Positions 1 to 64,000 of a stretch of DNA of 64,000 nt are shown piece by piece. This stretch comes from Tetrahymena thermophila SB210 (lineage: Eukaryota > Ciliophora > Oligohymenophorea > Hymenostomatida > Tetrahymenidae). The stretch covers positions 1,169,537 through 1,233,536 of the forward strand of contig NW_002476418.1 of NCBI RefSeq assembly GCF_000189635.1. The letters are read 5' to 3'. The position numbers and the translations under genes were made by a program. Positions within the stretch are counted from its first letter, which is position 1, and each line of letters begins with the position of its first letter. The notes beneath the pieces were generated by a model. That model searched no databases. It had not been told where the DNA came from and saw nothing but the letters and a program-made list of their open reading frames with translations.

Positions 1-2624
1 GGCAAATTCTATGCTTTAATAGCCAACTCTTCTTAACTTTCTTGACAATCTTGATTATTTTTTAAGTCAATTACTTTATACACCTATGCAAATCCTCCTG
101 CCCCTAAGTCTACAATCTTCTTGAATCTTTATTGAAGCTCACGCAGGCTAATATGAAAATCATAATATCTTAAACAATCATCAAATGTTTAAAATTTAAT
201 AAGAGGTATCTCGTTGTTGATATTTTCTTTAATGTATTAGATAAATTTGTATGATGCATAGAGATAACTATCATCCACATTTTAATAATTTAATTGTTAG
301 TTTTTTACTGAGTTTTTTGAGAAAGCGTAGAATACTAATAGAGGATTTATATTTATATCTTTTTCATCGGATATAAATATATCAGATTTGAGAACATCTA
401 AAAAGTCATCAGGTACCATCACGTTATAACTCCTCAGTAATTTAAGCGCTTTTGTGAACTTTCTAATAAGGATCAACTCAATTTAGATAGTATGTGAAGG
501 AACTAAGTCAAGATTTTCATTATAAAGAATGAATTTAAATTCATCTGGCTTTTAATTTTTTTATTTAGAAGAAGAATCATTATTATCAGTAATTTATGTA
601 ATTTTAAGAGAATTTTCTTATTTATAAAATTAGAATTTCATTTTTGATTCTACTTATTAGTTTTCTTAAATAGCAAACATTATTCTGCTTATCTGTTTCT
701 CATAAAAAAAGTTTTTAACCTCAATTAGATTTTCAATCTTTGAGAAAATGTAGTGATTTTCATTAAATTTCCCACTCAAAATCTCTCTGTTCTTAATAGA
801 ATTGACAAATTTCCAAGCATTATCAATTTAAGCACTATCTAACAACAAAATACTGTAAATCGTAGAGTTATCATGAGCCATTTTATGTATACTACTTCCA
901 AGTGGTAAGCATAAAGAGCAACCTTAAAGAATATGGAAGCCTTAAACCTGTTCTCTTTTATTTGAAATTAAGAATATTATTTGTATTGAAGGCAAATAAA
1001 AATTTAGGAACTTTTGTTAATCTCCTTAATTCATTCCTTTAAACAAAGAAATAGAGAACTTTTCTTTCTTTTCTTATACCAATCTTATTTTTTCCTTGTT
1101 AAATAAATAATTAAAAAATGTGGCTAAACTTAGAGCTAAAACAATAGTATTACCAATAATCATAATATTAGTAAAAGAAAGAAAGCTATTTTGATTTAAC
1201 ATAATCCTTGGATTAAATTACAATTTCAGTATTTCAGTTCCATTTACTAAATAAAGCATTGAGTAGCGATTCAATTCTTCTTACTTAAACTTTACTGGAA
1301 GACCTTTATAGTAAGTAAAGCCTTCATAGAAATAATAATCCTTAATAGGCTAAAAATTTCCTTCCTAAGTAAGCAAATTAGGGGGTGTTTTGTTTTCTAA
1401 ATCAATTGAGTAAAATCTGTAGTCTCTTAATTCCGATTCATCTTCAGAAAATACTGCTTAGGTGAGTAAATACTAGACTCCACTATCAATTTCAAGGACA
1501 ATTACTCCTAACCAATCCTTATTACTTAATTTAAACTCTCCCAAATCATAAAAATATAAATCTTTGTTTGTCTCATTCCTTCCAAATACACAAATGTCTT
1601 TATCTACATCTTTAAGAAAATTAATATAATGAAAACTCCAAAATTCTTTTCTCTTGATTATTTAATAGGTACTGTTATGTTTTAGCATCAAGTATTCTTC
1701 GTTAACAGGTTAATACTCATGACCTATTTCTGGACTACATAGTTAACCAATATCCATTTTTAAAACCATTGGATGATAACCTTAACGTACTGCAGAAGGA
1801 GTTGCAATTGTTTTAAATATATCATCTGTTATAATAAAAGTACTAGTTTGAATAGTAGAATAAGTATCATCTAATTAAGGAAATAAAGTAGCTAAGCCAC
1901 CATCATTAGGTTTAACATTCCATTATTAGGTGTAGAAACCATTAAATTTGTACGAATATTAAAAAAAGAACAAATCTGGCACATATATTGATCCATTAGG
2001 TCTTATATAGATACTAAAAGGGAAGTCATAGTTAGGAATAGGACCAAGACCGAATTGAGTAAAATCGATTGCTGTATTATTTTAATCTATAACTATTTAA
2101 GTTGTGTATCGAGCTGTAAAATTAGTATCATTTGAATACCTAATTGGAAATCCTGAATTAAGCATTTTCATTGAAGTAATGTTAAATTAGTATTCAGTTA
2201 TAATAGCTTAAGGTAATTCTTAAAGTAATATTTTTTAAATCTGCCCAAATTAGTTTTAAAAAAAATTTCCAATAAGAGTTTAGTTTTTCTATAAAGAAAT
2301 CAAAGTTATCTAATTATAAACTAGCGTGGATTCATAGCACAGTACAAAGTTTTCCATTTTCTAAAAATTTGTTACTATTATAGGTTCTTCTTTATTCTTT
2401 TAGACATACATAAGGTGGTTTTCTCTATCATAAGAAAGATAGAAATCAACCCATTATTTATTTTCATTGCGATGTCTAATAATACAGAACGGAGGATACT
2501 TTAGGGATATTGTATCTCTATTAAACTAATTTATTACTTTTCTTAGATCTTATGAATTGCTCACTAAAACAAGAAGAAGGATATTTATTATTCCAAATAG
2601 ACTTTTGAATGAACTCAATAGCAT
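1..2624 (-). CDS. Receptor-like protein kinase, copy A (3' part outside window)
   Basis: First of three tandem paralogues. The ATG (minus strand, 2622-2624) opens with a hydrophobic segment (MLLSSFKSLFGIINILLLVL) that serves as signal anchor or first membrane span. About 440 residues of predicted extracytoplasmic domain follow, then a second span (IIGNTIVLALSLATFF), a cytoplasmic linker, and the start of a kinase domain. The window edge cuts just after the ATP-binding lysine (LAIKAQ, Lys codon at 15-17), which is in frame with the start. I see no intron. Relative to copies B and C the ectodomain carries about 7 extra residues near 1595-1620. Inferred role: signal reception at the cell surface and phosphorylation inside. 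The ligand is unknown. Confidence 0.8.
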
Positions 2625-3558
2625 TACCTACAATTAAAATATTTAGTTTTAATAAAACAAATTGAATATAGTTGAGGAAGATTAAATTTGTAGAAAATTA
2701 TTTATAATTAATTTGTAAATGATAAATGCAATATTTAGGATTTTAGAAGAAAAGCAAATATATGAATTAATTAAATTTGATTTATACTAAAAGATACTAT
2801 TCATAATTTTTAATTTTGAAAATTTATATCAAAGCCTGTTTATTTATCTTTCTATCCACTCTTCTATTTAACTATCTACTTAATTTTAAAGATATCTATT
2901 GTAAATTTTCATCTTTTTTCAATTTTTTTAGGGTAAAAGTGTTTAAAATGAATAATTAAAATATGAAAAATAAAATTTGTTAAAAAATTGTGCACTAGAT
3001 ACACTTTTCATTATATATTACAGTTGATGATATTTTAATTTTAAGATAAGCAAATATTGTTTAAATAATCATTATTTAATAACGATGATTATTATTTTTA
3101 TATGAATAAGTGCTTTATAGATAATTTCAAAATTTTAAGAAAAAAAAGCATAAAGAAAATTGATATTAGTTTTAATCAAAATTACATTACAATGATAGGA
3201 AATGGTAGTAGAAACTATTAATTATGGTTTTTAATATGAAACTAATTTTATATTTTAGAAATTTTTCAGCATTTTTTTAATTTTTATTCTTGCAAAATTT
3301 AAAACATATCTAATAATATCCTTAATTAAATCAAAAAAATGTGGTTAACTTTTTAAGAAATTTTTAAAATCAAAGTTAAAGTGTAAAAGTAGATGGATGT
3401 AAAAAAATTATAATAATAAATTGATTTCTCAAATTATTATAAAAATAAAATGATGCTAATAAAATAAATTCTAAAAAAGTAAAACAAAAATAAAAATAAA
3501 AAAATAATAAATCATGCTGGTTTTTCATAAATAGAAATTTAAAATGAAATGGTCTGTT
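2625..3558. other. Intergenic region between kinase copies A and B, itself duplicated
   Basis: No gene seen. About 2650-2960 is clearly homologous to about 14085-14395 upstream of kinase copy C (shared blocks such as gaggaagatta and tttagaagaaaa). About 3390-3558 is homologous to 9950-10156, just downstream of copy C's stop. The duplications that made the kinase cluster therefore carried flanking DNA with them. Confidence 0.7.
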
Positions 3559-6500
3559 TCATAATTAATTAGAATAAATCATATTTTCTTATTAAATAAT
3601 TCTTTCTATTTGTTCAATCACCGAAAATACTTCTGTGATATCTTTGTAATCTAATAGTCTCTAAATTTACTCAATCAAGTAATCTGGATATAATTGAAGT
3701 ACATCCTCTTGCTGCTAATTATTTGAGTCTTTGTACTTGTTTAGAACTGAAATCATTTCTTATCTTGTTTATTCTAGCTGATCATGAGATTAGTATTCAT
3801 TATTTAAGTTTTTAAAATTAAAAGTAACCACCATATAGAAGATAAATCCAAGAGCATAGCAATCGTTTTGCTTTAATAGTGTGAAATCTTTTTTTATTTC
3901 AAAAATATTTTCTTGATAATTCCAATTTTTTTCTATCAAATTTTAAGTTTCTAATTAATTTTTAATTAAAGGACTCAAGTACTGTTATTTGCATTATAAA
4001 TGTTTAGAAACAATTTAGCTGAACTAATTTCTCTGCACCAAACCACCACCTAGATCTGAAATTTTATACTTCTAATCTTTAGTTTTAATTATATTATCTA
4101 AAGAAATATCCATGTGAACTATTTTAGCATCAATATGCAGTTAGTAGAGACCTCTGCATAGTGAATACATCATATCGTGTAATTCCTGTGGTTTAAATGA
4201 TATTTTTTTTATGTATAGTTCCTACTATAAATTTGTTTCTCCTAGCTCCATAACAAAGTAGCTTAAGTTGTATTCTATTTAATGACCATCATAATTTTGA
4301 ATAGATATATTATTAATTAAAATACCATATTTAAGTTTGATTATGCTTTCTGTTTTATGGAAACTAAGACGTTTAGTAATATTGAACTCTTTTGTAGCAG
4401 CATAAACACTTTCTTTCGTAGGCAAATTCTATGCTTTAATTGCCAACTCTTAACTTTTTTTACCATCTTGATTATTTTTTAAGTCAATTACTTTATACAC
4501 CTATGCAAATCCTCCTGCCCCTAAGTCTACAATCTTCTTGAATCTTTATTGAAGCTCACGCAGGCTAATATGAAAATCATAATATCTTATACAATCATCA
4601 AATGTTTAAAATTTAATAAGAGGTATCTCATTGTTGATATTTTCTTTAATGTACTAGATAAATTTGTATGACGCATAGAGATAACTATCATTCACATTTT
4701 AATAATTTAATTGTTAGTTTTTTACTGAGTTTTTTGAGAAAGCGTAGAATACTAATAGAGGATTTATATTTATATCTTTTTCATCTGAAATAAATATATC
4801 ACATTTAAGAACATCTAAAAAGTCATCAGGTATCATCACGTTATAGCTCCTCAGTAATTTAAGCGCTATTGTGAACTTTCTAATAAGGATCAGCTCAACT
4901 TAGATAGCATATGAAGGAATTAAGTCAAGCTATTCGTTATAGAGAGTGAATTTAAATTCATCTGGCTTTTAATTTTTTTATTTAAAAGAAGAATCATTAT
5001 TATCAGTAATTTATGTAATTTTAAGAGAATTTTCTTATTTATTATATTAGAATTTCATTTTTGATTCTATGTATTAGTTTTCTTAAACAGCAAAAATAAT
5101 TCTGCTTATTTGCTTTTAATTAAAAAGGTTTTTAACCTCAATTAGATTTTCAATCTTTGAGAAAATGTAGTGATTTTCATTAAATATTCCACTTGAAATC
5201 TCTCTGTTCTTAATAGAATTGACAAATTTCCAAGCATTATCAATTTGAGCACTATCTAACAATAAAATACTGTAAATCATAGAGTTATCATGAGCCATTT
5301 TGTGTATACTACTTCCAAGTGGTAAGCATAAAGAGCTACCTTAAAGAATATCGAAGCCAAAAACCTGTTCTCTTTTATTTGAAATTAAGAATATTATTTT
5401 GATTGAAGGCAAATAGAAATTAACGAACTTTTTTTCATCTCCTTAATACATTTCTTTAAACAAAGAAATAGAAAACTTTTTTTTCTTTTCTTAAACCAAT
5501 CTTGCTTCTTTTTTGTTATCTAAATAAGTAAAAAATGTTGCTAAACTAAGAGCTAAAAAAATTGTATTTCCAATAATAATAAGATTAGTAAAAGAAAGTA
5601 AACTCTTTTCATTCAACATAATCCTTGGATTAAATTGCAATTTCAGTATTTCAGTTCCATTTACTAAATAAAGCATTGAGTAGCGATTCAATTCTTCTTA
5701 TTTTAACTTTACTGGAAGACCTTTATAGTAAGTAAAACCTTCATAGAAATAGTAACCCTTAATAGGCTAAAAATCTCCTTCCTAAGTAAGCAAAGTAGGG
5801 GGTGTTTTTTTTTCTAAATCAATTGAGTAAAATCTGTAGTCTCTTAATTCCGATTCATCTTCTGAAAATACTGCTTAGGTGAGTAAATATTCTATTCGAC
5901 TATCAATTTCAAGGACAATTACTCCTAACCAATCCTTATTACTTAATTTAAACTCTCCTAAATCATAAAAATATAAATCTTTATTTGTCTCATTCCTTCC
6001 AAATTTACAATGAGTAGTAATATAATGAAAATTCCAAAATTCTTTGCTCTTGATTATTGAATAGGTACTGTTATGTTTTAGTATCAAGTATTCTTCACTA
6101 AGAGGTTAATATTCATGTCCTATATCAGGAACACATAGATAACCAATGTCCCTTTTAACAATAGGGCTATGATAGCCTAAACCAACTATAGAAGGAGTTG
6201 AAATAATTTTAAATATATCATCAGTTATAATAAAAGTACTAGTTTGAATAGTAGAATAAGTATCATCTAATTAAGGAAATAAAGTAACTAAGCCACCCTG
6301 CTGAGGTTTAATATTCCATTATTAGGTGTAGAATTTATTAAAGATGTACGAATATTAAAAAAAGAACAAATCTGGCACATATATTGATCCATCAGGTCTT
6401 ATATAGATATTGAAAGGGATGTCATAGTTAGGAATAGGACCAAGACCGAATTGAGTAAAATCGATTGCTGTATTATTTTAATCTATAACTATTTAAGTTG

Positions 6501-7020
6501 TGTAACGAGCTGTAAAATTAGTATTATTTGAATACCTAATTGGAAATCCTGAATTAAACATTTTCATTGAAGTAATGTTAAATTAGTATTCAGTTATAAT
6601 AGCTTAAGGTAATTCTTAAGGAGGAATTTTAAAAATCTACCCTTATGGGTTTTAAAATACATTTCCAATAAGAGTATAATTTTTCTATAAAGAAATCAAT
6701 GTTATCTAATTTTAAACTAGAGTGGATTCATAGCACAGTACAAAGTTTTCCTTTACCTAAAAATTAGTTACTATTATAGGTTCTTCTTTATTCTTTTAGA
6801 TATACATAATGTGGTTTTCTCTGTCATAAGAAAGATAGAAATCAACCCATTATTTCTTTTAATTACTATGCCGAATAATGCAGAACGGAGGATGCTTTAA
6901 GGATATTCTATCTCTATTAAACTAATTTATCACTTTTCTTAGATCTTAAGCATTACTCACTAAACCAAGAAGCAGGATATATATTATTCCAAATAGACTT
7001 TTGAATGAAATCAACAGCAT
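3559..7020 (-). CDS. Receptor-like protein kinase, copy B (complete, 1153 aa)
   Basis: An intronless frame runs from ATG at 7018-7020 to TGA at 3559-3561 (1154 codons) with TAA/TAG read as Gln. Residues about 5-20 form a first membrane segment. Residues 25-440 are a predicted extracytoplasmic domain ending in a stretch (DWLGVIVLEID) that resembles the last strands of Cache sensor domains. Residues about 480-500 are the second span. The kinase domain (about 830-1140) has a glycine loop LGAGGFAQVYKV (833-844), ATP-binding Lys862 in LAIK, a catalytic loop HMDISLDN (Asp971, Asn976) and DLG (Asp989), plus a helix-F-like NDCYALGFIFY. The usual HRDLKPEN lysine is Ser. The metal and base residues are kept, so activity is likely but unproven. 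Two-span topology with an outside sensor and inside kinase suggests environmental sensing; the Cache assignment is inference. Confidence 0.85.
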
Positions 7021-7692
7021 TTTCTACAATTTAAATATACTTTCTTTTTTTTTTGTTTTCTCCTATTAATTAATAATTAATGATGAATTATTAGTAAAAT
7101 TTTTATCTGAAAATATTTTTCGTGATAAAAATAATAAAAATAATCAAAATATCAAGTTTTTAATCACAACTTTTTTTGCAGTCGCAAAGTCCATAGTCCA
7201 ATACATTTTTTGACCAAATATTAATTAAAGGTAGACCTGGGTCTTAAATTTTTTAATTTACAGATGGTAAAAATGTTTTCAAAAATGAATTCCCCTCAAA
7301 AAAATTTATTTATTTTTTAAGATATAAAAATAATATCCTTCTCAATTATTTAATTATTTAAAATTATATTTTAATAACTATTTATTCAAATTTCTTACAA
7401 AAATATATTACATATTTAATAAAACTGTCTCTAATCAAATAATTTTAGTCATTCTAACTTTTAAAAATATTATTTTAAGAATTTAAACTATTCAGTATAA
7501 TTTATAAACACATGTAATACAAAAGTTATTTATTTGTATGAGTCGATAATCAAGATATAAATTATAATGTTTTGATTAATTTCATATCTTCCTAAACCTA
7601 AACTTTTGTATTTTACATACATTTAAAACAAAGCTGTAAACCAAAAATCTTCGAAATTCTTATTCATAAATGGTGTTTATTTTTATAAAATT
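7021..7692. other. Intergenic: upstream of kinase B
   Basis: AT-rich, no coding signal. The first 120 bases (about 7030-7150) match the region just upstream of copy C (about 13625-13745), sharing ttttgttttctcctattaat, and are a candidate promoter-proximal segment. Confidence 0.55.
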
Positions 7693-9045
7693 TCATTCTT
7701 TCTTTTAATATTTTAGTTGATTTTCAATATAATCCAAATTTAAGGCTGATGGGACATCTTTAGGATCTATTTAGAGAGCCTTCATATAGTATTATTTTGC
7801 TTCTTCTAACTAATTCATTTCCTAATAAATAAGACCCAAATTAAAATTAGTTATTAAATGGTTTGGATCGATTTTTAAAGCTTACAATAAATATCTTTTT
7901 GCATCGCTTAGCATTTTCATATCTAAATTAATAATTCCTAAATTAAAAAGACCAAAAAAATTATCAGGATAGTATTTCAAGGTATTTAGGTAGTTTTCTT
8001 TTGCTTCATTTAGCATATTCATCTCATGATAAAGGTATGCTAATTCAAAATATATATAAGTCATTGAGGGATCAATTTCCAAAGCCTTCAAGAAGTTAGA
8101 TACAGCATTATTCAGTTAACCCTATTTTGTTTAAACTTTACCTAAACTAATGTATGCTGGGGCTAGTTAAGGATCTATTTTCAAAGCATCTAAGAAACTG
8201 GATACTGCATCATTCAGCTAATCTTATTCTTCATAAACTTTACCTAAATTAACATAAGTTATGGCTAGTTAAGGATCTATTTCCAAAGCTTTCAATATCT
8301 AATTTTTTGCTTCCTTTAGCTTTTTGATCTATAAATAAAAAAGCCCTAAGTAATTATGAGCCTAAGTATTTAAAGTGTTAATTTTCAAAGCTTCTAAATA
8401 ACATTATTTTGTATCTTCAAATAATTCCATTTTTAGGTTTAAAATACCCAATTTTAGATAAGTTTGGTCATCTTTAGGATTTATTTTTATAGCCTCTTGA
8501 TAACATTTTTTAGCTTGATTTAGGTTATTCATTTATTCATTAATATCTGCTAAAAATAAATATGATTCTGCATGTTAAGGATTGAATTTTAAGTAATTTT
8601 GAATATTCTATTTTGCTTCTTCTAGCATACCTTGTTAATAATAAATTTGTGATAACTAAAAATAAGGATGTGAATATTTAGGCTCGATTTCCAAACTCCT
8701 TAATAATTACTTCTTTGCTTCTTCAAGCTTTCCTTAGCTTATATAAACTTACGCTAAGTTAAAGTAAGCACCATAATTTTAAGGAGCAATTTTTTGACAC
8801 TCAATTAAACATTGAATTGACTCATTATACTACTTTTAGATTTGATAACATAATCCCAAGCTACTTAATGTATCGATATCTTAAGGATTATTTTTCAAAG
8901 AATTTTTTAAAAGTTCAATTTATTGAAGCAGCTAATTATCAGTCTAAGGTTTATTAGAAAAAAAAAATTTTGAGTTTTTTTAAAATCTTAAACTTTCAGA
9001 TTTAGGAATTGAATTATTTTTTAAAATGCTAATTAAAGCTCTCAT
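7693..9045 (-). CDS. Tetratricopeptide-repeat protein, 450 aa
   Basis: ATG at 9043-9045 to TGA at 7693-7695 gives an uninterrupted 450-codon frame (TAA/TAG = Gln). After a polar N-terminus of about 50 residues, roughly twelve 34-residue TPR units fill the protein. They show the typical A/G-Y/F spacing and the recurring loop [LI]xIDP, for example YVNLGKVYEEQDQLNDAV and YFELAYLYHEMNMLNEA. No catalytic domain, signal peptide or membrane span is present, so it should be a soluble scaffold or adaptor. Ciliate TPR families of this kind are very large, and I cannot assign a partner. It sits on the same strand between kinase copies B and C but is not related to them. The duplication that produced copies B and C either included or was later split by it. 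Confidence 0.85.
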
Positions 9046-10156
9046 TTATTTTTTCTTATTTTTTTTGATTTAATTTTTTATAATAATAATAAAATATGAA
9101 AACAAATAATCTAATTATTAGATTTAAATGATTTAAAAAAAATTTAATAATTATTTGATAATTCGAAAATTTTTTGAAAATATATTTAGAATTAGTTAGT
9201 TTATTTGATCTTAAAACAAACTAAATAATAAGTCAAAAAAAAATTTATAAACAAACAATGAATAATTTAGATAAATTATTTAAAATGCTTAAAAAAAGCT
9301 CTTACCCATTAATTTTTTTCTAAGTATTTATTTTATTTGATAGTTTTAATCAATCTATCCTAAATTTTAAGCTAGAATTTAAATTACCTAAAGTATTAGA
9401 TTGAAGCAGTTAAGGAGATATTTAGTCATTATCTGATTATTAATATTCGTCTATTAGATAGAAGTTTCTAAAATACCTTATTTATAGTTTCTTTATTAGA
9501 TCTCAAAGCTAAAATACAAATAAACCAAAACAACTTTTGAAAATCAACTAAATAAACAAATAGTAAATAAATAAATAAGTTAGTCATTTTAGGTTTTATC
9601 TATTTTTTAATTTTTCTTAATATTCTATTTTTTATTTTACTTTTAAGCTATCGTGAACCTCCTTCAAAAATATTTCAAAAAACAGTAAAGAATCCTAATA
9701 ATAAGTATCACTTTTTGATTTTTATTTAGTGCTTACAATTGCACTCACGCATTAATTTTTTCCTATGTATTTATTTTATTGATCCTATTAATGCATCATA
9801 AATACCAAATAAGAATTCTAGAATATTAAATTGAAATGGATATTTTGCCATTATCCGATCATTAATTTTGAAATTATTATACATTTATAACATTAGTTAT
9901 TTCTAAAATGTTGTATTGAAATTCTATTCATCAGTTTTCATTTTTAAAAATAAAAGTTAAAGTGTTGAAGTAGATAGATAAATGTAAAATAATAATAATA
10001 ATAATAAAATGATTTCTCAAATAATAACATAGATAAAATGATGCTAATAAAAATAATAAAATAAGTTCTAAAAAATGAAAAAACAAAACAAAAGTAAAAA
10101 AATAATTATTCAAGCTAGTTTTTCATAAATAGAAATTTAAAATGAAATGGTCTGTT
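9046..10156. repeat. Intergenic with degenerate direct repeats and a TPR-start remnant
   Basis: About 9280-9330 resembles the first 50 bases of the TPR gene (minus-strand ATG, GAGCTTT, AGCATTTTAAA), probably a decayed copy of its 5' end. About 9310-9450 and 9750-9870 resemble each other (shared blocks tatttattttatt and cattatc-gat-attaat). About 9950-10156 matches the DNA downstream of kinase copy B. No intact gene seen. Confidence 0.45.
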
Positions 10157-13100
10157 TCATAATTAATTAGAATAAATCATATTTTCTTATTAGATCATTC
10201 TTTCTTTTTGTTCAATCACCTAAAATACATCTGCAATATCGTTGTAATCTAATAGTCTCTAAATTGACTCAATCAAGTAGTCTGGATATAATTGAAGTAC
10301 ATCCTCTTGCTGCTAATTATTTGAGTCTTTGTACTTGTTTAGAACTTAAATCATTTCTTGTCTTGTTTATTCTATCTGAGCATGAGATTAGCGTTCATTA
10401 TTTAAGTTTTTAAAATTAAAAGTAGCAACCATATAGAAGATAAATCCAAGAGCATAGCAATCGTTTTACTTTAATAGTGTGAAATCTTTTTTTATTTCAA
10501 AAATATTTTCTTGATAATTCTAATTTTTTTGTTACAAATCTTAGATTATTTCTAATTATTTCTTAACTAAAGGACTCAAGTATTGTAATTTGATTTGTAA
10601 ATGCTTAGAAACAATTTAGCTGAACTCATTTCTCTGCACCAACCCACCACCTAGATCTGAAATTTTATACTTCTAATCTTTAGTTTTAATTATATTATCT
10701 AAAGAAATATCCATGTGAACTATTTTAGCATCATGCAGTTAGTAGAGACCTCTACATATTGAAAACATCATATCGTGCAACTCCTGTGGTTTAAATGGTA
10801 TTTTTTTAATGTATAGTTCCTACTATAAATTTGTTTCTCCTAGCTCCATAACAAAGTAGCTTAAGTTGTATTCCTTTTAAAGGCCAACATGATTTTCAAT
10901 CGTTATATTATTAATTAAAATACCATATCTAAGTTTGATTATGCTATCTGTTTTATGGAAACTAAGACGTTTAGTAATATTGAACTCTTTTGTAGCAGCA
11001 TAAACACTTTCTTTTGTAGGCAAATTCTATGCTTTAATTGCCAACTCTTAATTTTTTTAACCATCCTGATTATCCTTAAAGTCAATTACTTTATACACTT
11101 ATGCAAAACCTCCTGCCCCTAAGTCTACAATCTTTTTGAATCTTTATTGAAGCTCACGAAGACTAATATGAAAATCATAATATCTTATACAATCATCAAA
11201 TGTTTAGAATTTTATAAGAGGTATCTCATTGTTGATATTTTCTTTAATGTACTAGATAAATTTGTATGACGCATAGAGATAATTATCATCTACATTTTAA
11301 TTTAATTGTTAGTTTTTTACTGAATTTTTTGAGAAGGCGTAGAAGACAAATAGAGGATTTATATTTATATCTTTATCATCTGAAATAAATATATCAGATT
11401 TAAGAACATCTAAAAAGTCATCAGGTACCATTATGCTATAGCTCCTGAGCAATTTAAGCGCTATTGTGAACTTTCTAATAAGGATCAGCTCAACTTAGAT
11501 AGCATGTGAAGGAATTAAGTCAAGCTATTCGTTATAGAGAGTGAATTTAAATTCATCTGGCTTTTAATTTTTTTATTTAGAAGAAGAATCATTATTATCA
11601 GTAATTTATGTAATTTTAAGAGACGCTTCTTATTTATTATATTAGAATTTCATTTTTGATTCTGCGTATTAGTTTTCTTAGACAGCAAAAATTATCCTAG
11701 TTATCTGTTTCTCATAAAAAAAATTCTTTACCTCGATTAGATTTTCAATTTTTGAGAAAATGTAGTGATTTTCATTAAATATTCCACTTGAAATCTCTCT
11801 GTTCTTAATCGAATTGACAAATTTCCAAGCATTATCAATTTGAGCACTATCTAACAATAAAATACTGTAAATCATAGAGTTATCATGAGCCATTTTGTGT
11901 ATACTACTTCCAAGTGGTAAGCATAAAGAGCTACCTTAAAGAATATCGAAGCCAAAAACCTGTTCTCTTTTATTTGAAATTAAGAATATTATTTTGATTG
12001 AAGGCAAATAGAAATTAAGGAACTTTTTTTCATCTCCTTAATTCATTTCTTTAAACAAAGAAATAGAAAACTTTTTTTTCTTTTCTTAAACCAATCTTGC
12101 TTCTTTTTTGTTATCTAAATAAGTAAAAAATGTGGCTAAACTAAGAGCTAAAAAAATTGTATTTCCAATAATAATAAGATTAGTAAAAGAAAGTAAACTC
12201 TTTTCATTCAACATAATCCTTGGATTAAATTGCAATTTCAGTATTTCAGTACCATTTACTAAATAAAGCATTGAGTAGCGATTCAATTCTTCTTATTTAA
12301 ACTTTACTGGAAGACCTTTATAGTAGGTAAAACCTTCATAGAAATAGTAACCCTTAATAGGCTAAAAATCTCCTTCCTAAGTAAGCAAAGTAGGGGGTGT
12401 TTTTTTTTCTAAATCAATTGAGTAAAATCTGTAGTCTCTTAATTCCGATTCATCTTCAGAAAATACTGCTTAGGTGAGTAAATATTCAATTCGACTATCA
12501 ATTTCAAGGACAATTACTCCTAACCAATCCTTATTACTTAATTTAAACTCTCCTAAATCATAAAAATATAAATCTTTATTTGTCTCATTCCTTCCAAATT
12601 TGCAATGAGTAGTAATATAATGAAAATTCCAAAATTCTTTGCTCTTGATTATTGAATAGGTACTGTTATGTTTTAGTATCAAGTATTCTTCACTAAGAGG
12701 TTAATATTCATGTCCTATATCAGGAACACATAGATCACCAATATCCCTTTTCAAAATAGGGCTGTGAAGGCCTAAACCAGATCCAGAAGGAGTTGAAATA
12801 GTTTTAAATATGTCATCAGTTATAATAAAAGTACTAGTTTGAATAGTAGAATAAGTATCATCTAATTAAGGAAATAAAGTAGCTAAGCCACCCTAATTAG
12901 GTTTAACATTCCATTATTAGGTGTAGAATTTATTAAAGTTGTACGAATATTAAAAAAAGAACAAATCTGGCACATATATTGATCCATCAGGTCTTATATA
13001 GATATTGAAAGGGAAGTCATAGTTAGGAATAGGACCAAGACCGTAATACATAAAATCTATGGGTGTATTATTATAAAGCATTTCTATTTAAGTAGAGTAA

Positions 13101-13615
13101 CGAGCTGTAAAATTAGTATTATTTGAATACCTAATTGGAAATCCTGAATTAAACATTTTCATTGAAGTAATGTTAAATTAGTATTCAGTTATAATAGCTT
13201 AAGGTAATTCTTAAGGAGGAATTTTAAAAATCTACCCTTGTGGGTTTTAAACTACATTTCCAATAAGAGTGTAGTTTTTCTATAAAGAAATCAATGTTAT
13301 CTAATTTTAAACTAGAGTGGATTCATAGCACAGTACAAAGTTTTCCTTTTCCTAAAAATTTGTTACTATTATAGGTTCTTCCTTATTCTTTTAGATATAC
13401 ATAATGTGGTTTTTTCTATCATAAGAAAGATATATATCAACCCATTCTTTCTTTTCATTGCGGTGTCTAATAATGCAGAACGGAGGATACTTTAGGGATA
13501 TTGTATCTCTATTAAACTAATTTATCACTTTTCTTAGATCTTATGCATTGCTCACTAAAACAAGAAGCAAGATATTTATTATTCCAAATAGACTTTTGAA
13601 TGAACTTAACAGCAT
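10157..13615 (-). CDS. Receptor-like protein kinase, copy C (complete, 1152 aa)
   Basis: ATG at 13613-13615 to TGA at 10157-10159, one frame of 1153 codons without introns, one residue shorter than copy B. Domain order is the same: N-terminal hydrophobic anchor, extracytoplasmic domain of about 440 residues, membrane span near 480-500, cytoplasmic linker, protein kinase with VHMD catalytic loop and DLG. Two stretches (residues about 312-381 and 444-509) are identical in amino acid sequence to copy B, while the N-terminal anchor matches copy A. This mosaic pattern points to recombination or gene conversion among the copies. The preserved frame over 3.4 kb in all three copies argues that they are functional genes. 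Confidence 0.85.
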
Positions 13616-15206
13616 TTCCTAGTATTTAAATATGCTCTCTTTTCTTAATTTTTGTTTAATTTTTTTGTTTTCTCCTATTAATTAATTAATAATTAATGAA
13701 TGATTAATTATAAGTAACATTCATACTTTTTTATCCGAGAATTTAGCAAAAATAATCAAAACGTCAAGGTTGTTCATCAAATATTGATTTTTAATAAATT
13801 TTTTTGTAATAGATACTTCAACTATTGATTAGGATAAGAGATTATTTTAATTCAAATCAAATTTAGATTTATTTATTACAAGATATCAAAAACCATAAAA
13901 AATTAGTCATAAATAAAATTTTCCCCAATGCTAATTAATTACCCATTATAAAATCAAATATATCTTAGGATTCATTAATTTGCAATTATAATATTAATAA
14001 TAATGATACTCAACAAATAATATCATAAAATCACAATTCTATGATTAGAAATAAATTAATAAATTCAGATCAAATAAAATAAATTGAATAAAGATGAGGA
14101 AGATTAAGTTTGTGGAAAACTAGCTAATTAATTTGTAATCACAAATGCAATTTTTAGGAATTTAGAAGAAAAACAAATATTTATATGAATTACTTAATTA
14201 ATACTTATTTATCCTCAAAAAAACTATTCTTAGTTTTTGATTTTTGAATATTTATCAAAGCCTATTTATCTTCTATCTATCTATCCTATCCTATCCTATC
14301 CACTCATCTATTTAACTATCTATTTAATTTTAAAGATATTTATTGTAAATATTCATCTTTTTTCAGTTTTTTGGGGTAAAAATGTTTAAAATAATTCATT
14401 ACACTGAATCTTAAAAAATTGTAATTTAAAAATTTATTAAATCTGAAAAAGAAAATATTTATAATGCTTATTTTCAAATGTGAATATTTAATCCAACATT
14501 GATATTAATTAATAATAAATACTCTTCTTCAATTAAATCTTTAATAGATCAAAATTATACCAATTAATTAATACTTGAAAAACTATAACAATAGTTATAG
14601 AATGAATAAGATTAATTAATAATTTTAGCTTTTGTATAAAAATTTATATATAATATAAAAATGTGAAAAAAGTTTAAGTTTTTTTTCATTTTTTTGGAAT
14701 AATAAACAATTAAAATAATACATTTTTGGTAATAAATTCAAAGTATCTAAAAGAAGGAAGCACTAACTTTCTTTATATTTATGATAGGATTATTTTAAAA
14801 GTACAAAAATAATTTACTATTCAACTATTATTAATATGTTATCTGCTGACAAACAGATAATAAATTTTTATTTACTGATTCATTCACATCATTAAAAAAA
14901 ATTATTTCTCAATTTAAGCTATTTCATTTACCAAAAATATTTTTTCCCTTTTTACATTTTATTGAAAGATTATTAAAGATTTTTTAAATAATTTTATATT
15001 TAGATAAATCTTAATATTTGTTAAGCAAATTATTATTCACTATAAAGCATATATAAATATTTATTATAATATAATATACATTTTAATAGTCTACTTATAT
15101 GAAGTAATTATTTTAGCTTATTTAGTGATTTAATGCTTAAATGAGAAAAGCTTTTTTATTTTTAAACTCCAAAGAATGAATGTATTGAATTAAATTTTTT
15201 ATAAAC
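13616..15206. other. Intergenic: upstream of kinase C
   Basis: No coding signal seen. About 14085-14395 is the homologue of the region upstream of copy A (2650-2960), and it includes a short microsatellite (ctatctatc then cctatcctatcctatc) at 14270-14305. The rest is AT-rich unique sequence. Confidence 0.5.
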
Positions 15207-17361
15207 TCATCTTTTTTTATTGTAAACAGATTTTTATAGGATATTTGAATTTTGTATCGATTCTACCATGAATTTTATTTTGGAGGCACATAGCTATTTG
15301 TAGTAATATTCTTCTTCCTCTTCTTTAGTTTTTATTTAGAAATTTACTTTCTATTTCTTATTTTCAAACTAAGAATTGTTAGAAATTTTATGGTCTTAGA
15401 GTGAAGAATTTAAATTTGAATAGGTTTGCTTTTAATAATCTAGAGTTGATTACTGCTGGGTCTACTGCTTATCTGGTAAATTTTACTGCTGATGTTGCTA
15501 TTGCGATTGTTATTGATATTATTATATTTACTAATTTTGTTATTGCTATGACTGCTATTATTACTGTTGTTGGTTTTAATTCTAAAAGCTAGATTGCTCT
15601 TCATTATTAAGATCAAATGATTGCAATCTTTACTTAGTATTTTATTCTTAGTTATTTTAGCTGAGCTAATTTACATTCTAATTATTATTATGCTGTTAAT
15701 CATTTTATGTTTAATTACTTTTTAGAGAAATATTAGGACTTAAGGGACCTTTTTAAGGAGGGGTATTAGGTGCAGATGATTTCTTATTTGCAGAAAATGA
15801 CTGAATTAATTAATTTGTTCCAGAATATCGTCCGTTGTCATGGTAAAAAGGAAAACTGCTTTTATCGAAACCATTTTACATCTCTTCAACATTTTGTTAC
15901 ATTGGACTGATAATTTGAGATGTTATCATTGTATTGTTTAAAGAATACTTGTTCTAGCCTTATTTAACTTTGTTTTTGTTTTCTTTTTCAGCAATTTATC
16001 GTTTACTTTCCTCTTCCTCCCTTCTAATTGCTTATTTTTTTTCTTCTAACACTTAAGATATTAATTCTTATATTTCTTTTTTTGCATTTTATGCTTCCTA
16101 CATAATTTCTTTATACTTAGATTGATAAGTCTCATACTTAGTTTTATAAAGGATTACTTCTTTGTTTAATCTTATCTCATTTTCTTTGAGTTTACTTATC
16201 TCTTCATCTCTTGTTTTTTTAACAAAGTTGAAGGTAAGGTCTTCCTTCTTTTCGTTTTTTAAATCCAAATAAATCACCTTTTTATGGTTGAGCTCTTCCA
16301 AAACTCTTTATATTTCAATGATCTTTTTATCCTTTTCTTTTATGATGCCCTTTAAACCCAATTTATCATGGAAGAGATCAATAATTTTTTTATATTACTC
16401 ACCTTGTTTTTTATATTATGATCTTAACTCTTTTTTTAATGATTCCACATTCCATCTTTCAGTGTCCACTCGTTTGATGCTTACAGACAAATTAGCCTAC
16501 TCCTCTTTAAATTTATCAATTTATTTTTTTATTGTTTCTTCGTCTGATGCCTCCCTTTCATTTTCTAGAGTCTCTTTATATGTATCTCCATTTTTCTCTA
16601 CGAACAATCTGTTCAAATATTCCTCTAATAATTTCTTGTCTTCCTCTTTTTTAGATCTCTTATCTTCTTAGTTCTTTTCTTTAGTTATAATTAAATCCAT
16701 AAAATTCTATGCAGAAGGGTAGTCATAATATGTCTGAGGATCGTCGCAAAATTCTAAAAAAACCTTATTTAGCATTTCTTACTCGCTTTCTTAGTTATTT
16801 TATTTTTAGCCTGAAGAAATATCTAAACTATTATTTTCATATCCCTTTTGATCTTTTTTGTTGCTATCTAAATTATGATAGAAATATATAAATAAATAAG
16901 CAAATAAGGCTATTATATTAATATGAGAAAGTCTTTTTTACTTTTTTAATCATAATATCTATCAGGAAACTCACTATTGAAATCTTAATCATTAAATTAG
17001 GAGTTTTTTTATGGCATTTAGTTTTTTTTAGGAGATTAATCTGTTTCTAATCCAGGAGGAGCATCATCATCATATCCTAAGCGATTAGCATCGTTATCAA
17101 ATTCTAAGCGAGGAGGACCATCATCTTCTTCTTCTTAGAAAGGAGGACCCTCTAGTTCATATCGATTAAAGTAATTTTCTTAATTTTAAAATTATTTTTG
17201 CCTTAGCTTCTCTTACAACCTATACTCAATAAACGATTCCCTACTATTTAAATGTGAATGTTTATAAATAGTAAAACTTATAAAATTTATTATAAAAATA
17301 ATACTATTTTTATGTAGTACCTTATTATCTATTTTTCCCTATTTTTATCTGCCGTCAACAT
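15207..17361 (-). CDS. Coiled-coil protein with glutamine-rich segment, 667 aa, 3 exons
   Basis: Exons 17321-17361, 16942-17243 and 15207-16867 join in phase to 668 codons (ATG at 17359-17361, TGA at 15207-15209). Both introns (17244-17320 and 16868-16941) have GT...TAG ends. The N-terminus is acidic with repeated G/A-PP-x-x-E motifs (EGPPF, DGPPR, DAPPG). Residues about 130-500 are charged Glu/Lys/Gln heptad-like sequence (for example LKENEIRLNKEVILYKTKY) that predicts a long coiled coil. Near the C-terminus is a Gln run with Ser and Asn encoded by mixed CAA/CAG/TAA/TAG codons (about 15440-15590). There is no recognised enzymatic domain. It may be a structural or cytoskeletal protein; function is unassigned. 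Confidence 0.75.
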
Positions 17362-17539
17362 GATTCTTTCTCTAACTAAACAAGCTTAATGTAAAAGTAA
17401 ATTTTAAATTTTTGATATTTTAATTAATTAGACCGTTGATTTAGTTAATTAAGATCTAAATAATTAACACATTACTGATAAAATTTATATATATAATTTA
17501 TTTATCAAAATTTATTCAATCATATTATTCAAAAATTAT

Positions 17540-18290
17540 TTTAATCTTTGATAAAATCTATAAATAAAATCATCTTTAAATGTAAAAATAAAAAAACCTT
17601 TATTTTGAAAAAAAGGCGAAATATCTTTCTAGATATTTTGCTGTAAGTAAGTAAGTAAGTAACCCATAAGTAAATCAAATTTAAAAAACAAAAAATTTTT
17701 TTATTCATTAAATTTAAAACAAAATTATTTTAATCTTCTAATAAAATTCTTTTAATAATAGCCCCATTAAAAGTAAAAAAATAAAAAATATTCATCTATC
17801 TTGATATAAAAGATGTAATTTTATTCAAATGTGATATTAATGAAGGTAGACTAAGAAGAATACTAACCCATAAATAAATAAGCAAATATAATAAAATATA
17901 AATTTAACTATTAAATTATCAAAAATTTAATTTAATCTTCTGATAAAGTTCTTTTAAAAATTTCTTCTAAATATAAAAATAAAAACATCTTTAATTGATA
18001 TATTAAAAGTCAAATATCTTTAGAGTTGAGATTTTTTGTAGGTAACCCATAAATAAGTGTAAATAAATAAGAATTCTAAAATATGAATTGAACTATTAAG
18101 TTATTAAAAATTTAAATTAACCTTCTTATAAAATTCTTTTAAAAAAAGTTCTTTAAAATATAAAAATGTTTATTTTGGTATAAAAGTGGAATTTTGTTTT
18201 TGAATTGAGATATTTGTGTAGGAAGGAATACTATAAATAAATAAATACACTAAAATATTTACACATTTATAAACAAACAAATAATTTTAA
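17540..18290. repeat. Four tandem degenerate units of about 185 bp
   Basis: Four units start near 17530, 17720, 17925 and 18110. Each contains, in order, an aaaatttaa / ttttaatctt-tgataaaattctttt block, a short aaaaataaaaa block, a gaaatatct-like block, and (in three of them) aacccataaataa. They lie in the 1 kb gap between the coiled-coil gene and the 3' end of the MORN gene. A (gtaa)5 run is at 17644-17663. No ORF is seen. Confidence 0.6.
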
Positions 18291-18324
18291 CTATTACATT
18301 TATAATAAAATCAAACAAAAATTT

Positions 18325-21300
18325 TCAGTAATCATCATATTCATCTTCGTCTTCTTAATTTGCGAATTCTAGATCAGAATTTATATCATAATCTTCTAAG
18401 CCCATTTTTGCACGTTCTCTTGTCCTTTATTTGAAATTAATTGATTTTATCCACAAAATCATAAAAAATAAAAGATATTTATAATTATATGAATAAATTA
18501 CTCTCTTTTCTTTTCTTCTTCTCTTAATTTTTTAGCTTTATCTGCTTCCTCCTTTCTTACTCTTTCTAATGCTAATTACTCTTTTCTATTTTATTAATAT
18601 TAATTTAATTAATACAATCCAAAATATTTATTTAACTTTATTACAATTTATCTTTTATGCTGTAAGGCCAAAATCTTTATTTTTTAGGTTAAGGGGCAAA
18701 TAATGTCTTTTTAGATGCAATTAATTTAGATGAGAGCTAATCGAAATATTTCTTAGATTTCTTTATTAAATCATTATCATCTTTTGAAGTTGAGAGGTCT
18801 TTTTCCTGTTAATATAAGCCATCAAGTTAATATTATTTCTGATTGCAATTTATGAATTACTTTTTTTAGAAGATAAACTGAAATAAGTTCTTCAACTTCA
18901 TAAAGAAGCATTTCAGTCTCATATATTAAGGCCTATCTAGTAACTTTAAGCTTTTCGTATTTTTCGTTATTAGATTGGGCAAGCTACTAAGCTAATAATT
19001 ATTATTTGTTTTATTCTTACTATTTAACTGCCTTCTTTTTCTTGTCTTTTAATTCCTTTCTTTCTCTTTCTTTATCTTCCTTTTCTTTCTCTTTTTACAT
19101 CTAATCAACATACTAAACAGTGCTTGTTGGGTCAAAAGTTTTTTCAAATATTTACATTAAAAGTTTCTTTTCCTAATCATTCTGAACTAACTCACAATCC
19201 TATTAAAATAAATAAAATTTATATATCCTAATCCTCAAACTAATTAAATTTTATCTTACTTGTAAGTACTTAAGTATGTCCTTGAACTTGATTGTCTTAT
19301 CAATCATACCATATTTAGGATTCTTATTGTCCTAAGCTAGACTATTATAAATATTTTTATATATATCTTGATATGTCTCTAATAAAACTTTTTTCTTTTG
19401 GGCTCCTGTCTAAATTTAAAAAAATTAAAATTAATTCTTAAAAAAAGAATCTACTATTAATATTTACTTCAGTATCTTCTAAGTTATTGAAGCTCTTGCT
19501 TGGCAGCTTTTTATTTTCAAATATAGGAGCTATTTTGGTCTGGATAAATTTCTCTAATGATCTATGCACATTTTGTATATCTCCGTATTTTAAGTAGCTC
19601 ATTCTTACAATCAATTCAACAAAGTGTCTATATAAAATAGCTCTCTTGCTATCATGTATGTCTACTAAGTACAAATAAAGTTGGTTTTCATCTTAAGTAC
19701 TCTTTTCTTCTTACTCTCCCAATCTAAATTAGTAATATAATTTTAATTTTAAACATCTTTTTTGTAATTTATTTAGTTATACTTTGAATAATCTAATTTA
19801 TCCTCAGTAGAAGTCTTGCTTATAATTAAGTCTAAGAGTACTATGTCTCTTAACTCTTCTTAAGTTAGAGGTCTGCCTAGCTTTTTAGCTATTTCAATTT
19901 ACTTTTGAATTTACTATTCTTAAGAGTTAATTGTGTATCTATTTTTAACTCCTTAATAAAATAATCTATTTATTGATGCAAGAGTAACAGTTTAATCTGT
20001 GACTTTAGCTTCTTTCATCATTTTCCAAAAGGCCAACATGTCCATAGAGAAAGCATCTTCGCCTTTATTTATTTATTTATTTATTTATTTAAATAAAATA
20101 GTATTTTCAATTTTAAAATGTATGTTTAATTTACCAATTGTATTTTCATGATGGTTTGAGTAAATTTTATACCAATTTCTCAAATCACTGTTATGTCTCA
20201 ACAACATAGTTTGGATATTTTAATGAATTGACAACACTCCCTCTTCGATGCCTTAAGTCATATCGAAGAAATCAACTAAGTAAATGTATGGATTCATTTC
20301 TATTTCTTTCTTTTTCACCATTTGCTAACTTGAGTTTACTTCCTTTGGATCGTTTATTTTTGTTTGTGTCTTTTATTTGATTGCAGCAGGCTATTTTGTT
20401 TTGTCATCTTTTCCTGTTTTTCCCTTTGAAGGAGAATCCTATTCCATATAAATTAAAATGAAATTAAATCAATATTTATACATTTATCAATTTTCATACT
20501 ATTCCTCCAAGGTTTTATTTATCTTTTTCATGCTATGATTGTTATTCTTTCAGATCTGTTTTTAAATTGTTTTCTTGCTTTATTAAACGATCAGCTTTAT
20601 ATTGGCCTTAAATAAGGTTTCCATTGTCTTCTGTAAAGATTGCATATCCTTCTTTTAAATTGTTGCGCCACTCACCTTCATATTTTGAGCCATTGGCATA
20701 ATAGAAAACACCATAGCCATGACGCTATCCATCTACCCACTAACCTTCGTATCTATTTCTCATTAACTTCCCCTCTCCTTTTGACTCGAGCCATATATGA
20801 ACACCAAATCCATTTTATAAGTTATTTTTCCACTATCCATAATACTTTTCTTTAGAATTCAACCATATCATTGTTCCTTAGCTATAATTAATAAACAATT
20901 TATTTTTTAACTTTTTAGCTTTTAATTCTAAAATAATTAATACCCATCTTTTTTGTCATATTTCCACTCTCCTTCATAATAATTTCCTGAAGGATAAGTC
21001 ATTCTTCCATGACCATGTTTACATCCATTTACAAACTATCCTTCAAAAATAGCACTAATTTTCCATACAAAAGTTTATTTAATTTTTAATTGTCGCATTT
21101 ACATTTATTAATAATCTATGTTAATTTACCCTGATTTAAACTTAATAGTTCCACTACCATTTCTTAGCCCTTCTACCCAAGATCCAGTATACTCTGCTTC
21201 TCCTTCAGGCGAAACAAATGTACCTTATCCATGACGTAATCCATTTAAAACCTAACCTGTGTAAGTAGAAGTATCTGGCCATTAGTAAGTGCCAACTCCT

Positions 21301-21799
21301 TTAATTGTATTATATTCAAATTAACCTTCATAAATAACTCCATTAGCCCATCTAAATTTTCCTTTTCCTAAAAAAACAAAATGTGTTTATTTTTAAAAAA
21401 ACTAAATAAATGTCTTCTAAATAGTTATATTAAATTGATTAAGCTAAAAAGGTTTAAATAAATTAAATCAAATCCTATTACCATGCAGCATACCGTTATC
21501 TAACTCCCCTTCATATGTATTTCCATTTTTGAATTTTATTTTACCTTAGCCATGAAGAGCTTTTCCATAAACCTAATTTTAAAAACGCAAATTAATGTAT
21601 CTATCAATCAATCAATATCTATATTAGTCATTTAGAATTTATTGCCAAATTTATTAAAACAATAACATTTGAAATATTTTTTAACCTGTCCAGGTTTATC
21701 CAAAATGGTGAGCTCTGCATCATACTCTGAATAAATAATTTTTGTTAGCTCGATTGGTAAAATTAAATTTTGCGGGTGCTCTTCTATGCTAAAATCCAT
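18325..21799 (-). CDS. RSPH10B: MORN-repeat radial spoke head protein, RSPH10B-like, 869 aa, 13 exons
   Basis: Thirteen exons sum to exactly 870 codons: 21686-21799, 21482-21572, 21130-21367, 20944-21054, 20500-20881, 20135-20438, 19783-20062, 19468-19723, 19260-19409, 18861-19199, 18645-18805, 18502-18585 and 18325-18424. The N-terminal 250 residues hold consecutive MORN repeats with the Y-x-G-x-W/F...G-x-G pattern (YEGQWVDGQRHGYGVF, YEGEWKYDKKDG). The middle section (MNPYIYLVDFFDM onward) is helical, then comes a Lys/Glu-rich coiled coil and an acidic Asp/Glu/Tyr tail. This order and size match the family of human RSPH10B (about 870 aa; Chlamydomonas RSP10 is the MORN spoke-head protein). 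The known family role is in the radial spokes of motile cilia, fitting a ciliate. The assignment is by domain order and length, not alignment. Confidence 0.85.
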
Positions 21800-22883
21800 G
21801 ATCTAATTAATTTATGAATATGTTTTTGAATTTAACTAACTATTGACTATTAATTATTTAATTAGCTGCTAATATAAAATCTAACTTGAAATATTATTTT
21901 CTAATTATAATACAAATCTTTGTTTATATATATTAACTACTCTATTTATTTTTTATATAAATTAGCCAAAACATTCTTCTTTCATTAAAAAAAAAACACT
22001 GTTGATTTTCAAAATCTTTAAAGAATAACAAACAAAGACCATTAAAGTTACAAATTTTTATCTTTAGAATTTAAGTTAATAACTAATTCCTTTTTAAAAC
22101 TATTTTTAATTTTATATCTTTAACCAATTTAAAAATTATTTAATTGGATAACAGTAATTTAATATTATTTATAAAGTATTATATTATGAAAAAGTATCTT
22201 TATAATTTTTTAATCAAATAAAGATTAAAATATTTATTAAAAATTAAAATAAAACTATTTAATAAAATAAATTCTTCATAATTAATAAAAATAAAATAAA
22301 TATAATGATTTAAGCTTTAAGAGATTATTAAATAAACTAAATAATTATATTTAATATTTATATATTGCATAAATTCAAATAAAACTCTATAAATAATTAC
22401 AACTGATATCTTTAAATTATTAAATAAGATTATTTTTTAGTAATAATTAGATAAAATAAAATTAATTAATTTATGAGCATTTACAGGTAATTTAGAAAAA
22501 AAAATACATAAATTTAATTTTAACTATTAGATTACTTTGATTCTCTAAAATAAAAAATTATTTTGTGTTATAAAATTTAAATGATTTTTGAAAAAACAAT
22601 TGGATATTTATTTATTTATCTGTGTGATTTATGTAGTTCTAAGAAAAAAAGAAAGTTAATTGATTTTAATTTTTAATGAATAGTATTAATTAAGGGATCT
22701 GATAAGAATCTTCTGAATCTAAAAAAAGAAATTAGATAGAAATTTCTTCGATTTAATTATTGGATAGAATTAAAATAAATTTAGAATCTCTTTAAGATAA
22801 ATATAATACAAAGATACAATAAAAAAATCAATTTTTTAAATAACAATAGCAAACAAGTTATTTTATAGAATATTTATTTATAA
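21800..22883. promoter_or_regulatory. Shared divergent intergenic region between the MORN gene and TRAP1
   Basis: This 1.1 kb very AT-rich stretch separates two outward-facing starts (21799 minus, 22884 plus), so it should hold both promoters. I recognise no specific element in it. Confidence 0.4.
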
Positions 22884-25525
22884 ATGAATATCAACACTGT
22901 AGTTAAACTCGCAAGATTGACAGGTCACTCTTTGCGTACTTTCCAAAGTTAGAAGAAGGGATACTAAAGATTACTCGCTACTTCTCTTAACAACATTTCT
23001 AGATTTAGCTTTTGCGCTACAAAGATTAATGTAGAATAATTGAAAAAGCAAGATGTCGAATAAATGGCATTCAAAACTGAAACTAAGAAACTTTTAGATA
23101 TTGTTGCAAAATCTCTTTACACTGACAAGGAAGTATTTTTGAGAGAACTTCTTTCTAATGCTTCTGATGCCATTGAAAAGCAAAGATTCTTAAATTCTCA
23201 AAGTAATTTATTTATTATTTTATTTGATTGATGCAAAGATTAAATCAAAAATGAACTGATTTCATTTCAAAATTTTTGAAAAAATTCTATTTAGACTTTT
23301 CAATAAAACAATATCACTAAATAAATTAATAGAGGACAATAATGACGATGATGATTTCAAAATTTAGGTTGAATGCAACACTAACAAGCGTTAAATTATC
23401 ATTTCTGATAATGGTGTTGGTTTCACCAGAGATTAATTAATTAATGATTTGGGTACAATTGCTCGTTCTGGATCCTAATAATTCGTTAAGGAAGTAGGTA
23501 AAGGTTCAGCTGATAACATTATTGGTTAATTTGGTGTCGGTTTTTATTCATCTTTCATTGTTGGTGATTCTGTTTAGGTAATTTCTCAATCAATTTACCA
23601 TTTTAATTTTCTCAAACACAAATAGACCTTATAAAAAAGCAAAAAAAGTTATTGATTAAATGTAAAATATCTAAAAAATGCAAATAAATCAATAAAGCAA
23701 TATTTCTTTTTAAAGAGAAGTAAGTAAGTAAATAAGGTCTAAGTTGTAGTTTAAAAATGAATAGTTATAATTTATAATAAAAGCGTATTTTTATATGGTT
23801 AAATTAACAATTTTATTTTATTTAGGTCATTTCTAAGAGTGAAAAAGAAAGCTAAGCTCACATGTGGTAAAGTGATGGTAATGGTGAATTCGAAATTTCA
23901 ACTGTTGGAGATTGTGGATTTAAAAGAGGTACTCGTATCATCATCCACTTGAGACCTGAATGCTAAGAATTCTCCAAAGCTGAAGATGTCAAGAAGATTA
24001 TTCAAAAGTACTCTAATTTCATTAACTTCCCTATTTCTGTAAACGGTGAAAGATTCAATTTAGTTTAAGCTATCTGGACTCGCAGCAAGTTCAGCGTCAC
24101 TGAAGAAGAATATGTTAAATTCTGGGAATACATTTCTAATTAAAAGATGAAATATTTTGCCAAATTGCACTATGAAGTCGATGTTCCTTTGAATATCAAG
24201 TCCCTTCTTTACATCCCTGCCGCTCACGCTGAAAAAATGGGCTTTTCTTAGGAATAAATGGCTGTTTCTCTTTATTGCAAGAAAGTTCTCATCAAGGCTA
24301 ACTGCCAAGAACTCTTACCCAACTGGCTTAGATTCGTTAAGGGTGTTGTAGATTGTGAAGATCTTCCCCTCAACATTTCTCGTGAAAATTACTAAGATTC
24401 CTCTTTAATCTAAAAGCTTAAGCAAGTCGTTACCAAGAGAGTTTTGAAATTCCTTGATGAAGAAGCTAATAAAAATCCTGCTGAATACAACAAATGGTTT
24501 TAAGATTTCTAATTCTTTATTAAAGAAGGTAATTAATTTAATTAATTAATTTAAAAATCAATGTTTCTATTTAATTTATTTCAAAATAATTTAACCAGGT
24601 CTTGCTATGGACGTCGATTACCAAGAATAGCTTTTCAAGCTTTGCAGATTCAATGTTGATTACTCTAAGGATTTAGTCAGCCTTGAAGATTACGTTTCTA
24701 AAATGAAACCAGGTCAATAGAAGATTTACTACGCTCTTCTTCCTAATAGAGAATCAGCTGACAGTTCTCCCTTTATTGAGCCTTTCAAGGGAACTGGCAT
24801 TCCTATTATTTACACTTTCATCAATATTGATGAAATGATTTACCAAACTGTTGGTTCATACAAAGGTTTCTAATTTGTTAATGTCGAAGGTGATTTCAAT
24901 GAAATCTCTCAAGATATTAAAAAATTCAAAAAAGATACTAAAACTGAAACTAAATCTGACACCCAATCAAAGATGGACTCTGATGAAATTACTCCCTTCT
25001 GTTTGTGGGTAAAGAACGAATTATAGCCTATTGTTACTAAGGTTGTAGTTTCCGAACGTCTTACAAACTCTCCTGCTATTGTTTAATCTCAAATGTCATC
25101 TGCTATGCGTCAAATGGTTATGATGATGGAATAAAACAATGTAAAAAAAATTTATTTACTTATTTGATCTTTCTTATTAAAAAATGCAATTTAAAAATTA
25201 GGTTGGCGACATCAGTAAAAATTTAACTATGGAAATTAACCCCAACCACGAACTTATTTATAAAATTAACGAAGTCAGAAAATAAGATTAACAAACTGCA
25301 TCATTAATCTTAAGACAGCTTTGTGATAACTGTATGGTTACTGCTGGTATTCCTACTGATCCTAAGAGATTCAATGATAGAATTTAAAATATGATGTCTA
25401 AGATTCTCGATAATATAATTACTAGTAAAGATAGTAATGCCTTTGCTTCTAGATCCTAAGCTGACTCTAAAGTAGAAGAAGGTACTGTTTATTTAGATGA
25501 AAACGGAAACCCTAAAATTAAATGA
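22884..25525 (+). CDS. TRAP1: Mitochondrial HSP90 chaperone (TRAP1-like), 710 aa, 5 exons
   Basis: Exons 22884-23202, 23333-23577, 23826-24528, 24599-25140 and 25202-25525 sum to 711 codons with consistent phases and GT-AG introns. The first 60 residues are Arg/Lys/Ser-rich with few acidic residues, as in a mitochondrial presequence. The GHKL ATPase motifs follow: [11 protein letters not shown] (Glu and Asn for ATP/Mg), SDNGVGFT, and the lid motif [15 protein letters not shown]. The middle domain has the HSP90 stretch [20 protein letters not shown]. There is no charged linker and no C-terminal MEEVD, and the length matches TRAP1 (about 700 aa) rather than cytosolic HSP90. Known role: ATP-driven folding in the mitochondrial matrix. 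Codon use is richer in GC than in neighbours, typical of highly expressed ciliate genes. Confidence 0.92.
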
Positions 25526-27208
25526 AGTTATTAAAAAAATATATATTGAGCAATGTTTATATCTTTTGTTACATATTATCAATGTATCACTTTTACATAA
25601 TATTCAAAAAGTTTATAGAGCTTATTTACTTCAGATTTCTGTTCAGTATGTGAATTTTTTTCTTTTATAGAGTCTCTGAGACCTAATATAAAAGATACTT
25701 TAACTTATTTTTAAGTATAAAAGCAAAAATAAATAAAAACGAACAAGCAAATATAATGCAGGGTTTTTCTCTTAAAAAATAAATAAATCTAATTAAGATC
25801 ATATTTCCCTAAAATCATTTGATAAAAAATTAAAAAGTCTTAGATTTAAATGCATAGCCCCTTATTTCTTAATATTTTATTAATTTTCTGTAATTCCTTT
25901 TTTAGTATTATTAAGCAATATTAAAAAGTTACTTTGTGGTTGTCGAGCACTTTCCCTCTAAAAAAGTAGTAAGTTTTGAATTTAGTTAACTTATCTAAAC
26001 TATAAATTTTCCTCTAATAAATTAAAAATATATTCTTTTAATTAATTACTTATTTTTAATATAAAAATGAAATCATCTTTATAAAAGTGTCATTTAAAAT
26101 TAATTTAAAAAATTTTATTTGTTTTATTGAGAGTGTTACATTTTTTTATTATGAGAATTTTAATAAATACTAATGTTAAAACAATCCTTAATATGCTTTT
26201 TGGCATTTTTTATTTACAAAATACTAAAATATGTGGTAAAGTAAGCAAATATTATTAATAATGCTTAAATTTAATTTGAAGTGATACTTAAATTTTATAT
26301 ATTAGTTACCCATATTATTTGAATTTTAGACTTTTTCTTTAAAAAGAATTAATCCATTTGAATTTAATATTAATTGTAAACGTAATTAATTAATAAAGAA
26401 AAATAATATATTAATTAATGATCGATCATAAGGATATAAGTTTGAATAAATAAGAAATAACTGAGTCATTGGCTTTTTCTTAATCAAATATTTTTTGTAA
26501 TTAATTAGTGATCAAAAATGATTGATTGATTAATTAATGAATATTATTTACACATACTTTTTATATTATCTATTATTCTTAAGAAAAAATCTACTCTTAA
26601 TAATGTGGATGGCTATTTAATTAGTTATAAGCTAGCTTTTTTATTTTTTACAAAAGAAAATAAATATTTTAATTTTATTCTAAGTATCTTTAATAAGTTT
26701 TATTCATTTGCTAAAAAAAATAAGGATCGAAAGAAAATCAAAAAGTTTTTTTCACTTCTAACTAATTAATGAAATAAAATATCTCATATTTTATCATCAA
26801 GAAAATAAGTAAGTGAGAGGAAATTTTCCCATATGTAAATGAATTAGTAATTAAAATTCGTTTATAATAATTAAAAGTCTCTAAAAGCTAATAAATAATA
26901 CAAAATCTTTTTATAAAATTCATGAAAGAAAAACCATAAAAGAGTAATATGAGCTCATATATATATGCATGAAAGTATTTCTGTACCTTTAAATGAACAA
27001 ATCGTTATAAATATGTAAAGCGATTTTGATAAAAACTAAAAATTTTCTCAGAATCCTTTTCTAGATTTTTTAAATCTTAAAAAATACTTTTTTAATAATT
27101 GATTGATTTTTCTGATCAATATATCACAACTATTAAGAGTCAAAAATTTTAAATGTCATAATTTATTTTTGATAAAATAATTCAATTAATTTATTTTTAA
27201 ATTAAAAA
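25526..27208. repeat. Upstream unit of pseudoprotease copy 1 (duplicated intergenic block)
   Basis: No intact gene. From about 25840 to 27208 the sequence is homologous to 29810-31161, 33500-34864 and, from its later part, 37080-38225, so the tandem unit includes over 1 kb of leader. Conserved landmarks are the block with gcactttccctctaaaaaag (25950), gtggtaaagtaagcaaatat (26234) and gaaattttccca (26820). A relatively GC-rich patch at 25930-25975 is discussed in the findings. Confidence 0.6.
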
Positions 27209-29238
27209 ATGATAGTTTTATTGACATTCATTCTTTTCTTGAAATCAGCATGTAAATTTAGAAAAATAAAAGAAAAATTTTAGCAAAATTATTTTAAAGT
27301 AAGCATAATTAACACTGAGACTTACACTAAATATATAGAATTCAATTTAGATAAATGTGCTTACACTGGTTTTCTCACCATAATTGGAAGTTATACATGC
27401 CCTATTTAAGTATAAGTAGGTAGTCCAGGTTAGTAATTGACTCTCTCAATTGCAATTAATAGAATTGTAATTTAAAAGATATTTTTTTTAATAATAAGAT
27501 TATAAATGAATTTATAATTAATTTATTTGTAAATAGGTACCAAATGATTAATTATAATCAGCTACAAGTTTTTTATTAAGTAGTGAGTGCATACTATAAA
27601 ATAAGTGTATCTCTTTTTTTATATAAAAAAAATTTGACGAAGCATTCAATCCAGAACTAACCAGCTCATTAAATAAAACTGGAATTAACTATTCAAATAC
27701 AGTAATTATTTTGCATCTCTCCCTTACATTTAATTTGTTCATTCAAATATTTATTAAAAATTAATTCTTATGAATTCTTTTAAGAATGTAATAAAGGTGT
27801 TTTGATAAAAATCTCATTTTAATAATTTTTGTTTGAATTGTGGTATTTATATAAATAAAAAGATAACTTAAACCGCTTTTCACAATTTTTAAAGCATTTA
27901 TTAAGTATAAATTTATTAATAATGAATAATAATTTTAATGCTTGAAATAGTTATAATATTTTGTTTTAAACTAGATCAACGGAACGATATTAAGGATTAA
28001 TGGTGAATATTAATCAGATTTATTTTAGATTTCAGAAGAAGTAGAATAAAAAATTAGGATTCCATTTGTTTTAGTTAATTCAATGTGGGCTTTCAATGCA
28101 GTAAAATCTTATCTGCACTTATTTCAAATAAAAAATATTTATTAATTAATTTTATAAATTATAAAGCCTACTTTTGGAATACTAAATTTTGAAAGACATA
28201 ATATGAACAGTTTAATACTTTAAGGATATTTGCAAAATTAACTCAAAGTAAAATATATTTTATCCCTTCTAATTATAAATGTTTTTAACTAATAAATAAA
28301 TAAATAAATAAATAAAGACACCTAAGTTTGCCATAACAATTGAAAATAAAGTAGGAAAGATTATATATGACGAAATACCAAAATATTTAAATAATGCAAT
28401 TGAGATAAAAACGAAATCTTCTGACTTATGGGTGAAATATCACTTTAAAATATTTGGATTTTTTATTAAATCTTTTTAAATTTATAAAAAGGATTTAAAA
28501 ATTACAGGTATGATTTTGGAAGATAAAGATGTATTACCATTAGCCCATTTTTAATCATTAGAATTCACTTTATATCCATTCACCTAATTACCCAAAGGTA
28601 GCCAAATATTAACTATCATGCATAAAAATCTAACTTATACAAATAAAATTAAAGGGATAGTTAATTATCTATTAAAGAAATACTCACATTTACTCATTAA
28701 GCACGAGAACACAGTGTAATTGTAAGATTGTGAGCACTGTAGTTGCTTGGAAAAACTTAATTTTCCTGATCTGAAAATTTATACAGAAAAAGTAATGATC
28801 ACTTTAACACCAAAATAATACTTTTCAGAGAATTAGAGTAAAAATATTTGCTAAATTGTAATTTCGATGGATAAAATTATGCTTTCAAGTAAATTTTATC
28901 AAGATTATCCTACTATTTTTAATACAAAAAACGGATCTATAGCTATTTTTAAGTAAATTATTAATGTTTTTTTTGAAAGTAATTAATTTAATTTTTATCA
29001 AAGTGCAACTAGTCTATAAATTATTGAAGCAAAATGTTTCTATTGTTTCTTTTTTGTAAGCTCAGTAATCTTTGTATTTTTAATAGATACCTTAATTAAA
29101 TGTGAGCATTTTGATTATATAAGTAGAAACGAAAAAGTTAAAATGAATCCTCTTAATATCTTAACTTAAGAGAGTGAGAAATCTAATTAAATTTTAAGTA
29201 AAATAATTGAGCACCAATAAACTTCGAATATATTTTGA
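27209..29238 (+). CDS. Pepsin-fold (A1-like) membrane protein lacking catalytic Asp motifs, copy 1, 444 aa, 9 exons
   Basis: Exons 27209-27251, 27300-27466, 27537-27701, 27975-28100, 28167-28247, 28318-28431, 28492-28597, 28655-28952 and 29004-29238 sum to 445 codons. The signal peptide is MIVLLTFILFLKSA. A1 aspartic-protease landmarks follow in order: IQVQVGSPGQQLTLSI, where DTGS would come next but the sequence is AINRI; FNPELTSSLNKTG; FGILNFER (for DGILGLGR); LTPKQYF; and a final strand pair (YPTIFNTKNGSIAIF). The second DSGT is replaced by FTLYPFTQLPK. A transmembrane segment lies near residues 377-397 with a tail of about 47 residues. Both catalytic aspartates are therefore absent. Inferred: a non-enzymatic, membrane-anchored binding protein at the surface or in the secretory pathway. 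The family call rests on motif order only. Confidence 0.8.
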
Positions 29239-31161
29239 TTCTTTAATAAAGATTTACTTAACTTAAGCTAATAAATTACAAATTAGCTAAATTAATTTTA
29301 TATAAATTACTTCTATTCACTTTACTTACTAGTTTAATTACTTCATATATTTATTATTTATTATCTTTCAAAAAAATCTTAACAATATTTTTCTTTGGAG
29401 ACAGATATTTTTTATTTCGTACCTCTGCTTAATAAATATTTATTTCATATTTTAATAATCATATTTAAAATTTTTTATATATGTTTTTTATTGATCTCAT
29501 TACTTTACATATAAATTAATAAGATTTTTTTGAATATATAATCAGAATATTATTTTTTTAAATTAATATTCTTTAATATGTTTTGGATTTCATTCATTTT
29601 TAAAAAGTTTTTATGAAGATTTAAATTTTTAAAAATGATAAAAGCTAATTCTATTTTTCCAGTATATTTTAAAAATTAATTTGATAAATTTTCATAATTT
29701 TAGCAATAAGTATAAAATTATATGAAAATAATTTAAGAAGTTCCAAAATCTTTAAAATATATTTGTGAACAAAATAGACTTTTGTAAATAAATAATAAAA
29801 AACTAACTAACCTTAGATTTAAATGCGCAACCTCTTATTTCTCAATATTTTCTTAATTTGTTATTATTAAATTTTTTGTATGATTACGCAATATTAAAAA
29901 TTTACCTTGTGGTGGTTGTGGTAGTCTAGCACTTTCCCTCTAAAAAAGTAGTAAATTTTGAATTTAGTTTACTTATCTAATCAAAAAAAAGATCTTTTAT
30001 TAAATTAAAAGAAAATTCTTTTAATTACTTATTTTCTTTCAATTTAAAAATGGAATTATTTTTATGAAAATATGATTTAAAATTCATTTTATTGTTTTAT
30101 TTTGTTGTTGGGAGTTTTAAAAATGTTTTATTAAGATAATTTTAAAAATTATGATATAAAAATAATCTTTGATATGCTTTTTGGTATTTGTTATTTACAA
30201 AATACTAAAATATGTGGTAAAGTAAGCAAATATGATCATTAATGCTTTAACTTAATTTGAAGATGATACATAGATTTTATCTATTAGTTTCCCAAATTTT
30301 TTTGATAGTAGATCTTTCCTTTAAAAAGAATTAACAAATTTTAATTTAATAATCCCTTAAGAGCTATAAGCTTAATTAATAATGAGAAATGATATATTAA
30401 TTAATGATCTTAAGGATATAAGATTGAATGAATAAATAAATAAGAAAAAGTTAAATCATTTTGGTTACTTCTTAATCAAAATACTTTTTGTAATTATGGA
30501 TGTAAAATGAATGATTAATTAATATTATTTACTCAAAATTTTTATATTATATATCTATTACTTTTAAGAAAAATCTACTCTAAAAAATTAAGCTATTTAA
30601 TTTATTAACAAACGATTTTATTTATACAAAAATAAAATAATATTTTGTTTTTATTCTAAATATCTTTAACAAGTTTTATTCATTTGTTAAAAAAATAAGC
30701 ATCAAAAGAAAATCAAAAAGATTTTTTTCACCTCTAACTAATTAATGAGAGAAAATCTTATATTTTATCATCAAGAAAATAAGTGAGAGGAAATTTTCCC
30801 TTTCATCGATGAATTAGTAATTAAACTTTTTTTAGCACAATATAAAGTCTCTAAAAGCAAACTAATCATCCAAAATATTATTATAAAATTCATTAAAGAA
30901 ATACTATAAAAGGGTACTATGAACTCATTAATGTGTATGTAAGAATTTTATGCATTCATAAGTAAATAAGTGATAAAAATATTTATTTTCTCAAAATTCT
31001 TTTTTTATTTTTTTAGAAAGTAAAAAATACTTTTTTTTCAATAAAGTATTGATAAAAAAGATCAAATATATATAACAAATATTAATATAGACTCAAAAAT
31101 ATTAAATATCATAATTTATTTTGATAAAATAATTCAAAAAATTAATTTTTTAAATTAAAAA
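29239..31161. repeat. Intergenic unit between pseudoprotease copies 1 and 2
   Basis: About 29600-31161 repeats as 33295-34864. Part of it matches the leader of copy 1. The section 29240-29600 is specific to this interval or shared in part with 36990-37080. No coding sequence recognised. Confidence 0.6.
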
Positions 31162-33149
31162 ATGATAGTTTTATTGACATTCTTTTATTTTTTTAGATCA
31201 GCACGTAAATCCTAAAACAAAAGAATAATTTTAGCAAAATTTTTTTAAGTAAGCATAATTAGCACTGAGAGTTATCCTAAATATATAGAATTCAATATAG
31301 ATTAATGCACTTACACGGGCTTTATCGCCATAATTGGAAGTTATGTATGTCCTATTCAAGTATAAGTAGGCAGTCCAGGTTAGTAATTGGCACTCTCAAT
31401 TGCAATTAATAGGATTGTAATTTAAATGATATATTTTTTAAAAAGAAGATTATAAAATGAATAATAATTTTTTATTTATAAATAGCTACCAAAGGAAGAA
31501 ATATAATCAGGGATGAGTTTTTTATTAACTAATGAGTGTATACTTAAGAATAAGTGTATGTCTTTAATTCCATTAAAAAAATTTGGTACAGCATTTAATC
31601 CAGAACTAACCAAATCATTAAATAAAACGGGAATTAATTATTCAAACATGGTAATTATTTTGCATTTGTCTCTTAAATTTCATTTAATAATTCAAATGTT
31701 TATTAAAAATTAATTCTTATGAATTCTTTTAAGAATGAAAATAAAGAGCTTTTACCAATATCTTAGTTTAATAATTTTCTTTGATTTGTAGTATTTAGAA
31801 AGAAAAAAAAGAAATATTCTACTTTTCACTATTTTTAATTATTTAATAATAAATTTAAGGATTGAAATTAATATAATATTTACTTTAAAGATCAATGGAA
31901 GTATATAAAAAATAAGCGGCGAATATTCATCAGATTTATTTTAGATTTCAGATGAAATAGAATAAAAAATTAGGATTCCATTTCTTTTAGTTGATTCAGT
32001 GTAGACTACGAATGTAAAGCTTTATTTGCTCTTTTTTCAAATAAAAAATATTTATAAATTATAAAGCCTATTTCAGGAATACTAAATTTCGAAAGACATA
32101 ATATAAACAGCTTAATACTTTAAGGATATTTGCAAAATTAACTCAAAGTAATTAATATATTTTATATATTCTAATTACAAATATTAAAAACTAATAAATA
32201 AATAAATAAATAAATAAATAAAGACACCTAAGTTTGCCATAACAACTGAAAATAAAGTAGGAAAGCTTTATTATGATGAAATACCAAAATATTTAAATAA
32301 TGCAATTGAGATAAAAACGAAATCTTCTGATTTATGGGTGAAATATTACTTTAAATATTTGGATTTTTAATTAAATTTTTATTAAATTTATAAAAAGGAT
32401 TTAAAAATTATAGGTTTGCTTTTGGAAGATAAAGATGTATTACCTTTAGCTCATTTTCATTCATTAGAATTCACTTTATATCCATTCACCTAATTACCCA
32501 AAGGTAGTCAAATTTTAACTGTTATGTATAGAAATTTAACTTATACAAATAAAATTAAAGGGATAGCTAATTACCTCTTAAAGAAATACTCGCATCTACT
32601 CACTAAGCACGAGAACGCAGTGAATTTGTAAGATTGTGAGCACTGTAGTTGTTTGGAAAAACATAATTTTCCTGATCTGTAAATTTATACAGAAAAAGTA
32701 ATGATCACTTTAACACCAAAATAATACTTTTCAGTGGATTAGTATGCAAATTTTATTTGCTAAATTGTAATTTCGATGGATAAAATTATGCTTTCAAGTA
32801 AATTTTATCAAGATTATCCTACTATTTTTGATACAAAAAATGGGTCTGTAGCCATTTTTAAGTAAATTATTATTTTTTTTTCAAAATAATTAATTTAATT
32901 TTTTTTTATAAAAGTGCAATTAGTCTCTAAATTATAGAAGCAAGATATTTATATTATTTCTTTTTTGTAAGCTCATTTATCTTTGTATTTTTAATAATTA
33001 TCTTAGTTAAATATGAGCATTTTGGTAATATGAGCAGAAGCCAAAAAGCTTAAATGATTCTTCTAAATATCTTAACTTAAGAGAGTGGGAAATCTAATTA
33101 AATTTTAAGTAAAATAATTTAAGACCAATAGTCTTAGAATATTTTTTGA
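31162..33149 (+). CDS. Pepsin-fold pseudoprotease, copy 2, 9 exons
   Basis: Same nine-exon structure as copy 1. ATG is at 31162-31164; exon 1 ends at 31204, exon 2 is 31250-31416, exon 3 is 31486-31650, exon 4 is 31891-32013, and TGA is at 33147-33149. Signal peptide MIVLLTFFYFFRSA, then IGSPGQQLALSIAINRI with no DTG. Exon 3 gives the Cys pair region ECILKNKC and FNPELTKSLNKTG. The C-terminal half keeps the CEHCSCLEK cysteine cluster, LTPKQYF and the membrane span. The exon frames are intact with no TGA, so it is probably expressed. It is 3.7 kb from copy 3 and very similar to it, including the leader. Confidence 0.78.
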
Positions 33150-34864
33150 TCCTTTAAAATATATTTAGATAACTTAACCTAATTAATTACAAATTAAATA
33201 AATTAATTATTTATAAATTTTAATTGTATTCACCTTATTTACTAGTTTAATTACTTCATAATATTTATTATTTATTATCTTTCAAATAAATCTTAAAAAG
33301 TTTTTATGAAGATTTAAATTTTTAAAAATGATAAAAGCTAATTCTATTTTTCCAGTATATTTTAAAAATTAATTTGATAAATTTTCATAATTTTAGCAAT
33401 AAGTATAAAATTTTATGAAAATAATTTAAGAACTTCCAAAATCTTTAAAATATATTTGTAAACAAAATAGACTTTTGTAAATAAATAATAAAAAATTAAC
33501 TAACCTTAGATTTAAATGCGCAACCTCTTATTTCTCAATATTTTCTTAATTTGCTATTATTCAATTTTATGTATGATAACGCAATATTAAAAATTTACCT
33601 TGTGGTGGTTGTGGTAGTCTAGCACTTTCCCTCTAAAAAAGTAGTAAATTTTGAATTTAGTATACTTATCTAATTTATAAAATATCTTTTATTAAATTAA
33701 AAGATAATTCTTTTAATTACTTATTTTCTTTCAATTTAAAAATGGAATTATTTTTATAAAAATATGATTTAAAATTCATTTTATTGTTTTATTTTGTTTT
33801 TAAGAGTTTTAAAAATGTTTTATTAAGATAAATTTAATAAATGATGATATAAAAATAATCTTTGATATGCTTTTTGGCATTTGTTATTTATAAAATACTA
33901 AAACACGTGGTAAAGTAAGCAAATATGATCATTAATGCTTTAACTTAATTTGAAGATGATAAGATTTTATCTATTAGTTACCAAAATTTTTTTTATCGTA
34001 GATCTTTCCTTTAAAAAGAATTAACAAATTTTAATTTAATAATCCCTTAAGAGCTGTAAACTTAATTAATAATGAGGAATGATATATTAATTAATGATCT
34101 TAAGGATATAAGATTGAATGAATAAATAAATAAGAAATAGCTAAATCATTTTGGTTACTTCTTAATCAAAATACTTTTTGTAATTATTGATGTAAAATGA
34201 ATGATTAATTAATATTATTTACACAAAATTTTTATATTATCTATCTATTACTTTTAAGAAAAATCTACTCTAAAAAATTAAGCTATTTAATTTATTAACA
34301 AACGATTTTATTTATACAAAAATAAAATAATATTTTGTTTTTATTCTAAATATCTTTAACAAGTTTTATTCATTTGTTAAAAAAATAAGCATCGAAAGAA
34401 AATCAAAAATATTTTTTTCACCCCTAACTAATTAATGAAAGAAAATCTTATATTTTATCATCAAGAAAATAAGTGAGAGGAAATTTTCCCTTTCATCATA
34501 ATTAACTTTTTTTAGCACAATACAAAGTCTCTAAAAGCTAACTAATCATACAAAATTTTATAATAAAATTCATTAAAGAAATACAGTAAAAGGGTATTAT
34601 GAACTCATCAATGTGTATGTAAGAGTTTTATGCACTCATAAGTAAATAAGTGATAAAAATATTTAAAGTAATATTGGTAGAACCAAACATTTTCTCAAAA
34701 TTCTTTTTCTATTTTTTTAGAAAGTAAAAATTACTTTTTTTCAATAAATTATTGATAAGAAAGATCAAATAGATATCACAAATGTTAAGATAGATTCAAA
34801 AATATTAAATATAATAATTTATTTTGATAAAATAATTCAAAAAATGTATTTTTTAAATTAAAAA
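33150..34864. repeat. Intergenic unit between pseudoprotease copies 2 and 3
   Basis: Near-copy of 29600-31161, including the conserved gtggtggttgtggtagtctag block at 33601 and the gaaattttccctttcatc block at 34480. No gene seen. Confidence 0.6.
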
Positions 34865-36850
34865 ATGATAGTTTTATTGGTATTCTTTTATTTTTTGAGA
34901 TCAGCGCGTAAATCCTAAAACAAAAGAATCATTTTAGCAAAATTTTTTTTAAAGTAAGCATAATTAGCACTGAGAGTTATCCTAAATATATAGAATTCAA
35001 TATAGATTAATGTACTTACACTGGCTATCTCACCACAGTTGGAAGTTATGTATGTCCTATTCAAGTATAAGTAGGCAGTCCAGGTTAGTAATTGACTCTC
35101 TCAATTGCAATTAATAGGATTGTAATTTAAATGATATATTTTTAAAAAATAAGATTATAAAATGAATTATTGTTTATTTTTAAATAGCTACCAAAGGAAG
35201 AAATATAATCAGGGATGAGTTTTTTATTAACTAATGAGTGTATACTTAAGAATAAGTGTATGTCTTTAATTCCATTAAAAAAATTTGGTACAGTATTTAA
35301 TCCAGAACTAACCAAATCATTAAATAAAACGGGAATTAATTATTCAAACATGGTAATTATTTTGCATTTGTCTCTTAAATTTCATTTAATAATTCAAATG
35401 TTTATTAAAAATTAATTCTTATGAATTCTTTTAAGAATGAAAATAAGGAGCTTTTATCAATATCTTAGTTTAATAAATATTTCTTTGATTTGTAGTATTT
35501 AGAAAGAAAAAAAGAAATATTCTGTTTTTCACTCTTTTTAATTATTTAATAATAAATTTAAGGCTTGAAATTAATATAATATTTACTTTAAAGATCAATG
35601 GAAGTATATAAAAAATAAGCGGCGAATATTCATCAGATTTATTTTAGATTTCAGATGAAATAGAATAAAAAATTAGGATACCATTTCTTTTAGTTGATTC
35701 AGTGTGGACTTCGAATGTAAAGCTTTATTTGCTCTTTTTTCAAAATAAAAAATATTTATTAATTAATTTTATAAATTATAAAGCCTATTTCAGGAATACT
35801 AAATTTCGAAAGACATAATATAAACAGCTTAATACTTTAAGGATATTTGCAAAATTAACTCAAAGTAATTAATATATTTTATATATTCTAATTACAAATA
35901 TTAAAAACTAATAAATAAATAAATAAAGACACCTAAGTTTGCGATAACAACTGAAAATAAAGTAGGAAAGTTATACTATGACGAAATACCAAATTATTTA
36001 AATAATGCAATTGAGATAAAAACGAAATCTTCTGATTTATGGGTGAAATATTACTTTAAATATTTGATTTTAGATTAAATTTTTATTAAATTTATAAAAA
36101 GGATTTAAAAATTATAGGTTTGCTTTTGGAAGATAAAGATGTATTACCTTTAGCTCATTTTCATTCATTAGAATTCACTTTATATCCATTCACCTAATTA
36201 CCCAAAGGTAGTCAAATTTTAACTGTTATACAAAAAAATCTAACTTATACAAATAAAATTAAAGGGATAGTTAATTATCTCTTAAAGAAATACTCTCATT
36301 TACTCATTAAGCAAGAGTACAAAGTGAATTTGTAAGATTGTAAGCACTGTAGTTGTTTGGAAAAACTTAATTTACCTGATCTGAAAATTTTTACAGAAAA
36401 AGTAGTGATCACTTTAACACCAAAATAATACTTTTCAGTGGATTAGTATGCAAATTTTATTTGCTAAATTGTAATTTCGATGGATAAAATTATGCTTTCA
36501 AGTCAATTTTATCAAGATTATCCTACTATTTTTGATACAAAAAATGGATCTGTAGCAATTTTTAAGTAAATTCTTTTTTTTTGAAAATAATTAATTTAAT
36601 TTTTTTTTATAAAAGTGCAATTAGTCTCTAAATTATAGAAGCAAAATATTTCTATTATTTCTTTTTTGTAAGCTCATTTATCTTTGTATTTTTAATAATT
36701 ATCTTAGTTAAATATGAGCATTTTGGTAATATGAGCAGAAGCCAAAAAGCTTAAATGATTCTTCTAAATATCTTAACTTAAGAGAGTGAGAAATCTAATT
36801 AAATTTTAAGTAAAATAATTTAAGACCAATAGTCTTAGAATACTTTTTGA
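34865..36850 (+). CDS. Pepsin-fold pseudoprotease, copy 3, 9 exons
   Basis: ATG at 34865-34867, TGA at 36848-36850. Every splice boundary of copies 1 and 2 is found again, including the first intron (gtaaatcct...aaag) that must be removed to stay in frame here, which fixes the intron model for the whole family. The signal peptide is MIVLLVFFYFLRSA. The first motif is SIAINRI in place of DTG, the exon 3 product has FNPELTKSLNKTG, and the second catalytic motif is again FTLYPFTQLPK. It ends with a transmembrane segment and a polar tail. One substitution in the cysteine cluster changes CEHCSC to CKHCSC, leaving all Cys in place. Confidence 0.78.
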
Positions 36851-38225
36851 TCCTTTAAAATATATTTAGATAACTTAAGCTAATTAATTACAAATTAACT
36901 AAATTAATGAAATATAAATTTTAATTGTATTCACCTTCTTTACTAGTTTAATTACTTCATAATATTTATTATTTATTATCTTTCAATAAAATCTTAAAAA
37001 TTATATTCATTCAAAAAGACAGATATTTCATATCCCTTTACCTCTTATTAATAAATATTTATTTTATACTTTAATACTCATATAAGAAAATTCTTTTAAA
37101 AAAAATGGAGTTATTTTTATAAAAATATTATTTAAAAATTCATTTTATTGTTTTATTTTGTTGTTGGGAGTTTTAAAAATGTTTTATTAAGATAAATTTA
37201 ATAAATGATGATATAAAAATAATCTTTGATATGCTTTAAGGCATTTGTTATTTACAAAATACTAAAATATGTAATAAAGTAAGCAAATATGATCATTAAT
37301 GCTTTATCTTAATTTGAAGATGATACATAGATTTTATCTATTAGTTTCCGAAATTATTTTGATAGTAGATCTTTTCTTTAGAAAGGGATAACAAATTTTA
37401 ATTTAAAAATCCTTACTTAAAGAGCTATAAACTTAATTAATAATAAGAATGATATATTAATGATCTTAAAGATATAAGATTGAATGAATACATAAGAAAT
37501 AGCTAAATCATTTTGGCTACTTCTTAATCAGAATACTTTTTGTAATTAGTGATGTAAAATGAATGATTAATTAATATTATTTACAGAAAATTTTTATATT
37601 ATCTATCTATTACTTTTAAGAAAAATCTACTCTAAACAATGAAGCTATTTAATTAATCATTAACGATTTTATTTATTTTCTAGAAAATAAAATAATATTT
37701 TGTTTTTATTCTAAATATCTTTAACAAGTTTTATTCATTTTTTAAAAAAATAAGTATCGATAGAAAATCAAAAATATTTTTTTCACTTCTAGCTAATTAA
37801 AGAAAATCTTATATTTTATTATCTAGAAAATAAGTGAGAAGAAATATTCCCATACATTGATGAATTAGTAATTATACTTTTTTAGCACATTAACTAATCA
37901 TACAGAATGTTATTATAACATTCATTAAAAAAATACTGTAAAATGGTACATGGTACTATGAACTCATTAATGTGTATGAATGAATTTTATGCACTCATAA
38001 TTAAATAAGTGATAAAAATATTAATAGTAATATTGGTAGAACTATATATTTTCTCAAAATTCTTTTTCTATTTTTGAGGAAGTAAAAAATGCTTTTTTTT
38101 CAATAAATTATTGATAAGAAAGATCAAATATATTTATCACAAATATTAAGATAGATTCAAAAATATTAAATATCATAATTTATTTTGATAAAATAATTCA
38201 AAAAATTAATTTTTTAAATTAAAAA
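36851..38225. repeat. Intergenic unit between pseudoprotease copies 3 and 4 (shortened)
   Basis: Homologous to the other inter-copy units from about 37090 on, but it lacks the roughly 300 bp holding the gtggtggttgtgg block. This accounts for the shorter 3.36 kb spacing. No gene seen. Confidence 0.55.
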
Positions 38226-40202
38226 ATGATAGTTTTATTGACATTCTTTTATTTTTTCAGATCAGCACGTAAATCCTAAAACATAAGAATAATTTTAGCA
38301 AAATTTTTTTAAAGTAAGCATAATTAGCACTGAGAGTTATTCTAAATATATAGAATTCAATATAGATTAATGCACTTACACTGGCTTTCTCGCCGTATTT
38401 GGAAGTTATGTATGTCCTTTTCAAGTATAAGTAGGCAGTCCAGGTTAATAATTGACACTCTCAATTGCAATTAATAGGATTGTAATTTAAATGATATATT
38501 TTTAAAAAAGAAGAATATAAAATGAATAATTATTTATGTATTTATAAATAGCTACCAAAGGAAGAAATACAATCAGGGATGAGTTTTTTATTAACTAATG
38601 AGTGTATACTATAAAGAAAGTGTATTTCTTTAATTCCATTCAAATAATTCGGTACAGCATTTAATCCAGAACTAACTATATCATTAAATAAAACGGGAAT
38701 TAATTATTCAAACATCGTAATTATTTTGCATTTGTCTCTTAAATTTTATTTAATAATTCAAATGTTTATTAAAAATTAATTCTTATGAATTCTTTTAAGA
38801 ATGAAAATAAAGAGCTTTTACCAATATCTTAGTTTAATAATTTTCTTTGATTTGTAGTATTTAGAAAGAAAAAAAAGAAATATTCTACTTTTCACTATTT
38901 TTAATTATTTAATAATAAATTTAAGGCTTGAAATTAATATAATATTTACTTTAAAGATCAATGGAAGTATATAAAAAATAAGCGGCGAATATTCATCAGA
39001 TTTATTTTAGATTTCAGAAGAAATAGAATAAAAAATTAGGATTCCATTTCTTTTAGTTGATTCAGTGCGGACTTGGAATGTAAAGTTTTATTTGCTCTTT
39101 TTTCAAATAAAAAATATTTATTAATTAATTTTATAAATTATAAAGCCTATTTCAGGAATACTCAATTTCGAAAGACATAATATAAACAGTTTAATACTTT
39201 AAGGATATTTGCAAAATTAACTCAAAGTAATTAATATATTTTATAAATTCTAATTACAAATACTAATAAATAAATAAAGACACCTAAGTTTGCGATAACA
39301 ACTGAAAATAAAGTAGGAAAGCTTTATTATGATGAAATACCAAAATATTTAAATAATGCAATTGAGATAAAAACGAAATCTTCTGATTTATGGGTGAAAT
39401 ATTACTTTAAATATTTGGATTTTAATTAAATTTTTATTAAATTTATAAAAAGGATTTAAAAATTATAGGTTTGCTTTTGGAAGATAAAGATGTATTACCT
39501 TTAGCTCATTTCTATTCATTAGAATTTACTTTATATCCATTCACCTAATTACCCAAAGGTAGTCAAATTTTAACTGTTATGTATAGAAATCTAACTTATA
39601 CAAATAAAATTAAAGGGATAGCTAATTACCTCTTAAAGAAATACTCGCATCTACTCACTAAGCACGAGAACACAGTGAATTTGTAAGATTGTGGGCACTG
39701 TAGTTGTTTGGAAAAACATAATTTTCCTGATCTGAAAATTTTTACAGAAAAAGTTATGATCACTTTAACACCAAAATAATACTTTTCAGTGGATTAGTAT
39801 GCAAATTTTATTTGCTAAATTGTAATTTCAATGGATAAAATTATGCTTTCAAGTCAATTTTATCAAGATCATCCTACTATTTTTAATACAAAAAATGGAT
39901 CTGTAGCCATTTTTAAGTAAATTATTTTTTTTTTGAAAATAATTAATTTAATTTTTTTTTATAAAAGTGCAATTAGTCTCTAAATTATAGAATCAAGATA
40001 TTTATATTATTTCTTTTTTGTAAGCTCATTTATCTTTGTATTTTTAATAATTATCTTAGTTAAATATGAGCATTTTGGTAATATAAGCAGAAGCCAAAAA
40101 GCTTAAAAGATTCCTCTAAATATCTTCACTTAAGAGAGCGAGAAATCTAATTAGATTTTAAGTAAACTAATTGAAGACCAATATTCTTTGAATAATCTTT
40201 GA
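38226..40202 (+). CDS. Pepsin-fold pseudoprotease, copy 4, 9 exons
   Basis: ATG at 38226-38228, TGA at 40200-40202. Same architecture as copies 1-3: signal peptide MIVLLTFFYFFRSA, SIAINRI at the lost first catalytic site, FNPELTISLNKTG, FGILNFER-type turn (here SGILNFER), the CGHCSC cluster, LTPKQYF and the C-terminal membrane span. It is the last of the tight tandem set. Beyond its stop the shared downstream sequence continues only to about 40360. I see no frame-breaking change. Confidence 0.78.
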
Positions 40203-41247
40203 TCCTTTAATTTAAATTCAGATAACTTAAGCTAATTAATTACAAATTAACTAAATTAATGAAATATAAATTTTAATTGTATTCACCTTATTTACTAGTT
40301 TAATTACTTCATAATATTTATTATTTATTATCTTTCAATAAAATCTTAAAAATTTTAAGAAAATAACAAATCAATAAAATAAAAATTATTTTTAATATCA
40401 CGCTTACAGTTGATGATATTTCAAATTTATGTATTGTTTAATCAATTCAAAAAAATTCATCGTAAAAAATTTTAAATAAATTTAAAATATAAATATGTAT
40501 AAATGTATGAGTTTCTTTTTTTTTTTATTTGATTAATAAATTAAATTTTAAATAGAATCATTTTAATTTTAATAATTAATTTTTAAGGTTAATATGGTAA
40601 GCTAACTTGTTATAAAATATTTAAAGAAATCAATAATATTTATCTTTTTTATAAATCCAGCCAAAAGAGTTAAGAAAATAATCTAAAAATATTTATTTTA
40701 GAAATGAACAATTTTAAATTCAATTATTTATTTGGGAACACTCTAAAATATCAAGTTAATTTGCGAATGAATATTAATCTATATTTTAATTAATTTACTC
40801 TTTCCAATATTTTTTTTAATTTAAAATATAATTCTGTCTATTTTCAAAGTAAATTGAATGTTAAAAAGTCATGATAATTTGTTTTGAATGAAGGAGTAAA
40901 TAAATATAGTTTATGGCAATTTTACTTTATTCAATATAATTAAATATTTTACATAATTTAATTAATAAAATCTAAAAGAATAAAATTATCTGTCTAATAA
41001 AAGATTTTCTTATCTAACAAAAATATCTAGAAATAAGCATCAGAAATCTAGCTAATGAAATAAATTTGCTGGTAAGTGCCTTTTCTTAAATTGTCAAAAG
41101 AACAAAATATAATTGCAGATAATAAACTAAAAAGCGAAATATTTATATCTGGTAGATAAATAAATAGCTGTATTATTTTTAAAAAATATATCAAAATAAA
41201 TTCTTTAAAAAATAAAAAAGATCTCTTCAAACAATTTGAATAATATA
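40203..41247. other. Intergenic, AT-rich
   Basis: Apart from about 150 bases of shared 3' flank after copy 4, this is low-complexity AT-rich DNA in which I see no gene or RNA. Confidence 0.4.
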
Positions 41248-41877
41248 ATGAAAATCAACTAAATTTTTAGGGGTGTAGTCTTTTTGCTTTTTGTATTTAG
41301 CATCTGTGCATTAAAATTGAATTGCGATGAAAAACTAGTATGCCCAGACTAATCAGATTAAACCTGCTAACTTTAAAGAAGCTAATTTGATACTTGTGTT
41401 TCTTCAAGGTGTGCCAATGTGGTGGTAAATTAACTAAGTAATGACATGATAGATTGTTTCTTTTAAACGTGTAGACCAAATATGCCATATCTATAAAATG
41501 TTTATTATTATATTCCTTGTTTAAAAGAGGAGTAAGACTAAGGTTCATCTTCTGGGGACATTAAGATAAATGATAAAAAATTATCTGAAATTATGAAATG
41601 TGATCAAATTTTGAATGATAAATGCAAAAATTATTCTTCAGACTGCCCATAAAAACTTAAATAATTATAATCATGTGGAAAAGCTCTCTGCAATCTTCAT
41701 AATAACTTAGAAATTTCTAAAATAAGAAATTGTATGTCAAAGCAGTGCTAGAGTGAAGATAAAAATATTAATGAGATGGTAGATTAATTTTTTGGTTGTT
41801 CTGATGTTGCTGTTAACTCTAGTAATCTTAATATTCCTTTGCTATTATTATTTTCTTACTTAATAATGTTGCTTTGA
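41248..41877 (+). CDS. Small cysteine-rich secreted protein, probably GPI-anchored, 209 aa
   Basis: A single exon from ATG (41248-41250) to TGA (41875-41877), 210 codons with TAA/TAG as Gln. Residues 8-22 form a signal peptide core (GVVFLLFVFSICA). The body carries about 19 cysteines, in patterns such as CDEKLVCPDQSDQTC, CFFQTC and CGKALCNLH, suggesting a disulfide-stabilised extracellular fold. The last 14 residues are hydrophobic after a small polar stretch (NSSNLN then IPLLLLFSYLIMLL) and stop with no tail, which is the layout of a GPI-attachment signal. I recognise no named family. It is not the classic ciliate immobilisation antigen, which has longer periodic CxxC repeats. Its place within the surface-protein-rich segment fits a cell-surface role (inference). 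Confidence 0.8.
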
Positions 41878-43030
41878 TTTAATAATTCCAAATAATTAAT
41901 ATATGAAGTTAATTATTTAGTTAGCTAATTATTTATGTTTGTTTTATTTTAATTTTTTCGAATACATTTTTAATCTAAATTCTCAACATATTCTCTAAAT
42001 TTTTTGAATCTAAAATCAAATGGATATTTAATTTATAATAAGGGTAATACAAAATTTGTTATTTTAAGACTTCAAAATTTTATTTTTCTGCAAAAATTTT
42101 AGATTTTTACTTCAAAAAATTTTATAAAAATAAAATCTTTCAAAAGTGTACTTTTTTAAATATTTACCCTATATATATACCTAAATAAATTTTCTTCAAA
42201 AATGACTAATTGGATTTGAGTATAATTAAAGATAGATAATATAAATATTGTAATATTCACTCTATTACTCATTAATGGACTAAAATAGAAAAATCTAAAT
42301 TACTAAAATTAATAGAAATTAATTTTATAAATATATGACTACCAATTTTAGATTCTTGCTATTTATATAAGAATATGCTTTTTTTGAAATATTAAGATTT
42401 AATAATCAATGATACATCAACTTTTTTGTGATATCTCTTACTAAAAGCAAATTTATAAATATGTATGTATGTATTTGATGATTATTTAAATTTTTTTGTT
42501 CCTTTTATCCAGATTAATTTGATAAAAATTAAATTATTTCATATACTTCTTAATAATTAAATTTACATAAATTTCTATCCAATATTTTTTAAATAATAAA
42601 TATAAAAATAAATGATATAAGAAAAAGCCTATTATTACAATCTAGAATAAGTAAATATTTATTTTATTATATTATTATTATTTAAATTTCTTTTTTTTAA
42701 AAAAAAAGTTTTTAAGCTCTTCACTTTAATCATTTTAGGTTCTCCATATTGATATGAAAAAATAGTATATTAGATTTATTAATACTATTATTAATGCTTT
42801 TTTATATTCAATTTTGATGTGATTTACAATTTTTTTTAATTTGAAATGATCAGCTACATATATATATTTTTATATTTTATTTATACAAACATTTTTAAAT
42901 AATTTTAACTTAATTTTCATTCAATTTACATTCATTTTTACATTAATTTATTTTTTTTATTTGATATATTTTCTTCATTTTTTCCTTCTAACCAACTAAA
43001 AATTTTTTCTTCAATATTTATATTTAAAAG
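41878..43030. other. Intergenic, AT-rich; possible orphan first exon
   Basis: Mostly low-complexity. At 42612-42650 an ATG opens 13 codons followed by gtaaatat, a possible first exon, but its phase (0) does not match the phase required by the first LRR exon at 43031, so I do not join them. Confidence 0.25.
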
Positions 43031-45374
43031 TGGAAATTAAATTGGTGACGAAGGCGCATCAAGCTTAGGTTCTGGTTTAGGAAAATGCACTAATCTCTTA
43101 AATTTGATACTTCATCTAAGGTAAAAACAGTTTTAGATTGTTATTTTTCAATATAAAAATAAATTTAAAACAAAAAACAAACTCTTTTAATTTATTTATT
43201 TATTTATTAGCTTTTTATTTGATTGATTTTTTTTATTTATTCTGCTTCTTTTTTTATTTATTTGTTTTTTAATTTAACACATTTTTCATTTTAAACTTTT
43301 ACTTTTATTATTAATTCATTCATTTCTTATTAATTAATATTTCTTTTTTCCTACAAACTCGTTAATTAACTATTTTTTTTTTCTTCAACATTTAAAAAGG
43401 TCTAATTAAATTAGTGATGAAGGAGTTTTATAATTAGGTTCTGGCTTAGGAAAGTGCTCTAATCTCTCTAATTTGATACTTGATCTTTAGTAAAAACAGT
43501 TTATTTGTTTTGAATTGTGATATTTTTGAATATAAAAAATGACATTAAAACAATCTTACTAACTCTTTTATTAATTAGCATTTAATTGATTTATTTTTCT
43601 TATGTCTGTCTATTTAATTTCTTTATTTTTTTGTTAATTTAGCTCATTTTTGAATTTCCAACTTTTGGTTTTATTATTAAATTAATTAATTAATTTCATA
43701 TTATTTCATTTTTTTTTCTTTTAACTAAATAATTAACACTTTATTTTTTCTTCAATATTTAATAAAGGGAAAATTAAATTAGAGCAATTGGTACATCAAA
43801 CTTAGGTTATGGTTTAGGAAAATGCACTAATCTCTCAAATTTAACACTTAATCTTGCGTAAAAACAGTTTATTTATTTTGGATTGTGATATTTTTAAATA
43901 TAAAATTGAATTTAAAAGTATATTACTAACTCTTTTACTTTAATTATTTATTAGCTTTTTATTTGATTTGATTTATTTTTATTTTATTATGTTTGTGTTT
44001 ATTTATTTATTTCTTTGTTGATTTAGCACATTTTTTATTTACAACTATTTCTTTTGTTATTAATTAATTCATTTCTTATTATTTCATATTCTATATATTC
44101 TTTCTTAAATAATTAAAAAGCTTGAATAAAATTGGTGCAATTGGTGCATCAGGCTTAGGTTTATGGAAATGCACAAATCTCACAAATTTGATACTTAACC
44201 TTTGGTAAAAGCATTTATTTGTTTTGGATTGTGATATTATTGAATATAAATATAACTAACTATTTTAATTTATTTATTAGTTTTTTATTTGATTTATTTT
44301 TTTATAAAATTATTTTGCTTTTGTTTTTGTTTGTTTTTTATCTGTGTATGTTTATTTAGTTGTTCATTTTACATTTTCAACTTTTATTATTAATTAATTC
44401 ATTTCTTATTTTTTCTTCACTTTTTCCTACTAAGCTACTTGTTAAATAATTTATTTTTTATTAAATATTTAAAAAGGGAAAATTAAATTGGCGGTGAAGG
44501 TGCAACAGTTTTAGGTTCTGATTTAGGGAAGTGCACTAATCTCTAAAATTTGGCACTTCATCTAAGGTAGAAAAATGGTTTACTATGTTTTTGAATATAA
44601 AAATTAATTTACAGCAATATAACTAACTCTTTTAATTTATTTATTAAGAGGATTTTTTTTTTAATTTAACTTCATTTTTCATTTTCAGCTTTTTTTTTAT
44701 TATTTGTTTTTTAATATATTTTCTTCATTTTTTACTTCTAACTAACTAATTAACTCTTTTTTTTTAATATTTAAAAAGTTTGAATAAAATTGACGCAATT
44801 GGCGCATCAGGCTTAGGTAACGGTTTAGGAAAGTGCACTAATCTCTTAAATTTGACACTTAATCTTTGGTAAAAACATATTATTATTTTTGATTGTAATA
44901 TTATTGATTATAAAAACGAATTTAAAACTATAACTAACTCTTTTAATTTATTAGTAGCCTTTTATTTGATTTATTTTTCTTTTTGTGTTTATTTTTTATT
45001 TATTTACATATGTCTTTGTCTGTTTGCTAAATTAACTCATTTTTTCATTTTCAACTTTTGCTTTTATTATTAATTAATTTTTTATTATTTCATATTTTTC
45101 TTCATTTTTTCCTTTTAACTAACAAATTAACTAAATATTTTTTCTTCAATATTTAAAAAGGTCTAATTAAATTGGCTAAGAAGGAGCTTCATGCTTAGGT
45201 TCTGGTTTAGGAAAGTGCCCTAATCTTTCAAATTTGTCACTTGATCTTTAGTAAAAACAGTTTATTTGTTTTAGATTGTTATATTTTTCAATATAAAAAT
45301 GAATTTAAAGCAACTCTTTTATTTATTTATTAGATTTTTATTTGATTTATCTTTTCTTCTTCTTCTTGTGTTGT

Positions 45375-45417
<43 letters not shown>

Positions 45418-46899
45418 TTTCTTAGTTAGCTTTTTATTTCAAACTTTTGCTTTTAATTTATTTCTTATTTTTTTCATTTTTTCTTTCTAACTGATAAAAA
45501 AGCTCTTTATTTTTTCTCTAATATTTAAAAAGGAATAATCAAATTGGTGCAATTGGTGCATCAAGTTTAGGTTCTGGTTTAGGAAATTGCGCTAATCTCT
45601 AAAATTTAAAACTTGAACTTTAGTAAAAATTGTTACTTTTTTGGATGAAGATTTTTTTTAATATAAAAATGAATTTATTAAAACAGTATAACAAATTCTT
45701 TTAATTTGTTTATTATTTTATTATTTGATTTATTTTTCTGCTTGTATTTTTAATTATTTCTTTATTTATGAGTTTTTTTATTAATTTATCTCATTTTTTC
45801 ATTTTCAACTTTTGCTTTTATTATTAGCTCTATTCTTATAATTTCAATATTTTTCTCCTTTTTTCCTTCTAATTTATTAATCAGCCATGCATTTTTTCTT
45901 AAATACTTAAAAGGGGAAATTTAATTGGCAATGAAGATACTCCAGACATAGCTTCTGGTTTAGGAAAGTGCACTAATCTCTCAAATTTGACACTCCATTT
46001 AAGGTAAAAACAATTTATTTATCTTTCATTTTCAGCTTTTATTTTTATTATTACAAAATTAATTTCTGATTATTTAATTTTTTTTTTTTCATTTTTACCT
46101 TTTAAATAACTTAACAATATATTTTTCTTAAATATTTAAAAAGTTTGAATAAAATTGGCACAGTTGGTGCATCAGGCTTAGGCTCTGGTTTAGGAAAGTG
46201 TACTAATCTCTCAAATTTGACACTTGATCTTGGGTAAAAACAATTTATTTAATTTAGATTGTGATATTTTTGAAAAAAAAAAAAATTTTAACAAATAACT
46301 AATTTTTTTTTTATTTGCTTGTTTATTAATTTAACTCATTTTTTCATTTCCAACTTTTAATATTATTATTAATTAATTAATTTCTTATTATTTGATAATT
46401 TTTCTTCATTTTTCCTACTAACCAACTGATTGAAATTAAATTTTTTCATCAATATTTAAAAAGTTGGAATGAAATTGATGCAATTGGCGCATCAGGCTTA
46501 GGTTCTTGTTTATGGAAATGTACAAATCTCTCAACTATGACACTTAACCTTTTGTAAAAATAGTTTATTTGTTTTGATAGAAATATCTTTTAATAAATGA
46601 ATTTAAAACAATATAAAAAACTCTTTAATTTATTTATCTATTAACTTTTTATTTGATTTATTTTATTTATTTGTAAATTTAACTCATTTTTCATTTTCAA
46701 CTTTGGCTTTTTTTATTAATTGATTATACATACAATTTCATATTATTTCTTCAATATTTCCTTCTTACTGACTAATTAGCTTTATATACATTCTTCAAAA
46801 TATAAAAAGAAGAAATTAAATTGGTGAATAGGGTGCATCAGACTTAGGTTTTGGCTTAGCAAAGTGCACCAATCTCTCAAATTTAACACTCCATATAAG
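43031..46899 (+). pseudogene. Orphan array of 12 leucine-rich-repeat exons
   Basis: Exons 43031-43120, 43400-43489, 43768-43857, 44121-44204, 44477-44566, 44779-44868, 45161-45250, 45533-45622, 45914-46003, 46144-46233, 46464-46553 and 46810-46899. Eleven are exactly 90 nt; the fourth has lost 6 nt. Each is preceded by aaag or aaaaag and followed by gtaaaaa/gtagaaa. Each needs two bases from the previous exon, so all introns have the same phase and any exon can be skipped or duplicated without a frameshift. Each encodes one 30-residue repeat close to NQIGxxGASxLGSGLGKCTN followed by LxNLxLxL, a ribonuclease-inhibitor-type LRR common in ciliate proteins. No start codon exon, kinase domain or stop exon could be placed on either side, so I treat it as a partial gene. 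A real gene with unrecognised terminal exons remains possible. Confidence 0.6.
45379..45420. repeat. (TTTA)n microsatellite inside an LRR-array intron
   Basis: Perfect or near-perfect tttatttattta tract in the intron between LRR exons 7 and 8. The apparent ORF across it is only a translation of this repeat. Confidence 0.8.
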
Positions 46900-48725
46900 G
46901 TAAAAACAATTTATTTATTTTGGATTATGATATTTTTTAATATAAAAATTAATTTAAAACAAAAAACAAAAAACTAACTAACTAACTTATTCATTCATTA
47001 ATTCTTTAATTTATTTATTAGCTTTCTTTTTATTTTTTATTGATCTAAATTTTTATTCATTTGCCAATTTAAAATAAAATATTTTATTTAAAAATTTTAT
47101 TCTATTTATTTTTTTAGTAATTTATAATAAATTATATTAATAGTGAAGACAAAATTAAGATATCAAAATAATTAAAAGTAAGGTGCCTTAAATCAAAAAG
47201 ATTAGTTGACTTAAAAATAAAATAAATATGATAAAAAAGTAGTGAAAAAGTACCAAAAAATATAAATATATTTGAGTACTTTAATATTTTATGTTTTATT
47301 TTATAAACTGATAAATTCAAGTAAAATATAGATAGATAGATAGATAGATTTATTATTATTTTTATATTTATATTTATATTTATATTTATAAATATCATAT
47401 TTATTTTGCTAAATATCTAAATATCTTATTAAAAAACAAGATTAAAAATAAATTTTACTTAAATAAAGTAATTCTACTAAAATCAACCCAGAACTTTTAC
47501 CAAAAACGATTTAAGTTTTTATTAATTGCTAGTGTCTTACGTTGCATTATTAAATTAAATAAGTCCAAAGCTTTATTTCTTAGATATAAATTAAATGTAT
47601 TAATCATGGAAATTAATATTATTTTAAGCTAAAGTAAAGGTTAAATAAAAATTAAAATTTATATAATATATTTCAAAAATTTTAAATATTTAGACATAAT
47701 TAATATTTTTCATCTAGGAAAAGAGAGGCATTAAATATTAGGGTGATTCTTAATTAAAAAGGATTAACGATAAATAAGAAATTCTATTATATAAATAATT
47801 TGAATTGAAGTTTGTCAATAAAAAAACTATTTTGTTATTCTAGATAGATATAAATTCCATTATTTGAAGTATATTAATATTTATCATTAAAAAAATAAGA
47901 TTAATTATGATGCACATCTTAATGGATTTAATTATACAAAAAATTAAGAAATTTTTAGAAATTAATCATACTTAAACTAAATCGTAGAATATGATATTCG
48001 TATGAAAAAAATTCATCTAATAGAAAAATTTTAATTAAATATATTTGTTATTTTTAAATTTACAGAAATAAATATCATGAGTCGCAATTATTAAAACAGA
48101 TGTATAGACTTTTAAAATACTTTGTTAATTTTTTTGTGGTAAACTTCAAAAAATTAAATCGTAGACTATATATGTATGATGTTTGTATGAATGTAAATCA
48201 TCCAATAGAAAAATATTAATTAAATATGCTTGCTATTTTTAAAAGTTTACAGAAATAAATAATATGATACACATTAATTAAAATAGATAAATAAGATTTT
48301 TTTTTGGGGTAATTACAGACAAATTCTGTTATGTATGTAATAAATTTACAAATTTATATGTATATTTTTTCTTTTGGTTTTTATCAGAAATTTGAATAAG
48401 CATTTGGTCTACATAAATATAAAAGAAAACTCAAAAGTCTATTTATTTTAAAAAAGCTCTAATGGTAAAAGCTTTACACTAATAGTCCTATTATCTATTT
48501 TTTTTATTGCGCCTTACTAGATACCAATAAAGGCATAATTATTACCATTTAGGCTATCTATCATATGTATTTGACTATAAAATTTATATGGTAAAATCTT
48601 GAGATATTTATTTATTTAAAAACTTAATTTGGAGAAGATATTAACTTTAAAAAAATTTGATTTGCACAAAAATAATAAAAAAAATTTATATTATAATTAA
48701 CTAAAAATAAATTTTTAACAAGTAA
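46900..48725. other. Intergenic with microsatellites and a 180-bp direct duplication
   Basis: A (tagatagata) tract at 47331-47349 and a (tttatattta)n tract at 47357-47390. About 47965-48110 and 48150-48300 are direct repeats (aaatcgtaga-tat, cat-c-aatagaaaaat, ttacagaaataaat in the same order). No gene recognised. A weak splice-like exon at about 47114-47170 could be a 3' exon of the LRR array but is unconvincing. Confidence 0.45.
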
Positions 48726-50982
48726 ATGAAAGTATTTTTTTTATTCATAGCTCTAATCCTTAAAATAAATAGTAATTTTTTACATTTAAGCAGAGAAGAT
48801 TCATCAATATATATTTATTTATCTATACATAGCATGTTTTTCTAGCAATCAAGATAGAGTTAAAACAATAGATTTCAATTTAAATGGATGTGTTTATTCA
48901 GGATTCTTAGACATTCCTGGAAAATTAATATGCCCAATAGATTTATTGATAGGAAGTCCAAAGCAGAAAATAACCCTTTCTCTTGCAATTAACAAAATTG
49001 TAATATAAAAATGACTAATTAAAATACATTTGTTATTTTTTATAAAAAGCCTTTTTTCTAAAATCTCAAGAGCACTAATATAATTATAAACAAATAATGT
49101 AAATTTAATGAATGTCCTTATTATACGCACTCTTTTAATCGTGGGGCTACATTCTTTTCTGAACAAAGTTTGACTTTGAAAAAGACTGGAGATTTCTATT
49201 TTTCTGATGTAAATTATAATAGCTTATTTATTTTAGATTTTTTAGAAAATTTGAAAAAAGGTTTATAAGAATTTATTAGCTATTCACAAATTTTACTTTA
49301 TTAAAATTCCCTTATTTGATAAATGGATTTGAGCTAATAATTTGCTAATCATATTTTCATTAGAACTAACCATTTTTGATTTAAAAGTAAAAAGAATATC
49401 CAAAAAATTAAGTGGAGTATCAATCTGATTTATTTTAATTACATTATTAAAGTAGTTAATAAATAAAATAAAATATTTTTTTATCTTTTAGCAACTTAAT
49501 TTTTAGAAAATTTGAAAAAAGCTTGATAAAAATTTATTAATAATTCACAAATTTTGCTTTATTAAAATTCCCTTTTTTGATAAATTGATTAGAGCAAATA
49601 GTTTAATTTTGATATTTTTATTAGAACTAACAATTTTTTATTTAAAAGCAAAAAGAATATCCAGTAGTTTAAGGAGAGTATCAATCTGATTTAATTTAAT
49701 TTCATCAAAGTAGTTAATAAGATATAATAATTCCTTTCTTATCTGTTAGCAATTTTACATGGATGAATAGAGTAAATAAATTATAAATTTTATGGAAATT
49801 TTATTAATTTTATTAAATAAAATATAATAGATTTATGATGGCATATTAAATTTAATAAAAGATAATGCAAACAATATGATATTGCAAGGATACTTGCAAA
49901 AGAAGCTTAAAGTAAGATTTAATTAATTAATTAATTTAAATTAATTAAAATATTATTTTAAAGACTCCAAAATTTGCTTTAACAGTTGAGAAATAAGTAG
50001 CAAAATTTATATATGATGAAATGCCTCAAATATGGTATAATGCATTAGAATTAAAAACAAAATCTTCAGATAGCTGGGTAAACTATATCTAAAAATATTT
50101 TCAAGGAATCATAATTTTTTTCTGAAATAAACAAAGGATTTCAAGATAATTGGTTTGACATTTGGCGGAGATAATTTACTACCACTTGCTCACTATCAAA
50201 CTATTGAATTAAGTTTAAATTAATATACTCAATTTCCAAAAGGTAATTAATTAATTATCATGTATTTTCTAATAAATTAATATTAAAATATTTTTTGATT
50301 AATAGGCATTTTTAACTATTTTATGAAAAAATATGATAAATTATTTACAGTCTTTGGAAAGATAGCTTTTTTATAAAATTGTAAAAATTGTGACTGCTTA
50401 GATTAATATAACTTTCCTGAAATTAAAATTTATACAGAGAAAGTTATGATCAAGCTCACTGCAAAACAATATTTTAATGTAAATAAAGCAAATAGTACTA
50501 AATGCTGTATAGAATAATCACTTGATAAATTCTATTTGTCACAATCCTTTTACTAGCATTATTCTGTAATTTTCGATACAAAAAATGAATCATTAGCTTT
50601 TCCTTAGTAAATAAAAAATATTTTTGTTTAAACCTTTATTCAACAATTTTTTTATTTTATTTGTAGAGCAGAATAAATTAATATTATGGAGATACAATTC
50701 TTTCAGTACTTTATCATTATAAGCTCAATGACTATGATAGCTTTAATATATATTGTAATAAAATTTGAAATGTTTCAATACAGAATGAAAAATACATAAT
50801 AACTATAAATATCAATAAACTAAAAAACTGTTTTAAATCAACGTATTTCTTAATAAAACCAACAAGATTAGAATGAAAAGATTGTCTAACATTTGACAAA
50901 TTTAATTTAGACTGATGAAAAAAAACAATAAATTACAAAATAATTAATTCTTTCATAAATGATTATTAGAAACAAACAATGA
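48726..50982 (+). CDS. Diverged pepsin-fold pseudoprotease, copy 5
   Basis: Same intron positions as copies 1-4: exon 1 48726-48771, exon 2 48833-48999 (167 nt as in the others), exon 3 49050-49208, exon 4 49649-49771, with TGA at 50980-50982. Signal peptide MKVFFLFIALILKI. LLIGSPKQKITLSLAINKI replaces the DTG strand and LNQYTQFPKG the second catalytic strand, so it is again catalytically dead by sequence. It keeps TLKKTG, DGILNL, the CKNCDC cluster, LTAKQYF and a C-terminal membrane span (IIISSMTMIALIYIVI). The cytoplasmic tail is longer and Gln/Asn-rich. Overall it is much more diverged from copies 1-4 than they are from one another, so it represents an older duplication. Confidence 0.72.
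49215..49760 (+). repeat. Internal tandem duplication (about 270 bp) containing exon 4 of copy 5
   Basis: About 49225-49490 and 49495-49760 are direct repeats of one another. Each includes an acceptor-like tttaaaag and an open 5' part of exon 4 (reading EYQSDL). Only the second copy keeps the 3' end of the exon and a usable gtaaat donor (49772), so the first looks like a truncated exon stranded in an enlarged intron. Confidence 0.65.
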
Positions 50983-51189
50983 ATGATGAAAAAAAATGTA
51001 AAAGTATTCCACAATATTTAATTCTTATTAATCCATAGTTATTTATTTATTTTAATTAATTAATTTATTTATTTTAGTTACCTTATATATTTCTTTATAT
51101 ACTATCAATTATATAATTTAAGAACCTTAAAAAAATTGATTTTTATTTTTTAAAAGTGATTTAAATTTTTAAAAATTGTTCAATTTATT

Positions 51190-51560
51190 TTTTTTCATTT
51201 CAGAAAATTTAGAATATTAATAAGTATATCATTATATCAATAGAAACAATTAATACAATAGATTTAATTTGCTAACTTAACGGTGCAGTTAATTCTTTGA
51301 TATTTGATTTATATGTATAATGGTAATAGAAAATAATTCTTTCTTTATCAATTAATAAAAGCTTATTAAAAAATAAATAATCAATAAAATGATAATAATT
51401 CATATAAAAAAAGCAATTTTAAAAGTTCAGCAAAATTAATAATAAATAAGCAAAATATTTAAGCGAAAGTCATTATTTTTACCACTTTCTCTAAAGCATA
51501 GAGTTTTCTTTAAATAATTCAGCAAACTTTTATGTTTTTAATGTAAATTATTAATTCTTT
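51190..51560 (+). pseudogene. Decayed sixth pseudoprotease fragment
   Basis: 51240-51365 resembles exon 2 of copy 5 (acaatagattta, ctttctttatcaattaataaaa), and about 51410-51540 resembles its exon 3, with no start codon, frame or splice sites retained. It lies directly downstream of copy 5, as expected for an old tandem duplicate. Confidence 0.45.
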
Positions 51561-52539
51561 TTTATAAAGTATATAAATTTTTTCAATAATCTCTGCTTTT
51601 TTTAAATTTATTTTGATAATAGTTTTGAATTAGATCAATATTTTGTATTGCTTATTTTTAATTTATGAATTATATTAACAAATGTAAAAAAATCATTACC
51701 ATAAGTTCAATTTTTTAATCTTTTTAAGTTTTATTAGAAATAATTATTTTCCTTAATAACATCATCAAAATAAAGTTCTCTATTATTAAAAAGGACTTAG
51801 ATCTTGTCCTTAAAATTAAAGAAAATAAGTATTTATTTACATTTATATACTAAATATAAAAAAATATTTTATAAATATTTATAATTAATAAAAAATAGAA
51901 TTTTAAATTACCTACCCTCTTCATATAAAAAATATAAATTACTTATTGACCTATTGCTATTTCAATTTAAAGTTCAAATATTTTATGAAATTTTTTTTAG
52001 ATTTTTTTAAATTTATCAAAAAATATTTAAATTGAAGTAAATAAAATTCTATAAATAGAAATAAAGTAAGTATCGTGATTTTTTATTGAAAAATTTTCAA
52101 ATTATATGTGCACTCATATATCTGTTAATCCTTAAATAAACTAAATTTTAAAAAATTTAGTAAAATTTAATTTAAATTTATTTTATGATTTTGTAGGTAA
52201 CGAAAAGAAATGATTATTTAAAGCTTTCTTTATTAAGATTTTTTGTTTAAAAAATATTTATTGTATTTAATTTAGATATAATAAATACTTCTTTAAAAAT
52301 AAAAACAATTATATGATATTATTTAAATAAAAATTCTATATTAAAACAAATTATTTACTTATATAAAATATTAAATGCTTGGTCTATATTTAATATTATA
52401 AGATAATCAAAATATTTGCAAAATTCTTTATCTTCTCTTAAAAAATCCTTCTGTTTATTTTTTGATTTTTGGTATAATTTTAATTCAATTAAAAAACCTT
52501 TTTACATAAATTATTAAAAAAATAAATAGAGTTAAAAAA
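51561..52539. other. Intergenic, AT-rich
   Basis: I see no coding or structural signal in this kilobase. Confidence 0.4.
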
Positions 52540-53343
52540 ATGAAAGAAAGTCAAAGCTAAGCAAATTAAATCTAACAAACTGATCAGAAAATAAATTTAT
52601 TTTTATAGGAATGTTCTTAAATACTATAAGAAACAATAAATTAAGGAGCTAATCTGCTTTTTGAAGAAATGAAAAAGAACAAAATTTTTGAATAAGAATA
52701 GCTAAGCAATGTAGAAATAAATAAGATTAAAGTTCTCCTTTTTAAAATTTATTAAACTAATAGGCTGAAGAAAAAATGAAACAAGAAATTAAAGAATGTA
52801 CAGATACTACTTTGGATATATTTGAATAATACATTAGAAATAATTTTTTTGATTGCGATGTAAAAATCAAACTTTATAAAATATAATAATATTTAACTTT
52901 AATAAATATTTTATTTGATAGGAATTGCTCAAGCACAAAGATTAATAAAAGATAAACAAAAATTATAGTAGCAATTTACTGAAGCAAGTAGAATAGTAAA
53001 AGTAGGAACATAGCTAAGTATTTTATTTAAATTTATTTATTTATTAATTTATTTAAATATTTTTATATCCTTTAGTAAGAGGAAAGGAAAAAAATGAATC
53101 AGATTAGCAAATACATATAAAAAGATGTTGAAGAAAACTATCAATAGCTAAAAGACAAAGTTTAAAAACTTTATCATAACGACGAAGTTATGAAGGATGT
53201 TGTTTTAATAGAAAAATGCAACTCCTATTTAACAAATGCATAGAATTAAGTAAATAAAGCTAATTTTATCACAAAAAAACATATTTTTAAATAAAATCTA
53301 GCTAGAAAAGTCATAGTCAGCTCTCGAAGAACTTCTTTAATGA
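52540..53343 (+). CDS. Small coiled-coil protein, 192 aa, 5 exons
   Basis: Exons 52540-52710, 52764-52859, 52922-53017, 53076-53249 and 53302-53343 sum to 193 codons. All introns are 50-62 bp, phase 0, with GT...TAG ends. The protein is hydrophilic with long Gln/Lys/Glu helical stretches (for example KKMNQISKYIQKDVEENYQQ) and no signal peptide, membrane span or catalytic motif. Its shape (short, all-helical, charged) is that of subunits of coiled-coil complexes such as tethering or kinetochore assemblies, but nothing in the sequence decides among these. The consistent frame across five exons makes it a real gene. Confidence 0.7.
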
Positions 53344-53859
53344 TACACTGTTTTTAAAAGCAAACAAACAGAAAAATAATAAAGTAAATGAATAAATAGA
53401 TAGATTTTGATCAAAATTCAAATCAAAAATCAAACTTAAAAATAATTAATTAATTCACTTAATAAATTATAATTCCCGCTAAAATTAGATTTATTTTTGA
53501 CAATTTTAAAGTAGAAATTAAGTAAAAAAGCAAACAAATAAATTAACAATAAATAAATAAAAAAATATACAAAAATAAATAACAAGATAATATATTTATA
53601 TAAAGATTAATTGAATTTTTTATATAATTTATTATAGAGTATTTTGATTTTAACATTAATATTAGTTAGTTAGTTAGTTAGTTAGTTATTATATTTACAT
53701 AAATTATTTGTTAATATCAAAGTTATAAATTAAAATTTGTATACACTGAGTAAATAATATACATGATATTTACTAGTTAATGTTTATTTTATTAGATTTA
53801 TTCAGCTTTTATCATCTTTTTGTCTTTCAAGTATATTTGTGTGCTTCGTTTGAATTACT
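53344..53859. other. Intergenic (convergent 3' ends) with a (TTAG)n tract
   Basis: Separates a plus-strand and a minus-strand stop codon. Contains attagttagttagttagtt at 53665-53690. Otherwise AT-rich and featureless. Confidence 0.5.
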
Positions 53860-55254
53860 TCAAGCTTTTGGTTAAGCCAAAGTATAGAAGTTATTTAACT
53901 TTTAGAAAGATTCAGCTGCACGAGGGTGACTGTTTTTGTCAGGGTGGATGAAACGGGCAATGTTTCTGTATTCAGATTTCAAGATTTCAACATCCAAATT
54001 AGTGTAGTAAACTTAAAGGATTGAATCAGGGAATAAGATAATTTTGAACATCTCCCTAAGTTGACTGAAATTACAGGGACTTTCGGAGTCCTTTTGCTCG
54101 TTTTTGATGTAGTCTCTTGCTTATTACTCAGCTATTTTTTCAACTTCTCTCTCAACTTGCTTTGCAGCCAAGATGACCTTCTTTTTGTATTCTTCAGAGG
54201 TTGGGTTAGCTTCATTACAAGATTACTTTTTATATTAAATAAAGAGATTAATTATGAAAAGCAAATTATTTATTTTTTCATTTATGAAAAGAGAAAATAT
54301 TAAAAAAATCTTACAGAAATCATAGCTTTGCGACGAGCTTCTCTGTACATTTCTTCCTAGTTCTTTTGGTATTCAGCCTACTTTTTGGCTTCTTCGTCTT
54401 TGATATACTGCTTGAACTAGTCTTTGACAATTTTCTTGCATTGAGAGCACCATCTCTATTTATAAGTTTAATGAGATGACTCCCAACAGTGGTTTTTAGA
54501 ACACTTGAACTTGAGTGTCTTTCCGTAGAATTGGCTCAAGCAAACACCTTTGTTTTCTTCAGCATATTCCTTAGCTTTAAGGAGGTTTTCTTCACATTTA
54601 TTGCACCAAGTGCCAGCAAGCAAATCTTCGACATTAATGACGAAAGTATGCTTGAGGAAACACCGAACAGTAAAGGTGCAGCAAGGAAAACCATTAATAA
54701 CTTAGTTTTCCGCTGCTAGTCTTCCCATCCGCTGCTCCACGAGCTTTCTTCCTTACTCAATTAGCTTAATCATTTTTTGTGTCTTTTCTTCTTGCTCTTT
54801 TGCTTAGCTGGCAGCTAATTCTGCATCGATTTTAATTTGTTCATGCTAAAGTTGATGATGATGCTGAAGATTTTCAAGGTTTATCAATTTTTACTTCAAA
54901 CCACTTAAGTTATTGCTCCTGAAGATTAATTCTTCATCTATTTTAATAATAAAACATTAAGTAAAACAGATTAACAAGTGTTTCCTTTAAATTGTACAAT
55001 ATCCACACGAATGTAATTTGTCTGATCAAAATATAAAAATTGTCTTTTTCATCAATCACATCAGGATTGATTATTATCAGTATTATTATTTTTTATCAAA
55101 TTGCTTAAGTTAATGGATAGATTCGTGTAATAGCAGAGCAGCTGCTCTCTAAAATGAATAAAGGTTAAGCTTAAAAAAATTATTAATTTAATTAAATTAA
55201 ACTAAACAAAGGGGGGTATCGCTTAACTGATGAATGTTTATAATTTTTAGTCAT
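53860..55254 (-). CDS. Zinc-ribbon plus C-terminal J-domain protein (5' exons uncertain)
   Basis: Firm exons are 54315 to about 54918 and 53860-54225 (TGA at 53860-53862), separated by an 89-bp GT-AG intron. After a Gln/His coiled-coil stretch comes a Cys-rich module: GTWCNKCEENLLKAKEYAEE, then GVCLSQFYGKTLKFKCSKNH and RWCSQCKKIV. This is the C..C / C / C..H / C..C layout of treble-clef or ribbon zinc fingers. A Lys/Glu helix leads to a J domain with the HPDKN loop, at the C-terminus, reading QPKA then stop. J domains recruit and stimulate HSP70, so this is a specialised co-chaperone; the zinc module may select the client or site. An upstream exon (about 55105-55148, encoding LLLHESIHQLK) and an ATG at 55252-55254 probably belong to it, but joining them needs a GC-AG or otherwise unusual intron. 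Confidence 0.65.
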
Positions 55255-55936
55255 ACTAAAACAAAACAGATGATTAATAATTATTTGTTATTCTATTTTA
55301 ATTAACTATTTATTGCTCAAATTTCATTTAGAATCCATATTAATATTAGATATCAATCTGTTGCTAAATTAGTTTATTTATATTTGCTTATTCGTAAATA
55401 TGTTCTTTTCTAATTTTGTCTAATAGAAGAGAGAGAGACAATTTTTGAAATTTTAAGAATTACATTTGTTAGTGCATAAAAAATAATTGTTATTTAGCTA
55501 AATTTGATGAAATTTAAATTTTGGGGGGTTTAATGAATAAATTGTTGCAAAAATAGGAAAATTATTAGAGGAATTTATTTATTTATTTCTTAAATAAAAT
55601 TAATTAATTCTTTTTGAAGGCACTTTTTTATAGCAGATTTCCTCAATAATTTAAACGTTGTTAAATAAATAAATAAATAAACAAACTTCATTTCTTTTTG
55701 TGTAATTGATAAAATTTCATTAAATTTCCATTCATCGATATTTCAAAATAAAAAATAAATTTAAATAGCAAAATGAGTTTTTTGTTTTTTTATATTGTTC
55801 GCTGAATAAATATCTATTGATTGATTGCCCATTCTGAATCAAAAAAAATTAAATATTTTATTGGCTGTCTTCTGTCTAATTCAAATTATTTCATTCTTAA
55901 TTTTGATTTAAGGTTAGCTTTTGTTTCTCAGAATTT
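55255..55936. other. Intergenic, AT-rich
   Basis: Lies between the start of the J-domain gene and the 3' end of the next minus-strand gene. I see no coding signal. Confidence 0.35.
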
Positions 55937-57512
55937 TCAAATTACGTGTGTGGATACAATAAAGTTGATTTTAATCTAGAAAATAGAATGTTAATTACCT
56001 TTCACAGGAGAATTTGTCGACGAATAAAAACTCTCTTTGTTTTCGTGGCTTTTTTAACTATCAGCAACTGAATTTTTCCTTGTTGGTAAATTCGTTTCAG
56101 CATCATCTAGCAAAAAGCAAGAATTGTCGATTTTTTAATAGGAAGAATTTGGATAAACTGTATTAGTTTGAGGTGTACATGAAGTAAAGTTTGGAGTCGG
56201 TAAATTTGATGATAAATTACTACCGCACTGGTAGTGATCATCAAAATAATTACTACTTCTTTCGTTACTTCCGTACCATATTTAAGTTTCTGAAGAGGTT
56301 GAAAGCATTGAGTCCTTACGAGGACAATATCTAAATGAAGAATCACTCTCTTTCTTCACTTTCTTGTAACCTGATGAAGACTCTTGAATGGTTTCGCTTT
56401 CTTCTTCCACTTTAAATTCGCTTGAAGCAGTCGTACTTCCTTCACTTGACGTTGCTTCAAGTGAAAAGCTATGCCGATCGGCATTTTGTATTTTTTGGTA
56501 TCCGTTTATTAAAAACGTATCTTAATTTTTGCTGTAGATTAAAAAAAAAAGAGTTATTTTATCTGTTTAAAGACTATTTAAATGCAAATGAATCGTATCC
56601 TAGCTTCTAAAAAGCTTATATTCAAATAATATTATTAATATGAGCTGTTTGGTTCTTTATTCATTTATAAAAATTTTCAACTGAGTTAATTTAAAGTGCT
56701 AATATAGACATTCAAATATAATAGAAACTAACTAAATATTCCCTCAGCTGAGCTAGATAATTCGCTACGTTTATAGCAAGCTGATTATATTTTTTAAGCT
56801 TTCTTTATAATGAAATCGAGCTAAAAGAAAGCAAGATAGATAGATAGATGACTCTTAACAAGCAATATATTTTTGTTAAATAATAGAGGCATCTATCTGA
56901 TTATTCATTGATAGATTCAATCAATTAATTAATTCAATAAAAACTCATTAGTGTCTTTGTTATTTAGTTAGATAGATAGATAGTTAGTTAGTTAGCACTC
57001 ATTTAATTTTAGATAAACCAAACAAGAAAAAGGAAAAATTAAATTAATAATTCCCTTGCTAAATCGATTTCAAATTAGAAGTTAGGATACAATTTAATTT
57101 TTAAAAACTAATATATTTTATGTTACCTGTTCATTTGGGCAGGGTGCCCTTTCAGTTCAACAAATGAAGGACTACTACTAGAACTATCTTGTAGGTAGGC
57201 TTCTTCTGATGTTGAGACTTCAGAATCAGAATCAATAATTAGGAATTGGGAATCTTTTGGAACACTTGGCAGATCTTTAATGATCTTTTTACACTTTTTT
57301 GAACTCACAGCCTGCACGGCTGGTTTACACTAGTAGGAGGAAAAGGCGCTAGTGTTAGAGCGTTTTTTCAGGAAAGACTCAATATGAGAGATATTGTTTT
57401 AGCTTTCTTCAATTATTTTTTCTCCTTGTTGAGAAAAGCTTGGTTTTGTATTGTTTTTTCCTTTTGCAGCGCAAGCTGCTCTGCGTTTTGTATTCAAACT
57501 TGAGGGGAACAT
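55937..57512 (-). CDS. Serine-rich protein with SP/TP motifs, about 326 aa, 2 exons
   Basis: Exon 1 57127-57512 and exon 2 55937-56531 join across a 595-bp intron (GTAAC...CTACAG) to 327 codons ending in TGA. The ATG at 57510-57512 has the AAAATG context common in ciliates, but the same frame is open for about 90 more bases upstream through unusually GC-rich DNA with SPPKSPK-like SP motifs, so the true start may lie further 5'. The protein is rich in Ser, Glu and Lys (STSEEAYLQDSSSSSPSF), with no predicted fold, membrane span or known domain. Phosphorylation by proline-directed kinases is plausible from the motifs. Codon use is less AT-biased than in most neighbours. Function unknown. Confidence 0.6.
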
Positions 57513-57610
57513 TTTAGGGGATTTGGGTGGGGATCTAGTCAAAGGGGCGGGCGGAGTGCAGTTTTCGGTACCTAGTAGCTCTGCGGGGTTGTCGAGGGTA
57601 TTTAAACGAT
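57513..57610. other. GC-rich island at the 5' end of the serine-rich gene
   Basis: 57541-57600 is 36/60 G+C, far above its surroundings. It is open on the minus strand in frame with the downstream ATG. On the plus strand it is bounded by attttag and gtattt, which look like splice sites, so its coding strand is not settled. Confidence 0.5.
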
Positions 57611-57765
57611 TGGTTATTATTAATGTTTGATAGCTTTTATGTTCAGTATTTTATTTGTTTTCTATTAAAACTTACCGTCAAAAGATAAGTTTTTCTTCTT
57701 TATTTATTACCTTTTTTTTGTTTGCTTTAATTTTTTGCTTTTAATTTGATATTATATTAATAGGC

Positions 57766-57798
57766 ACTCCTAAGACCCCACCCAAATCTAAAATGAAG
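57766..57798 (+). repeat. Inverted partial copy of the serine-rich gene's 5' segment
   Basis: The plus-strand run ccccacccaaatctaaaatg here matches the minus-strand ccccacccaaatcccctaaaatg (57510-57532) except for a 3-base gap, and gcactcc precedes both. The two copies are head to head, about 250 bp apart. Confidence 0.55.
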
Positions 57799-60779
57799 GC
57801 AAGTTCTATTTATTTACTAATTAATTAATTAACAAATAAATAAATAAATCAGTCTATCTATCTATTTATCTATCTATCTATCAATCAATCAATCAATCTG
57901 CCTATCTGCACTCATTTACAAGGAAATTAATTTGTTTTTGTATTATTATAATATTTACAAACACTTAATAAATTTTGATTTAATAGTTAATTTGCATGAT
58001 CCCCCTTTTCATTTTTAAGGGTCCTTAAAAATTGTTATAGTCAATTTGATAAATAAATAATGCTTTTATAATTAATTCTTTTCTTTCTTTTTTGAATTAT
58101 TTATTTATCTTTATTTACTAAGTAATAGAGGACGATCCCCCTTCCTGTTTTTATATTATTTTTACAAATTTTTTTTGATTCCTATAATAAATCTTATTTT
58201 TTCATTTTTCTATTATTCTGTTATGAATTTTCTTAATTTCTAATTAGAAATTCACTATTTTTGATTTATTATCACTCTTTTATTCATATTATATAATTTA
58301 ATTTTATAGGATAAATTTATTCCTCGTTTGACTTAAATTAATTTAGGCTTTCAGATAATATTTTATCTGATAAAACTAGTTAGGTATTTTTTATCAGAAA
58401 AGCATAATTTAAATACTTAACCAAATGAAATAAATTTAACAAGAAGTACTCATTAGATTTTATTTGCATTAAGCAATAAACCATATCACTAATTAAAGCC
58501 ACAATTAAAACTATGAAATCTCGCTTAATTAAAGCAATAATTTTATATAAAATTAATTAAATATACAACAAAATAAAATTATACCTGCATGTTATAAGCC
58601 ACTCATTGTAAAAAAAACTAAAACAGAATTTTATTGTATTTTAAGATAATCTTACTAAATTAAAAGCTCATTTGCTTAATCAAACCAAATTATATTCTAA
58701 ATAATAGAATATTCTTAATATAATTAAGATTTTTCTGATAAAAATTAAAACTAAAAGTTTCTACTATCCTCTTTACATTATTGACTTGACAGATTATAAG
58801 AAAAAAGTAAATAAATAGACTTCAAAAATTCATTTATATATTTAAAATAAGATCAGATAGATTAGTATTTATTATTTATGAAATGCATTCAAATATGTAT
58901 GAAATAATAAATTTTTGGATTAACTTTTTTGTATAATCAATTCTAATAAAAAAAGTTCATACTTGTTAAGCTAAATTTAGAAATTCTCTCCCTTAAAATA
59001 TTTAATTAATTTTTTTTAAACTGATCATGAAAATATTAATGATAAGTGTATTTTAAAATGATTGAGGAAAAATTTTTGATTACCAATGTCTATTTTATTC
59101 AAAGACTTGAGATAATATTTACCATTTTTGTTTCATTTTAATATTAAAAATCTTAATTAATAATTACATAAATCAATTTAACTTATTAACAAAGAATATG
59201 AAATACCACTTTGATGGTAAAAATTTCAAATATCTTTCTTTACTAATTTATAAACAAAATATATATTGATTGTGTTATTTAAATTGAAAATTTTTTTAAA
59301 TTGTGAAGAAAGATATTCTATTTTTTTTCAAAAAAATCAAATATAAATACTTAATAATTTTATTTTTATTTTATTAGTGGTTTTCAAAAATAAAATCCAT
59401 AAAAATAAGCATTTAATTAAGAATAAATTATAGTCAATTTTTTCATAAAGATTTTATTTTTATCATTTTCTTTTTAATTTTTTAAGAAATTTGTATTAAA
59501 GCTAATTAAAGAGAAAAAAATAAATTAATAAATCTATGAGCATAATATAAAATCATTCTTATTAATGTTTATTTATTTGAAATAAATATAAATATTTAAA
59601 AGTAGTTGATTCTGTATTATCTACTACCGTTGTTGTTCGAATTTAAAGAATTTCTAGTTAAGAAAAATTTTAATTTAAGAGAAAAAAATTTTAAGAAACA
59701 TAATTTCAAAAAAATTTTTTTTCTTGGCTTTAAGTTGAGCAGTGTGGTATAAATTATTTCATAAAAGTAAAAGTAAATATTTTTTATTTTCAACCATAAA
59801 TTTAATACACTAAAACCAACTTTAACTAATATTTTGTCAAATATATTGATTTGATAAGTTAAAATGCTATTTTAATTTTAGATTTAAATAAAAAAAATTA
59901 GCCATTCTTATAATTTTTTATTTTTTGATTAATTAAATTTACATATTTATGTTAAAATTTAAAGTTGTATTTTGCTAATTATTTTCAAAATAATAATTTT
60001 TATACTATTTTAAGCAAATAAATAAGAAATGTATAAAAGTAAGAAATTTTAAATGTATTAAAATACTCAATTAAATTAATTAAGCAATTAGGAGAGCATG
60101 ATTAAATCTTTAATAAATATTATTATAATAAAAATAAAATTAATAAAAAACTTTTAAAATTAATTTTCAATCAATATTTTTTCATTTATTTTTAAGAAAT
60201 TCATTCGAAAATCATGATTTATTTATATATGTGCTTTTAACTTAATGATTTGAAGGCTTAAAAATATTCCAATAATTTAAATAATTCATTTTAAAATAAA
60301 ATAATTATTAAAAATTTAACAATAATAGACTTCATTCAGATTATTTAAATAAAAAACTTTAAATGTATTTATGTTTACATGTATGAATCAATTTCATAAT
60401 TATTTTTGTAAATTAATTTCTTAAAATCTTTGTTGAACATAATTAAAAGCAAGATAAAATTGTCTGATATTTTGAATATAATATTATTTTCCTATTTTTT
60501 AGCAATTTTAGACGGTAATTGTTAAAACTCTAAAGTTAATTTTTGATGGACAACTATTGTATTGATATTAAAAATTTTTAATTAATTTTTTTGAAGATTA
60601 ACTTTGAAAATTTATCATAAAAAAAAATACTTGATTGCAAATTTTAATTAATTTGGCAGTATTAGCCTTACCAACTAAATTTTAGAAAAAAAAATAGATA
60701 ATTAAAGAAGTAAAAGAATATTATCAATAAGAGTAAATATTAAAAATTAAGATCTTATTATTGCTATTTGATATTCAGA
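57799..60779. other. Gene-poor AT-rich stretch with microsatellites
   Basis: A (tctatctatc)n-(aatcaatcaatc) tract at 57851-57900. A short repeated gatcccccttt / gatcccccttcc block at about 58000 and 58135. The rest (58200-60700) shows no coding bias in any frame that I could find. Confidence 0.45.
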
Positions 60780-63225
60780 ATGGTCTCTCAATAGTCTGTA
60801 TTATAAGGAATTATAGTTGCAATTTCTCTTTGTTTAGCAGGAGTTGCTATTTTTTCTCAACAAATCGAGAATAATTCATAATTGATTTAGGTAATTACTA
60901 TCATGAATTTATATTTGTGATTCTTTCTCAAGCCTTAAATAAAAATGAGAATATTCATTTTTAATAAATAATTTTAAACAGGGAATTTAAAATGGTTATT
61001 CAACAGGCAGGAATCTTTATGGTTTAGATGATGAATATGAATCTAAAGATTTTGAAAGTGGTTACAGCAAGCTCTTTTAATACCATTTTAAAGGTGATTG
61101 GTAGGCAAAATAGCCTATTAATAATTAAGCAAATAGCTAAATGGTAAATATTGTTAAGCTTTTTTGAGAGAAAATAAACAAAAAATTATTTTAAAGGGAA
61201 ATAGCAGTATAAATGTTGACTAGTAACTTGGATTCATTAGAAAAACAAGCGGGAAGATTTATGTTAGATTCAACGATTTGATGTTTTCTGAAAACAAAAT
61301 GCTCTATATTTATCTCTACGAAGATGAATTTTATGACGACTAAAGAAGAATACTGATAAAAATGCCCTTTGAAGTTAATAGGCTATATAATTAATATCAT
61401 CAAAATATAGCAATGATGATGATGATGGATAAAATGATGCAGGTTGATAGAGGTAAAGGCATAACTTTAAAGTTCTCTAATTATTTAAATATTTAAAAAC
61501 ATTATGAAATTTATAGAATGATTCTTAATTATTCTATTTTGTTTTCTGATTAGAAAAAAGCAGGCATATAGAGTAGCTAGCTGATGTACTTAACAAAATT
61601 AAAAACTAACTAATATTAATTAAATTCATAAAAGAATATTCAAATTAAGAAATATTTATTAAAATGATTGAATTTAATTCAATTTTATTAACTTATAGAT
61701 GACTTAGAAGTCACATTTGAGTCTTTCTTCTATAACAGGGATAACAAAAAAATTATCTACTAAAGAATGGGTGGTAATAATATAGATTTTGAGAAAATTA
61801 ACTTCCATATTAGTGTTGAAGCTATCTCCAAAGGAAGAATATTAAGTTTTACTTCAGACCTTGAGTTAGTAACAGAAAGCCAAGTATTAAAAAATCTCAA
61901 TTTCTGTCTTTTCGCAACTGCAATATCTATAATATCCCTCGCTGGCTCTACTCTCTTATATAATAAACTCAAATAATCAGAAAACGAAGCAAAAAATGTA
62001 TATCTATATAAAATGAAACTGAATATAATTGAATAAATTTTATTTTTCATTAAACAATAGCTTTCATTGATAACTCTTGGATTTTGTACTGTCTAAGATG
62101 CCTATTTGTGCTTAGTATTTTTGTGGTAGGCTCTGTCTATGAATGTAATTTTATCAAGAAAATAAATCAACATCTTAAATTTTTTACTATTTTATAAAGA
62201 AATTATTTATTATGTACACAATTCCCGCACTGTGTTATTTCATGCTTTCGACTGTATTCGAAATGAGACTCACTGTTTTAGCTTGGAAAGAGAAATACTA
62301 TTACAGATTCTCATAACAGAATGAAGTTAAGAAAGGAATAGCTATATTCTACTCACTTTTCTGTATTTCTCTAAAAAATGAATTTTTTATTTACTTAAAA
62401 GTTTTTTATTAAATAAAATTACAGATTTAGGGCTTTTTGGATTTTTCATTTCGATGTCATTTTTCTTTATCTATGACACCTTTGTATTTTGTTTAAGCTT
62501 TTTCTTTGTCCCATAAATTGTTTGCACAGCCATCAATGGAAACAGCAAGAAATTCTACAATTCTTATGTCTTTGGTATTTTATTACCAAGAATAGCACTA
62601 CCAGTATTGATTTTTATTTAATTTAAGTCCATCATTTTAATAAATTTAAACTAAAAAAGCTTTATATGAGAGGATGTCCTAGTAACATTATGAATTTTAA
62701 GCCATCATAAGAATTCTGTGTTTTGTGGGTGACATCTTTTGCATTATAAGTAATTTAATTTCAAATAATGCTAGCTTAATTCATAAAAACGATAATTTAA
62801 TTAGATATTCATCATGTACCTCTAAAGCAAGTTTGGACCAAGATTTTTCATTCCCTCTATATTCCTTCCAAAATAATATAACTACAATTTTGTTTACTAA
62901 TACAATCCAGAAGAAAAAGATACAGTAAAAAAATTAGTTATTTAATTCATTAATTAATTATAATATGTTTCTAAAAAAGGATGACTGCTCTATCTGTTTA
63001 GGTCCCCTTCATTTAAATCCCATGGAAGACGAACCACCAAAAGATAATAAAAAATGCCAAATTAACTTAGATCAAAAGCCCTCTTAGAATACATAGTTGA
63101 TTAAGAAGAAAAAAATATACAAGACACCTTGTAACCATTTGTTCCATATAGAATGCTTACATCAATGGGTAGAAGTTAAGTTAGAATGCCCATAATGCAG
63201 ATAGAATTTACCAACCTGCTTTTGA
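60780..63225 (+). CDS. TUL1: Multi-pass membrane RING E3 ubiquitin ligase, TUL1/FLY family, 630 aa, 9 exons
   Basis: Exons 60780-60890, 60982-61143, 61197-61572, 61699-62144, 62200-62362, 62425-62603, 62660-62749, 62805-62924 and 62980-63225 sum to 631 codons with matching phases. An N-terminal signal/anchor (IIVAISLCLAGVAIF) is followed by a luminal domain to about residue 290. Several membrane spans follow with family motifs: VQDAYLCLVFLW, STVFEMRLTVLAWK, FFVPQIVCTAING, RIALPLYMRGCPSN and GPRFFIPSIFLPKQYNYNF. The C-terminus is a RING: CSIC near residue 552, then CNHLFHIECLHQWVEVKLEC and PQC. Yeast Tul1 and plant FLY1/2 share exactly this layout and act in Golgi/endosomal membrane-protein quality control (yeast Tul1 within the Dsc complex). 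The RING ligands are all present, so it should be active. It is the terminal gene of the chromosome. Confidence 0.9.
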
Positions 63226-63911
63226 ATTTTCTAAATAATAAAATTACTATATCATAAATAAGCTAAAAAAAACTTAATAATAAATTATTACTTTATATCT
63301 TCAAAAAAACTATCAGTGTATCAACTTTTCCATCAATTTTGTAAAATATTTTCAAGAATAAACCAAATTATTTATAAATAATTTTGATCTTATTAAAAAG
63401 AGGAATTAAAATATTATTAAATATGATATGGTTTTATTAAAAATAATTAAATTAATTAAATAAAATTTGAACAATCAAGGCAACATCATTATTTTATTTT
63501 ATTGATAATTATTTAATATAAAGTTAAATATATGACTTCTATTTTTAACTTTTATAAATAATTTTAGTTTAAAATAATTGAGAATAGAATAAATTTATAT
63601 TTTAAATATTCTTCTTAAACTTTTTATTATGAATAATTCTTTAAAAATTTAAACAATTTTGAATAAGCATAGCACCTATTTACTTAAATAATTTATTTTT
63701 AAATAGTCTTAATTTTTAAAATTAATTATAAAATTTACATGAACTATTTAATCATCAACTTTTATTAATGAAATGAGTAAATATTGTAAATAAACAAAAA
63801 TAATCATTTATTTTTAAGAATTTGTGACTATTATAATAATAATAAATAAACTCTTTTAAATTAATAAATAAGAAGTATTAGTTAATTGAAAAATTTATAT
63901 TTTTATTTAAA
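63226..63911. other. Subtelomeric spacer
   Basis: About 0.7 kb of AT-rich DNA between the last stop codon and the telomere, with no subtelomeric repeat family visible. This is typical of macronuclear chromosomes, where telomeres are added directly to unique sequence. Confidence 0.6.
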
Positions 63912-64000
63912 GGGGTTGGGGTTGGGGTTGGGGTTGGGGTTGGGGTTGGGGTTGGGGTTGGGGTTGGGGTTGGGGTTGGGGTTGGGGTTGGGGTTGGGGT
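63912..64000 (+). repeat. Telomere, (GGGGTT)n
   Basis: Fifteen near-perfect ggggtt repeats run to the window end with the G-rich strand 5' to 3' toward the end, as at a true chromosome terminus. The G4T2 unit is the Tetrahymena-type telomere. The repeat is pure from its first unit, so the junction at 63911/63912 is the telomere-addition site. Confidence 0.97.

Follow-up and report, generated by a model that had tools for sequence, protein, structure and literature searches.

Tandemly amplified A1-derived genes without D-T/S-G motifs near a ciliate chromosome end

Five genes in the window (the whole 64,000-nucleotide stretch of DNA that we analysed, the end of contig C129) belong to a real, selected and motif-less family derived from aspartic peptidase family A1, with a biochemical role that is inferred. 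They combine the three features that define an A1 pseudopeptidase, namely A1 descent (a significant profile match that spans both lobes), lost catalytic motifs and selective retention, and none of the five loci carries the two D-T/S-G motifs of an active enzyme. We consider it very probable that these genes are A1-derived and that their products are without A1-type activity.

In the window, TAA and TAG are decoded as sense codons and TGA terminates genes. Together with a G+C content of 17-30% (2-kb steps) and the roughly 15 GGGGTT repeats that form the terminal stretch (63912-64000), this fits the end of a Tetrahymena-type ciliate macronuclear chromosome. Searches of the window with ARAGORN (bacterial code) and with Rfam at gathering scores gave no matches.

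The four near-identical tandem genes described in the earlier note are borne out by copies 1-4, which have nearly equal exon sizes when read with the ciliate code (Table 1). In the six pairwise comparisons of these copies, all six gaps in exons are divisible by three and 57 of the 62 gaps in introns are not, which supports the gene models, although all nine-exon models are predictions from sequence alone. Copy 5, the diverged but intact member that the note had also recognised, shares all eight intron phases (1,0,0,0,0,0,1,2) with copies 1-4. The remnant postulated downstream of copy 5 did not gain statistical support: three other, presumably chance, matches in the same unfiltered tblastn search score better (8.4e-4, 0.004 and 0.008), so that what speaks for it is its residue pattern. 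A genome search with the 86-bp block of the tandem unit gave no match beyond the three places listed in Table 1.

Table 1. Predicted genes, candidate catalytic sites and repeated segments in the window
Feature	Position	Strand	Remarks
Copy 1	27209..29238	+	nine exons, 444 aa without internal TGA; spliced model with GT..AG introns
Copy 1, exons	27209-27251, 27300-27466, 27537-27701, 27975-28100, 28167-28247, 28318-28431, 28492-28597, 28655-28952, 29004-29238	+	
Copy 1, end of exon 2, GSPGQQLTLSIAINRI	27419..27466	+	first catalytic site of the earlier note; one of two competing registers
Copy 1, start of exon 3, VPNDQLQSATSFLLSSEC	27537..27590	+	alternative register for the first catalytic loop
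Copy 1, second catalytic site, EFTLYPFTQLPK	28561..28596	+	Phe in place of the Asp, or Thr when the register is moved by one
Block of 86 bp from the tandem unit, upstream of copy 2	29890..29975	+	also at 25917-25993 and 33583-33668
Copy 2	31162..33149	+	nine exons, 444 aa; spliced model, no internal TGA
Copy 2, exons	31162-31204, 31250-31416, 31486-31650, 31891-32013, 32067-32147, 32224-32337, 32398-32503, 32561-32861, 32915-33149	+	
Copy 3	34865..36850	+	nine exons, 34865-34907 ... 36616-36850; 444 aa; no internal TGA
Copy 4	38226..40202	+	nine exons, 38226-38268 ... 39968-40202; 444 aa; no internal TGA
Copy 5 (diverged)	48726..50982	+	nine exons, 470 aa; spliced model
Copy 5, exons	48726-48771, 48833-48999, 49050-49208, 49649-49771, 49831-49911, 49964-50077, 50137-50242, 50306-50606, 50667-50982	+	
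Repeat of the copy 5 exon-4 region, within intron 3 of that gene	49239..49494	+	84% identity to 49500-49752 over 257 columns
Possible remnant, exon-2-like sequence only	51183..51533	+	tblastn with copy 5, E = 0.010; no statistical support

The relatives of these genes were sought in a genome of 101.0 Mb (445 contigs), and the family is larger than the earlier note described, with a further tandem array, one single locus and a sister group in addition. Loci of the same type as the window genes number at least seven at C51:173900-196400, the second array, where L083 was read in part, and at least one on C220, in addition to the five window genes and the possible remnant. The sister group, P2, has at least 12 genes and one fragment. 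In the second array a full spliced model was built for L030, and we refer to copies 1-5 plus L030 as P1; the P2 set consists of 12 genes of the same genome (L026 and L063-L073). Viral contigs, which were scanned as well, gave no confirmed relative.

To represent intact A1 proteins of the same genome, we used a PF00026 search, which gave 67 matches, 66 of them above the cut-off and corresponding in our reading to about 30 genes. The 30 loci cut out yielded 13 open frames, and the ten with both motifs in one frame form the A1 set; L045 (degenerate motifs) and L033 and L036 (one motif in frame each) were left out. An HMM-HMM comparison, the kind of check proposed in the earlier note, aligns P1 with these ten canonical proteins at a probability of 97.65 (E 2.5e-12, 296 columns), and P2 with them at 97.32. 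The best of 100 column shuffles reached 0.83 for P1 and 1.73 for P2, and the reversed P1 profile 0.17. P1 and P2 align with each other at 98.99; combined, they align with the A1 set at 98.66, a value without a shuffle control. A profile of the A1 set finds copies 1-5 with E-values between 3e-8 and 8e-5 (for a database size of 40000) and scores of 23-34 bits, whereas shuffled proteins, of which 1767 of 1800 were scored, stay at or below 6.4 bits. L030 is absent from the matches of this profile at E up to 10.

P2 forms a bridge to known structures, since all 21 PDB matches of its profile are A1 proteins, with plasmepsin II as the best (6.1e-7). Like the window genes, its members lack DTG, have a C-terminal hydrophobic stretch and a CxxCxC motif (12 of 12) and fall on the same side of the tree; unlike them, they read as single open frames, keep an Asp near the second site and match A1 structures directly. 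A second link is provided by the intact A1 protein L042 (C160:491406-492329), to which copy 5 aligns in BLASTP at 6e-13 with no gap through the second site, and which itself matches plasmepsin IV at 6.9e-24. L042 shares with the window proteins the A1 body, the C-terminal hydrophobic stretch, a C-S-C motif and an NLP..F.TQE stretch, but has kept both DTG and DSG, has a longer N-terminal stretch and is read as a single open frame. Plasmepsins, with HAP, are among the best PDB matches of both P2 and L042; unlike what we expect of the window proteins, they are active enzymes. In an unrooted tree of 28 rows, the six P1 and 12 P2 proteins are split from the ten A1 rows with branch support of 100/98, and L030, L039 and L061 have long terminal branches.

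These comparisons bear on the reading that the window proteins are not A1 homologues at all and owe their motif likeness to chance in A+T-rich sequence. In its favour, HMMER found no A1 family in Pfam at E up to 10 for the five window proteins, which fall short of the PF00026 gathering score, nor for the 12 sister-group proteins, and the P1 profile alone matched no A1 structure in the PDB. Chance resemblance is nevertheless rejected by both the column and the protein shuffles, and the PDB matches of the sister group and the L042 alignment likewise oppose non-homology, which we regard as extremely improbable. The A1 ancestry proposed in the earlier note thus stands.

All five window copies show the A1-like motif order, N- and C-terminal hydrophobic stretches and the Cys cluster, in agreement with the earlier note as far as hydropathy can tell. 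Hydropathy peaks, assessed without a set cut-off, occur at both ends of all 18 P1 and P2 proteins. The A1-like body spans both lobes and contains potential N-glycosylation sites, and the C-terminal hydrophobic stretch of the window proteins is followed by a tail of 46 or 71 residues. CxxCxC is present in each of the 18 proteins and in L077, L078, L079 and L082, is missing from L080, L081 and L083, and occurs in none of the 13 canonical A1 open frames. The Gly of the first G-S/T-P strand lies at positions 55 and 43, compared with 79 in L042, so the preceding stretch is shorter. A1 zymogens carry an N-terminal propeptide, and the shorter stretch would be consistent with its loss. An AlphaFold prediction for exons 7-8 with intron 7 retained, run with four rows, has a pLDDT of 39.5, too low to inform on the fold.

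The motif D-[TSN]-G was not found in any gene-strand frame of copies 1-5, introns included, which rules out a copy hidden in an intron or another gene-strand frame; it was equally not found in any gene-strand frame of stretches L077-L081. At the second catalytic site, all six MAFFT runs align the L042 Asp with Phe in copies 1-4, Leu in copy 5 and Ile in L030. For copy 1, HHalign with P1 only also gives Phe, the 18-row profile is shifted by one and gives Thr, and the 28-row alignment opens a gap at the site. The alternatives by register are thus Phe/Thr in copies 1-4 and Leu/Ser in copy 5, and an ungapped reading gives Leu in L082 and Ile in the other six paralogues (L077-L081 and L083). Neither Asp nor Glu occurs at either candidate position in any of the 13 P1-type loci, and P2 retains an Asp at the second site or one residue away in 12 of 12 genes.

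The first site has two competing registers. Five alignments place the canonical DTG in SIAINRI (end of exon 2), the site named in the earlier note; these are the 28-row alignment, half of the six MAFFT runs (two at NRI, one at AIN) and the 18-row profile (at AIN). In P2 alone, DTG falls on Y-F-G in the stretch that matches SIAINRI. Four other alignments place it in exon 3, as seen in the remaining three MAFFT runs and in HHalign with P1 only, which puts it at residues 75-77 of copy 1 and runs ungapped to the following Cys. The exon-3 loop reads S-A-T, S-G-M or S-T-N in the window genes and retains D-T in three of the seven P1 paralogues outside the window (D-T-M in L078 and L079, D-T-N in L082); the matching stretch of P2 is, in our reading, x-L/F-G in 11 of 12 genes, with D-L-G in L071 and L073. 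The D-T kept by L078, L079 and L082 and the P2 pattern are a point for exon 3; both regions are candidates for the first site. In our reading, no acid near the first site is shared by the whole family. Of the earlier claim that both catalytic motifs are replaced, the absence of D-T/S-G and of an Asp at the second site holds for the window genes, and the placement of the first site at SIAINRI is reduced to a possibility. The replacements, described as identical in all intact copies, are so in copies 1-4 only, since copy 5 has SLAINKI and LSLNQYTQFP.

We determined dN/dS ratios by NG86 with the ciliate code. The test among copies 1-5 that the earlier note had suggested gives 0.28-0.57 over ten pairs, which are not independent, with Fisher p < 0.05 in nine of them; copies 2 and 3 miss significance as a pair (p 0.059). 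Relative to the other window copies, copy 5 has a dS of 1.66-1.85 and a dN/dS of 0.28-0.30. In the second array, where tblastn pieces were aligned to L030 (238-417 codons per pair), the ratio is 0.18-0.51 in the 14 of 15 pairs in which it was measurable, and p is 0.0017 or lower in all 15. P2 ratios range from 0.17 to 1.05 (seven of 66 pairs tested, one at 1.05). Net purifying selection on the window genes is thus supported by these codon comparisons. An alternative is that duplication near a chromosome end produced the genes as by-products under weak constraint, which do little themselves and are heading to loss. This would agree with a dN/dS of about 0.5 in recent copies, with the possible remnant downstream of copy 5, and with the youngest copies (2-4), whose exons are not clearly better conserved than their introns (exon versus intron divergence of 0.043 versus 0.021 for copies 2 and 4, 0.056 versus 0.052 for copies 3 and 4, and 0.034 versus 0.039 for copies 2 and 3). 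It is hard to reconcile with frames that are intact in all five copies despite the depth of the copy 5 divergence and its low ratio, and with the constraint seen throughout the second array, and we hold it to be unlikely.

As selection keeps the motif-less genes readable, their products probably bind something rather than cut it. We envisage type I membrane glycoproteins at the cell surface or in the endomembrane system, whose ectodomain would bind a peptide or protein partner without cutting it; the A1 fold would then be kept as a binding module, and tandem duplication near the chromosome end may supply variants. A non-enzymatic role is a fair inference, with binding, decoy and receptor functions alike compatible; we give ligand binding as the main role about an even chance, and our confidence in any named ligand is low. 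Two other roles have to be weighed against binding. Just as iRhoms relate to rhomboids as regulatory pseudoproteases, the window proteins might act on active membrane-anchored A1 enzymes of the L042 type, as a chaperone, a dominant-negative partner or a substrate sink. The genome does contain an intact relative with a C-terminal hydrophobic end, L042, and many further A1 loci; L042 and the two arrays lie on different contigs, though, and such regulation appears improbable. Residual or altered catalysis, by analogy with plasmepsin HAP, in which one catalytic Asp is replaced by His and the other is kept, would draw on the D-T near the first site of L078, L079 and L082 and on the second-site Asp of the 12 sister genes. 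The window copies themselves argue against it, with Phe/Thr or Leu/Ser at the second position, no D-T/S-G and no family-wide acid near the first site, and we judge it very unlikely.

Dead A1 proteases are also found in plants. The pregnancy-associated glycoproteins of ruminants are not known to have a membrane anchor, and the window proteins are set apart from that group by the ciliate code, the GGGGTT telomere and the C-terminal hydrophobic stretch. These glycoproteins resemble the window family in being a large A1 family (22 cDNAs in cattle) in which many modern members carry catalytic-centre substitutions that possibly preclude activity, and differ from it as secretory proteins of trophoblast cells (PMC9506649). 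The cockroach allergen Bla g 2 and Lma-p54, which 'may have a binding function', are inactive aspartic proteases too, but they are insect proteins, and the part of the source available describes no amplified membrane-anchored array (PMC9541408). Dead A1 proteases are thus already known from ruminants and cockroaches, as documented in PMC2682831 and PMC9541408.

For ciliates, we found no paper on dead A1 proteases by title and abstract start in the open-licence literature. Xiong et al. 2019 (PMC6564038) treat genes that are species-specific or tandemly duplicated, PMC3341644 gives aspartic protease counts of 14 for Ichthyophthirius and 48 for Paramecium, and PMC2636879 lists one aspartyl protease among highly expressed genes of T. 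thermophila. In Babesia microti, PMC8621943 describes seven aspartic proteases, all with active-site residues.

To the known dead A1 proteases the window adds an apparently membrane-anchored, tandemly amplified lineage in a ciliate, unrecognised by Pfam. With at least 25 loci, spread over two tandem arrays, smaller clusters and single positions, one could go further and propose that in ciliates a membrane A1 peptidase of ancient origin gave rise to a large class of surface receptors, whose former cleft would recognise peptides or proteins of prey, microbes or partners. Variants would arise by tandem duplication, and catalytic decay could be traced in steps from L042, which has both motifs, by way of the sister group and the one-Asp paralogues to the window genes with none. 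We hold this extension to be rather unlikely. Since intact, half-decayed and fully decayed relatives occur in one genome, the way from enzyme to non-enzyme is open to experiment, and with a host of the Tetrahymena type, knockouts and tagging may be practicable.

The absence of an aspartate at the second catalytic site extends to the second tandem array of genes of the window type, where it holds in all seven loci read. Among ten proteins of this genome with both motifs of A1 peptidases intact, L042 gives the top score against the profile built from the five window copies and L030.

Within the window, identity among the three occurrences of an 86-bp block upstream of copies 1–3 is 83–100%, and a search of the genome with the block returned these three matches only. 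The diverged copy 5 carries a tandem duplication of its exon-4 region, the upstream version of which (49239-49494) could be a dead or an alternative exon.

Coordinates of features in the window and of related loci in the genome
Feature	Position	Remarks
Intact A1 protein L042	C160:491406-492329	DTG/DSG intact; C-terminal hydrophobic stretch
Second tandem array	G000:C51:173900-196400	seven loci: L030, L077-L081, L083
Sister-group genes (12)	C5, C153, C180, C313, C134, C17, C127, C328	L026, L063-L073
86-bp block	25917-25993, 29890-29975, 33583-33668	upstream of copies 1-3
Exon-4 duplication	49239-49494 + 49500-49752	within copy 5
Small Cys-rich protein gene	41248-41877	single exon; between copy 4 and LRR-like array
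Tandem units (~12), diverged	42964-46948	spacing mostly 300-380 nt
Long open frames (3), mutually similar	3-2828, 3562-7143, 10160-13720	minus strand; repeat families D10-D14
HSP90-matching open frame	23568-24656	Pfam E 1.4e-48

The small Cys-rich product is hydrophobic at both its N- and C-terminal ends and is possibly a GPI-anchored surface protein. The tandem units that follow code for leucine-rich-repeat-like segments (GDEGASSLGSGLGKCTNLLNL), perhaps representing a single LRR gene with repeated exons. Upstream of the tandem A1-derived genes, the closest conserved gene identified is the HSP90 match. Two of the long open frames (3562-7143 and 10160-13720) encode an N-terminal hydrophobic stretch followed by a C-terminal protein kinase domain; the long frames are perhaps tandem receptor-kinase-like genes.

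The sister-group proteins are A1-like, and each is encoded by a single open frame and has a C-terminal hydrophobic stretch. DTG is absent from them, Asp is present near the second site, and Pfam gives no A1 match for any of the 12. For the pair L066 and L068, which shows low divergence, dN/dS is 1.05, a value that might reflect relaxed or diversifying selection.
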